From Zingiber officinale (Eukaryota; Streptophyta; Magnoliopsida; Zingiberales; Zingiberaceae), in the NCBI RefSeq assembly GCF_018446385.1, contig NC_056000.1:54840722-54904721 (forward strand): 64,000 bases of DNA, given 5' to 3'. The translations under genes were made by a program, and so were the position numbers. This document shows positions 1 to 64,000 of this stretch, piece by piece. Below the pieces are notes generated by a model. The model was not told the origin of the DNA. It saw nothing but the letters and a program-made list of their open reading frames with translations, and did not search any database. Within the stretch, counting starts at the first letter, position 1. Every line of letters starts with the position of its first letter.

Positions 1-2
1 AG

Positions 3-772
3 AAAGGTTTTCTACCTTTTAAGCATCGAGTATCTTTATCTAAAGAGATGTCTCCTAAGACATCAAAGGAGATAGAGGAAATGAAGGCAGTTCCTTATGC
101 TTCAGCTATAGGAAGCCTAATGTATGCAATGTTATGCACGAGACCAGATATCTATTTTACCGTGGGCATGGTTAGCAGATATCAATCCAAGACAGGGGCA
201 TTGGATTGCCGTAAAACTATATTAAAGTACCTGAGAAGGACTAGACATTATATGCTGGTTTACCAAGCAGATGATTTGTTCCCTGTGGATTACACAGATT
301 CTGACTTCCAATCAGATAGAGACAATAGTAAGTCTACCTCAGGTTATGTGTTTACTTTAGGAGGTGGAGCCATAGCATGGAGGAGTGCTAAGAAGAAATG
401 TATTTCAAACTCAACCATGGAAGCTGGGTATGTGGCAGCCTCTGAGACAGCCAAAGAAGCTGTATGGCTCAGAAACTTTTTGATAGACTTAGATGTGATT
501 CCTGGTTTGCCCAAAATCATCACAATTTATTGTGATAATAGGGTGCAGTAGCAAACTTGAAGGAACCACGAGCCCATAAGGCGAGTAAACACATTGAGCA
601 CAAGTACCACCTAATACGAGACATCGTAAAGCGAGGAGAAGTTGTTGTCGCCAAAATTGCATCAGCAGATAACCTGGCAAATCCTTTCACTAAGGCCCTT
701 CCGGTGAAAGCTTTTGATCGACATGTTGAAGGGGTGGGAATCAGATGTATGGCAGCGTTTATGGCAGCATAG
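3..772 (+). pseudogene. Ty1/copia pol 3' end: reverse transcriptase tail and RNase H
   Basis: The frame is open from base 3 and encodes the end of the RT connection (AIGSLMYAMLCTRPDI) and a copia RNase H. The acidic positions visible are YTDSDF, STMEAGYV and the CDN motif, and the C-terminal segment has HIEHKYHLIRD and NPFTKALP. This is the order at the end of a copia polyprotein, where RNase H removes the RNA strand of the RNA/DNA hybrid. A one-base loss around 540-548 moves the last part into another frame (557-769), so the product is broken. The ORF ends just before a polypurine tract and an LTR. The 5' part lies outside the window, so the exact copia lineage was not assigned. Confidence 0.9.
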
Positions 773-783
773 TATTTTAGTAT

Positions 784-794
784 AAGTGGGAGAT
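784..794 (+). other. Polypurine tract of the leftmost copia element
   Basis: AAGTGGGAGAT directly precedes the TG of the LTR. This is the usual plus-strand priming site for copia 3' LTRs and fixes the LTR start at 795. Confidence 0.8.
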
Positions 795-887
795 TGTTAG
801 AGTGTATACTAAAAGTCTAGCTTTTTGTATTAACATTTATTTTGAAATAAGAATCACATTGGTCAAATGTCTACATTTATGCTAAAT

Positions 888-1188
888 GTAGTTGTCCATT
901 TAATTTATATTGTAGATACCATGGTGTGAGGTGACACACAGAAGATCATGTTATCAGTTCCTTATAAATTATAAATAATAGCTCACAACTAAGATGAAAT
1001 GAGACAAACCATTAGAGTTGTTGTAGTATAATTTGGTATTAGTTTATCTTGACTATAAAATTACACTAGTACACTATAAGTGTATTGAGCAAGACCATTT
1101 GAGGTAGTTTTTTTTTATACCGACTACATAAAAGAACAAAATCTCTGTTATTATGGAAGTGTGCACTGTTAATCATGATATAATAACT
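888..1188 (+). repeat. 300-bp direct duplication, left copy
   Basis: This LTR-A segment, from GTAGTTGTCC to GATATAATAAC, recurs at 3591-3890 with only about four differences by eye (single substitutions plus one change in a T run). The two copies flank LTR-B exactly. Confidence 0.95.
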
Positions 1189-3590
1189 GTTAGAATGTAT
1201 ACTAAAAGCCTAGCTTTTGGTATAAAACATTTATCTAGAAATAAGAATCACATTGGTCAAATGTCTACATTTGTGATAAATGTAGTTGTTCAATTAATTT
1301 ATACTGTAGATAACATAGTATGTGGTGCCACATGCAGAAGATGATATTATCAGTACCTTATAAATTATAAACAGTAGCTCATGACCAAAATGGAAAGGAA
1401 CAAACCATTAGAAGGTCGTAGTGTAATTAGGTATCAGTTTATCTTGACTGTATAATTACACTAGTACACTTAGAGTGTATTGAGTAGGATCATTTGAGGT
1501 CGTTTCTTTTATACTGACTTTATAAAGAAACAAAGACCTCGGTTATTATGGAAGTGTGTGCTCTTAATCATAATATAATAATAAGCACATATATTTGATA
1601 TTTATTTCTTTAATTTATCAATGGGTGAGATTTAGTTCGATGAATCAATAAGCCCGACAGGTTGGGAAATGACATCACTTATAGTGTGTGTTGTTGATTA
1701 TAGAAGGAAACTGTGTCCTAGAGATACTAGGTTGATAATGTCCTCAAGAGGAGCTCATAAGGATTGTCATGTTAAACCCTGCAGGTGGACCTAGTCCGAC
1801 ATGATGATAAGGTTGAGTGGTACTACTCTTGGACTAAGATATTAATTAAATGAGTTGTCAGTAACTCACTTAATTAATGGACATTTGATATCTTAAACAT
1901 AGGGAGACTAACACACTCATAATAAGAAAGAGCCCAAAAATGTAATTTGGGATTGGTGTGGTAGTTCAATAATAGTTCTCTAGTGGAATGAATTATTATT
2001 GATAAAATTAAGTTGTGTGTTCGGGGCGAACACGGGATGCTTAATTTTATCGGGAGACCAAAACCAATTCCTCATCTCGGTCCCTATCGTAGCCTCTTAT
2101 TTATAGAGTATTATACCCACCTATACCCACCTTCTATACCCACCTAAAGGGGGCCGGCCAAGCTAGCTTGGGAACCAAGCTAGGGCCTACCTAGGTTCAT
2201 GGTGGCCGCCCTAGCTTGAACCCAAGCTAGGGGGCCGCAAATTAAATTAAAAAAGAATTTTAATTTTAATTTTTATTATGTGGAAGATATAATTTATTAA
2301 AGAGAATTAAAATTAAATTATCTCTCTTGTAAAAGATCTACAAAAGATTAAAGAAAGAGATTAGATCTCTTTCCTTATTTGTAGATTGGTGAGATATTTT
2401 ATTTTCTCTTTAAAAATTATTCACATGTTGTAAAATTAAAATTATGAAAATTTCTTTTTATCAACCATGAAGAGATTTTGAAGAGAAATTTTAATTTTAA
2501 AAATTTCCGGAAACAAATTAGGAAGTTTTAATTGTTGATTGAAACTTGTCTAATTTGATTTCATGATGTGGCCGGCCATTAGAATTTAATTGGGGAAATT
2601 TTATTTTATTTTTCTCAATTAAATCATGTCAAGGAAATTAAGGAAATTTTATTGTAATTAAATTTCCTAATTTTCTTAGGCCAAGGAATATAAAAGAAGG
2701 GGTGAGGGTGCCTTCATGAGATAACCTCTATTATTTCTCTCCCTCTTTTGTTCCTTGGTGTGGCCGGCCATCATCCTCTCCCTCTCTTCCTCTTGTGGTG
2801 GCCAAACCTCTCTCTCCCCTTGGAGCTCTTGTGGTGGCCGGATACTACTTGGAGAAGAAGAAGAAGAAGAAGAAGAAGAGAAAGCTAGCATCTCTTGGAG
2901 CTTGGTTGGTGTTTTGATCTTCTTCCTTGGTGAAGCTTCCTTATTGTTGGACGAACCTAGCTAGGAGGAGAAGAAGGTGGTTGGTGGTTTCTCATCTCGG
3001 AAGATCGTTGCCCACACAACGTCCGAGGTTAGAAGAGGAATACGGTAGAAGATCAAGAGGTCTTTCTAGAAGGTATAACTAGTAATTTTTCTTTTCCGCA
3101 TCATGCTAGTTATTTATGGAAATAATACCAAATACAAGAGGCTTACGTTCTAGTATTTCGAATATGTTTTTCGAAGTTGTGTTCTTTTGTTTTGTTTTTT
3201 TTTCCCTTGTGATTTGATTGTTCTTTTTGGTTAACCTAAAGTTATTTTAGGAAATTAAATATTAGATTTCTATAAAAGGTTTTGTCTAGTCGGTGGTGGT
3301 TGCTCCCATATCCAAGAAGGCCATGTGCCTCGCCACGTCAGTACTGGGAACCAATTATGGAAATTAATATTTAATGGAATTAATAACTTAAGGTGACTTG
3401 GGTCGAACGTGTTAAGTTCCGCAGGAGATCCAAGTCAAAACCTAAAAGAACAAATAGATTAAGTTTTGGATTAAACGTGTTAAGTTCCGCAGGCGATCCA
3501 AAATTTAATTTAAAAGAACACATGGTAGCTAGGAAAAGGTTCAGACCTTTGTACAAAATTTTTGTACAGTGGAACCTCTAGGTTTTCCGA
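1189..3590 (+). mobile_element. LTR-B: near-complete copia LTR inside LTR-A
   Basis: It begins TGTTAGAATGTATACT at 1189 and runs to CCGAG at 3590, stopping about a dozen bases short of the expected CAACCAACA terminus; GTAG is shared at the junction with the LTR-A sequence that resumes at 3591. It belongs to the same subfamily as LTR-C, and both contain GGCCGGCC and AAGCTAGCTT palindromes and a TATTTATAGAG TATA-like site. No internal region is attached, so it behaves like a solo LTR, but its flanks are a 300-bp duplication, not the 5-bp duplication expected of copia integration. Confidence 0.88.
2853..2881 (+). repeat. GAA microsatellite in LTR-B
   Basis: An uninterrupted run of GAA triplets, with the counterpart TTC run in LTR-C near 16122-16140. 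It generates short Glu- or Ser-rich ORFs that are not genes. Confidence 0.85.
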
Positions 3591-3890
3591 GTAGTTGTCC
3601 ATTTAATTTATATTATAGATACCATGGTGTGAGGTGACACACAGAAGATCATGTTATCAGTTCCTTATAAATTATAAATAATAGCTCACAACTAAGATAA
3701 AATGAGACAAACCATTAGAGTTGTTGTAGTATAATTTGGTATTAGTTTATCTTGACTATAAAATTACACTAGTACACTATAAGTGTATTGAGCAAGACCA
3801 TTTGAGGTAGTTTCTTTTTATACCGACTACATAAAAGAATAAAATCTCTGTTATTATGGAAGTGTGCACTGTTAATCATGATATAATAAC
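3591..3890 (+). repeat. 300-bp direct duplication, right copy
   Basis: Second copy of the segment at 888-1188. LTR-A continues without a break from here to 5942. Confidence 0.95.
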
Positions 3891-5942
3891 AAGCACGTAT
3901 ACTTAATATTTATTTCTTTAATTTATCAAAAGTTGAGATTTAGTTCGTTAAACCAATAGACCCGATAAGTTGGGAAATGATATTATTTATATGGTGTGTT
4001 ATTGATTATAGAATGAAATTGTGTCCTAGTAATCTAGGTTGATGATGTCCCCTTGAGGAGCTCATAAGGATTGTCATATAAACCCTGTAGGTGGGCTTAG
4101 TCCGACATGACAATAAGGTTAAGTGGTACTACTCTTGGAGCTAGATATTAATTGAGTTGTTAGTAACTCATTTAATTAGTGGGCATTCAATATCTTAAAC
4201 ACAATGAGACTAACACACTCATGATAAGAAGGAGCCCATATTATAATATGGGATTGGTGCAGTAGTGCAATAATAACTCTTTAGTGGTATGTGTTATTAT
4301 TGATGAACTTGAGTTGGGTATTCGGGGCGAACACTGGAAGCTCAAGCTCATCGGGAGACCAAAACCAATTCCTCCTTTCGGTCCCTATTGTAGCCTCTTA
4401 TTTAAAAAGCCTTATATCCACTTAAAGTCAAGCTTCTTACCCATCTTGTTGTGGTTGGCCAAGCCAAGCTTGGAGCCCAAGCTAGGGCAAGCCAAGCCAA
4501 AGATATGAGCCAAGTTGTGGTCGTCCAAGCTTGGAGCCCAAGCTAAGTGGCCGACCATATAAAAATTAAAAGGGTATTTTAAATTTTAAAATCTTTCCTT
4601 ATGTGGAAGCCATGGTTTTAAAAGAGAGTTTTTAAATTTTAAAATATTTCCTTTTATAGCTTTCTACAAAGGATTAAGAGAAATGTTTGATATCTTTCCT
4701 TATTTGTAGTTAAAAGAAAGATTTTAATTTTTGATAAAACTTTCTTTTTTTGTAACCATCCACATGTTTTAAAAGAGAGATTTTAATTTATAAAATTTTC
4801 CTTTTATAACCAACAAGGGATTTAAAAGAGAAATTTTTTATTAAAATTTCTTACCGGAAACAAATAAGGAAGTTTTAATTTTATGTGTAAAACTTTCCTT
4901 GTTTGGAGCATAAGTATAGGGTCGGCCATGACAAGCATTAAAGGAAGTTTTAATTTTTTGTTTTAAAACTTTCCTTTTTAGTCATTGGCAAGGAAAATAA
5001 GGAAATTTTAATTATGTTTAAAACTTCCCTTTTTTGCCAAGACCAAGGATTATAAAAGAGATGGAGGGGTGCCTCATGAGATAATACATCTTCTATTCCT
5101 CTCTTCCAATCCTTTGGTGGTTGGCCCTTGTCCTTTTCTTTTCTCCTTTTGTTTTCTTCCTTGGAGGTCGACGGCATCAAGTGTGGCGATCTCTTGGTGG
5201 CCGGTTGCTTGAAGGAGAAGAAGAAGAGAAGGAAGCTCTCTTATCTAGCATCCCTTGGAGGTTAGTTGTTGGCTTGATCTTGGAAGCAAAGGAAGAATCT
5301 TGGGTGGATTTCATCTTGGAAGATCGTTGCCCACATGACGTCCAAGAGAAGGAGAGGAATACAACAAAAGATCAAGAGGTCTATAAGCTACAAAAGGTAT
5401 AACTAGTTATTAGTTTCCGCAACATAACTAGTTCATCTTTTGTATAGATCTTGTAAAACCAAACACAAGAGGTTATCGGTTTAGGTTATCATTTTTGTTA
5501 TCAATTTTATTGTTCAATTTCATATTTCCATATTGTGTTTCTATTGAGGTCTCTATAGTTAAACCTAGTTTACTATAAGAAGTTAAATATCCGATTTCTT
5601 TGAAAGACTTTGTTTAGAAAGTGATGGATGATCCCATACCCAAGAAGGCCTAGTGCCTCGCCATGTTTAACCTGGAAGCCGATCTTTGAATAAATATTTG
5701 ATTAACTTTTGTAATATGGTTTAACTTAGAAAGATCAGATCGGTTAAACTTGGAGTAAAAATGTTAAGTATCGTTTTCAATCCAAGTTTAACTTCCGAAG
5801 GACAATTTGGATTAACAATGTTAAGTATCGTTTGCAATCCAAATTTAACTTCAGTAAAGTACATGGGTAGCTAGGATAGTTCTATACTTGTACAAATTTT
5901 TATACAGGGGAACTAGAACGGTATTCCGAGTAGCAACCAACA

Positions 5943-6777
5943 CCACCTTCTTGATATCCTTCTTTGTAAGCCCCTTCTTCTTTATGTTGATCTTGCGTAC
6001 TAGGTTGATGAGTTCGGCTTCTATCTCGTTGTCGTCATTATCTGAGTCCGGTTCTTCTTCGGACTTGGGTTCGATCTGATGCTTCTTTCTTGCCTCCTTT
6101 GTCTTGCTTGTACCTGCAAACAATGCAACACCTTTCTCGGCCGGACGTACATTAGTCTGTTGGTGCAATTCAAATTCAGAGAAAAGTTTATCTAACTTAA
6201 TTTGAGAGAGATCCTTGGATACTTTGTAAACATCAACCATGGATGCCCACAAAGTGTTCCTCGGAAAGACATAAAGTGTGTACCTTATGACATTGCGGTT
6301 CTCCACTTTCTGTCCGATCGCATGAAGTCCGTTCAGCAGGTCTTGAATCCGCGCATGAAGTTGGCTTGTTGTCTCTCCTTCCTGCATTTTGATGTTATAT
6401 AATTTGTTAAATAGTAGATCATGCTTACTTACCTTTTTGTCAGACGTGCCCTCATGCAACTCGATCATTTTTTCCCACAGCTCTTTCGCACTTGAGAATG
6501 GACCGACTCGATTCAACTCCTCCTTTGTTAGTCCACATTGGAGGGTGCAGGTTGCTTTGGCGTTGACGTCGACCTTATTAATTATGCTAACGTCCCAATT
6601 CTCGTATGTTACTGATTTTCTCGAGCCATCGAGTGGAAGTGCGATCTCATTCTTGATGATCATCCACATCTCGAACTGAGTTTGGAGGTATGACTCCATT
6701 CGACCCATCCAATAGCCGAAGTCTTCACCGGTGAAGAGCGGAGGGCGAGCTGTGCTGTAGCCTTCTTGATGAGCCAT
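5943..6777 (-). pseudogene. SIRE-type Ty1/copia gag, truncated at its 3' end
   Basis: Starting from the MAHQEGYS Met, the protein shows the copia Gag layout: RPPLFTGEDFGYW near the N terminus, CGLTKEELNRVGP, then NIKMQEGETTSQLHARIQDLL and FPRNTLWASMVD. It closely parallels the gag genes at 31913-32671 and 56749-57690. Gag forms the retroelement particle and packages its RNA. The reading frame runs on past 5943 into the reverse strand of LTR-A, which shows where the other copia inserted and cut it. The zinc knuckle and all of pol are missing from the window. Confidence 0.9.
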
Positions 6778-7042
6778 TATAGCAAAGGAAATCTCATACA
6801 CAAAAAAAAATAAAAAACTTGTTCCAAGAATTAGTCTTGGATTAGTAGTGCGGGATTAAGAAATTAAAACACGAACTCGAGTAGTGTTGCACCAGCTTCG
6901 AGCAAAAATTTCGATTGCAAAAAAAATGAATCAGAAGGCGGCAATTATACCGATTCCGACCGACTTCAAAAAATCAAAAAATTACCACAAAAGAAAGAAA
7001 AAGATTGCTTGAATAGTGGTTTCACCTATTCGAAGCGACCCC

Positions 7043-7054
7043 GCTCTGATACCA
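7043..7054 (-). other. Primer binding site of the minus-strand copia
   Basis: On the minus strand it reads TGGTATCAGAGC, matching the 3' end of plant initiator tRNA-Met used by copia elements. Two bases separate it from the LTR end at 7057. Confidence 0.85.
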
Positions 7055-7056
7055 AT

Positions 7057-8317
7057 TGTTGGATCGAAAGGGCTAGAAGGGGGGTGAATAGCGCTCGTGG
7101 CTTTCACTTTCGTTTAGGAAGAATCAGAAATAAAACATGCAGCGGAAATAATAAAAACAAATACACGAACACCAAGATTTACTTGGTTCAGAGCCTAGGG
7201 CGACTCCTACTCCAAGGCCCACGCTCATTGAGCGTTTACTTTGGGCAATCACTATAAGCATGGAAGTTCTTTATAATTTAAGTACAATATTAGTGCAATA
7301 GTAAAATTTATACCGACAACAAAAGACAATAAGTTTGAAGCTCCTAGTTGTCCAGGTCTTGCGATAGCTTCTCTGGATCGTCTTTTAAGCAGCATGGAGA
7401 AGACAGATTGCAATTTCGTTGTTGTATTAAGATGCTGCTCGAGACTTGCTTATAAAGCTCGTGGAGGGCGCCCTCAACAGCATGGAGGGTACCCTCATAC
7501 TCACCGAAACCACAGTGTGGATGAGCTCTAACTTCTTCGCCGCTTATCCGCCCGAGGGCGCCCTCAACCTCCATGGAGGGAGCCCTCGCACCAGTGTCTA
7601 GGGCACCCTCAAGATCTATGAGGGTGCCCTCATGCCAAGCTGTGAGGTAGTCTCTGTATACGATCCGAGCCGCCTCCAAGCTCCATGGAGGGAGCCTCGG
7701 GTACTATTCATCTGATGCAAAGTTGTCTAATTTGCTTCCTGCAAGATACATTAGTTCAAAATAAAGTTAGCACAATATAAACATGTAAAATAAAGTATTT
7801 GATAGTCATCGGGCTGTCCGGTTCTGACTTTGGATTCCCAACCGGAAACCCTAGGCCGAACCGACGTCTATTGTTCCCTCACTGGGGAGCGCACCCTCAC
7901 CTACTCCACTCAGGAGAGTTTACTTGTTAACAATTAATCCTCCAGATCAACTGGACTTTTGCTCAGCACCTGAAACTCCAGGACTTTCTGTCGGACGTCT
8001 GCTCCGCGACCCACCCAGTCTTTCACTTGGTTCGTAACACCAGGACTTTCCACCTAGAGTCCTCGACTCTAGGACTTTTGCCCGAAACCCTTGACCTGCC
8101 AAGACTTCCTTCCTAAGGTTACCACCCCCTACGACCTAGGGTTACCTCACCCTAGGAGTTTCCACCTGCCTAACCACAGCTAAGACTTTTACCTAAGGTC
8201 ACTTAGGACTTTCCTGCAAGCTCATTCAAACACGTTAGATAATAAATAACCTTAACTTTTAACCCTTTGCCATTATCAAAAATTAGATTCGATCGTCGGA
8301 TGCTTCCCGCACCAACA
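7057..8317 (-). mobile_element. 5' LTR (1261 bp) of the minus-strand SIRE-type copia
   Basis: On the minus strand it starts TGTTGGTGCGGGAAGC and ends GATCCAACA next to the PBS. A likely TATA box (CTTTATAAG, plus 7449-7457) marks the U3/R boundary. A cluster of GAGGGCGCCCTC-like palindromes sits immediately 5' of it. The outer flank at 8318 is intron-like sequence of a SUMO gene remnant. Confidence 0.88.
7464..7631 (-). repeat. Palindrome cluster upstream of LTR TATA (GAGGGCGCCCTC type)
   Basis: Perfect 12-bp palindromes lie at 7464-7475, 7485-7496 (GAGGGTACCCTC) and 7554-7565, with near-palindromes at 7576-7587 and 7620-7631. In LTR orientation they lie immediately upstream of the TATA box. 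Confidence 0.85.
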
Positions 8318-8683
8318 GTCTATTCCCTTTTCTCCAGTGTTAAAGATGATTTCACTCAATGAGAATTAGCCATTAAATTTTTTTTTTATTTGATTATATT
8401 GTAATTGATGAATTGTGTTTTTATGCCAAAGACTAGTCTGATTTCTTGTTTTTAGTTTACTGAGACTAAAATAGAGTAACTTGAAATAACACTGGTCTAA
8501 TTTCTTGTGTTTTGATGTCATCATTTTTTTGTTTGGTTATATTGTAATCCAAGAATTCTGTTTTTAGTTTTTGACTCCATTATATTAATGAGGTAACATA
8601 AGAATGAGATGTAATGGGGTCAATACCGAAGAATAGAAGAAGACATAAACACACGGTAAACACATTGATATTTTCCTTTCTAG

Positions 8684-8752
8684 CTTGAGATGGAAGATTG
8701 CGACGAGATCAATGTCATGCTGCATCAAACTGGAGGTGACCTTCAACCGTAG
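8684..8752 (+). pseudogene. Last exon of a SUMO (small ubiquitin-like modifier) gene, stranded
   Basis: After a pyrimidine-rich acceptor (TTTCCTTTCTAG) an open frame of 22 codons plus TAG encodes LEMEDCDEINVMLHQTGG followed by DLQP. This is the conserved C terminus of plant SUMO, including the Gly-Gly at which SUMO protease cleaves before conjugation to lysines of target proteins. Three residues differ from the usual DGDEIDAM core (C, N and V). The upstream 8318-8683 looks like intron, with T-rich stretches and no exon. The rest of the gene is not in the window, since copia insertions occupy everything to the left. It may be the 3' end of a split but once-real gene or a captured fragment. Confidence 0.8.
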
Positions 8753-8960
8753 AAGGACCATTTTGGTTTTTGATTTTGCTAATAATTTTGACTATGTAAA
8801 CTAAAACGGTGGACCAAATGCATATATTTTCTAGCTACATGGTTTACTTGCTCAAGTCAAGTGTGATGATGGTGAAGCTTCTATTACTAGTACATGTGAC
8901 CACCGGACTCCTAATCTTGTCTATTTTGAATGCGTGTGTTTTGTTGAAAAAATATATTCA

Positions 8961-9066
8961 GCTGAATTGTAGAAAAACTCGTTTGCCAATGTTGTATTTC
9001 ATCTTCATCTCTAACAAAATTATATTTGGCTGAACTGTAGAAAAATTTGTTTGCCAACGTTGTATT
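8961..9066. repeat. 38-bp direct repeat pair
   Basis: GCTGAATTGTAGAAAAACTC and the bases after it (8961-8998) recur with about four changes at 9029-9066, a spacing of 68 bp. The stretch 8753-9290 holds no other feature I can support; it should contain the SUMO 3' flank and the unresolved end of the gypsy LTR. Confidence 0.75.
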
Positions 9067-9289
9067 GGTGAAGAAATTCAACCAATCAATAACCAAAGCT
9101 CCCTTCGGCACACAATTAAAACCAACACCTCGATCAGACATTTAAGCGAACAGGAATCACACAGGAATTGAAACCTCGACATCAGGGAAGAAACCAAAAC
9201 CTCAACTTCAAACACCGCTCGACAGACGCCAATAGAAACACAAGAAGGCCACTCCAAGGAAATCGAACACTATCAATGCAGATTTCACC

Positions 9290-10041
9290 AATCAAAAATC
9301 TGAAACATATGCAAACCAAATGACCGAATCAAAACTCAACAAAGAAGAAGCCCTAACAGGAACGAACACACAACAAACATCTTCTTCATTCCAGGTTTCC
9401 ACCCCTCTATACCTCACAGATCTTATGCTATCACCGTTAGATATACTTGCCTGCTCTTGCGCTTCCCCGTCCTCCCCGAGACCCCCGTGACTTCCACTGC
9501 GCGTCCTCGTTTTCCCCCGTCCGATCTGCTCCTCACGGTGGCGATCGGCTTCCAAATCCAGCGTCGCCCTGAGCTTCCACAGCCAAAGAAGTAGCTCCGC
9601 CAAGGGGTTGACAGCGCGTGAGGAGACGGAGGGTTGAGTCGTGGGGTGTGGGGTGATGCGAAGATTAGGACTCTTTATACCTAGGGTTATTAAGTTGGCA
9701 ATAGCTTAGGTTATTAACTTAGGTGAGGGTGGCTAATGTACCCTTATTTGTTTCCTTAATGGGTGTCAATTTAGGTAGATATAACCATTTAATCTATATT
9801 TGTTTCCCCTAGTTGATGTTAACATAGGTAAGTTGAGTTATTTAACCCCTATTTAATTCCTCTTAATCATATCATTTTGATCCTTCTAACCCTGTTGTAC
9901 CAATTCATCTTATAACCCCGTCACTATCCCCTTTTTTTTTTATGGAAATTCAGTAATTTAAACCTCCCGTTTATGCCCATGAAGCCTCATTCTGTTACTT
10001 TATTTAATAACCTCCCTAACTGGGGCTTAGGGAGCCTTACA
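9290..10041 (-). mobile_element. 3' LTR of the Tekay-like chromovirus (far end unresolved)
   Basis: On the minus strand the LTR begins TGTAAGGCTCCCTAAG directly after the PPT. A TATA-like GTATAAAGAG lies near plus 9673-9681, followed by a GC-richer leader with a 103-codon ORF (9292-9603) that resembles nothing I know. No CA terminus that matches the other end of the element could be found, so the left limit is approximate. Confidence 0.7.
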
Positions 10042-10060
10042 ATTCTCCCCTCCTTATAAG
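10042..10060 (-). other. Polypurine tract of the chromovirus
   Basis: The minus strand reads AAGGAGGGGAGAAT right after the last pol codons (the GGGGACGAAATTCTTATAAG context), the classical arrangement of Tekay/Del elements. Confidence 0.85.
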
Positions 10061-13045
10061 AATTTCGTCCCCGAAATTGACTTACCAAATAAATCCGGAT
10101 AGCGGCCGCGCATATCTTGTTCCGTTTCCCAGGTGGCCTCCTCCATCTGCTGGTTTCCCCATAAAATCTTCACCATTTTGATCTCCTTGTTCCTCAATTT
10201 TCGTACTTGACGCTCAAGAATCTGTTTCGGGCATTCCTCGTAGGTCAGATCTGATGTCCACTGCATGGTCTCATGTCCGATCACATGAGAGGGGTTAGAT
10301 ATGTATCGTCTAAGCATAGATACATGGAACACATTGTGTACCCCGGACAGATTTGGTGGTAGGGCAACCCTATAAGCTCGAGTTCCAATCCTGTCCAGAA
10401 TCTCAAATGGTCCAATATACCTTGGACTGAGCTTCCCTTTCTTTCTGAACCTTAGTACCCCTTTCATTGGTGACACTTTAAGAAATACATGATCTCCAAC
10501 TGAAAATTCCAAATCTCTTCGTCGCTGATCAACATAATTCTTTTGACGACTTTGCGCTGCTTGCATTCTATTCCGAATCTTCTCCACTAGCTCCACTGTT
10601 TGGGTCACTATGTCTGGGCCCAGAACTATCCTCTCGCCGACTTCATCCCAATATAACGGCGTTCTGCACTTCCTTCCATACAACGCCTCATATGGAGCCA
10701 TACCTATGGTTGCCTGATAACTGTTATTATAAGTGAATTCTATCAAAGGAAGCTTTGACTCCCGATTTCCCTTGAAATCCATCATACATGCTCGTAGCAG
10801 GTCCTCCAAAATCTGAATCACCCGTTCAGACTGACCATCCGTCTGGGGATGGAAGGCGGTACTAAAAGTGAGCATGGTACCCATTCCCCGATGTAGACTT
10901 TCCCAGAATCCCGAGGTAAATTTTGGATCTTTGTCTGACACAATTTGAACTGGGATCTCATGTAGCCGCACTACTTCTCTTATGTATAGCTCTGCATACT
11001 GCATCATCGTGAAGGTGGTTTTTACTGGTAGGAAATGTGCCGACTTGGTCAATCGGTCCACAATAACCCATACAGGGTTTGATCCCTTAGGAGTGGTTGG
11101 TAGACACACCACGAAATCCATGGAAACTTCTTCCCACTTCCAGACAGGGATCGGAAGTGGCTCCAGCAGTCTTGCTGGTCTCTGATGCTCAGTCTTTACT
11201 TGTTGACATGTGAGGCATTCATGCACTACCTTGACTATGTCCTTTTTCATACTTGGCCGCCAATACAATAACTTCATATCCATATACATCTTTATGCTCC
11301 CAGGATGTGTGGAATATGGGGTGTTATGCGCTTCATTCATGAGATCCTCTCGAAGTGTACCCATCTTAGGTACCCAGATGCGGTCCTTGTATCGCACGAC
11401 TCCACCCACAGTAGAGTAAATAGCCTGCCCTTTTTCTTCATCTTTCCGCTTCCACTCTGTTAATTGTTGGTCCACCATCTGTCCTTCCTGGATCTGATCT
11501 AGTAAATTTGACTTTACGATCAATGCTGACAATTTAAGCTGCTCCCTTGGTGCTACTACCTCCAAATTCAATCGTTGGAATTCCGATATCAACTGCTGTT
11601 GGCTGGTTAGTTGCGACAACATGACGGATTTGTGGCTCAAAGCATCAGCTACCACGTTAGCCTTACCCGGATGATAGTTGATGTTACAGTCATAATCCTT
11701 CACTAGCTCCAGCCACCGTCTCTGTCTCATATTTAATTCCTTCTGTGTGAAGAAATATTTCAAACTCTTGTGTTTTGTGTAGATCTCACATCGTTCCCCG
11801 TAAAGGTAGTGCCTCTAGATCTTTAGAGCAAATATAACCGCCGCTAGCTCCAAATCATGGGTGGGATAGTTTTCCTCGTGTACCTTCAACTGACGTGAGG
11901 CATACGCAATGACCTTCCCGTTCTGCATTAGCACAGCTCCCAGTCTAGTTTTGGAGGCGTCAGTGTACACCACAAACCGTCCAGAACCATCCGGTATCGT
12001 AAGCACTGGTGACGTCGTCAATCTTCCTTTCAACTCCTCAAAGCTTTTCATGCACCGATCTGTCCATTCATATCTTACCCCCTTCTTAGTCAGCGAGGTC
12101 AGCGGCAAGGCAATCCGGGAAAAATTCTGGATGAACCTTCGATAGTAACCTACCAATCCCAAGAAACTCCATATCTCAGAAGCATTCTTTGGCGTATCCC
12201 AATTCCAGATTGCCTCAACTTTGGCCGGATCCACTTCTATCCCGTTCCCTGAGACAATGTGCCCTAGAAATGGAATCTGATTTAGCCAAAAGTCACACTT
12301 GCTAAATTTGGCATACAAACGATGATCCTTCAACGTCTGTAGCACCGTGGTTAAATGCAGACGATGTTCTTGGCAATTTCGAGAGTAAATTAATATATCG
12401 TCAATGAAGACAATAACAAACTGGTCCAAGTAGGAGTGAAATACTCGATTCATCAAGTCCATAATGCTGCCGGGGCATTTGTGAGTCCGGATGGCATAAC
12501 CAGGAACTCATAATGCCCGTATCGGGTTTTGAATGCTGTTTTGTGCACATCTTCCTCCTTTACCTTCATATGATGATACCCTGATCACAAATCGATTTTG
12601 AAAACACTGTTGCTCCCTGTAACTGGTCGAACAGGTCATCGATCATGGGCAATGGGTACTTGTTCTTGATTGTCACTCGATTTAGCTCCCGGTAATCGAT
12701 GCACAGCCGCATGGTCCCATCTTTCTTGCGTACGAATAACATCGGGGCTCCCCATGGTGACACGCTTGGTCATATAAAACCCTTGTCCAGCAATTCCTGC
12801 AATTGCCCCTTCAACTCTTTCATTTCGGTAGGCGCAAACCGATATGGTGCTTTTGACACCGGCGTAGTTCCCAGTACTAGTTCTATTCCGAATTCCACCT
12901 CCCGAGTCGGGGGTAGACCTGTAACATCCTCTGGAAACACCTCTGGGAAGTCTTGGGCTATTTCCACTTCCTCCAAACTTGGTCGTTGTGTCCCCGACTT
13001 AACCGAGATGTGAACTAAAATCTCCTCACATCCCTTGCTTAGCAT
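10054..13045 (-). pseudogene. Ty3/gypsy chromovirus (Tekay-like) pol: RT, RNase H, integrase, chromodomain
   Basis: In order: the start of RT ([15 protein letters not shown]), the RT catalytic FIDD in [13 protein letters not shown], RNase H ([14 protein letters not shown]), integrase with its HHCC zinc finger and DDE core ([25 protein letters not shown]), a GPY/F-like module ([11 protein letters not shown]) and a terminal chromodomain ([19 protein letters not shown]). Chromodomains bias insertion into heterochromatin. The 569-codon 3' ORF (10054-11763) is intact, but upstream there are stops at an expected KGFI-R-P arginine, at an expected arginine in IDL-R-SGYHH, and at an expected tryptophan in ALKI-W-RHYL, plus one-base deletions near 12470 and 12600. 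Confidence 0.93.
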
Positions 13046-14512
13046 TCGTCAAGCTTTGCACATGGAGATCATGTGGGGAACAACTATCTGTGAAGCTGCT
13101 TGAAAAATGAGGAGTTTTTCATTTGGTAGCTTTAACTTAATCGTCCGCTGTTTACAATCGATGACTGCCTCGTGCTGAACCAACCAGTCCATGCCAAGGA
13201 TCACATCAAACTCTGTCATTTCCAACACGATGAACCTCGCGCCCACCATATGATCTTGCATCATCATCTGACAGTTCTTTACCATCCTGTTGCTATGCAA
13301 TTCCTCCCCTGACGGTAATGAAACACTATATCCCGCAACCATTCGTTTAGGTATAATGCCGAGTTTTGTGAGGTAAGCCTCAGATATAAAGGAATGTGTA
13401 GCTACGGAATCTATTAATACATGGGCTGGAATATTGGCAATATAAATCATACTTGTGATAATAGCTGTGTCCAGGTCCACCTGCTCTTGAGTCAGCGCAA
13501 ATACTCTCCCTTTGGTTGGCTCCGTGAGCAGTGGACATTCTCTTGCGAAGTGTCCTGACTTCTTACACATATAGCAAGCATCTGTACCCGTCAAACACTG
13601 CCCAGTGTGAATCTTCTCGCACTTGGAACAGCGAACCTTGTTTTCAGCCCTGACACCAGTGCCTTCAGCTGCTTGTATCTTCTGAATTTGCTGCCACGGC
13701 TGCGCCTGCTTAAATGGTCGCTTTCCTGGATTCTGACCAGGAACTGACCTCTTCTTTCCCGGCTCCTGCTGATCCCGTCCCTGATAACTCAATCTCTTGT
13801 TCTGAGCTTCCTTGACCATGTCATTTCTATCTCTTTCAGACATCAATGCTTGGTCAACTGCCTCTCTGAATGTGGTGACCCGACTCAGCCTGACATCATG
13901 GCGAATAGCCGGCCTCAACCCTTCGGTGAAGTGCTTCAATTCTTCGACTGGTTGGCTGGTAATCATAGGTACAAAATAGCGTCCTCTCTTGAACCTCCTG
14001 ACATACTCCGCCACCGTCATATCTCCCTGGCGAAGCTCCAAGAATTCCCGTGCCAGTCGTGTCTTATTGTCAACTGTGAAATAATTTCCATAGAATACCT
14101 CCTTAAAATCAGCCCAAGTCAAAATAGTTAGATCTACAGTCAGCCGCGCACCCTCCCACCATACTCGAGCATCATCCCGGAGCATGAATATCGCACACCT
14201 GACCTTGTACGCATCTGTGAGCTGCATGAAGTCAAATATCGTTTCCAGAGACCAAATCCATCCCTCTGCAGCGATTGGGTCTGTGGCGCCTTTAAACTCC
14301 GTCGGTCCAAGCTCCCGAAACTGCTTGTAGACCGGTTGCGTACTAGATGTAGAACGTCTGGGTGTGCTCCCCTGCTCCCTAGCCTGCAATATTTGTTGAA
14401 TCCGTTTCCCATGAATGCAGTTCTGCTCATGTAGAAGTGCAGTAAGTCTTTCTAGAAACTGGTTGTTCTGACCGCCCATCTCTCCGTTGTTGTTGTTCCT
14501 TCTACCAGCCAT
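13046..14512 (-). pseudogene. Chromovirus gag and protease
   Basis: 487 codons start at MAGRRNNNNGEM. The capsid region (WWEGARLTVDLTILTWADF, FLELRQGDMTVAEYVRRF) is followed by a CCHC zinc knuckle (CYMCKKSGHFARECP) and a retropepsin-like domain. The protease active site reads DSVATHS where the family has DSGATHS, so the essential glycine is lost. The frame ends at a TGA (13046-13048) that directly joins in frame to the pol ORF (MLSKGCEEIL), where relatives have a sense codon, usually arginine. Gag and pol were therefore probably one ORF split by a single nonsense change. Confidence 0.92.
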
Positions 14513-14695
14513 ATCCTGTACATTTCCGATTTAATCTCATTCATATTCCATAATTACATATCAGTATATCAATCATAATATGACTAAGTTATCACATTAA
14601 ATACAAAACTAAAATAATGTAGATCTTACAAACTGTTGGTTGAAGTAGTCGAGTTTCTGACGAGATGGCTAGCGCATGATGTCCCTTAGGAGTGT

Positions 14696-14708
14696 GGCTC
14701 TGATACCA
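14696..14708 (-). other. Primer binding site of the chromovirus
   Basis: The minus strand reads TGGTATCAGAGCC (tRNA-Met type). It lies about 12 bases from the nearest LTR-like terminus, TGTAACC at 14721. Confidence 0.8.
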
Positions 14709-14729
14709 ACAGAAACATCCTGTAACCAA

Positions 14730-14732
<3 letters not shown>

Positions 14733-14760
<28 letters not shown>
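14733..14760. repeat. 28-bp homopolymer (T on plus, A on minus)
   Basis: An uninterrupted run of 28 T lies between GGTTGGTTACA and the U5-like sequence. It could be a simple expansion or mark a join. Confidence 0.95.
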
Positions 14761-14875
14761 GCGTCATCCACAAGCGGTGTAGAATTGCTCTAAGACATGT
14801 TTCTCCCTGACGGCTCACCTCCCCCTAGCAAAAAGGGTTAAAACCCTTATATAGACTTAGGGTTGGCCGCGGCGG

Positions 14876-15165
14876 CACGGCCGTGTAAGAGTGGCACGGC
14901 CGTGCCCTTCTTCGGTTCGGTGCGTGGCTGCACGGTCGTGCAGGGTTGCACGGTCGTGTAGCCCTTAGGCTCTGTCTCATGGGGCACGACCGTGCAGGGG
15001 TGCACGACCATGCAAGTCTCCTTCTCTGTCTGGGGTGGCACGGTCGTGCAGGGTTGCACCACCGTGTGCTGACTGGCTGCTGTTGTGGTCGCACGACCGT
15101 GTAGGGTTGCATGACCGTGTGCTCTTCCTCTCCTGTTTGGCCACACGGACGTGCAGGGTTACACA
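14876..15165 (-). repeat. CACGGCCGTG-type palindrome cluster upstream of LTR TATA
   Basis: Perfect palindromes are at 14876-14885 and 14894-14905. About ten further CACGGTCGTG or CACGACCGTG variants, often paired, follow to about 15165. The cluster begins about 20 bp upstream of the TATA box in LTR orientation. Cys/Pro/Arg-rich ORFs here are a by-product of the repeats. Confidence 0.88.
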
Positions 15166-15400
15166 ACCATGTCGTCTGGTTGGTTCTGGTGCATCAATGT
15201 CCTCCGTTCAAGCTCCGAAAATCTTTCCTGTCAACATAAAATCAAATAAAGAGCAGATATCCGAACAAAACAATAGATATGATGAATTCAAGATAAAAGA
15301 TGTGATCATGTGAAGAATATATGTGCATCAGTCACGTGAATGTGCGCTAAAACATGCGTAGAAGATCATAATATTTGCACACATCATTTGACATAATGTC

Positions 15401-17816
15401 TGTTGGTTGCTTCTCGGAAAACCTAGAGGTTCCACTGTACAAAAATTTTGTACAAAGGTCTGAACCTTTTCCTAGCTACCATGTGTTCTTTTAAATTAAA
15501 TTTTGGATCGCCTGCGGAACTTAACACGTTTGATCCAAAACTTAATCTATTTGTTCTTTTAGGTTTTGACTTGGATCTCCTGCGGAACTTAACACGTTCG
15601 ACCCAAGTCTCCTTAAGTTATTAATTCCATTAAATATTAATTTCCATAAAAGGTTCCCAGTACTGACGTGGCGAGGCACATGGCCTTCTTGGATATGGGA
15701 GCAACCACCACCGACTAGACAAAACCTTTAATAGAAAGCTAATATTTAATTTCCTAAAATAACTTTAGGTTAACCAAAGAGAACAATCAAATCACAAGGA
15801 AAAGAAAGAAAACAAAAGAACACAACTTCGAAAAACATATTCGAAATATTAGAACGTAAGCCTCTTGTATTTGGTATTATTTCCATAAATAACTAGCATG
15901 ATGCGGAAAGAAAAATTACTAGTTATACCTTGTAGAAAAACCTCTTGATCTTCTACCGTATTCCTCTTCTAACCTCGGACGTTGTGTGGGCAACGATCTT
16001 CCGAGATGAGAAACCACCAAGCACCTTCTTCTCCTCCTAGCTAGGTTCGGCCAAAACAAGAAAGCTCCACCAAGGAAGAAGAAAAACACCAACCAAGCTC
16101 TAAGAGATGCAAGCTTCCTCTCCTTCTTCTTCTTCTTCTCCAAGTAGTATCCGGCCTCCACAAGACCTCCAAGCAATAGAGAGTTTCGGCCACCATAAAG
16201 AGGAAGAAGAGAAGAGATGATGGCCGGCCACAACACCAAGGAAAAGAGGGAGAGAAAACAATAGAGGTTGTATCTCATGAAGGCACCCTCACCCCTTCTT
16301 TTATATTCCTTGGCCTAGGCAAATTAGGAAATTTAATTACAATAAAATTTCCTCAATTTCCTTGACATGATTTAATTTAGAAAAATAAAACAAATTTTCC
16401 AAATTAAAGTTCAATGGCCGGCCACATCATTGGAGAGCAAATTGGACAAGTTTTAATCAACAATTAAAACTTCCTAATTTGTTTCCGGAAATTTTAAAAA
16501 TAAAATTTCTCTTTAAAAATCTCTTCATGGTTGATAAAAGGAAATTTCTATAATTTTAATTTTATCAACATGTGGATAATTTTTAAAGAGAAAATAAAAT
16601 AACTCTCCAATCTACAAATAAGGAAAGAGATTTAATCTCTTTCTTTAATCTTTTGTAGATCTTTTACAAGAGAGATATTTTAATTTTAATTCTCTTTAAT
16701 AAATTATTTCTTCCACATAATAAAAATTAAAATTAAATTACCTTTTTAATTTAATTTGGCCGGCCCCCACTAGCTTGGGTTCAAGCTAGGGCCGGCCACC
16801 CAATTTTATACCTAGGCCGGCCCTAGCTTGTTCCCAAGCTAGCTTGGCCGGCCCCTATTGTGTGGGTATAGAAGGTGGGTATAGGTGGGTATAGAACTCT
16901 ATAAATAAGAGGCTACGATAGGGACCGAGAGGAGGAATTGGTTTTGGTCTCCCGATAAAATTAAGCATCCCGTGTTCGCCCCGAACACACAACTTAATTT
17001 TATCAATAATAATTCATTCCACTAGAGAATTATTATTGAACTACCGCACCAATCCCAAATTATATTTTTGGGCTCCTTCTTATTATGAGTGTGTTAGTCT
17101 CCCTGTGTTTAAGATATCGAATGTCCACTAATTAAGTGAGTTACTGACAACTCATTTAATTAATTTCTTAGTCCAAGAGTAGTACCACTCAACCTTATTA
17201 TCATGTCGGACTAAGTCCACCTGCAGGGTTTAACATGACAATCCTTATGAGCTCCTCTTGAGGACATTATCAACCTAGTATCACTAGGACACAGTTTCCT
17301 TCTATAATCAACAACACACACTATAAGTGATATCATTTCCCAACTTATCGGGCTTATTGATTCATCGAACTAAATCTCACCCATTGATAAATTAAAGAAA
17401 TAAATATCAAATATATGTGCTTGTTATTATATTAGGATTAAGAGCACACACTTCCATAATAACTGAGGTCTTTGTTCCTTTATAAAGTCAGTATAAAAAG
17501 AACGACCTCAAATGGTCCTACTCAATACACTCTAAGTGTACTAGTGTAATTATATAGTTAAGATAAACTAACATCTAATTACACTACGACCTTCCAACGG
17601 TTTGTTCCTTTCCATCTTAGTCGTGAGCTACTGTTTATAATTTATAAGGAACCGATAACATGATCTTCTGTGTATGACACCACACACCATGTTATCTACA
17701 ATATAAATTAATTGAGCAACTACATTTATCATAAATGTAGACATTTGACCAATGTGATTCTTATTTCTAGATAAATGTTTATACCAAAAGCTAGGCTTTT
17801 AGTATACACTCTAACA
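15401..17816 (-). mobile_element. LTR-C: reverse-oriented copia LTR (2416 bp), no target duplication
   Basis: On the minus strand it starts TGTTAGAGTGTATACTAAA and ends AGAAGCAACCAACA. It is a close relative of LTR-B throughout, including the closing ACCTCTAGGTTTTCCGAG. The outer five bases are ATGTC on the left and GTCCT on the right, so there is no 5-bp duplication. It joins an Athila-like LTR start on the left to Athila-like gag on the right, suggesting recombination between two insertions with loss of the DNA between them. ORFs inside it are not genes. Confidence 0.88.
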
Positions 17817-19564
17817 GTCCTTCAAGAATTTGGCAAACTTGGGCATTTGTAGAATTGCATCAATAAGTGACACTTCAACACATATTTCCTTATCTTTCTC
17901 CAAGAATTTGCCAAACTCTTCATCCTTCTTGAGCATTACAAGTCTTTGAGGAAAAGGAACAACCTACTTTGTTGGTTAAGTGGAAGAGTCTCTTCAACCT
18001 TAGTGGTACTCTCCTTATCATCTTGAATCTGATTTGGCGTTGGAGGAGAGAGCTCTTCTTCAGTTTGCATCCCTTTTGGAGCAGTCACTTGGGGATATCC
18101 CAAGGTTCGTCCGCTCCTAAGTTCAATTCTATTACAATGCTCCAAAGGATTAACATCAGGTTTACCAAGTAGTTGTCCTGGTGCTCTAGAAGATGAGGAA
18201 GCTAATTGGGCAATCTGGCTATCCAGAATCTTTTGATGTCTATCAGAATTATCCATTCTCTGAGGAAGCTTCAAAATGTCCTGCTTCATTTCATTTTGAT
18301 TAGAGATAATTTCTTCAAGCATCTTTTCGATTTTAGACATAGGAAAGCCTTGAGAAGATTGTTGCTGAAAATTCTGCTGCCCAGATTGAAAATTAGGTCT
18401 TGCCCCCATAGATGGTCCTTGATCTTGATTTTTCCTATAGGAAAAATTAGAATGACTTTTCCACCTAGGGTTGTATGTATTTGAGTATGGGTTGTTCTGC
18501 CTTTGATTAAGACCCATGATGGTGTCACATTGCTCTAATTGATTGATTTGTGCAGTGATAGCCCCCAATAGACATGAGTCATTAGAATGTTCTGAACTTC
18601 CACATAATTCACAAGAAGAAACAATGGCATTGACCGTACTTGGAATAGCTCCCATGTTTTTAAATCTCTTTGTAAGAGCATCCAGTTTTGCAGCCAATAA
18701 AGTAATTGCATCAACATCAAATTTCCCTGATGCTTTTGTTGTTGGGTTCACACAAGAATAGCCACCACTTCTTTCATTAGCCCATTGATGGTGATTTTGT
18801 GCTACACTTTCAATTATTTCTTCGGCTTCATCCAAGCTCTTGTTCATAAGCGCCCCTCCAGCATCTGAATCAAGGGACACCTTTGTATGATAATTGATGT
18901 CATTATAAAATGTATGTAACACTAACCACCTCTCCAAACCATGGTGTGGGTATTGTCTGAGAATACTATTATATCTATCCCAAGCTTCAAATAGAGATTT
19001 TGAGTCGGCTTGTTTGAAACTTGCAATAAGATTTCTCATATGAGCTGTTTTACTGGGAGGATAGAATTTATCAAGAAATTGCTGCTCACATTGTTCCCAT
19101 GTGGTGATGCTATTTGAAGCTAAAGAATTCAACTATTTCTTAGCTCTATCTCTCAAAGAAAACCCAAACAATAGTAAGTGGACAGCTTCATAAGGAACAC
19201 CATTCATCTTCATTGTGCTGCATATCTCATAGAAGACCTCCAAGTGTTGATTCGGGTCTTCATGCGGTCCTCCACCAAATTGATTTTGCTGCACCATAGA
19301 AATAATAGTCGGTTTGATCTCAAAATTATTTTCTTCGATTGAAGGTCTTGAAATACTAGATCGAAAACCCCTAGTGTAAGGTGCTGCATAATCCTTTAGT
19401 GGTCTATTAGCCATGATAGAATGTTCTTGTTCTTCTAAATGTCTTTGCAGAATTTTTCTTCTATGAAATGTTCTGTCTATCTCAGGGTCTAGAGGAAGAA
19501 GTTCTCCTGCAAAGTTAGATCTTCGCATACACAAGAACAAGATTACAAAATGATAGTTGTTCAA
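17817..19564 (-). pseudogene. Ty3/gypsy Athila/Tat-type gag, 3' end cut by LTR-C
   Basis: The N-terminal part carries GELLPLDPEIDRTF and MANRPLKDYAAP. The capsid core includes GGPHEDPNQHLEVFYEICST, LNSLASNSITTWEQCEQQFL and FKQADSKSLFEAWDRY, and a zinc-binding CELCGSSEHSNDSC follows. A stop at 19130-19132 interrupts RAKK-LNSL where relatives have tryptophan (TGG to TAG). Around 17940-17960 a frameshift separates the main ORF from VPFPQRL and MPKFAKFLKD, a conserved stretch before the protease. Sequence stops at LTR-C, so protease and pol are absent. Confidence 0.9.
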
Positions 19565-19804
19565 AAGAACAAGAAAGAAGAACGAAACTAAATCAAAGAC
19601 AAGAAAAATAGAGAAAAATTAGATTAGAATGTTAGAAAATTAAAAGTGCAGAATTAGAATTGCAACAAACAAGAAGTAGAAAAGAATAAAAGAAAAAGTT
19701 ATGAAAACAGAATTCTAAAAACTAGATTCAACTATGCAAATGAAAAGAAAAGAAAAGTTATGTTTAGTCTAACACAATTGATAATCCCTAATGTTATAGC
19801 GCAG

Positions 19805-19822
19805 TCCCCGGCAATGGCGCCA
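19805..19822 (-). other. Primer binding site of the Athila-like element
   Basis: The minus strand reads TGGCGCCATTGCCGGGGA, the tRNA-Asp-type PBS characteristic of Athila and relatives, five bases from the LTR end. Confidence 0.85.
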
Positions 19823-19828
19823 AAAACT

Positions 19829-21570
19829 TGTTGACTCTCTGCAAGTGTACGGAAATGTTGTAAGTAATAATAATAGATATCGTATCCACAGGGACTAGAA
19901 TAACCACTAAAGATGTCTCAACGCAAATTAGCTAAACAACTAATCAATTGGTTTTCAAAAGCTTAGTGTAACTATGAAAGGTAAACAAAGAAATGAAATA
20001 ATAAGAAACAAGAATAAGAGCAATGATAAGGGATGTTCTAGGAGTTTTGATTTCTTTGTAAGGTTATTAAATGTAAACGATCTACCAAATCTTATTCCTT
20101 AATTGTCTATTATTTGTAGAAGGTTGTCGGTTCTCTCTTGCAATAGACAACCGACCTAGGACTAAAATCTATACCTAAATGTGATCAATTAGGTATGAAT
20201 CTATGTTGCCCTTACACAGGCTTGTTCCTGTCACGAACGTCCCTCGGATAATCAACATAGGAATTCACAATTAATCAACTGTATAAAGATACAAAGATTA
20301 ATGCATACTATCTATCCTACCCCCTTGAATAACCCTATTTCACCTTCAAGATCATCCCTTAAACGTCCTTACACGGGCATATCTGTCACGTACGTCCCTC
20401 AAAAAATCGAATGAGGAATTACCTCTACAAGATCCACAAGATATCCAAACATTCAATCAAGTATGGTAATTAAGACCTAATCACAACATTCCACACAAGA
20501 AAGAATGGATACAAACAGGGAAAAATCATAGAAATAAGAAATTGGCATATCTACAAGAGTTTTACATCAAATCATCTTTACAATTACTCCCTCCATCTTA
20601 GAACAAGAGATGTAATCCATAGAACAAGGAAAGAAATCCAAAGATAAGAAGAATACAAGCATCTTGATCCCAAATCCAAGAAAGAAAGGGAAGAAAAGCT
20701 TATCTACGATGAAGAACCGTCTTCGGATCCAATCCTCGTTCCTCGGAGCCGAAACGATGAAGATTTGCCCTTAGACCGCTGGAAATCCCTCCAAGAAGGT
20801 GGAGGAACGCCCAAATCTTGATTTCCCCTAAAGAGGGAGAAGATCCCCTTTCAATTCATGAAGGAGGCCTTATATAGAGGGGAGGTTTGCGCGCCACACG
20901 GCCCCAAGGCATGACCGTGTGAGATTCACACGGTCAAGGCCACTCCCTTCTCTACCAACCTTTCACGGCCGTTTGTGATACACGGCCGTGACATGCTTCT
21001 TCCACATATCCCTTTGCATGGTCGTGTAGATCTACATGGCTTGAACAACCTCTGCCTCTAGAAACCTTGCACGACCATGTGGTGCACACGTCCAGGGACT
21101 TCTTGGTCTTTGGAAATACTACCTGGTCGTATGGTGCACACGGCCAGGGCCTTCTTGGTCTCTGGAAATGTTGCACGGTCGTGTAGTGTGCACGGTCGAG
21201 GCTTCTTTTGGCTTTAAATCTTGGCACGACCGTGTGAAGTTCACACGGCTGAGGCAACTTCCTTTTCTGCTGCAACCACATGGCCAAGGATCTCCACATG
21301 GCCTCGGCAACCTCCCATGGCAGGGTCGTGTGAGGTTCAGGTACAACGCCTTCCTCTCTAGCTTCGCTTGTAGATTTGGCCTCGAACATGAATCCTTCAC
21401 CAAATTCGACCCCTATACACAGAAAATGCACAAAAGCAGATATCTGAACAAAAAGAGTAAATATGCTGAAAGGAAAGCTAGAAGTATGAAAATATATAGA
21501 TAAAGCATGCTCAAAGTATGTGAATGTGCGTCAAAACATGCTAAACAGTGGATATAATCTACGCACATCA
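19829..21570 (-). mobile_element. 5' LTR of the Athila-like element (1742 bp)
   Basis: On the minus strand it runs from TGATGTGCGTAGATTATATC to GAGAGTCAACA. The TATA box (CTATATAAGG) is at plus 20869-20877. The R/U5 part has the TATCGTATCCACAGGGA-type sequence near 19880, familiar from this group. It abuts a 49-bp tandem array at 21571, into which the element inserted. Confidence 0.88.
20895..21325 (-). repeat. CACGGCCGTG-type palindrome cluster upstream of the Athila LTR TATA
   Basis: A perfect CACGGCCGTG is at 20981-20990, and many CACGGTCGTG, CACACGGCC or CACGACCGTG variants are spread over about 430 bp directly 5' of the TATA in LTR orientation. Overlapping ORFs are repeat artefacts. Confidence 0.85.
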
Positions 21571-23080
21571 TCGGGTCTCGGACTCTTTCCCCAGGGTGAG
21601 TTACAAGTGAGGATGCTCTCATGCCTCCAGACTCTCACCCCAGTGCGAGTTATAAGTGAGCATGCTCTCACGCCTCCAGACTCTCGCCCAATGCGAGTTA
21701 TAAGTGAGCATGCTCTCATGCCTCCAGATCCTCGCCCTAGTGCGAGTTATAAGTGAGCCTACTCTTACGCCCAATGACCTCTCGGTCGGGTTCCAGACTC
21801 TCACCCCAGTGCGAGTTATAAGTGAACATACCCTCACGCCTCTAGACTCTCGCCCTAGTGCGAGTTATAAGTGAGCATACCCTCACACCTCCAGACTCTC
21901 GCCCCAATGCGAGTTATAAGTGAGCCTGCTCTCACGCCCATAGTTTGCAGAATCGCGATCCTACGCAGAATCGATTTAGGGTCAGGATCAGATCGGTTAG
22001 GATCGGATCGTAGGATCAGACGATCCTACCAAAAACCCTTAAAATCTTGTCATATATGATTAATAATTAGAAAGAATACCTAAAAAACTCATTTATATAT
22101 AAATAACTAACTAATTTTGTATATATATGCAATCATGTACACTCAATACCTCAAATTACATTACTACGTGTACAAATTTAAATTAACTTGTAATTCAACT
22201 ATCATTCTCATATAGTAATAATATTTATATTTTTATATCATAAAATGAAAAATATAACATTTCTATTAACACAATAATAATAATAACACATTCAATGTCA
22301 AAAATATTTCCTTGGTTTATAAGATAATTCAATTTAAAGGTCAACAAAGCACCTGACGTATATAACCGAAGCTATTGAATCCTTTGATTAAAATATAAAC
22401 GCCGGAAATAATCTTCTAAAGACTGGTTGATGTCATACAATACTAGACAATAGACATCCAAAAACTCATTATTTTAGGGAAAAGAAATGATAGAATATTG
22501 TTGATAAAAAAACTAACTCAAAAAATAATTAAACATATGTTTAAATAATTTAAAACCCTAATAAGATGAAAAAAAGATAATAAAAAAAGATAAAATCTTC
22601 TAGACATTCGGAAATGATTTAAATGATATTTTTTGGGTTTCAAATAGAGTGGTTAAGGATAAACTTTGAAATTTATTAAAGATCTCTGAATGAACTTTGA
22701 TTTGATATATTATAAGTCCTGTGGTTCAATCCGAGTCAAAAGTTATGACCTCTCAAAGCTTCCACCGATCCTGCTCTGATTCTGCTCCGATCCTGTTCCG
22801 ATCCTACTGATTCTATTCTGATCCTACCGATCCTACCGATCCTGCTATGATCCTACTGCAAAAATGATTCTGCACGATCCTGGATCAATTTTGGGTTTCC
22901 GGATCGTAGGATCGTACGATCCTACAATCCGGATAACGATTTTGCAAACTATGCTCACGCCCAACGATTTCTCGGGCTGGTCACAGACTCTCACCTCAGG
23001 GCGAGTTATAAGTAAGTTCTCACAATACTCGATGTTCGGCCTGGATTCCCGACCCTCACCTCGGTGCAAATTTCAATGAT
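21571..23080. repeat. About 49-bp tandem array, split by a DNA transposon
   Basis: The unit contains CTCTCGCCCCAGTGCGAGTT, then ATAAGTGAGCATGC and CTCACGCC. GAGTTATAAGTGAG recurs at spacings of about 49, 48, 50, 68, 49 and 49 bp between 21601 and 21914, and degenerate units resume at 22964-23080 after the inserted element. The CTCGCCCCAGTGCGAG core is itself an inverted repeat. Such arrays are typical of the region before the 3' LTR of Tat-like elements, which follows here. Confidence 0.9.
21939..22953. mobile_element. Non-autonomous hAT-like DNA transposon (1015 bp)
   Basis: Terminal inverted repeats CATAGTTTGCARAATCG occur at both ends, flanked by a perfect 8-bp duplication CTCACGCC (21931-21938 and 22954-22961), the hAT length. 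Subterminal regions are dense in GATCCTAC and GTAGGATC motifs on both sides (about 21958-22030 and 22755-22935). The middle is AT-rich with no usable ORF, so it would need transposase from elsewhere. Confidence 0.85.
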
Positions 23081-23318
23081 CCAAAAGGATTACACCTAAA
23101 AACGAAATACTATGGAAGGAAGGAAAACACAAGCGAAAAAGCATGAGCAAAGGCTCACAACATAGTCTGATTAGCATTCATTTGATAAAGTTCCTAGGAT
23201 ATTCTTTGAAATACACACTATCATATTAGAGGCGCTAGTTATGCTGAACTCCCTTTTAGAGGGCAGGATCGGGTGGGATCTGATGGCCAGAGTTATATGC
23301 TTGGCCTACTTTCTCCAG

Positions 23319-23693
23319 TTAAGATCGTACCTGAATCAGTTCTGTCTTGATATGCTGAAGGGAGCGGCGTTGTTGGGCGATAGTTTCATCTTTTATCCGA
23401 TTTTCTTCTTGAAGAAAGGACAAAGAAGCCTCATGTTTTATCTTCATATATGTGATAAAGTGGGTATGGCTCTCCAAATATGCATAAGCCTTATGCTTCA
23501 AAGCTGATTCAGCCCGGGTCCAGGACTTAGCAGCCAACCAGAGTTCTTCCATTTCGCAAAGAAGGGAAGACTGAAGGTCTCTACTCCGAGTCATCTCCAA
23601 TAAGGCCTCATCTTTCTAGGCAAGTAACTGAGTCAGATGGGTAATTTGGTAATGTAAGGATGATGTTTTGTCAGACCCCATCGAAGGTTCCAT
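23319..23693 (-). pseudogene. Antisense coiled-coil ORF of a Tat-like element
   Basis: From the ATG at 23693 a frame of 124 codons runs to a TAA, broken only by one TAG at 23616-23618 (a likely CAG to TAG change). The protein is helical and charged (MEELWLAAKSWTRAES, LQEENRIKDETIAQQRRSL) and looks like a coiled coil. It lies antisense to the element whose PPT and LTR begin at 24009 and 24024. Tat-group elements such as Grande, RIRE2 and Retand are known to carry an extra antisense gene between pol and the 3' LTR, which this fits. Membership in that family was not tested. Confidence 0.6.
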
Positions 23694-24008
23694 GACATGT
23701 AATAGCGCCAGGAAAGCATAAGTGTAGGAAGGTGGTTGACTCTTCTTAAAGAGATGAACATAAAGCATTCTCCTTAAGGTATGCAAATGCCTCCGAGAAA
23801 TGATGGCGCATTTAAGGAAATGTTACGCATTCCCAGATCTAATAATAAGTGCAGTAGTCCAAACATTTGGGAAGTTGTACAACACTTGATCACGTGATAA
23901 ATTCCCAAGGACCAGGGGAAAAGGAGAAGTGGTTAATATCTTGGTAAGAAGGGCAAGTGAAACCGGATTCTGGTCTAGTCAGTCGGACCTGGGCCTCCTT
24001 CGACTAGA

Positions 24009-24023
24009 CTTGAGGGGGAGGCT
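24009..24023 (+). other. Polypurine tract of the Tat-like element
   Basis: CTTGAGGGGGAGGCT directly precedes TGTGATACGG, a typical Tat-group PPT-to-LTR transition. Confidence 0.75.
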
Positions 24024-24054
24024 TGTGATACGGTGCATAAAGGTAGAGTCTGGT

Positions 24055-24180
24055 CAAGGGGACGTGGTAGTCGGGAGTCAAGAGGACCTGGCAGTCAGGA
24101 GTCAAGGGGACGTGACAGTCAGAAGTCAAGGGGGCGTGGTAGTCAGAAGTCAAGACGGCATGACAGTCAGAGGTTAAGAT
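24055..24180 (+). repeat. 26-bp tandem repeat in the Tat LTR
   Basis: Four to five copies of GTAGTCAGAAGTCAAGGGGG-like units (CGTGGTAGTCGGGAGTCAAG and variants). Confidence 0.85.
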
Positions 24181-24519
24181 GTCTCGCCCCACCGAGAAGT
24201 TGTAATGTTTAAGGGTCGTTACCCAGCTAACACTTGGTCGGGAGTCCCAGGCCAGTCCCATGTCAGGAATTAAGATGGGTTACTCGGGCAAAAGGCCCAG
24301 ATCATAAGTTCAGGATGAATGCTCTGTTAGGATGTCCAGGTCAGGAACTCGGACAAGTTACTCGAGTAAGAGGTCCAGGTCAAGAATGTGAACTGGTCAG
24401 GATGCTCAGGTCAAGAAGTCAAAGTAATAACATCAAGAATAAGGAAGAACGGGAAGGAACCATCTCTACCGGGCAAGTTTTTACACAACAGAAGTATATA
24501 TATATAAGAACTTGAAGAG

Positions 24520-24690
24520 CCAGGTCAGGATTTACAGAACAAGACTTACCGGTCAGGCTATGCAGGTCAGGATTTACAGAACAAAACTTACTGGTCAGGC
24601 TATGTAGGTCAGGATTTACAGATTAGGACTTACGAATTAGGCTATGCAGGTCAGGATTTATAGACCAAGACTTACAGGTCAGGATATGCT
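24520..24690 (+). repeat. 41-bp tandem repeat in the Tat LTR
   Basis: AGGTCAGGATTTACAGAACA recurs at about 24522, 24563, 24606 and 24648, with CTTACCGGTCAGGCTATGC between. Confidence 0.9.
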
Positions 24691-25641
24691 AGTCTGGATA
24701 GACCGGTAGGGATTTCCTGGACGGGTCTCCTCGCATGTTACTCAGTTCTACCCAAGCTGAGCCCTCATATGGATAGTTAGCAAGAGCTTTTCCCTTCAGG
24801 TCGGTAGGGCACTACACGACAATTATGCCAGAGAATCGTAACCGCCTATCAGAGAATAACTGTTGTGTGTCAGGGTATATTCCAATGGTCTGTGATTCAT
24901 CGCTAAAAGAACCTTCTTATAACCTATGATAGGATGCCACGCGTCACTTATCCCTAGGCAAGGTCTGACACCGGACATTCCCTGACATTTGTCAGAAACC
25001 AGAAGTACACATTGTCATATAAAAAGGAGTGTCCTCTCCCTTACGTATGTATGCTCACTCACCCTTTCGCATCTGTCTTCTATTTTCTATAATTTTTACT
25101 ATTCTTTTGGGGAAAAAGTACCATACTTAAACGTCAGAGGACTTGCTCTGAGGATTTTTTCCTGGTTCTTGGTCCCTAACGTGGAGGGTGCTCATCTGAG
25201 TGTGCGCAGGGAACTCCCGCTACGCCATCCTTGTCATCACCCCCGTCAACAACCTGTGGAACTAGCCCGTGCAACAGTGTACCCGTGGAAAGCCCCCATT
25301 GCCTTCCGTCAACGCTAGCGACAGCACAGTCGACCTCCATCTGACTCAGATTTCGGACGGGATCAGGGGCAAGAGATCAATTTCTAGTGGGTGCATGCTC
25401 TCAAGAAAAAAAGACTCCTCTCATCCCCTAGCCACTTGGTATAATTCGAGGATAGATTGTGAGGGGTGAACACAATCAACTTTTACTACAACTTTGTAGT
25501 AATTCTGGTCCGTCAAGGATTCGACACTTGGCCAATTTGACACTCGAATGTTCAACAGCTAGGTCAATTCAACACTCAGCCAACTTAGGCACTCCGTCAC
25601 TCAACTTAATTGCACAGCTCAACTCAACTATACTAGGTAGC

Positions 25642-25795
25642 GCATTATCCAACCTTTCCCTGTGTACCTCACCCCACTCACCACTTGCCCTCTTGATTAT
25701 CATGATTTACCTCCTTTGTGATGACCTTGGGTTGGGTACAGTGGAGGCGCTGAGAGCAAACGATTTTACCTTTTGCAGCATTATCCAACCTTTCC
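25642..25795. repeat. 18-bp direct repeats bracketing 118 bp
   Basis: GCATTATCCAACCTTTCC occurs at 25642-25659 and 25778-25795, identical. The enclosed 118 bp has no recognisable element ends. Confidence 0.85.
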
Positions 25796-25859
25796 GATTT
25801 GAGTTCAAGCAATCAAGACTATTTCGACAGATGATATAAGTCTAAAATTTATATTCGAT

Positions 25860-27160
25860 AAATTTATTTTACAATTTTATAATTTTCTCCGACAAAATTA
25901 TCTCTCATACTCTTGAAATAGATTTATCTCCTCTTACAAATTTTTTTCATCAAAAGCGAGGGTCATGCATTCGAAAATTTACATCCGTAAAACGTTTGTA
26001 AAAAAATTGACTTCTCAATAAGTATAACGACGGAAGTGATTAAATAGTTGTTTTTTTCCTCGTAGATCTAGCTAAAACTACTATAGAAAACTATACTAAT
26101 TGACTAACCTATCTCTAGCTAATTAACTTGAGCAAATAACTTTGACGACCACGAATGCTTATTTACTCTCCAATATATGTACAGGTCAGGCTACATTATT
26201 TGGATTGGATTGCTCGATCTCAACATTCACCTAATCAGTATGGCAGCTCATTAAATAACCCTCTCGATCCGGGGAGTAATGTGGGCAGTGAAGGGCATCG
26301 ATTGGAGAATCAGTCCTATGGATCCAAGTTTCCCAACTAGTATTATTAGAACATCTCCAATGCAAACTTTTTAAAAGATTTATAAATTTAAAAAAGCTCA
26401 ACAAAAAAATTCTAATGAGTATGGAGATAAACTCTGAGGTTATTAGTTCAAAAGCAGGTTTGATTTTTCAAACCTATTTTTTTTCTCTAGAAGATAGAGC
26501 TATTAATCATAGAAAAAATAATATTGCATGTTTGACTTTTTAAAACCATTAAATATTTTATATAATAGTTAAATTATACATATTTCTTTTGAAAATAAAT
26601 ATATTTGATAAATTAAAAAAATACAAATGACTATAATTAAATTAAAATTCATAAATTAAATTAGCAATCATAAGTTCATTAATTTATTAATTAAAAATTA
26701 AAATAAATTAAATTAAAGATGAGAATTAATTTAAATATTAAATAAAAATTATATAGAGAAATTAAATGAAAAAATAATAAATAAAGATATATGATTTGTA
26801 ATGTAGAAGAATCCACAAAAAAAAAATTGTATGGAGATTTTTTGATTGTGAAGAGAATAGTATATTTTTTCACTTTTAATGTGGTATTAATGTGGCATAT
26901 TGAAAATTAAAAAAAAAATTATGGAGAAATTTAACTATTGAAGAATAGTAAACTTTGACACTTTAATTTAAGCAAAGCTCTCAAACTCGTGCACAATCAA
27001 ATGCTCCAAACAAACTTGAACAACAACTAAAGAAATCAATTTCACGATCAAGATCCATACCCTGAAAATAAAAGAAAAGGAGGAGTGAGATCACAAATGC
27101 ACGCAGCACGCACATCAAAGCGTTGCAGAGCATTGGAATTATTATTGGAAGTTATATTAT
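25860..27160. other. AT-rich intergenic stretch
   Basis: No gene is supported. The segment from about 26348 (ACATCTCCAATGCAAAC) to 26910 has the composition of a miniature DNA transposon, but I could not pair its ends. The last 100 bp would be the 3' flank of the GST gene. Confidence 0.5.
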
Positions 27161-27247
27161 TATGCAACTAGCATGCATATAGCACACTGCACACACATAT
27201 CGATCGCAAGGTTAAGATTTGGAGAGCAGTGACAGGAGCTGCATGCT

Positions 27248-28199
27248 TCATGATAACTGAGGGATTTTGGCGGCCACTTTCTTGGAGGCCGGACGCGACT
27301 CCAAGCTCTCCCACCAGGCTTTCACGTGGGGGCGCGCATCGAACAGGGCGGCCACTTGAGGGATTTTGATAGAGAAGTGGGTGACGGGATAGTGGCTGAG
27401 ATCGGCGAAGCTGAAGAAGTCTCCAGCGAGGTACTTGGTCTGGGACAGACGGGCTTCGTAAACGTCGAGCACCTTCGCCAGCTTCACCAAGTTCTCCTCC
27501 ACCACCTTCTCGTCCGTCGTACCACCGTAGAAGCAGGGGATAATCATAGCCTGGTAGTAGATGGGGAAGATGGCCTTGTCGTACTGCTGAGCCTCCACTT
27601 CCAACCACACGTCTACCATGGCTGACTCCTCCAAGCTACTCCCGTGTAGCAGGTCAACGTCGGAGGAGTTGAACTTACGCAGAACGTACCGTCCGATCGC
27701 TCTCGATTCTATAAGGTTTTGAGAGATCAATTAGTCCACAAAAACCAAGTCAGCTTCTTTTGATGAGAAAATCTTCCTCAGAAATTCTACAACTGTAACC
27801 CAATCTTTGAAAAGACGAGCCCATACTTGCTCTGCCTCTACGACCCACGGATTTACCGACTCAACATAAATCGCGTGGAAAATTTCAAGATTAAGGATGA
27901 ATCGAACGAACTCACCAAAAAGAACGAGATCCCCGTCTTGGAAAGCTGGCACTTGACCAAATGGCTGCAGATAACACAATCAAAAAGTGATATTAATCCA
28001 ATAAAAATAGAGAGATATATGCAATTGAATTCATGCGTAAATAGGATACATTTTTGGCGACGTGAGCAGGGGACTTGTGCTCGCCGGTGGCCATGTCGAT
28101 GTTGACGCGCTCATATTCCGCCCCGACCTCCTCAAGGCACAGAATCACGCGGATCGAAGCTGTTGAGATCGCATAACAGAATACCTTCACCGCAGCCAT
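27248..28199 (-). CDS. GSTF: Phi-class glutathione S-transferase, three exons
   Basis: Exon 1 is 28199-28050 (150 bp), exon 2 27964-27916 (49 bp) and exon 3 27708-27248 (461 bp). Introns of 85 and 207 bp have GT...AG ends, and the joined product is 219 residues, normal for plant GSTFs; a 49-bp second exon is typical of the class. The enzyme conjugates glutathione to electrophilic substrates in the cytosol. The N-terminal thioredoxin-like domain has KVFCYAISTASIRV (the STA serine being the expected catalytic residue), then NPFGQVPAFQDGDL and ESRAIGRYVL for glutathione binding. The C-terminal helical domain includes VDVWLEVEAQQYD, KVLDVYEARL, YLAGDFFSFADLSH and HVKAWWESL. The Met at 28199 was chosen over one six codons upstream because MAAVKVF matches the family start. 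No stop or frameshift is seen. Confidence 0.95.
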
Positions 28200-28274
28200 T
28201 TCTGCGCTCTTTCTCACACTGAAACTCCAAGAAAATTAGGGTATGGGGTGAAGTCTCGTGAAGGATCATGTTCA

Positions 28275-28282
28275 ATTTATAG
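28275..28282 (-). promoter_or_regulatory. Probable TATA box of the GSTF gene
   Basis: The minus strand reads CTATAAAT, 76 bases upstream of the start codon, a suitable spacing for a short 5' leader. Confidence 0.65.
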
Positions 28283-28378
28283 AAAGTGCAAACGTTGCAC
28301 CAGTTTTTCATTTAATTTTTATTCTTTTTTTGTAAAGATAAAATAAAGGGAACATGGTTGTTTCCTACCCTAACTGCT

Positions 28379-28625
28379 ACATTTATATGGATACCGCCAT
28401 ATTTGACAATCAATTCGGTAAAAAAAAAAAAATATCTCATCCATTTGGGGGCGGTTAGACCCAATTTTTTTAAAAAAAAATCTCTTAATTTTTTTAAAAA
28501 TTAAGGCCTATTTATATGGATACATTAAGGCAGCCATATTTGACAACAATTCGGTAAAAAAAAAAAAAAATCATCCATTTGGGGGCGGTTAGACCCAATT
28601 TTTTTTTTTTTTTTTTTAAATCTCT
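28379..28625. repeat. About 125-bp imperfect tandem duplication
   Basis: TTTATATGGATAC, GCCATATTTGACAA, TTCGGTAAAAAAAA and CCATTTGGGGGCGGTTAGAC occur twice in the same order (about 28380-28500 and 28508-28625), the copies differing mainly in A/T run length. Confidence 0.85.
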
Positions 28626-28693
28626 TAATTTTTTAAAAAATATATAAGATTCATGCAAGCGCCAATGATCTCCCCTTTCAACACCATGACTAG

Positions 28694-29345
28694 TGTTAGT
28701 GTTAGACCGATTGGACCTAGTTCATGGCGCGAGTGTAGCGCATCATGATGTGTTAATACCTTGCACCGGGTAATGTGAGATAATAAAGGCATGCTTGGGT
28801 TGGCTAAGTACATAAAGACTTAACACATTTGAGTGGATGTGTGAAGATAAGTGCTAGAAGTTCAAGATTTAGTACTGATGAGTCATTGAATGTGGTTACT
28901 GTATTGACTTGTGTTGACCAAAATTGACTGAGGGCAATAGTTATGGGATTCATTTAGACAGTTTGGGGGTGGTTTTGGACAAGACACGAATTCAATCCTG
29001 ATGCTAACAAGTGACATTATAATTACTCAACAGTTATTTGTTTTATTCTTTGTCTGCTTGTATTTATGCATAGGCCATGAGTTGCATAGGGTATTCAAAA
29101 GTCATAGCCTTCTTTGTGTGCAAACTATGGTTTTCCTTTGTAATATTCAGATTGTGTATGAATGCAAAGGTTGAGCATTGCTCGTAAATTGATGTGCCTC
29201 ATTTACTGTATGCATGTGCTGATTTGTGTTGACTTAGTGAGGAAAGGTCAAAAGTGAGTTGACTGATTAAATTGGAGCGAAATTCAATTCGCACAAGGTC
29301 GAAGAATTTGAGTGATACTTTGCTGTCTTAGTCGGCCTTGTGACA
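28694..29345 (+). mobile_element. 5' LTR of an unidentified retroelement (start approximate)
   Basis: The end CTTGTGACA at 29345 is followed after two bases by a PBS at 29348-29358 (TGGTATCAGAG). TGTTAGTGTTAGACC at 28694 is a plausible start, but no partner LTR exists in the window to confirm it. Confidence 0.55.
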
Positions 29346-29347
29346 GT

Positions 29348-29538
29348 TGGTATCAGAGTTGGGTTTCCTTCTTTATAGGGCTCATTGGAGTTGCAGACAT
29401 ACAGAAATGGTAGAGCCTCATCCAGCAATTCTTCAATGAATAACATTATGATTTGTGATCATATTCTCGAATTGGAGATGAGGATGCACAGGCTGGAAGG
29501 ATTTCTCGGTGTTCCCTCTGAACTTCTAATAGAGACAA
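29348..29538 (+). pseudogene. PBS and start of a retroelement gag, truncated
   Basis: After the tRNA-Met-type PBS a short frame (MNNIMICDHILELEMRMHRL) resembles a gag N-terminal helical region. It ends at 29538 where another LTR begins. Too short to assign to a clade. Confidence 0.5.
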
Positions 29539-29997
29539 TGTAGGGATTTGATGCATAAAATAACACATAATATAATAGAAAAAAGGATCCCTTCATAGAT
29601 CCTTGCGAATACTGTATACTACGTTTTCCTATTCTATCAGAAAGAATAGTTACCTTTGTTGCGTGAACTGGTGCTCCCGACAACAACTTTGATTCGGATG
29701 TAGATCTGAGCGCGATCAGTACATCCGTGCCTCTATGGTATCCACACGAACACGTTCTCCGTCCGTCTCACGCACTCACAACTTGGAGAAGAAATAACTT
29801 TTGTTGTGCTAGCAACTACACAAGATTGTTTTTGGTCAAGAGAAGAGGAAGAAGAGCATAAACCAAAAAGATTATCCTCACCCAAAAGATTACTTCACCT
29901 ATATAAGGTGACTTCACAAAAGGGTTACTTTACCAAAAAGGTTACTTCACCTAAAGGTTACTTTATGATGTTGAGATAGAGGGAGACCCACTTGGCA
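29539..29997 (-). mobile_element. LTR of another element, probably solo (right end approximate)
   Basis: On the minus strand it ends ATGCATCAAATCCCTACA at 29539. TGCCAAGTGGGTCTCCC at 29997 is a plausible start. A TATATAAGG TATA site near 29900 is flanked by repeats of AAGGTTACTTCACC. No target duplication was found. Confidence 0.6.
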
Positions 29998-30307
29998 TGA
30001 GGTCAACTACCAAGGCGGAGGTTAAAGTCATGGTGGTCAACACCCAGGTGTTGAAGGGTCGATCAAAGGACAATTGCAATGGCCAGTTGGGTCAGTCAGT
30101 ACCTGACCGGTGGGAGACCTGTCCGAGTAGATCACCAGTTCAGCTTGGGATAATACATGAGATAGCTGGTGCTCATTATGTAACAAGAAGATGCCAAAGG
30201 AGATCAGATAGCTTGTTCGAACGAGGGAGTTATGTTTCTACACAATTACCACACGGAAGAGCAATTGAGCTCGACAGGTTTCAGTGCTCCCGGCTGAGCG
30301 GCTTCCC
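29998..30307. other. Retroelement-like stretch without clear ends
   Basis: Base composition and words such as GTCAGTACCTGACCGG resemble Tat LTRs. A 121-codon ORF (29997-30362) crosses into the next LTR and is not credible as a gene. Confidence 0.4.
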
Positions 30308-31642
30308 TGTTGGTGCAGTTTGTACTAACGGTCTAACTCAGGTTTTGATGAATGACAAGTAAGTTAAGTTAGGTGTTGGTGTGATCTAACCACTTGATTA
30401 AGTGTACAGGAGAAGTCAAGATAGGTCGACGGACTGACCGAATATCTGGCAGGAAATCCAGTTAAGTCAATGGGCCGACCAGATAGCTGGTACGAAGTCC
30501 AGATAGGTCGACAGGCTGACCGGGTATCTGGTAAGAAATTTAGCTAGGTTAACGGACTAAATAGATAACTGATACGAAGTCTAGATAGGTTGACAGCCTG
30601 ACCGGATATGTGGCAAGAAGTCCAGCTAGGTCAACAGGCCGATCGGATAGCTGACATGAAGTCCAGACAAGTCAACGGGATGACCGGATGTCTGGTACAC
30701 TGGTAAGTTAAGGTAAGTCACTAGAGGAGAGTGACCAAGTGAGAACACATCCTGGTTGAAGGAACAGTAGGCATCGATCCAATTTAGGTTCATTTGAGTT
30801 CCCTAAGCTGAGATCTCGACTAGTTTATGGTCCTGGGAGGACAAGAACTAATTACTAGTCTTTATTATTAATTATTGTTTGTCATAATACTTGTGTTGCA
30901 GGTTATTTGGACTCACGTTATTTTACAGGACAAAAAGAGAAAATTGTCTTCATATGAGCAACGTCGAAGGCGCCTTCGTACTGTTCATAGAAGGTGCCTT
31001 CCGTGGCTATAGAAAGTGCCTTTTGTAGGATAAATTTTGACCGAAGTCATGGATAAGTACCGGACTGTTTAGGATCGAATTTGCCTTATTGGAGGTGCCT
31101 TCTATGCCTTTTATAAGGTTGTCTTGAGAAGGCATTGGAACAACACTGAGATATGAGCTACCGCACATTCTTTTGAGCTTTCGACTGCCCTAGGCTTCTG
31201 CTACGACTCTGCTGTGAAGCTGCTGCGCCCAACAACTGCTCAAAGAACTTCCAATCATGGCCGGTAGACCAACGCCGATACACAAGTGCTCCTACTTCTA
31301 TTTCTAAAAGTGTCGGTAATATTTCATTTGTGTACTTGATTACTGCTTTAAAAAGGGAAGTGTAGGTTGTTACACTATCCCTATTCTTGTACTTGATTCC
31401 CTCTTTCGGAGGTACCAGAAGAGGTTTTTAATGGATTACCCATCGATAGGTCCGCGGGACCTGGATCTTGGAGTAGGAGTCGCCGAAGGTTCTAAACCAT
31501 GTAAAACTGCTTGTATTCTCTGGTGTTTGTTTGTTTTCTTATTCTTTTCCGCTGTGTACTAATAATTTTAAAATTGACAAAATGAGTTTTTGAAAACCAC
31601 GTGATTCACCCCCCCTCCTTTCACGTGCGTATTGATCCAACA
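30308..31642 (+). mobile_element. 5' LTR of SIRE-A (1335 bp)
   Basis: It starts TGTTGGTGCAGTTTGTAC and ends GATCCAACA just before the PBS. The TATA site (TTTTATAAGG) is at 31109-31118, with CGAAGGCGCCTTCG-type palindromes upstream. It is related to the SIRE-B LTRs in its first 60 bp. Confidence 0.9.
30965..31100 (+). repeat. AAGGCGCCTT-type palindrome cluster upstream of LTR TATA
   Basis: A perfect 14-bp palindrome CGAAGGCGCCTTCG lies at 30965-30978, with near-palindromes AAGGTGCCTT at 30991-31000 and AGGTGCCT at 31093-31100, ending about 10 bp before the TATA. Confidence 0.8.
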
Positions 31643-31644
31643 AG

Positions 31645-31659
31645 TGGTATTAGAGCAGG
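31645..31659 (+). other. Primer binding site of SIRE-A
   Basis: TGGTATTAGAGCAGG, two bases after the LTR; identical to the PBS of SIRE-B. Confidence 0.85.
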
Positions 31660-31912
31660 TTGTGCTCTGATTTGGTGCAACCACCAATCAAGCCGAGGGA
31701 ATCACTTTCAGATTTCTTTGCATTCCATTTGAATTGGTAAAACTTTTCAGATAATTTTTTCATTCGGTTTTAGTTTGAGATTGGTGCAACATCTCTCAAA
31801 TTTTTCTATGTTTTTGTATTTATATCTTAAACTATACTAATCTAAGACCAAGTCTTGGTACCTTCTTTAGTTTATCTTTTCAGCACTCAAATGACATAAC
31901 TTGAAGGGTGCT

Positions 31913-32671
31913 ATGAAGGGTAAAACACCGTTCGTCCTACCCTATTCAACGGTGATGACATCCTATACTAGAAGAAGCGGATAGAGGTATAGTTGAAAAT
32001 CGACTTTGAATAGTGGTTCAGCATCACCAGAGGCTACAAGGCCTCCGTCGACACCGCCGGAATTCCAATGGACCCAGAACAGCGGAACCCAGAAATGAAG
32101 AAGAAGGCTCAGATCAACTTCAAGGCTCTCAACACACTCAAGTGTGGGCTAACAAAGGAAGAACTGAACTACGTCGGCCCACACGAAAATGCGAAGGAGT
32201 TGTGGGATAAACTTATCGAATTACACGAGGGAACCAACGATGAGAAGGTAAAAAAAAAGAGATCTTTATTTAAATAAATTATTTAACATAAAAATGTAGG
32301 AAGAAGAATATGCGAGTTAACTACACGCAAGGATAAAAGACATCCTCAATGGACTTCACACCATCGCCCACCAGATGGAGAATTGTGACCTGATAAGGTA
32401 TGCTCTAAACGCGTTTCCTCGAAATACACTTTGGGTATCCATCGTGGATTCTTACAAAATTTTGAAGAACCTATCTAAATTAAAACTAGATGAATTATTT
32501 TGTGAACTTGAACTTCATGAACAGACTAACTCAATGCAGGTTGAGAAAGGTGTTGCTCTTCTTGTAGAACCCTCAAAAGAAGCTAAACATAAGAAGAAAC
32601 CAGAATCAAAAGTTGAGTCTGACCAAGACTCAGAGGATGAAGAATACCTGGTGAACCTGGTAAGAAAGATG
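31913..32671 (+). pseudogene. SIRE-A gag, 5' part, split by SIRE-B
   Basis: Parallel to the SIRE-B gag throughout: KKAQINFKALNTLKCGLTKE, KELWDKLIELHEGTNDEK, LHARIKDILNGLHTIAHQM, FPRNTLWVSIVDSYK and SKVESDQDSEDEEYLVNLVR. There are several stops in the first third, two explicable as TGG to TAG and CAG to TAG, and further frame damage near 32270-32310. The frame stops at 32671 where SIRE-B inserted and continues after it at 60512 (MFTRRKKNFSKKG), so one gag is physically split by 27.8 kb. Confidence 0.92.
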
Positions 32672-33740
32672 TGTAGGATCATGAATTTGATAGAGGAGGG
32701 GGGGGGGGGGTGAATATCGATTAAAATTTTAATGAAAGTACGCAGCGAAAAAATTAAAAGCAGAAAGAGTGACACAAGTAGTTTTTACTTGGTTCGGAGC
32801 ATGTGTCGACTCCTACTCCATGGCCCGCACTCATTGAGTGCTTTTATTGGACAATCACTAATAATTCAAAATATTAATTACAATAGAAGTACAGTAATTA
32901 CTAAAAAAAACAACCGACAATAAGAAAAAGAACAAACAAATTAGCACTTTGTCAGAGAGCCTTCGCAGTGTCGCAGGAGCACAGGAGAGCAGATCGTGAG
33001 TTGTTTTTCTGTGACTCCAGCCTTTACCCTCCTTATATAGGAGGTTCGGGGCGCTTGGATCCCTTCGGGCACCCTGAATATGACGTATCTAAGCCAACCA
33101 GGGATCTCTATGTGCAGAAGTGACGTTGGGGATAAAATTCACCTCCGGGCGCCCGGATCCCTTCCGGGCACTTGGACCTTTGTTTTCCAGCGGTTTCCTT
33201 CCTGTAAGAAAACGTTAATTCGAGGAAAATATATATCCTGAAAAATAGAGTGTTAGCACAATTTATCATCAAATAAAATATTAATTAGATTCCGTCTCCT
33301 CAAGACCGGAATCTAGTCACGATCTCGACTTAGATATCCCAAATGGATCTAAGTCGGATCGACGCCTAATGTTCCCTTCCCAGGAACGCATCCTCACAGT
33401 CACTCCCCTCGAGTGACTTACCTTCACTTACCTGTCAGACGTCCGATCTGCCCTTCGACCCATTTGGGTTTCGTGCCAGCTATCCGGTCAGCCCGTTAAC
33501 CTAGCTGGACTTCATGCCAAACGTCCGGTCAGCCCATCGACCCTTTTGGACTTCATGCCAGCTATCCGGTCGACCCGTCAACCTAGCTGGGTTTCGTGCC
33601 AGACATCAGGTCAGCCCGTTAACATATCTGGGCTTCTCCTACACACTCGGTCAGAGTGTTAGATAACAATGAAACTAACTTAACATATTTTATCATTCAT
33701 CAAAATTTGAGTTAGACCGTTAGTGCTAACCACACTAATA
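32672..33740 (-). mobile_element. 3' LTR of SIRE-B (1069 bp)
   Basis: Aligns along its length with the 5' LTR at 57965-60511 once the insertion there is removed (about 1062 bp). Its outer terminus has decayed from TGTTGG to TGTAGG and its inner one from CA to TA. TATA at 33032-33040; a perfect CCGGGCGCCCGG palindrome at 33145-33156. Confidence 0.92.
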
Positions 33741-33753
33741 ATCTCCCCCTTTT
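33741..33753 (-). other. Polypurine tract of SIRE-B
   Basis: The minus strand reads AAAAAGGGGGAGAT immediately before the LTR. Confidence 0.85.
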
Positions 33754-33888
33754 TGATACAATGACAACCTGGTTAAGTTAGTGAAAAATATATGCGAGTA
33801 AAAGCAAGCATTTATCAGGTTGTTATGTTAGCTTTGTTTTAAATTTTGTTGTATAACTAACTTAAACCATCACTACAACAAAAATCAC

Positions 33889-34316
33889 TTTTCGCAGCGC
33901 GCAAATTCGCTTTCCGCAGCGCGCATTGCATGCTGCACATTTAAAAGCTGTTAAAAATCCTAAATTATTGACAGCGTACTTTGCGCGCTGCGGATAATAT
34001 TATCCGCGGCGTGCCTTGCGCGCCGCGGATAATACTTTCCGCGGCATGCTTTACACGCCGCGGATAATACTTTCCGCGGCATGCTTTACACGCCGCGGAT
34101 AATACTTTCAGCGGCATGCTTTGCACGCCGTGGATACTACTTTCCGCGGCATGCGTTGTGCGCCGCGGATAATACTTTCCGCGACGTGCTTTGCGCGCTA
34201 CGGATAATATTATCCGCAGCGCGCAAAGCACGCTACAAATAGTAGTTTCCGCGGCGTGCTTTGCGCGCTGCGGATAATATTATCCGTAGCGCGCAAAGCA
34301 CGCCGCGAAAAGCATT
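33889..34316. repeat. CACTA left subterminal repeat array
   Basis: About a dozen copies of CGCGCCGCGGATAATAC, alternating with its inverted partner TTTCCGCGGCATGC, pack this GC-rich 430 bp. Such arrays bind the TNPA-type protein in En/Spm. ORFs here are artefacts. Confidence 0.92.
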
Positions 34317-34592
34317 TTTATGCACTAAGGATAATAATCTACAGCTTATAAATGTACGCTGTTGATAGTCTTAACTATATTAAAAAAAATATTAATTTGA
34401 TGAAAATAATAAACCAAAATTTTACAATAAATTTAGTGCAAATAAATCCACAAAATTAACAAAAGTCATAGTTTTTCATTATACCAAAAAAATTTAAAGA
34501 TCTTAAACAAGATACAAAATCTCTATCAAACTAGTTATTACATAACAACAATTAAACTTACAATCCACACAAATTAGTATATTATGTATCAA

Positions 34593-37500
34593 TCACACAA
34601 TACTATAAATTTCGATAACCATGCAACCGTGCTTCCTATTGCATCATCAAGAAACTGCATTTCATGATTTGGTCGAATTAGGTCGACCTTTTCCACCAAA
34701 ACTTTATCAACCCAAACTTTCCAACATGATCCACCAAGAATAACGTAATGCACTTTTGTATTTGGATCTGTGGATGCAATTCGACCTTCTGCAACAACTA
34801 ATTCATCAGCAGACCAATGAAGCAGCTTACATTTAGTATTAACACATATATCTCCACGACACGCATTTCTCGAATTTGACTGTAAATAAACAATACAAAG
34901 TTATTAATTAAATCATATATATTTTTGTAACAATTTTGTGATTCAGAAATACATAATTTTATGATAATCACCTGAAAAACATGACCAAAATCATCACTTT
35001 TTTTGGCACCAATATTAATATCGCTATTGCTACCAAATTCATTCCCAATACCGCTACAAATACCACCACTAGCAATCTAATTTTATAACCAAATCGTGTC
35101 AAACAATGTCATCATGATAATTGAAAATCATTTAAGTGTACATATCAAACTTATTATATATATATATTGTTTACTTACTAACATGTTCTGGATGATTTTG
35201 TTGTCTCATACTTTGTAAAAACATAGACCTCATTTCTTGCATTTCTAGTCGATTTTGTTGCCTCATTTCCTGCATTTGTTGTTGAACATTTTGTACTATA
35301 GTTTGAAGTTGTTGAACCATTCCATTTTGTTGCGCTGAAGCTCCAACTTTCGATGGTGTTACTCCAAAGCCCATTCCACGCACTCTACCCCGAGCTTCAT
35401 TGCCAAACACAATGCTAATTGCATCATCAGCAATATTAGTTGTGTTTTGAGATTCGGGTGAACATTCTAATATTTTTTTCTGCAACAAAAAATAACTTTC
35501 AATATATTATCATTAATATAATAGATGACTGGAAGAAGATTGACTAATAATTACAGTGCTTTAGTACTATAATAATCTTTTGGATTTTCAGTTTTGATCG
35601 AGACTGGAAGAAGATAGAAGCCTTTGTTGACACAAAGACAGTTATCCAGGTAACATAGAGACATCATATTGTTAAATTTATGCAAATGGTAAGAAAAGAC
35701 CTCAAAGGATAAAACAGATGCACAACTTTAACATACTCCTCTATCCTATAAACTTCTTTCTATCGATACAATATACCAGATGTCATTGAAGAATTAATTT
35801 TCATCATATTGAAAAGCTAGATTTGGGGGTCTAGTTTGTTGGTTCTGTGATTGATTTTGTCTCTTATTTTATCCTTGTCTCAAGGTTTCCATTGTTACTC
35901 CTCTTTGCTTTTTATCGAGTTTAGTTTATTCAGTATGATCCAGTGAGTAGGCACTTAATTTGAGGTTTTACTATCTCATTTTACGATGCAAAGAAGTGGG
36001 AATCCATTATTCCTGTCAAACTTAAATGCCAGGAACACTGACCATATGTTTTCAATGAAGCTAATTAAAACAATCTTCATTTTCCTCTTGGAGTATGAAA
36101 ACCTTTGCCCAAACATACACACAAAAAAGGGAAAAAAAGTGCTAATTGGTTGTATGCATTCTCATTATTGTCACCCATTATTAAGTCCAGATTAAAAGGA
36201 GACTCTGTAGGTTTCCAGGTAACTATTTACCTGATATGAAATTTCTATTTCATCCAAGTCAGCTTAATGGCTGCTTTCCAGCAAGATAGTTGTACTCTCA
36301 ACGATAATGGTTGTTTCCTTCTTGTATCAATTGTTGTTTGGCCAACAACTATTGTTATACTTATGGTGTATTTGTCTTGGAAAAGAAACATTTTTTTGAA
36401 TTTTTTTTGGGTCTTGCTATTTTTTGCTTTCTCATCCATACATTTGTTACAGTATGTTAAGAAGCAGCAATTTTAAGAAATCACACTACTTGCCTTCTCT
36501 ATATGTGATATATTACTTTATGATTTGAATTGTTTGATTGGGAGAGAATTACTGAAAGTCCAGTTTTCTTTATTCTAATCTACTTTTGGCTTTGGTATTT
36601 ATGAGTTCAATGTAAAACAAGGAGAATTTTTTAAGGTTATAAAGTTGGGTACTCAACATGACAAGACCTCATTTATACTTGTTCACTAAGTATAACAATG
36701 ATAAAAGTCTTTCTACAGAGACATTGGTAAGAGTATAAATGGAGATCTTAAGTATAAATGCTTATGAAAAACCATATCAATGGAATAAAATTTCAAAGAA
36801 ATCTAAAATGAATGAACATGCTTACCATTTTCTCTCCAACGGCTTGAGTACTGGGCTCCCCATTTTTTCTCTTGTGACCTTCAATCCAAACTTGCAATCT
36901 CGTAATTTTTGTATCCACCGGACTTGTCTTTTCCTTAAATATAAAAATATATACAAAATCATTATAGCATAACTTAAAAGATGCATATATCATTAATTAT
37001 TACTTAAATTATAATAAATTAAAAATAATCACCATAATGTGAGTCAAACGAGCATAGCCCCTCCGACTCATTGTGTGAATGTGGTCTTGTTTTCCCCTCA
37101 TTGCTCTAAATCTTGCACTCTTTTCCTAAGATTAGTCAAAATCGCATAATCAAACTCTCCAACATATTAAAACTTAGTAGTCACTTACCCAACCATAGCA
37201 TTTGAATAAATTCAATGCATTCCCATCTAACTCATGGTCTAAGTGAATAAATACTTACTTGAAAGGTAGATAATAATGTCCTCTGTACAAACAAGTCCCA
37301 CTGATTTTGGTCCATAAATTCAGGCTTCAACAAATTGAGATCTCGTGAAGCCACTCGACTTGTATTAGCTTCTCGTACAAGTATTTGCAATTTGGATTTT
37401 CTATCACGCCACAATTTAGCTAACTTTTGAAAAATTATTTTCTTTTCCCAATCCTCAACTTTATAAGTCATCTGCACATTTAATAACACAAAAATATGTC

Positions 37501-37846
37501 TACATTTTGTTATAAAAATGGAAATGAAAAATTAAGTAACTAAATATATTACCTGAAGACAACTCCACATCCTATCTTTCACTTCTTCATCAATATCACT
37601 CCATCCATCTAATGTATATGGCACAAATTCCTTTATCATGCAACCTAGGAAAGAAGCGTACTTCACTGAATTATCTCCAATCGGCTGACCAAACTCTTTA
37701 CGCTCCAGCTCTTTGCACTTGTCTTGGCTACTAACCATTTTCAACTTTGACGCACCCCGTCCTTTTTTCTTATCAATTTTCTCATCAACAATTGGTTCTT
37801 TACCATGCAAATCTTCTGATGAATTGGCTGAATTGTTAGAGTCCAT
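34593..37846 (-). CDS. Transposase_24/TNPA-like CACTA protein, multi-exon
   Basis: Exon-like segments in order: 37846-37532 (SANSSEDLHGKEPIVDEK, then FVPYTLDGWSDIDEEVKDRM), 37489-37232 (WEKKIIFQKLAKLWRDRKSK, LLKPEFMDQNQWDLF), a short piece at about 37125-37035, 36993-36793 (SPVDTKITRLQVWIEGHKRK), 35488-35171 (a Gln/Met-rich coiled coil, VQNVQQQMQEMRQQNRLEM) and 34879-34593 (LHWSADELVVAEGRIAST, CWKVWVDKVLVEKVDLIRP). This pattern is that of the plant Transposase_24 (Ptta/En/Spm) family, the DNA-binding partner of the CACTA transposase. Exon borders after the first two are approximate, and 35500-36790 appears to be intron. Confidence 0.75.
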
Positions 37847-38174
37847 TCTCGATAACTTATTAGTTATATTTTCCTGTTAAATAGCAAAAAGAGATATTGA
37901 AATGTCTTTAGTAAAATAAACCACGATTTAAAATAGAATACAATATCAACTGAATTTCAGCTACAGATCCTTTGCCACGTTTTTTAACCATTTTACTCAT
38001 CCTTTGAAAGCTATGTAATGACCTGGTCAAACATGTAATATGACATGATGCATTGCTGAAAATAAATAAGCAGACAAATATATTGAAACACTAAATAAAG
38101 AGTTATGCAATTATTGATAAGAACATGTATCAATCAAAATAAATAACTATAAAATATATAGTTGAAAATGTCCA

Positions 38175-41100
38175 TCATGTCTCAATCACATCAATTCCAT
38201 CACACTCATTCCTTGAGTATGGTTCTTTCTCAGTAATGTTAATCTCAAGTTGGGATACATCAAGAGGTGTTGATGACGTATAAGCATCTTCTTCAAGCAA
38301 GTTCATGTTATGAATACCTCGAGGCGGCGCTTTTAGCAACACATACCAATTTGATTCATCATTATCCCTAGAATAGAATACTTGCTTTGCTTGTGATGCT
38401 AAAATGAAAGGATCACTTTCAAAAGTTTTTAGTCCTTGATGTAAGTTGACCAGTGTAAAACCATCTTCAATTTTGATACCAGTTCCAGGATTGGCCCAAT
38501 CACATCTAAAAACAGGCACTTTAAAAGAATAGTAATCTAGCAAAATAATATCTCGAATAACTCCATAGTATGATAATCTTCCTACTATATGTGAATTGTC
38601 ATTAGCATTAGATTGATAAATAGTATCAGCTTCAATTGAAACACCACTATCTTGTGTCGACCTTCCAACATCAATTGTGTGGAACCGATATCCATTTACA
38701 ATATATCCTGTATAAGATGTAACATGCTTTCTAGGACCATGTGCTAGCCATTGAATTCGACCTGAAGAGTTAACAGAAACCTGTTTTGATAACCATTCGG
38801 CAAATGTTTCCATATGTTTCTTTTGTAACAATGTTTCATTACTTGAGAAACGATGATTTGTTTGTTTAAGCTCGTCAATGTGCATCCTATTTAAAATCAT
38901 TGAAGGGAGATGTTAGAATACATAAGAAATGTAATAGATCAAGACTAACAATATGAAATTAACTACACTCACTGTAAGTAAGGTTCAACTTCTGCACTAT
39001 TGAAAAATATATATCGATGTGCAGCTTGCAACACGTGGTTCTCTAAAATCTTTTCTTTTCCTTTAGAAATTGGGCGACCTTCTAATAATCCATCTTCCAA
39101 ATCATCATTCCTATTAGAATGAACACCAATACTATAAGCCTTTTTTATATAAGCACTACAAAATATCATTCGTTCTTCTGCGAGGTAACACTCAGCTATG
39201 CATCCTTCTGGTCTTGCCCGGTTCTTCACATACCCTTTTAGTGTTTTCATAAATCTAAATCACAAAGCAAAATTTAAATGAAAGAAGTGTTTAATAAAAT
39301 ATAAATTATTTTATAATATTAAAATTATCAAAAATAATAATAATAATTTATTACCTTTCAAATGGATACATCCAACGGAATTGGACTGGTCCACACAAAC
39401 GAGCCTCTCTTGCTAAATGAATTGTTAAGTGAACCGAGATGGTAAAGAAAGCAGGTGGAAAATACCTTTCCAACATGCATAGAATTTCAGCAATATTCTC
39501 CTCGAGTTGTTCTAAACGGTTCCGGTCTAATACTCTTTGACATAATTCATTGTAAAATGCACCCAACATAAATATAGCATTACGTGGACCTTTCGGTAGA
39601 AGATTTCTCAATGCTACTGATAGCAATTGTTGCATTAGAATATGACAATCATGAGATTTCAGCCCAATAAGATTACGCTCTTCTACAGAAACACAGTTAC
39701 CAATATTTGAACTATATCCATCGGGTAACTTTATTTTCTTCAACCTAGAGCAAAACACATCCATTTCCTTTCTAGATAATGTGTACGGTGCAGGGGGCAA
39801 ATGATATTTATTTTCTCCTTTTTCTTGAGGATGTAATTCTTGTCTAATTTTTAAGTGTACCAAATCTTTGCGAGCATTCACACCATCTTTGGATTTTGTC
39901 TTCAAGTTTAACAATGTGCCTATGATATTCTCGCAAACATTCTTTTCAACATGCATCACATCTAAGTTATGACGTAATAAGAGGCCCTAAAGGTAAACAT
40001 CAACATGATTTATAGTTAGTTCAGAATATTAGAACATAATTTAGGAACAAAAAATAACAAATTGTAAAAGCTAATGAATACAGTGAAAAATAACTTACAC
40101 TCCAATATGGCAGATTGAAAAAAATTGACTTTTTCTTCCACCTTTGAACTGGTTTTTGTACCTCTTTTGAACTCCTCTGTTTCTTCCTCTTTTTCCTCAA
40201 AGTGTTGACAGTCTCACCCTTTTTCTTTTTACCCCAGTCATTTTCAATATCTTTCAATGCATTGATAATTTCTAACCCATTCAAAAGTCTAGGTTTCCCT
40301 TTACTCTCCTTTTCCCCATTAAACCACTTTTTTTTCTGACGAAATGGATGATTAGGAGAAAGAAATCTCCTGTGGCCTAAGTATGCAAACTTTCTACTAT
40401 ATTTAAGCCACATAGAACATGTGTCTTCACCACATATTGGGCAACCAAATTTTCCTTTTGTGGCACATCCAGCTAGATTTTCGTAAGCTGGAAAATCATT
40501 GATTGTCCACATCAAAATAACCTTCAGGTTGAATATTGACTTGCTAAATGCATCATATGCCTCCACACCTATGTCCCACAACTCCTTTAAATCCTCCACA
40601 AGGGGTTTCAAGTATACATCTATATCATTTCCCGGTTGCTTTGGACCTGGAATCAGTAATGTCAGCATAATATTTTCCTTGGTCATGCACATCAATGGAG
40701 GAAGATTATAATTGACCAAAATAACTGGCCAACAACTATATATGGAACTAAGGTCACCAAAAGGATTGAATCCATCTGTCGCAAGACCAAGGCGGAGATT
40801 TCTAGGATCTGATGCAAAATCTGGCCACTTATGATCTATTGTATGCCAAGCCACTGAATCAACTGGATGACGCATCATATGATCTTGACTTTTGTGGTTC
40901 GGGTGCCAAATCAACTCTTCAGCCTTTTCTTTTGATTTAAACATCCTTTTCAATCTTGGTATCACTGGAAAATATCGTAGGACCTTCTCAGGAACTCCTT
41001 TACAAACTTTGGTGGTGACTTTGTCTATCTTCCATCTTGAGGAACCACACTTCGGACATAAGTCCAAATCTTTAAACTCTTTTCTAAATAGACAACAATC

Positions 41101-41714
41101 ATTTGGGAAAGCATGAATTTTCTCGTATCCTAAATCAAATGGTTTTAATAATTTTCTCATTGTGTAAACAGTTTCTGGAAGTGTGTTGTTTTCTGGAAGC
41201 ATGTCACCTAAGATCTTAAGGAGCTCATTGAAACTATTGTCTGTGTGACCATTAGTAGACTTGTAATTATATAGTGTGACGACTGCCGACAACTTTGTAT
41301 AAGCTGTACAACCAGGAAAGAGAGGTGTTTCTGCATCTTTTAATAAATCATCAAACTCATAATCTTTTTCCCCAGACATAGTGTGTCCAACCATTTATTC
41401 TGGCACCAAAACATCCTTATATAAGTGATATGCCTCTCTACATTCATCCTCTTTTTGAACGCCTTTTGAACTACCTTCATCTTGAGATTGTGAGTTATAA
41501 GTTTCCCCATGGAGACCCAAGTAGTGTAAGTAGGATCAAACCCCTTAATAATTAAGTGGTCGTACACTTGGTCAAATTTCATATACTTTTTATTTTTACA
41601 ACGCTTGCAAGGACATAAGATTACTTCACGTGTTTTTGCATAGTTCCTAGCTTGTGCAATAAATTTTTTTACCCCTTCTTCATACTCGGGTACAAGCCTT
41701 GAAGGCAGATGCAT
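38175..41714 (-). pseudogene. TNP2-type CACTA transposase, multi-exon, damaged at its 5' end
   Basis: The N-terminal transposase-associated domain is at 41714-41510 (MHLPSRLVPEYEEGVKKFIA, ILCPCKRCKN). The tnp2 core is at 41394-40099 (LFPGCTAYTKLSAVVTLYNY, FPNDCCLFRKEFKDLDLCPK, LGLATDGFNPFGDLSS, FGCPICGEDTCS). An intron follows, then 39986-39351 (LLLRHNLDVMHVEKNVCENI, DUF4218 type, ending WMYPFER), 39250-38969 (KTLKGYVKNRARPEGCIAEC) and 38900-38175 (GYRFHTIDVGRST, VPVFRCDWANP, DUF4216 type). Splice sites GTAAGT at 40098 and TTTAG before 39986 are clear. A two-base frameshift around 41505-41512 (TWVS-MG where relatives have W-HGE) and a TAA just before the 41394 Met break the product, so the copy is probably not autonomous. 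Confidence 0.9.
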
Positions 41715-43860
41715 CTATTCCTTATCCATCTCGTGAATAAACCTTTTTCATTTATATGAAATAATTATGAGATTTTATCAAAATATATGTATAAGAAAAC
41801 ACCACATAATAAATAAAAAACTTAAATATAAAAAATTGATTCCTACATCATAATATTTTAAACAAATAAATATCATGTGTCATAGTAGTATTTACTAGCC
41901 ATGTCAAAGTATTATTCACACACTTTAAAGACTGATAATTTGTTTTTTTCTTTTTTAGTTTAATATATTTAATCATTATTTTTGTGTCCATTCATTCTTG
42001 TTACACGTATCAATCATTGTCTCTAATGATATACTCATGTCAAAAGATCAAACAAAATATATCAATGGTGAGAACTAAATAATGTAGATTTCATGTAGAG
42101 CAAGGGTAGCATAATTAATAGAATTGTATTAATATATGCATGTAACACACAAGATCAGTTAATTCTAATCTAATTAGCGTGTTCCAAATCAAGATAAGAA
42201 AATGGAAGGTGTTAAATTATACCATCAAGATAAGAAAATGGGAGGTGTTGAATTATACCATCGATAACGTGCTTATAAATTGAAACTAGTAAAATACTTG
42301 ATCATTTTATAAAGAAGAAAGGCATGACTCTTGGAGCGCAAATATTGTAAGACAAATCGAAGCATTAAGCAATCGAAACTAAAAATTCTTTTATATAAAT
42401 CGCTCACAAAAAGAGGATGCGAAATTGTAATTATTAATCCAACTCCTCCACTACACTCTATAGAATTGATCATCCCTAACCAATTCTATTAAATCAGAAT
42501 TAATCTATGCTGTGGGAAGAATTTAAAAGAAAAATAATAATAACAATTTGAGACACTATACTCCAAAATAATTTCTAAGAAAAATAAGAGGAAAGAAAGG
42601 AGGAAGTAGATAACCTTCTCGGCTACCAAAGAAATACATCTCTCTCGATATAAGTCCAAAAAAAAACTTATACCACTGGTCCGACAAATCACATAATGCA
42701 ATTTGTCGACTAATAAAACCCAGAAGATCACATATAAATCTAAATAGGATAGGCAATGATATTCCAGAAGATCACAAGTCAAAAATTTGTCGACTAATAG
42801 AAGTGCAATAAATTGCATAGAGATCATCTCTAGGAAGTATGAAAAGGAATAGTCTAAAATATGAAACCCAAAAGTTTAGCAGGTACATTAGACAGCAGAC
42901 AAACAGAATCACATAATGCAATTTGCTTGGAGGTGAAACTAAATCCTGGAAACACATCTGATACAGACTAAAACTAGATGTGCATTAAATGTAACTACTA
43001 AGTTCTAGCATACATGACCAGAGTGGCATGAAAACTCATGAACTGGGACTGGTCCACAATATAAATACGTCAAACAGGAATGGGGATCAATGAAAAAAAT
43101 TGATAGAACAATCTTGTGCTGGCAATATGAACATGCAAGATTAAAATCTTCAATGCAAGTAGAATGAACACAAAATCGTAAAATATATAAATACACTCGA
43201 GCTCCAATTTATGAATAAAACTACTTGCTGTAGAGTGCCGCCCAAATAAGTTTAGGGACATAGAGATTAGGGTTACCTTTTCTTTGAGCTTTTGGCTTGA
43301 TGTAGAGTGTGGAGTGGCTATCAAAGGGCTTGCTTACTCTTGCTATGGTCCTATGATACGGAGAGATGGAAGGAAGTCTTGCAGCGACGGCGAGTGCAGA
43401 GAGGCGGAGTGGAGTCGTGCGGCCGGCGATGATCAGTGCAGAGAGGCGGAGAGGATTCCTACGGCTGGTGGCGGTGAGTGCCGAGAGGTAGAGAGGAGTC
43501 CGGCGACGGCGACAGCGACGACGACAGTAGTGAAGAGAGGCAGAACTATTGCGGAGAGGTTGCGGCGAAGACTTCGGCGGCGCAGGGTTCGGGCGTTTTT
43601 TTAATTTAGCAGAATCTTCACTCTTTATTTAACCAAGTTACAATGAACGAAAAAAAATTTATTCGAAGGAATTGTTGACTTTTTTAACCAAGTTACAACA
43701 ATTTTTTTAACCAATTAAGTTACGTTTTGTTTCATGTATTTTTTTAATTTAATTTTGTTTAATATAACTTTATTTTTTATTACTTTTTCTTTATTATTTC
43801 CAAACTAATCATTAAATTTTAATCATGTTTTTTATTTACTACGTTTGGCTGTTATTATTA
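41715..43860 (-). other. CACTA 5' region, promoter and leader side
   Basis: Upstream of the transposase on its strand. 41715-43280 is AT-rich with no convincing coding. 43370-43590 is markedly GC-rich with GCGACGG and GAGAGGCGGAG repeats (AGTGCAGAGAGGCGGAG three times), which may be the transcribed leader or promoter. The 106-codon Arg-rich plus-strand ORF over it (43284-43604) looks like an artefact of these repeats. Confidence 0.5.
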
Positions 43861-43869
43861 TTAACTATT

Positions 43870-44060
43870 CGCAGCATACATTAACATGCATGCCGTTAAT
43901 AATATATTATTGACGGCATGCTTTTAATGCGCGCTGTTAATATCTTTTTTTATTTCAAAGTTCATACTATTAACAGCGCACATCAACATGCACGTCGTTA
44001 ATAATACTATTAACGGCATGCTTTTAATGTACGCTGTTAATAGCGCCCTACGAAAAGTGA
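43870..44060. repeat. CACTA right subterminal repeat array
   Basis: ACATGCATGCCGTTAATAAT and its inverted partners (ATTAACGGCATGC) repeat four to five times. The core differs from the GC-rich left array (GTTAATA here versus GCGGATAATA there). Confidence 0.85.
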
Positions 44061-44077
44061 TTTTTGTTGTAGTGCAT

Positions 44078-44787
44078 CTAACCCTCCTCCCCCTTTGGCA
44101 TTCATCAAAAATAAACATAGAATAATTAAAAATGCAAGGAAGTCTAGAAAAACAATCTAGAAATGTAAGTCAGATTAACTTGGGGGAGTTTAAGCTTTTT
44201 TATCTTTTTCAAAAAGTGCTTTAAAAAATAGTTAACTTTAAAATTTGTCATTTTAACTTAGTTTTTCGAAATAAGTTTTGCAAATTGAAAGCATAATTTT
44301 CAAGTATAGCATTTTTTTTAAAACAGATAATGAGGGTTAAGTTCAATTTTCAAATCAAGTTTTCAAAACTAAATAAGATTTTATTTCTCAAGACATAGTT
44401 TTTAAAATCCAACTAAGTAAAATCTATTTTTAAACCTAAGTTTATTTTAAATAAATTTCCAAAAAAAATATATTTTGAAAACTAAATAGAATATATTTTC
44501 AAAATGAAAAATCTAAGTTACAAACCCGGATAAGGTTTATTTTTCAAGACTAAGTTTAAAAAGCATGAATTTCAAAATTAAGTTTGAAAAGTTTAGAGTT
44601 TGAAAATAAAACTAATTTTCAAACCTAAGTTTAAGCATTCCAATTAAGTAAGTCTAACTTTCAAAACCAAGTTTGAAAAATCCAAAAAAAATTATAAAAC
44701 ACTTAGTTAGTGTTAAATTGATTCAAAAAGAGATATTTTCAAAAATTAATTTCAAAATAGGTATAACAATAATTAATCCTCCCCTTG
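44078..44787 (-). other. 3' untranslated region of SIRE-B
   Basis: A-rich sequence with repeated TTTTCAAAACTAAGTTT-like words between the CACTA and a solo LTR. No gene. Confidence 0.6.
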
Positions 44788-44958
44788 TGTAACGACCCAA
44801 TTTTTCCAATTTCAAGTTCTAAAAGTCCATAAAAATATTTGGAAATACTTTTAAAATATTTAGAGATTTTTAGGAATTTTTAGAGTATTTTTACGTAATT
44901 TTTGGAGGTCGTTTAGTAGGGTTATAAAAAGAAAGAAGTTTTTTAAAAAAATGTTGAA

Positions 44959-45041
44959 GGTGAGATTCGAACCCACGATCTCGGGTTGCACTGACCCAAG
45001 CAAAACCAGCCCCAACCAGCTGAGCTAAACGGTTTTGTTAA
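44959..45041 (-). other. tRNA-derived sequence 1 in the solo LTR
   Basis: The minus strand has an A-box-like TAGCTCAGCTGG and a B-box GGTTCGAATCTC, in tRNA order and spacing; the T arm can pair (GTGGG with CTCAC). The anticodon and acceptor stems do not pair convincingly, so it is not a working tRNA gene. It may still be a polymerase III promoter relic. Confidence 0.65.
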
Positions 45042-45108
45042 CCTTATATGGTGAGAACTAAGTTTATAGCATAGTTAATGATTAGGGAATAAATTGGGAA
45101 AAAGTGCG

Positions 45109-45182
45109 CGGCTGAGGGATTGAAGCCGAGACCCTGGACTCGGTTAAAACCCAGCCAACCAACCGAGCTGCGCTCGATTTGT
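45109..45182 (-). other. tRNA-derived sequence 2 in the solo LTR
   Basis: A second, more diverged relic on the same strand: GCAGCTCGGTTGG as A box and GGCTTCAATCCC as B box, about 150 bp from the first. Confidence 0.55.
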
Positions 45183-48100
45183 TAATTAAATATGGGAACA
45201 AATTGATTTAAGGTATAGTTCGATTTGAAACCCTAGTATAAGAAAAGGAATTTAGGTTTCTTTTTGGAAAATCAACATTTTCTCTCAAAATCTTCTCCTT
45301 CTCTTCTCTGGTGCGCGACGGCGCCGACTCACGGGCGGAAACAAAGGAGGACCTAGGGCATGATCTCCGGCGCCGGCGAAGGGTTTTTTTTTCCGGCCGG
45401 TCTTCACACCGCCGAGCTCCTCTCGACGAGGAACACACGAAGGCGCACGAAGAGGAACCGGAAGACTTGAGTTGACCGAAACCCTAGGGCTTTTCTTCTT
45501 CCTTTTCGGTTGTAAGTCCAAGAACAATGAGGTGAGTTGCTACTCACCTGCAGTAGGAGTAGTTCCGCGATTTCGTTTTCTTCTTTGCTTTCTTGCCGAT
45601 TCTTGTTTCCTTCTTTGATTCGTTAGTTTTATTCCTTGATTCCTTTCTTTGTTCCCGAAGTTTTGCCTTCTGTTGAAGTTGCTGCCGAGAATCTCAAAGA
45701 AAGGAGATAGTTTTGTTTGCTTAGCATGTGGTTTGTTTTTCTTGAGTTGCTGCCGTGAGAAATTCTTGAATTGGATGAAAGGTTTCGATCTTGATGTTCT
45801 CATGGTTTCCTTGAAGTGGAATTTGTGTTCACAGAATCGGAACATAGGGTACAGAATTGAGTTGCTAGGAATATAACTTATAGTTAGCATACCATTTTTG
45901 GATTCCATGTTCCATGTTACTGCTGTGAGCAGGATTGAGTTGCTAGTCTTCATCTATAGTAGCATGATTAAATAATCAGAAGCTTGAAGGGATTTAGGTT
46001 CTTTGTTACTATGTTGAGCAGAATTGATACATATATATGTATAGTATTTGAGTTTAGGCTTTCTTTGCCGTGATATGTGCTGTGAAAGGGGCACGAATTG
46101 TATCTTTTGAGCTTACTGTTTAATTCAGGTTTATAGGGGGAAAGTGATAATGATGAAGCAATATGGTCCTACCCAATGTCTTTTATGAGTGCGAGAGGGC
46201 CCTTGCAAGCATGACACTGATAGTAGATGCCGGTGATGTGATACTAAATAAAGGATTGTTGTTATCAGATATGTGTTCAGAAGTTCTAAAGTAGATGGCT
46301 CAAAGTACGTGCTAGGAATTAGTGAAATTATCTCCATTAGTTAAGAGGGATAGAGAAATGAGTGGGGGTGTCGATTGTAGCTAGAGCTGTAGTTTTCGAG
46401 CCTACTCTTTAATAGAGATGAAGACAGTGTAGCTGGCATTGGATGGCTAACTAGTGGTCCATCATTTAACATTGGATCTGACCGAACCATGTGAGAGATG
46501 ATTATAGGATGAGATTGTTTTTATAAGTATGCAGATTTTATAAGTGTGCAGATTTTATTAAGCTTAGTATAGTGCAGATTTTATAAGTATAAAGTGCAGA
46601 TTTTGTAAGCTTATAGAATGCAGATTGTTGTTAAGTGTGCAGATTTTAGTAAGCTTAATATGCAGAATTTTATTAGCATAGTGGGCAGATTTTTGGTTTA
46701 AGCCTTTCAAAGTTAGAATTTGCTTAAACATTTCAGTTCCTTTTAAAGAAGTATTCTTTTAGAAATATTAGAAAAGAATAAGAAAGATAAAGAAAGGAAA
46801 GAAAAAGGCCAAGGCCTTAAGTAGATCCCAAAGTCAAGACTTTAAGGATTTTGGCACACGAGGTGCTTATTAAAATGCCAAGGCATTTAAAGAAGAAGTA
46901 AATAAGATAATAAGTATTTTACTTTTAAAGGGCATGTACCGGACACAAGGTCCAAGGGATGGGCTCCAAGTTGCCCCTAGGCACAAGGCCTAGAAGTATC
47001 TTAGTAGTTTCGGGATTAGCTACCTCGATTCTTATTAAGAATGCGCGCAAAGTAGTACAATGCCGGGCCCAAGAGAAGTTGATTATTATTTTAATCTATT
47101 ATGTAAATAGTTTTCAAAACTTCACAAATTAGTTATGTGAATACAAGTTAGACTCAGGTTAGCATTAATTAGTTTAGCTTAGGTATCAATTCAGTTTCTT
47201 ATTGATACACATGATAGTTCTATGATTAGCTATACATGTTTAGTATTTCAGTTAGTATGATTCCTTTATTGGTTTATGAGCATGATTTGCTATACATGTT
47301 TAGTATTTCAGTTAGTTAGATTCCTTTGCTATTTATGAGCATGATTATCTTTACATGTTAGCTTTTCAGTTAGTTTCTTTGCTATTTATGAGCATGAGCA
47401 GCTTTACATGTTAGCATTCAGTTTTAGCATGTTTTTATTTATATACATGCATATCGAGTTTTTGTGAGTAGGATAGCGCTCACTAAGCTTTTAGCTTATA
47501 GATACTATTTTCCTCCTACTGCAGATAAAGGAAAAGGAAAAGTATAAGAAGGAAGGCGACAAGGAGATGCTGTGACAGTGTGTGTGATGCCAGGACTATG
47601 GAGAGATCCAGAGTTCGCTAGCGAATTTTCCGGACCTACCTGTTTAGAGTTTTAGTTTATGTTATTATGAAGTTGAGATTGTAATTGAGTTATTCCGCAC
47701 TTGTAGCTTGTTATGTCCTATCGTTGGAGTTCTATCTGTTTACTATTGCTAGAATAGTTTTTTTTTAGTTGTTGGTCATTATTACTGCGTGGTTGATTAA
47801 TATATAAATGTTCCAGCCGCCTGTGGCTGATGTATACATGTTATGTATCCCAGTTTGGGGTCACCGGTACAGGGGAGATGCTGCCGAAATTTTTCGGTAG
47901 GGTTTCCATATGATTTTTAATCATACCGGTTAAGTAGAGTTAGTAGTCAAGTAACGGTCACCTTTAGAGAGTAGTAGTAGTGTAGAAAGGTGGGTCGCTA
48001 CACCCTGAACCTGACATTACAAAAGTTGTCTAACCAATTAGCTACTTATTGACTATTAGAGGATATCAACTTTCACTTAGTTAGTCAAGTTAAGTCTAAT

Positions 48101-48404
48101 TGTAATCAGTTAGTGTTTGACTAAACTGAATGACTTAACCTGATTAATGTCCGTTTGGTATTTAACGCCCAGACTTATGTCGATGCACTGAAATAAACAT
48201 CTTAAGTCCAAGCAATTTGTCTATGCATCTCACCCCTTTCTATGTTCAACAATCACAAACAAGGGAATCCTAGGGTGTTGGTGAGATGCTCAAGTACTAG
48301 CCCTAGGGGAACATGCTTTTTAAGGAATTGTTCTAGTCTAAGGTGAAAATTGATTTAAAATTCTAGAAAAAAATTTATCCTAGAATTTGAAAATATTATT
48401 TTTG

Positions 48405-51400
48405 AAAACATCCCTAATTTTCTATGTAGATTGCTAAATTCACTTTCAGGGAGGGGTTTGGTAAATATGTCAGCTAAATTAGACTTGGACTCAATATACT
48501 TGAGTTTAATGTCTCATTTAGTGACATGATCCCTGATAAAGTGATGCCTAATTTCAATGTGTTTGGTTCTAGAATGATGCACATGATTTTTTGTTAAATT
48601 AATTGAGCTAATATTGTCAATTAATACTTTTACATTTGTAAGTTTTAAGTTAAAGTCTTTTAAAGTGTGCATCATCCATAATAGTTGGGCAACACATTCT
48701 ACTATGACTATATATTCTGACTCAGTTCTAGACAGAGCAACATAGTATTGCTTTCTACTAAACCAGCTGACAAGTGATGGACCTAGTAGTTGACATCCAC
48801 CACTTGTACTTTTGCAGTCTAATTTGCACCCAGCATAATCTGAGTCAGAATTCCCTATTAATTCAAAATTGTTGGTTCTAGGATATCAAATTCCTACATT
48901 TGTTGTTCCTTTAAGGTATCTAAAGATTCTTTTGACTTGAGTTAAATGAGATTCTTTAGTACAAGTTTGGTATCTAGCACACATACTCACTGCAAATAAA
49001 ATATCGGGTCAATTTGCAGTTAAGTACAATAGGCTACCTATGACACTCCTATAGTATTTTAAGTCGATTGGTTTTCCATTTGGGTCGTAGTCTATAATAG
49101 TATAAACTGCCATAGGTATTTTTATTTCTTTAGTATTTTCCATCTCGACTTTTTTAAGTAATTCTTTGGTATATTTTTGTTGATAAATATAATTTCCCTC
49201 ATTTGTTTGTTTGATTTGCAATCCTAAAAAGTAAGTTAATTTTCCTACTAAACTCATTTAAAATTCTTGTTCCATTAAGTTTGTGAATTCTTCTAAAAAT
49301 TCTGAATTAGTTGAGCTAAAAATTATATCATCTACATAGATTTGGGCTATAAATATGCCCTCTTTTATTAATTTAACGAATAGGATTGGGTCAATTTGAC
49401 TCTAGTTAAACCCTTTGGATATTAGGTAAGAGGTTAACCTTTTATACTAGGCCCCTGGGTGCTTGCTTAAGTTTGTATAAGGCTTTCTTTAATTTAAAAA
49501 CATAATCAAGGTGCTCTAGACATTCAAACCCAGGTGGTTGGCCTACATAGACTTCCTCTTTGATCAGTTCATTTAGTAAGGCAGATTTGACGTCTATTTG
49601 ATACAGTCTGAACCCTTTATGGGCTGCATAACTGAGTAACATTCTAATGGACTCTAATCTAGCTACTGGGGCATAAGTTTCATCATAGTCAAGTCCTTCA
49701 ACTTGACTAAATCCCTTAGCGACTAGCCTAACTTTATTTCTGGTAATTTCCCCAGTTTCGCTTAATTTATTTCTAAACACCCATTTTGTTTCTATTATTT
49801 TCTTATTTTTTGGGTGGTGGTACTAAGTCCTAAACTTCCTTACGCTCAAATTGAGTTAGTTCCTCTTGCATAGCTATGACCCAGTCTGGATCAAGTAATG
49901 ATTCAGCTACGGTTTTGGGTTCAGTTTTTGAAATTAGAGAAATTTGACTTAAGTTTCTAAAAGATGACCTAGTCTGAACTCTTAAGTCTGGATCACTAAT
50001 TATTTGATCAATTGGATGGTTTGGGTTGACTCTTATAGTTCTAGGCGGTTGATTTTCTAAAGGTTCTTCTTCTTCTTCGTGATCATTGGTTCCTTCTTGA
50101 TTACTATTTTCTTGAATAAATTCAATTGGTTGAGGTCGGGTTTGTTCTAGGTTCTGTTTGGATTCCTCAAATTTTACATTAGTAGTTTCTTCAATTCTTA
50201 ATGTAACCTTATTATATATTCTGTACCCCTACTATTTAGGGAGTATCCTATAAAGATTCCATCTTCTACTTTAGAGATGAATTTTTCTATGTATTCTCTT
50301 GTGTTTAAGATAAAGGCTGGGTACCCAAATACTTTAAAATATTTTATATTGGGTTGCTTATTATAATATATTTTGAAAAAAAAATTGTTATGTGTTTTAT
50401 TTAGTATTGTTCTATTTTGCACATAACAGGTTGTACTGACAGCTTCTGCTTAAAAGTATTTGGGTAGATTGTATTCATTCAACATAGTTCTAGAGACTTC
50501 AAGTAAAGTCCTATTTTTTCTTTCTACTATTCCATTTTGTTGGGGAGTTTTAGGACACGAAAATTCGTGATGATATCCGTTTTCAAGATAAAATTTATTA
50601 AAGTTATGATTTTTAAATTCTCCCCCATTATCACTCCTAATTCTTTTAATTTTAAGGTCTTTTTCATTTTCAACTTGTTTGCAAAAGTTTGTAAAAATTT
50701 CAAAAGTTTCATCCTTAGTTTTTAAAAATTTTACACAAGTGAACCTAGAATAGTCGTCTATTATTACTAGGTAATATAAACTGCCATTTATTGATTTGAC
50801 CCCATGAGAGTCAAATAAGTCTAACTGTAGAAGTTCTAGTATTGAGTTGGTTTGAGTTTGATTAGTTGGTTTGTGAGTAAACTTTGTTTGTTTACCTTGT
50901 TGACAAGCATTACATATTATTGAGTCTAAGTTAGGTAATTTTGGTAAACTTCTAACTAATCCATTTAACTTACTTATATTTCTGAAATTAGTGTGTGACA
51001 TTCTTCTATGCCATAACCAAGTTTCTTCTTTTTGTGTTAAATAACACTTAATTGAAGAAGTGGTTAAGTTAATAGCATAGATGTTATCTTTTCTAAACCC
51101 TTTTAGACTTATCGTAGGATTATCTAGGTGTTTGATTAAGCATTCAGAAGATAAGAACCTAACCTTATACCTAGTGTCACACAATTGACTTATACTTAGG
51201 AGGTTATACTTGAAATTTTCAACAAGTAAAACATTTGTAATAATGAAGTCAATTTTAAGCTCAATATTACCTATACCAATTACCTTGGGTTTGTTATTGT
51301 TTCCAAATGTAATTGTTCTTAAACTTTTGTAGGTAAGTTGAGTGAATTTGGTGTGATCTCCAATCATATGTTTGGAGCAACCATTGTCCAAGATCCACTT
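48405..51400 (-). pseudogene. SIRE-B pol: protease, integrase, RT and RNase H, decayed
   Basis: The order on the minus strand is copia. The protease site reads DNGCSKHM (51391) where DSGCSKHM is expected. Pre-integrase is LWHRRMSHTNF with CNACQQGKQ. The integrase core has LLQLDLFDSHG, VIIDDYSRF, IRSDNGGEF and PKTPQQNGIVERKN. A linker (KYFKVFGYPAFIL, GIFIGYSLNSRG) follows, then RT ([54 protein letters not shown]) and an RNase H tail near 48440-48700 (TESEYIV, IFTKPLPESEF). Numerous stops and frameshifts separate these pieces, so it is non-coding today. Confidence 0.93.
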
Positions 51401-51459
51401 GGTTTCCTACAATAGGTAGGAATTGAGGGTTAGTCTATGTTTTGATTCTAATTTTGTTT

Positions 51460-51960
51460 AGGTAAGAATAATAGTAAAATAATCAATATTATTATAATTT
51501 TTTAAAATAATTTTTAAAATTTTTAAAAATAATTTTTAAAGTTTTTTAAAGGAATTTTTAAAGTTTTAAAAAGAATTTTTAAAATAATTTTTAAAAGTTT
51601 TTTAAAGAATTTTTAAAGTTTTTAAAGGAATTTTTAAAATAAATTTTAAAAGTTTTTAAAAGAATTTTAAAGTTTTTAAAATAATTTTTTTTAAAATTAT
51701 TTTTAAAAGAAATTTTAATTTAATTTAATTTAATTAATTTTATTTAATTGAATTAATTTTAATTTAATTTTATTTAATTGAATTAATTTTAATTTAATTT
51801 TATTTAATTGAATTTAATTTTATTTAATTGAATTAATTTTAATTTTATTTTATTTATTTGAATTAATTTTAATTTAATTTAAATTATTTTTAATTTTATT
51901 TATTTGAATTAATTTTACTTTAATTTTATTTAATTTAATCTAGATTTAATTTTAATTAAT
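51460..51960. repeat. A/T-only low-complexity tract in SIRE-B
   Basis: About 500 bp built almost only from TTTTTAAAATT and TTTAATTTAATT words, between the Gag tail and the protease motif. SIRE-A has a comparable tract at the same place (61950-62190). Confidence 0.95.
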
Positions 51961-52776
51961 TGAGTCCTTAGTCATCTTACCCGATCGACATTTTCAATCA
52001 GGGAATTCTATAATTTTATGAGGTGAATTTAGATTTAGTTTTAGGGTTTAGTTTAACTTTGTGTTAGATTCAATTTTAGCTTTAGGCTCAACAAATAGGT
52101 ATTCTCTGGATAAACTTCTGGGTTATGGTGAGTCACTTGGACATCATTAGAGTAACCATGTCTTCGAGGTTTTCCAAATAGTCCTATCCACTGAACTTAA
52201 TACAAAACCTTGGTCTAACTAGTTAGGATCCATAAAGGGTAGCTTCGGTCAGTTCCATTTAGCCAAATGCACCAGGTCGAAACCATATCTTCCTAGACAT
52301 GCATAGACTAAGCTTCCCTTACGTACTATCATCCAAAACTTCACCAGTACCATAGGTCAAGTTAAACTTGGTCCCTTTCTAACTAGTCCTAGTTACCCTG
52401 CCGGATAGGTTAGTTTCGGTTACCCTGTCGGGTAGATTATTTTTGGAGGTGCCAGTTATTCTGGAGCCTCCCCCTGAATTATTGGCCTTTATTTTTGAAT
52501 TTTAGTTCTTGGTTTATGTCTGTTACTTTTATAATTATAATTAACTTGATGATATTCTAAGTTTTGGTGGGTTTTAAAGTATTTAGATTTTGAATTTATT
52601 GGTCTAGGTTTGTATTTTGGTTTTTTATTTGATGTATTTGATTTTACATAATATATTTTTTCTTTGGGTATGTAGTATTGGTTAAGTCCTACTTGCGTGG
52701 TTAAGCATGCTTTCGGAACCCAAGCTTTACTTGATTGTTTGTGTTGGGTTATTAAAGATTTAAATATTTTATTTGT
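51961..52776 (-). pseudogene. SIRE-B gag-pol linker
   Basis: A short conserved frame (SSKAWVPKACLTTQVGLNQY, then IPKEKIYYVKS) at about 52590-52740 has a degenerate counterpart in SIRE-A near 61230-61300. The rest is decayed. The ORF 52489-52842 continues artificially into the neighbouring solo LTR. Confidence 0.7.
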
Positions 52777-55700
52777 GTCACGCCCTAGGGAAGTCCCTGT
52801 CCGAAGAAAATTTCGGCAGCACCTCCCTTGTACTGGAGACAATCTGAAACATTTCTACAGACACAATATACATCATCCACATACGGCTGGAATATATACA
52901 CAACCACGCAGTTTATATTCGGTACACTCGGTTGGAACATAATAAAACACAACCACGCAGTTATATATATACAATAAACAACCCACTCGGCTGTATTAAA
53001 AAAACCAACACAGCGGAAAAACGATAACGGAAAGCCCAATACAACACAAATCAACACACTGCTAGCCAGCTAGGCTTTATACAACAACCACAACAACAAA
53101 TACAACGAATACCAACTACAAATAAAACAAATACAAATCCCGAAACGGTCTTCGGATGTAACGTAGGACCCGGCAAACAGGATACTCCAAGCGACACACT
53201 AACCCATTTATCTTCTACCTGAAAACATAAAGGTATAAATGCGGTGTTGAGTATAGGTAACTCAGCGGGTAATAGACAAGATAGTGCATGATCTACAAAT
53301 AAACATGGAGATCAATGGTATACAGTCTCAGTAGAGAATAAAGAACATGATGATACTAACATATCCAATAAACACAACTACCAGTACCAGTCTATCTCAC
53401 ATGGTATAACGATCATAACTGACATACAAAAACTACACCTACTACGACTGACAAGATGATAAATACATACCCAATCTGGAGACGACACATGGTATAATGA
53501 TCAGTAAACTCACCGGATCTGCAACAAACCCACTCATGACACCTGTGCAATATAAATACGACTGTATATACATGTAAAATAAATGACATGTATGCACCAT
53601 GACAACCATATGCAACAAGCATATCTCAAACAAGTGTAACAACCACAATCATATGCATCTAGTATCTACTAGGCATGTATGCAAATATATCTCCAAAGAT
53701 GCACCGCGCATCATATGCAAAAATGTGCATGCGTGCTCTATGGTCACCCCCGCCACCTCTCTAGACACCACGACCCCTGTATGACCGAGAGGCTCGGGTC
53801 CGTGACAAACCGTACTAGCCTCCAGTACATACACCGCTATAGACGGCCGAAGCGGACGGTCAGTTAAGTAGTTATCTAACTACATAGCTAAGGGTCCTTG
53901 ACCACTCACATCTCTAGCCCTCTGACTACTGTACCCTCAAGACTCACTACTCTAAAGTGGTTGAGGCTGACAGAACACTGAGCGGCTGAGTAAGCGTGAC
54001 ATGACTAACTCTACTCCAAGCTACCACTCTCCATCAGTGGTCGAAAGGATAGCCATAAACAACTGACGACTCTCTCAACCACAAGGGAGACACGAGTCGT
54101 CAGCAATGCAATGAATGATGAACATGATATATATATAATCATGATATGGACAACGTCATCATCCATGCAACCCCCAAATCCACATAAGTACCACACAACA
54201 TTAATATAATCGTAATGATATATCCACATATCCTACCAAACACATGTACACCACTACACATGTATAATCACCCAAAAATCTCCAATAATCTCTCTAGACA
54301 CAGGTACACAAAACATCGGTACAATCAACGTGTATCCTCCAGTAAAAACACATCAGTCACGTGTATATACAACAAAATACAATCAACACAACTCCTCCAA
54401 AAGCACATAACCAACAAGTGTGTACATACAACATGCAAATGTATGGTCAACATGATGACTCCTATAACACATACCAACCTACGTACAACCCACGTCATCT
54501 GCACAATCAACATGATAATACAAACAACCCGACAATCCTACAATACATACTCTACACATGTGAACATAGCAGAGTAGATATCAAGAGTAGAGACTGTATA
54601 TGATATAACTAGAAAACCTCAAAGATCAAGCATAAGTATCAAGCAAGAAAGTAACAAATGAACATGATATCAGGTACAACAGCCTAATCTATCACATAAA
54701 ACCATGCACTAAGCTCAATAAAAAATCTACATAGAGTCAAGGAAGAAATACCCGCCTTAAAATGTAGATTGTGCCAAGTAATCCCGCGTCGAGACACTCG
54801 TCCCGAATCCAAGTCCTGCAGCAATCAATATGTTTATATTTTATTTAGCTAAATTCATATGAATTAAATAGCTAAATAAAATCCCTAACCCAATAGGGTC
54901 ACTCCAATCAAATCTGATCTCTGACTAATTCCCCAAATCAACACATCCTTTAATCCAATAACAAATCCATCTCTCTAATATCAATTCATCTCATAATGAT
55001 ATCAACCCACAATAACCTATCACAAAATCAAATCTCTACCATAAATCCACAACAACCTAACATCATCATCAATAACTAACCAAACCACCACATCTGATAA
55101 CCCAACCAACAATCAATCCAATGATCCAAAGAATGACCACATAACAATCTATATCAACCAATCACCATATCCACAAAGTCCAACCCAATACAAACCTTAA
55201 TCAATCTACGATTTACAACTAAGCAGAGTTAACTCCACTAAAACCCTTAATCAACACTACATTAAGATCAAATACTCAAATCTAATCCAATAGTTAATGT
55301 AATCAATCCATAGCACCACTTACCCAAATTGGATTGCTCCTCCATCGACTCACGGCCGGAGAGATCACTGTCGGAACAGGAATGGTCGGAACCATGGTTA
55401 TCCAGCGAACAATGATGGCCAAAGCTATAAAGACCAGTCAAGAATCAACAAATCTCCTCATCCTAATACAAGGAATGGAAAAATCGACCTCTGTTAACTC
55501 AAATTCAACCATACCTTGGGGCCTAGAAACTCCTCGTCAAGCCATGGAATGGCTCAGATCATATGTCCCGGTGATCAGAGACGATTAGTGGCAACCAAAT
55601 CACACTCACAGTGGAAACGGATCAAGAAGAGGGAAGCTAGGGCTTGGGTGAAGGGCGATGGTGGCGCTACCCAAAGCTAGGGCACGAGTGGTTGCGACAA

Positions 55701-56280
55701 GGATCATTGGCAGATGGCTTAGCAGATCCTCCGACCACCGTGATCACAAACAAGAAATGGACTAGGCGACGCCACTCAATGGAAGACGACCGACGATCGA
55801 GCAACCCACGATTGAAGGCGTCGAGGTCAGATGCGACGACGTTGATCATGTCTAGGGCAGAGGTGATCCGGGTTGATTGCGCATGAAATGTCGCCTCATC
55901 GCACCGGGAGGAAGGGAAGGCAGTGGTGTACTGGGAGAGTCATCTGCGTCGAGCCCAATGACCGGCGATGGGAACCGAGAGATTGGAGGAAGAGAAGTGT
56001 CGAGGGAGATGAGAAGATCCGCGAAATTGGGGGAAGAAAAGGCTCGGGCAGAGTAAATATACTTAGGTTTAATTTCATTAACCCCTAAGTTGATTTCTCA
56101 ATCAACTCCCACTCAAATGGTATTCCAAACAGGCCTCCTCCTAGCCCCACTGATTCATCCCCTCAAAACGAGTCATACGAACTTCGTTTAAATCCTGAAA
56201 AAATTCTAAAAATTCCGAAAAAATCCAATAATATTTTTCGTCCAATAATATTTATTATTTAAATTTTGTGATATCTTACA
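52777..56280 (-). mobile_element. Solo gypsy LTR (3504 bp) in SIRE-B gag-pol linker
   Basis: The minus strand runs from TGTAAGATATCACAAAAT to CCTAGGGCGTGACA, with a perfect 5-bp duplication ATTTG (52772-52776 and 56281-56285). Chromovirus-type LTR, no internal region. The many short ORFs (for example 54215-54577, 55334-55588 and 55644-55886) are on inconsistent strands and have no recognisable domains. 53590-54600 is rich in CATATGCA and ACATGTA words. Confidence 0.95.
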
Positions 56281-57690
56281 ATTTGAACTTGACTTGTAGC
56301 CAAGTCTGGTTTTATTGTAAATTACTTTTTGATTGTTTAAAATTAGATCTAAATTCTTAGATCATGTTGTAAATTTTTCTAAGAGATCTTTTAATTTATT
56401 AACTTCTATTTTTAGTGATACATTTTCCTCCTCAAGTGTTAGGTCTTGAGTTGGATTTGAATTTGTGATTTGATCCTTGAAATTTTGATTCTCTTCAAGG
56501 AGCAATTTGTTTTTATTTTCTATTGTAATTAATTTCCTATTTAGACATGCAATAATTTTAAAGAACTTTCTATTCAAATTAAAGTTTATCTCGTCGAGAC
56601 CTTCGGAAATGAGTACAAACTCGTGGCTCGATTCGGGTTTGGACCCATCTTCCGATTCATTCTCCGACTCTGCTTCGAGGGTCATCAATGCGAGGTGGCT
56701 CTGGTGCTTCTGATCTTCGACCTCTGATTCTTCTGAAGAAGAGTCGTCTCAGGTTGCTCTGAGAGCTTTCTTCTTGGATGTCTTCGTCTTGTCACTCTTC
56801 AACCTCGGGCACTCATTTTTGTAGTGACCCTTCTTGTTGCATCCGAAGCAAGTCACATTCCTCGGTTCGATTGGGGGGTTGATCTTTTGCAGGTCCTTCT
56901 TGCTGAAGATCTTCTTCCTCCTGGTGAATATTTTCCTTACCAGGTTCACCAGGTATTCTTCATCTTCAAAGTCCTGGTCAGACTCATCTTCAACTTCAGG
57001 CTTGATCTTTGTTCTTTTCTTGGATGAACCTGCAAACAAGGCTACACCTTTCTCAGTCCCGGCGTTAGTTTGCTCGTTAAATTCTAATTCGTAAAATAGT
57101 TCATCTAATTTTAATTTAGATATTTTTTTTGAAATCTTGTAGGCATCCACGATGGATGCCCACAAGGTGTTACGTGGAAAGGCATTTAACACATATCTTA
57201 TTAGATCGCGGTTCTCCATTTGATGACCTATCGCGTGGAGTCTGTTGAGGATGTCCTTGATCCTCGCGTGAAGTTGACTTGCCGTTTCTCCTTCTTGCAT
57301 TTTAATATTAAATAACTTATTTAAGAAGAGGTCCCGTTTTGTTAGCTTAGCATCACTAATTCCTTCGTGTAGGTCGATCAATTTGTCCCATAGCTCTTTC
57401 ACATTTTGATGTGGTCCTACCCGGTTCGACTCTTTCTTTGTCAGTCCGCATTGTAGGGTGTTGAGGGCTTTGAAGTTTGTTGACGACTTTTTCTTCATGT
57501 CCGGAGTCCACTCTTCCAGGTCTAGTGGAATTCTAGAGTTGTCGACCGGCACCTTATAGCCTCTGGTGACGCTGAACCATTGGTCGAAGTCTGTCTTCAG
57601 GTAGACTTCCATCCGCTTCTTCCAGTACGGAAAATCATCCCCATTGAATAGGGGAGGATGTACTATGCTGAAACCTTCAATTTGAGACAT
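56281..57690 (-). pseudogene. SIRE-B gag
   Basis: The Met at 57690 (MSQIEGFSIVHPPLFNGDDF) matches the sister copies. Capsid motifs: EWTPDMKKKSSTNFKALNTL, CGLTKKESNRVGP, NIKMQEGETASQLHARIKD and FPRNTLWASIVDAYK. The zinc knuckle is CFGCNKKGHYKNEC. The first frame ends at 56749; the downstream acidic and coiled-coil part (SENESEDGSKPESSHE, then LNRKLITIENKNKLLLEENQ) is open in another frame (56688-56362), so at least one frameshift lies near 56700-56750. Confidence 0.92.
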
Positions 57691-57947
57691 TTTATAACCT
57701 GCACACAAGTAAAGAAATAGACAAGGGAAATCCCAAGACTTGGTCTTGGATTAGTAGTGTGGGGGAAAATAAAAATAATATAAAAACTGAATTAGTGTTG
57801 CACCAATTTAGATTGATTGTGAAATTTTTTTTCAAAAAGGTAATAGTACCAATTTGAAATATTACGAAAAACTAAAAACCGAAGAATAAGAAAAGAAACT
57901 AGTTTCACCCCCTATCTAATTTGTGGTTGTACGAAATCAGAGCGGTA

Positions 57948-57962
57948 CCTGCTCTAATACCA
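57948..57962 (-). other. Primer binding site of SIRE-B
   Basis: The minus strand reads TGGTATTAGAGCAGG, two bases inside the 5' LTR end. Confidence 0.88.
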
Positions 57963-58530
57963 CTTGTTGGATCGTGAATTCGATAGAGAGAGGGGGGGGG
58001 GTGAATATCGATTAAAATTTTAACGAAAGTATACAGCGGAAAAATTGAAAGTAGAAAGAATGACACAAGTAGTTTTTACTTGGTTTGAAGCTCGTGTCGA
58101 CTCCTACTCCAAGACTCATACTCGTTGAGTGCTTTCGTTGGGAAATCACTAATAATTCGAAATATTGATTACAAAAGAAGTATAGGAATTACTAAAAAAA
58201 CAATCGACAATAAGAAAAAGAACAAACAAATTAGCACTTTGTCGGAAAGCCTTCGCAGCGTCACAGGAGCACAGTAGAGCAGATCGTGAGTTGTTGTTCT
58301 ATGACTCCATCCTTTACCTCCTTATATAGGAGGTTCAGGGTGCCTAGATCCCTTCGGGCACCCTGTGTTGGTGCAATATCCCTCAGGTCAAGGTTGACCT
58401 GGGTAACCAAGCTGAGTCTTGGTTTGGGTTTAGATGTTTGACAATAAGATATTGATTGAAGAAGAGTCAAGTAGGTCAAGGTTGACTGGATACTTGACTG
58501 GGAAGTCCTAACTGGGATGTTAGGCAAAAT

Positions 58531-58790
58531 GAAAGTCCTGGTGAGTGAAGCCAGGCAGTAGGAAAGTCCTGGTGAGTGAAGCCAGGCAGAAGGAAGTCCT
58601 AGTGAGTGAAGCTAGGCAGATGGAAATCCTGGTGAGTGAAGCCAGGTGAAAGTCCTAGTGAGTGAAGCTAGGCAGATGGAAATCCTGGTGAGTGAAGCCA
58701 GGTGAAAGTCCTAGTGAGTGAAGCTAGGCAGATGGAAAACCCTAGTGAGTGAAGCTAGGTGAAAGTCACAGTGAGTGAAGCCGGCCAGGA
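58531..58790 (+). repeat. Tandem repeat of 27-36 bp in the solo copia LTR
   Basis: GAAAGTCCTGGTGAGTGAAG followed by CCAGGCAG repeats about eight times with alternation of CCTGGTGAG and CCTAGTGAG. Confidence 0.92.
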
Positions 58791-59079
58791 AAATCCGGAT
58801 GGATCAAGGATGATCGGACATCGGGCTGGGAAGTCCAAGTAGGTCAAAGGATTGTTGGATACTTGGCATGAAAGAAAAGTCCAAGTAGGTCAAAGGATTG
58901 ACCGGATACTTGGCAGAGAAAAGTCCAAGTGGGTCAAAGGGTTGACCGGACACTTGGTAAGGGAGTCCTAGCAGTCGAGGAGTGACTAGATGCTAGGCAT
59001 GACATACCAACAGTCAAGGTTGACCGGATGTTGGTTTGGGAGGTTTGGGACTTTGTTTTGGACAAAATCAAGTCTTTGG

Positions 59080-59335
59080 ATCGATTAGTGGATCGATCCG
59101 CTCTGGATCGATCGTGGATCGATCCGGACTGTCCCAATCAGAGCCTCGGATCGATCCGTGGATCGATCAGAGGTCCCAATCGATCGATGGATCGATTGGG
59201 GGCCCTCCGCGATAAGCGCCGGATCGATCCGTGGATCGATCCAGCGCTTCAGAGCACAGGCGCTCTGGATCGATCCGTGGATCGATCCAAAGCCTCCCCG
59301 ATCGATTGGGAACATTCGAATCGATCGGGATCCGA
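59080..59335 (+). repeat. GGATCGATCC palindrome array upstream of LTR TATA
   Basis: Perfect 10-bp palindromes at 59090-59099, 59148-59157, 59221-59230, 59233-59242, 59267-59276 and 59279-59288, with further GATCGATC and CCAATCGATC variants. The array ends about 15 bp before the TATA. ORFs here are artefacts. Confidence 0.95.
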
Positions 59336-60511
59336 CCGTTGGCGTCGTTTATAGCTGCAGGCGTTCGATGGCTGCGGTAAGCACTTCACTGATTCACTCC
59401 AGAGCTCTCGCCAACTCCTCCACAGCGCTCACAAAGCTCAGATCGCCAGTTCTTGAAGGATCTTGGAAGCTCTCCAAGTCAAGAGGCGGATCAAAGCCAA
59501 GAAGAGAAGCTAGGGTTAGGGTTTTGTACTCATTGTAAGCTTGTAAGCTTGTATTTCTTGTATCCTTTCCCTCTCTTCTTGTATTGAGTCTTGTAGGGCT
59601 TCTCCGCCCTCGGTAGTTACCGAAAAGGAGTGTTTTCATAGTGGAGGGTGCGTGCGTGGTGTGGATCCTTGGATTAGTCACCTCTTGTGAGGTGGATACC
59701 AAGTAAACCAACCGTGTTAGCGTTGTGTGTTTGTTTCTGTATTTTCCGCTGCACATCTTTGAAGGAACAAGCAACGCCGAGCACCGAGCGAACGCGACGA
59801 GCTATTCACCCCCCCCCCCCCCTCTAGCTACTTTTGGTCCTAACACCCTGAATATGATGTAGCCGAGCCAACTAGGGATTTCCACGTGGCGAAGTGACGT
59901 TGGGGATAAAATTCACCTCCGGGCGCCCGGATCCCTTCCGGGCGCTCGGACCCTTGTTCAACGGTTTCCTTCCTGCAAGAAAACGTTAGTCCGAGGCAAA
60001 TATATATCCTGAAAAATAGAGTGTTAGCACAGTTTATCATCAAATAAAATATTAATTAGATTTCGTCTCCTCGGGACTGGAATCTAGTCACGATCTCGAC
60101 TTAGATATCTGAAATTGATCTAAGTCGGATCGACACCTAATGTTCTCTTCCTGGGAATGCGTCGTCACACTCACTCCCCTCGAGTGACTTACCTTCACAT
60201 ACCTGCTAGACGTCCGGTGAGTCCTTCGACCCGTCTGGGATTCGTGCTAGCTATCCGGTCAATCCGTCGATCTAGCTGGACTTCGTGGCAAACGTGTGAT
60301 CAGTCCATCGACCCGTTTGGACTTCGTGCCAGCTATCATGTCGGCTCGTCGACCTAGCTGGGCTTCGTGCTAGACATCAGGTCAGGATATCGACCTGTCT
60401 AGGATACTCCTGCATACTCGGTCAGAGTGTTAGATAACAATGAAACTAACTTAACCTATTTTGTCATTCATCAAAACTTGAGTTAGACTGTTAGTGCTAA
60501 CCGCACCAACA

Positions 60512-60873
60512 AGATGTTCACCAGGAGAAAAAAGAATTTCAGCAAAAAGGGCCTGCAGAAGATCAACTCCACCACCAACTCTAACAACAAGAATGTGGCC
60601 TGCTTTGGGTGTAACAAGAAGGGGCACTACAAGATCGACTGCCCGAATCTGAAGAAGAAGAAGGCCCTCAAAGTGACGTGGGATGAATCGTCCGGAGATG
60701 AATCAAATGGTGGAGAACCGAAGCACTCTAACTACCTCACGCTGATGGCTTTTGAAATAGAATCGGAGAATGAATTGGAAGATGGGTCCAAACCCGAATC
60801 AAGCCACGAGTCCGTACTCGTTTTTGAAGGTTCCGATGAGATATATTTTCATTTAAGCAAAAGTTTTTTCTAA
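60512..60873 (+). pseudogene. SIRE-A gag, 3' part (zinc knuckle and acidic tail)
   Basis: Continues the frame cut at 32671. MFTRRKKNFSKKGLQKIN is followed by the zinc knuckle CFGCNKKGHYKIDCP and an acidic tail (ESENELEDGSKPESSHES). The stop at 60871 is followed by decayed coiled-coil sequence to about 61100. Confidence 0.9.
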
Positions 60874-62256
60874 ATTATTGTATGCTTAAATAAGAAATTA
60901 ACTAACTCTGAAAATTTCATAAATGAACTAACAAAAGAAAATAACAAACTTAATGATCAATTAAAATCAAGTTCAACAAATGACCCAATTCAAGCTGAAA
61001 TCCCAACTCAAGTTGCAAAACTTGAGGAGGATAATCTCACACTAAAAAATGAAATAATTGAACTAAAAGAATTACTACAAAAATTCACAACTAGATCCAA
61101 GTATCTCGACATGATACTTGGGTCACAAAGAGCTATGTACAACAAGTCCGAACTCGGATACAAGTCCAGCTCAACCATCAAATCCTTTATATCATTAGTT
61201 AATCAAAATAAGATCCAAATTAAAACTTGGGGTTCCAAAAGCATGTCTAGCAACACAAGTAGGAATCAATCAATATTATGTACCTAAAAATGAGATCCAC
61301 TACATAAAATCAAATCCAACTAAAACATTAAATTCAAACCAAAATAAATCTACAAAACTAAATTCTAAAAACAAAATAATATAAAAAAAATTAATTACCA
61401 TCAAGTCCACTATAATTATAAAAGTAATTGACACAAATCCAAAACTTGAAAATCAAGTTCAATAATTCAAGGAAGGCTCCAAATTAGTTGACACCTCCAA
61501 AATAATAACTTACCTGGTAGGATAATTAGGACTAGCTAAAATAGAGACAACAGTTTAACTTGACAAAAGTACTGGTGAAGTTTTGGATGATAGGTTAGAA
61601 AAACTCTGTCTATGCATATCTAGGAAGATATGACTTCGACCTGGTGCATTTGACTTAGTGGAACTAACTGAAGCTACCCCTTACGAATCCTAACTAGTTA
61701 GACTAAGGTTTTGTACTAAGTTTAGTAGATAGGACTATTTAAAAAACTTCGAAGGTATGATTACTCTAATGATATCCAAGTGACTCACCATAGCCCAGAA
61801 GTTTATCCAAAGAATGTCTATTTGTTGAACCCAAAGTTAAATCTGAATCTAACACAAAGTTAAACCAAACCTTGAAATTAAACTTAACTCATCTCATAAA
61901 ATTATAGGATTCCCTGATTGAAAATGTAGATCGAGTGAGATGACTAAGAACTTTAAATTTAAAATTAAAATTAAACATAAAATTAAAAATTAAACTTAAA
62001 AATTAAAATTAAAATTAAAATTAAAATTAAAATTAAAATTAAAATTAAAATTAAAATTAAAACTAAAAATTAAATTTAAAATTAAAACTAAAAATTAAAT
62101 TTAAAATTAAAATTAAAACTAAGGGTTTAAAATTTAAATTTAAATTAAAATTAAAATTTAAAACTTAAATTCAAATTTTAAAACTTAAAGAATTTCAAAT
62201 CAAGTTTAATCTAAATTGGTTTTAACTCCTGCCTGTTGTAGGAAACAAAGTGGATA
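60874..62256 (+). pseudogene. SIRE-A gag tail and linker, decayed
   Basis: Frames with MYNKSELGYKSSSTIKSF near 61136-61190 and WGSKSMSSNTSRNQS near 61229-61275 recall the SIRE-B linker. The rest has stops in all frames. Confidence 0.65.
61950..62190. repeat. AAATTA hexamer tract in SIRE-A
   Basis: Consecutive AAATTA (AATTAA) units with minor variants, at the same point of the element as the A/T tract of SIRE-B. Confidence 0.92.
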
Positions 62257-63248
62257 TTGGGTAGTCGTTGTTCCAAACAGATGTCTGGGGATCACACTAT
62301 ATTCACTCAATTAACATATAAAAGCTTAGGAACAATTGCCTTTGTAAATAACGATAAACTCAAGGTAATTGGGATAGATGATATTGAACTCAAAACTGAT
62401 TTTATTATTAAGAAAGTATTACTTGTTGAAAATCTCAAATACAATCTTCTTAGCATCAGTCAATTGTGTGATTTTGGATATAAGATTAGGTTCTTATCCT
62501 CTGAATGCTTAATTAAGCACATAGATAACCTTACCATAAAACTAAAAGGGTTTAGAAAAGACAATATCTATGTAATCAACCTAACTGGTTCCTCACTAAA
62601 GTGTCAGTTGACACAGAAAGAAGAAACCTGGCTATGCACAAAACAGAACCACAATAAATAAAACTCATAATAAAATCTCATTTGAACTCTACTATAATAA
62701 ACAACCTAATATTAAATATTTTAAAGTATTTGGATGCCCAACTTACACACTAAACACAAGAGAATACTTGAGAAAATTTATCTCAAAAGTAGAAAATAGA
62801 ATCTTCGTAGGCTACTCATTAAACAGTAGAGGTTATAGAGTATATAACAAAGTCACACTAAGAATTGAAGAAACCGTAAATGTAAATTTTGAAGAGACTA
62901 ACCAAAACTTAGAACAAACCCAGATTCAAACAATTGATTTTGTTCAAGGTAACAGTAGTCAAGAAGGGGCTAGTGAAAACCTAAGTCACGAAGAAGAAGG
63001 TCAACCTCAAGTAAATGAACCTACTAGAACTGTAAGAGTTAACCCAAATCATCCAATTAACCAAATAATTGGTGACCCAAACCTAAGAGTTCTGACTAGA
63101 TCGTCCTTTAGAAATTTAAGTCAAATATCTTTGATTTAAAAAATTGAACCCAAAACGATAGAAGAATCCTTACTTCACCCAGACTAGATCATAGCCATGC
63201 AGGAAGAACTAACCCAGTCTGAAAGAAATGAAGTCTGGGACTTAGTAC
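62257..63248 (+). pseudogene. SIRE-A pol fragment: protease, pre-integrase, linker; integrase deleted
   Basis: The protease motif is GSRCSKQM in place of DSGCSKHM, so catalytic Asp and Gly are both lost. VLLVENLKYNLLSISQLC and KGFRKDNIYVIN follow, then the frame jumps from EETWL to a counterpart of the SIRE-B sequence after the integrase core (YYNKQPNIKYFKVFGCPTY, IFVGYSLNSRG, TVRVNPNHPINQIIGDP). About 580 bp covering the HHCC and DDE domains are therefore missing. The fragment ends at QSERNEVWDLVL where the next LTR begins (63249). Confidence 0.9.
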
Positions 63249-64000
63249 TGTTGGAGATCTTGTATGGTCAGCTAGAAAGGGAGTTGGATAGACGGCACCC
63301 CCAAATTGATTGCTTCCTAGGTATTCGTTAGTGTACAAGCGGAAATAAAATAATAAATACGAATACAAAAGCTAAAGACAAAGAAAGACAAAGCAAACCC
63401 ATACGCGTCGATGTAACGTGGTTCAGAGATTAGGGCTCCTGCTCCATGACTGTCCGTAAGATGGACGATCCCTATCCATCGGTGGATTAACCCCCAATAA
63501 ATTGTGGCTAGCTTATATAGCTCCTTGTGGGTGGAGAAGTCTCACCACAACTCTCACAAGAACTCTTGAGAAGCTAGGGAACTAGTAGACTACTAATAGG
63601 GGTTAACCACCTCTATTTCATTAGCCTTAATTAAGCTCCAAAGACTTAGTTATATAGGCCACGGTTTAGTAAACCCTGCCTACCAGTCGACTGCCCTTTA
63701 TGGATATTCGACTGTTACAACCCAATGACTCGATACCAGTCGACTGGTGAAAGTACTAGTCGGCTAATTCACACTGGCCGAGCGAACAAAAATATTCTGT
63801 TCACTCCCAGTTGACTACCCAGTCGAATGAACCAGTCAACTGATGAAATCACCAGTCGACTGGTACCCGAGTACAATCTCTCAGCACTCGGACCCTCACC
63901 CTTACAACTCACTTCACTCTTCTTTGTTACAGCCTTAACCTCTTGCCTTCAAGCCTACTTCCTTTAGCTCTCTTCCCTCAGATGCATCTAAGCCCGTGGC
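63249..64000 (-). mobile_element. LTR of a copia element, continuing past the window
   Basis: It begins TGTTGGAGATCTTGTATG. In layout (GCGGAAATAA near the inner end, then GTGGTTCAGAG, then CTCCTGCTCCATG) it matches the minus-strand copia LTR at 7057-8317, so the minus orientation is inferred. TATA (CTATATAAC) near 63649-63657. Confidence 0.8.
63683..63864 (-). repeat. ACCAGTCGACTGGT palindrome cluster upstream of LTR TATA
   Basis: Perfect 14-bp palindromes at 63735-63748 and 63851-63864, with several CAGTCGACTG and CAGTCAACTG variants, starting about 25 bp upstream of the TATA in LTR orientation. Confidence 0.9.

What the first reader, a model, noticed from the sequence alone, without database searches (positions are those of the whole stretch)
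7449..63864. Family-private palindrome clusters just upstream of the TATA box in seven LTRs of unrelated lineages
In LTR orientation, six families place a cluster of 10-14-bp palindromes directly 5' of the TATA box, each with its own sequence: GAGGGCGCCCTC (7464-7631), CACGGCCGTG (14876-15165 and again 20895-21325), CGAAGGCGCCTTCG (30965-31100), CCGGGCGCCCGG (33145-33156 and 59919-59930), GGATCGATCC (59080-59335) and ACCAGTCGACTGGT (63683-63864). Copia and Athila-type gypsy elements share the layout but not the sequence. The SIRE-A and SIRE-B LTRs are related elsewhere yet have different palindromes, so the motif seems to be exchanged while its position is kept. Possible roles are binding sites for dimeric host factors, hairpins in the promoter, or a diversifying target of host silencing. 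I know of no description of this as a general LTR design.
Basis: partly seen in the sequence, partly recalled or inferred. Interest (0 to 1): 0.75.

Follow-up and report, generated by a model that had tools for sequence, protein, structure and literature searches.

The report
Paired palindromes upstream of LTR promoters
In a stretch of what is most likely ginger DNA, several retrotransposon promoters carry clusters of short palindromes just before the TATA box; most of this was already described for one plant retrotransposon group (Sireviruses), but the arrangement in pairs and its presence in a second type of element may be new.

Summary
In an unbiased scan the five strongest GC-containing palindrome clusters of the 64 kb lie in LTR U3 regions just upstream of a TATA box. 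Dyads in the 350 bp upstream of TATA total 42 in seven LTRs against 6.8 in shuffles, and 4 against 4.1 downstream. Two families (30965; 33145/59919) are weak, with one perfect copy per LTR. 'Private' and 'unrelated lineages' are overstated: three copia families share a GGCGCC core, and the two CACGGCCGTG LTRs have related U3 ends. What may be new: (i) the layout in a Ty3/gypsy, probably Athila-type, LTR; (ii) copies come in pairs at family-typical distances (GGATCGATCC pairs: 46,119 places genome-wide, control 15; 32 of 60 listed at 12 bp); (iii) between families, letters change symmetrically around a kept core. Clusters are not confined to promoters. Most likely they are enhancer boxes for dimeric host factors; no functional data were available.

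The parts
7057..8317 (-). L1: 5' LTR of a Sirevirus-like copia (TGTTGG...CCAACA, junction CAACA/ATTGGTATCAGAGC; gag PF14223 at 5854-6855)
7464..7631 (-). L1 cluster: 6 copies of GAGGGCGCCCTC (0-2 mismatches), successive centre distances 21, 23, 22, 69, 21; ends 6 bp from TATA CTTTATAAGC (7448-7457)
14761..15386 (-). L2: gypsy-type (Athila-like) U3 and R, TGATGTG start, TATA CTATATAAGG near 14850; followed by A28, about 23 nt and the PBS of a chromovirus to which it does not seem to belong
14875..15154 (-). L2 cluster: 11 copies of GCACGGCCGTGC (0-3 mismatches), five pairs at 18-19 bp
19838..21570 (-). L3: LTR of a gypsy element with PBS TGGCGCCATTGCCGGGGA and gag PF03732 (17939-19132); TATA CTATATAAGG near 20874
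20909..21331 (-). L3 cluster: 9 degenerate copies of GCACGGCCGTGC (2-3 mismatches); gapped dyads 6 against 0.88 in shuffles
30308..31642 (+). L4: 5' LTR of a Sirevirus-like copia (junction CCAACA/AGTGGTATTAGAGC, polyC signal)
30965..31103 (+). L4 cluster: 4 copies of GAAGGCGCCTTC type, one perfect; TATA TTTTATAAGG at 31109; weak statistically
32676..33740 (-). L5: 3' LTR of a Sirevirus-like copia; AGGGGGAG-AT abuts its start (33741-33750)
33047..33175 (-). L5 cluster: two pairs (19 and 18 bp) of CCGGGCGCCCGG type, one perfect copy; TATA CTATATAAGG near 33036
57965..60511 (-). L6: 5' LTR related to L5 (87-88%), interrupted by solo LTR L7; perfect palindrome 59918-59931, pair at 19 bp; TATA near 58327
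58366..59845 (+). L7: solo LTR inserted in L6, target duplication CCCTG (58361-58365, 59846-59850), polyC signal
59077..59289 (+). L7 cluster: 11 copies of TGGATCGATCCA (0-3 mismatches), five pairs at 11-12 bp; TATA GTTTATAGCT at 59347
63249..64000 (-). L8: LTR cut by the window end, copia-like end ...CTCCAACA; a relative lies in L019
63682..63864 (-). L8 cluster: 6 copies of ACCAGTCGACTGGT (0-4 mismatches of 14, two perfect), two pairs at 20 bp; TATA CTATATAACT near 63655

Best explanation
These are promoter-proximal enhancer arrays of LTR retrotransposons, most likely in ginger. The copia cases are the repeated palindromic motifs known from Sireviruses; the CACGGCCGTG cases are the same design in a gypsy-type (probably Athila) LTR. 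Shown here: location upstream of TATA, repetition, dyad symmetry, pairs at recurring distances, symmetric divergence around shared cores. Inferred: each palindrome binds a dimeric host DNA-binding protein, a pair is a cooperative two-dimer unit, and several units next to TATA set when and where the element is transcribed; families differ because they follow different factors or binding variants, and array copies are gained and lost quickly.
For: The five strongest GC clusters of the window sit in U3 next to TATA. Dyads up and down of TATA 42 and 4, shuffles 6.8 and 4.1. LTRs found without reference to palindromes in 20 other 10-kb stretches: 36 against 8.0 upstream, 2 in 2401 bp downstream (7 rows, two sharing one TATA). 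47 sites with core GGYRCC from 10 clusters: mirrored flank letters complementary in 40 and 32 of 47 at the first two positions, permuted 24.2 and 19.6, P 0.0002 and 0.0004. Mispairs between the arms of 22 chosen pairs are 23 G.U and 24 A.C on the sense strand, no sign of selection for an RNA hairpin. Genome-wide 4704 against 20 and 46,119 against 15 for reversed palindromic controls. Published: such motifs upstream of TATA, symmetry typical of cis-activators (PMC2829016).
Against: No binding, expression, small-RNA or methylation data could be used. In one search positions three and four are not significant (P 0.13, 0.16), and permuting only within loci gives P 0.17 in total (position two 0.035), so descent within families explains part of it. 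Spacing beats random placement at P<0.05 in 8 of 14 clusters, not in L3, L7 and L8; L4-L6 were not tested and the 9 sample clusters were chosen by me. Clusters of repeated palindromes also occur outside LTR promoters, L1 has dyads in its distal U3 too, and no one motif joins all families. The wobble test is weak because neutral decay also gives equal numbers.
Confidence: 0.6

Rival explanations
1. RNA-level hairpins: the U3 array is transcribed at the 3' end of the element RNA (or by read-through), pairs fold into stem-loops, and these feed small-RNA production and silencing, or act in polyadenylation.
For: The best windows of five clusters (L1, L2, L3, L7, L8) have fold z-scores of -4.3 to -6.8 among 852 windows. 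In maize, Sirevirus palindromes are small-RNA hotspots (cited in PMC5311732 and PMC10760457).
Against: Windows in the CACTA element and in Angela-like LTRs fold more strongly, and L4 and the L5 cluster are not among the 45 windows listed. G.U and A.C mispairs are equal, 23 and 24. Location upstream of the start site fits a DNA signal better (inference).
Confidence: 0.2
2. By-product of array growth: short palindromes are prone to slippage, template switching and gene conversion, so clusters are mutational relics fixed with the family and have no function.
For: L8 and its relative in L019 differ by indels in the array while flanks align. L2 and part of L3 are scored as tandem arrays of period 52-54. 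Similar clusters exist outside promoters.
Against: The position next to TATA recurs in several families while the part downstream shows no excess. Symmetric difference of flanks around a kept core.
Confidence: 0.15
3. Methylation-gated switch: a CpG in each dyad core makes factor binding depend on CG methylation.
For: Five of six motif classes have CG at the exact centre; CACGGCCGTG has two CG beside it (read from the motifs). Published arrays form CpG islands (PMC2829016).
Against: CpG positions do not vary more than others, 22 of 170 cells against 75 of 486. CpG observed/expected upstream of TATA is well above the rest of the LTR in L7 (1.45), slightly in L4, L5 and L8, not in L1-L3.
Confidence: 0.15

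Closest known systems
Sirevirus LTR repeated motifs (RM boxes), Bousios et al. 2010, PMC2829016 (sections 9, 11, 12 and passages read)
   Same: Multicopy, family-specific palindromes in the upper part of the LTR, ending shortly upstream of a TATA box; LTR copy numbers here (4-11) fall within the published 3-14; CpG in the core
   Different: Core here is often GGCGCC, GATCGATC or GTCGAC and not CGG-CCG; pairs at recurring distances (not mentioned in the parts read); also found in a gypsy-type LTR
Palindromes in maize Sirevirus LTRs, Bousios et al. 2016 (paper not held; seen only as cited in PMC5311732 and PMC10760457)
   Same: Palindrome-rich regulatory region of high variability with strong predicted structure
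   Different: Maize motif and small-RNA data; in maize Ty3/RLG elements generally lack an obvious structure peak (PMC10760457, passage), whereas a gypsy-type LTR carries the design here
Tnt1/Retrolyc1 U3 repeats (recalled; Retrolyc1 seen as a reference title in PMC10760457)
   Same: Different U3 regulatory regions define subfamilies
   Different: Other copia lineage; sequences not compared

Membership tests
Sirevirus (Ty1/copia) | 5' LTR/internal junction CA/ATTGG (or AGTGG) TATCAGAGC | tested here: met
   L1 exact; L4 and L6 CCAACA/AGTGGTATTAGAGC, one change in the nonamer (definition). L5, L7, L8 have no such junction in view. Genome-wide CCAACANNTGGTATYAGAGC 43,813 places, control 0
Sirevirus (Ty1/copia) | Polypurine tract AGGGGGAG starting 10 bp before the 3' LTR | tested here: met
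   L5 only: AGGGGGAG-AT directly before the LTR start; the other LTRs show no 3' LTR junction in the window
Sirevirus (Ty1/copia) | polyC integrase signal near the LTR 3' end | tested here: met
   L1, L4, L5, L6, L7 carry a C run shortly before the LTR end; L8 has no clear run
Sirevirus (Ty1/copia) | Repeated palindromes upstream of TATA, at least 8 copies per element (LTR plus linker), CGG-CCG core | tested here: inconclusive
   Position and repetition met; LTR copies L1 6, L4 4, L5 4, L7 11, L8 6, linkers not examined; CGG..CCG in L5/L6 and in the 12-bp form in L7, not in L1, L4, L8
Sirevirus (Ty1/copia) | RT/RNase H phylogeny | not tested
   No reference set of named Sirevirus proteins at hand; only gag, integrase and SH3-like pieces matched Pfam
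Athila-type Ty3/gypsy (L3, L2) | Non-chromovirus PBS, not tRNA-Met | tested here: met
   L3 PBS TGGCGCCATTGCCGGGGA; its match to tRNA-Asp is recalled; non-chromoviruses do not use tRNA-Met (PMC6317226, passage). L2 has no PBS of its own
Athila-type Ty3/gypsy (L3, L2) | Athila RT/INT sequence | not tested
   Only gag (PF03732) was found for L3 in the window; the lineage name rests on recall of PBS and LTR ends
Chromovirus (as owner of L2) | 5' LTR equals 3' LTR | tested here: not met
   Inferred 3' LTR starts TGTAAGGCTCC near 10043 (start placed by recall of related elements); local score of L2 against 8300-10300 is 26-27, shuffles up to 29

The most novel reading that the evidence does not exclude
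LTR promoters of both plant superfamilies converge on one architecture: arrays of double-palindrome units (two copies of one dyad at a family-typical distance of 11-24 bp) set against the TATA box, whose letters may change provided they change symmetrically. That would be a general, sequence-free grammar for recruiting dimer pairs, diversifying under pressure from host silencing.
Probability: 0.25. Interest if true: 0.7.

Novelty: new variant of a known kind. Interest (0 to 1): 0.42.

Why it matters
It places an apparently new observation under a known but little-tested trait and extends it: a gypsy-type LTR with the same layout, and a pair arrangement that can be tested by DAP-seq and reporters. 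One pair motif alone has 46,119 places in this genome, so if these are binding sites they could redistribute factor binding or small-RNA targeting.

Tried and rejected
L2 as proof that a chromovirus has the design: rejected, because the inferred 3' LTR of that element is unrelated and a relative of L2 (in L016) shows neither the A tract nor the Met PBS in the roughly 500 bp seen after its cluster. Sense-RNA wobble bias: none. CpG-decay excess: none. Angela-like LTRs: palindromes GGCCGGCC and CCAAGCTAGCTTGG lie several hundred bp from the TATA-like TATAAAAG and were not counted as the same layout; in the 200-kb sample two Angela-like LTRs have the AT-rich GGAAATTTCC near TATAAAAG. Viral contigs: 5 pattern hits, not examined further, and no gag relative. 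Motif strings in papers: 85 papers hold at least one, 40 listed, none of these 40 titles concerns LTRs. Looser TATA reading by eye gave about 10 TATA-adjacent clusters of 33 printed; post hoc, not used as a test.
Full report
What the window is. It is contig C15:54840722-54904721 (+) of a 3.09-Gb genome in 211 contigs. Contig C3 of that genome has the length 178304392, which is also the longest contig shown for a Zingiber officinale protein, so the host is most likely ginger. The window is a nest of retrotransposons plus a CACTA transposon.

Check of the observation. Every named palindrome is present. A scan blind to position (all 1024 10-bp palindromes, at most two mismatches, 425 windows of 300 bp, 60 dinucleotide shuffles) ranks L7, L2, L8, L1 and L3 highest once AT-simple repeats are set aside. 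L4 is weak and the L5/L6 sites are not among the 60 windows listed. Clusters end 5-57 bp before a TATA box in LTR orientation. Counting dyads (8-bp arms, at most one mismatch, gap 0-12) in seven LTRs (L6 left out as interrupted), the 350 bp upstream of TATA hold 42 (shuffles 6.8), the distal U3 12 (4.2, five of them in L1), the part downstream of TATA 4 (4.1); 151 background windows average 0.64. L4 alone is not significant (P 0.065). With the stricter count of single near-palindromes only four of seven LTRs are enriched.

Replication elsewhere. In 20 stretches of 10 kb from C1-C4 (200 kb) LTR ends were sought by a polyC signal and C[CT]AACA without regard to palindromes. Of 8 ends, 7 had a TATA candidate and 1 had none; upstream dyads 36 against 8.0, downstream 2 in 2401 bp. 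Two of the 7 rows share one TATA; counting it once gives 24 against about 6.1. Three rows (two independent) exceed every shuffle; one row has no upstream dyad at all. The reverse test is not significant: of 34 palindrome clusters in the same 200 kb, 8 have a strict TATA within 110 bp on either side, chance expectation 5.7. So LTR promoters tend to have the clusters, but the clusters are not confined to them.

What the LTRs are. L1 has the exact Sirevirus junction, L4 and L6 have it with one change, L5 has the AGGGGGAG-AT tract, and L1 and L4-L7 have the polyC signal. Copia gag PF14223 lies beside L1 and L6. L7 is a solo LTR with duplication CCCTG inside L6, and the relative L5 lacks it. L8 has copia-like ends, but its lineage is not settled. 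L3 belongs to a gypsy element with a non-Met PBS. L2 shares its U3 start with L3 (score 57, 300 shuffles up to 29) and aligns with an LTR in L016. It is followed by 28 A, about 23 nt and the PBS of a chromovirus whose inferred 3' LTR is unrelated, so it is probably not that element's LTR.

Pairs. Neighbouring copies recur at distances typical of the family: L1 21, 22, 21 (with 23 and 69 between pairs); L2 18 four times and 19; L3 17 twice; L4 24, 22; L5 19, 18; L6 19; L7 11-12 five times; L8 20 twice. Against random placement 8 of 14 clusters reach P<0.05 (5 from the window, of which only L1 and L2; 9 chosen from the sample, of which 6); L4-L6 were not tested. Genome-wide, perfect GGATCGATCC pairs within 30 bp occur at 46,119 places against 15 for the reversed palindrome. 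Of the 60 plus-strand places listed (all in the first 2.5 Mb of C1, many in the same arrays) 32 have the 2-bp spacer, that is 12 bp between centres, and 11 the 30-bp spacer. Because these copies descend from each other, this shows the unit, not selection on it. The same search for GAGGGCGCCCTC and CACGGCCGTG did not complete.

Symmetry. From ten clusters (six of them outside the window; L5/L6 and probably the two in L025 are related) 47 sites with core GGYRCC were taken. The first and second mirrored flank letters are complementary in 40 and 32 of 47 against 24.2 and 19.6 after permutation (P 0.0002, 0.0004); positions three and four are not significant, nor is the total when permuting only within loci (P 0.17; position two alone 0.035). 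So clusters differ by A..T against G..C on both sides together. L8 and its relative in L019 show the array gaining or losing copies while the flanks stay alignable.

Known background. Bousios 2010 (PMC2829016; [quoted passage not shown] PMC10760457 (passages) reports that maize Ty3 elements generally lack a structure peak. Searches that could have shown a gypsy counterpart gave none that I could recognise from titles and starts of abstracts; one search listed 20 of 33, and only openly licensed papers are held.

Mechanism. DNA-level sites for dimeric factors fit the place, the symmetry and the equal G.U and A.C mispairs best. Hairpin RNA and silencing remain possible and may coexist. No functional data were available.

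Noticed in passing
14712-14760: Gypsy-type U3-R followed by 28 A, about 23 nt and a chromovirus PBS; the inferred 3' LTR of that chromovirus (start near 10043) is unrelated. Looks like an RNA-derived chimera.
   Followed up: partly
33871-44074: CACTA element (CACTACAACAAAAATCAC ends, apparent TSD CAT, tnp2 at 40024-41394) inserted just outside L5; its subterminal 35-bp palindromic array at 33974-34286 gives the densest dyad window of the background.
   Followed up: partly
58361-59850: Solo LTR L7 with 5-bp duplication inside L6; L5 is an uninterrupted relative.
   Followed up: yes
792-5942 and 15402-17820: Angela-like LTR copies (about 72-93% alike; lineage name recalled) with GGCCGGCC and AAGCTAGCTT dyads several hundred bp upstream of a TATAAAAG.
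   Followed up: partly
L006:1440-1700: An LTR whose BLAST matches to L1 lie only in the GAGGGCGCCCTC array: candidate for array exchange between families.
   Followed up: partly
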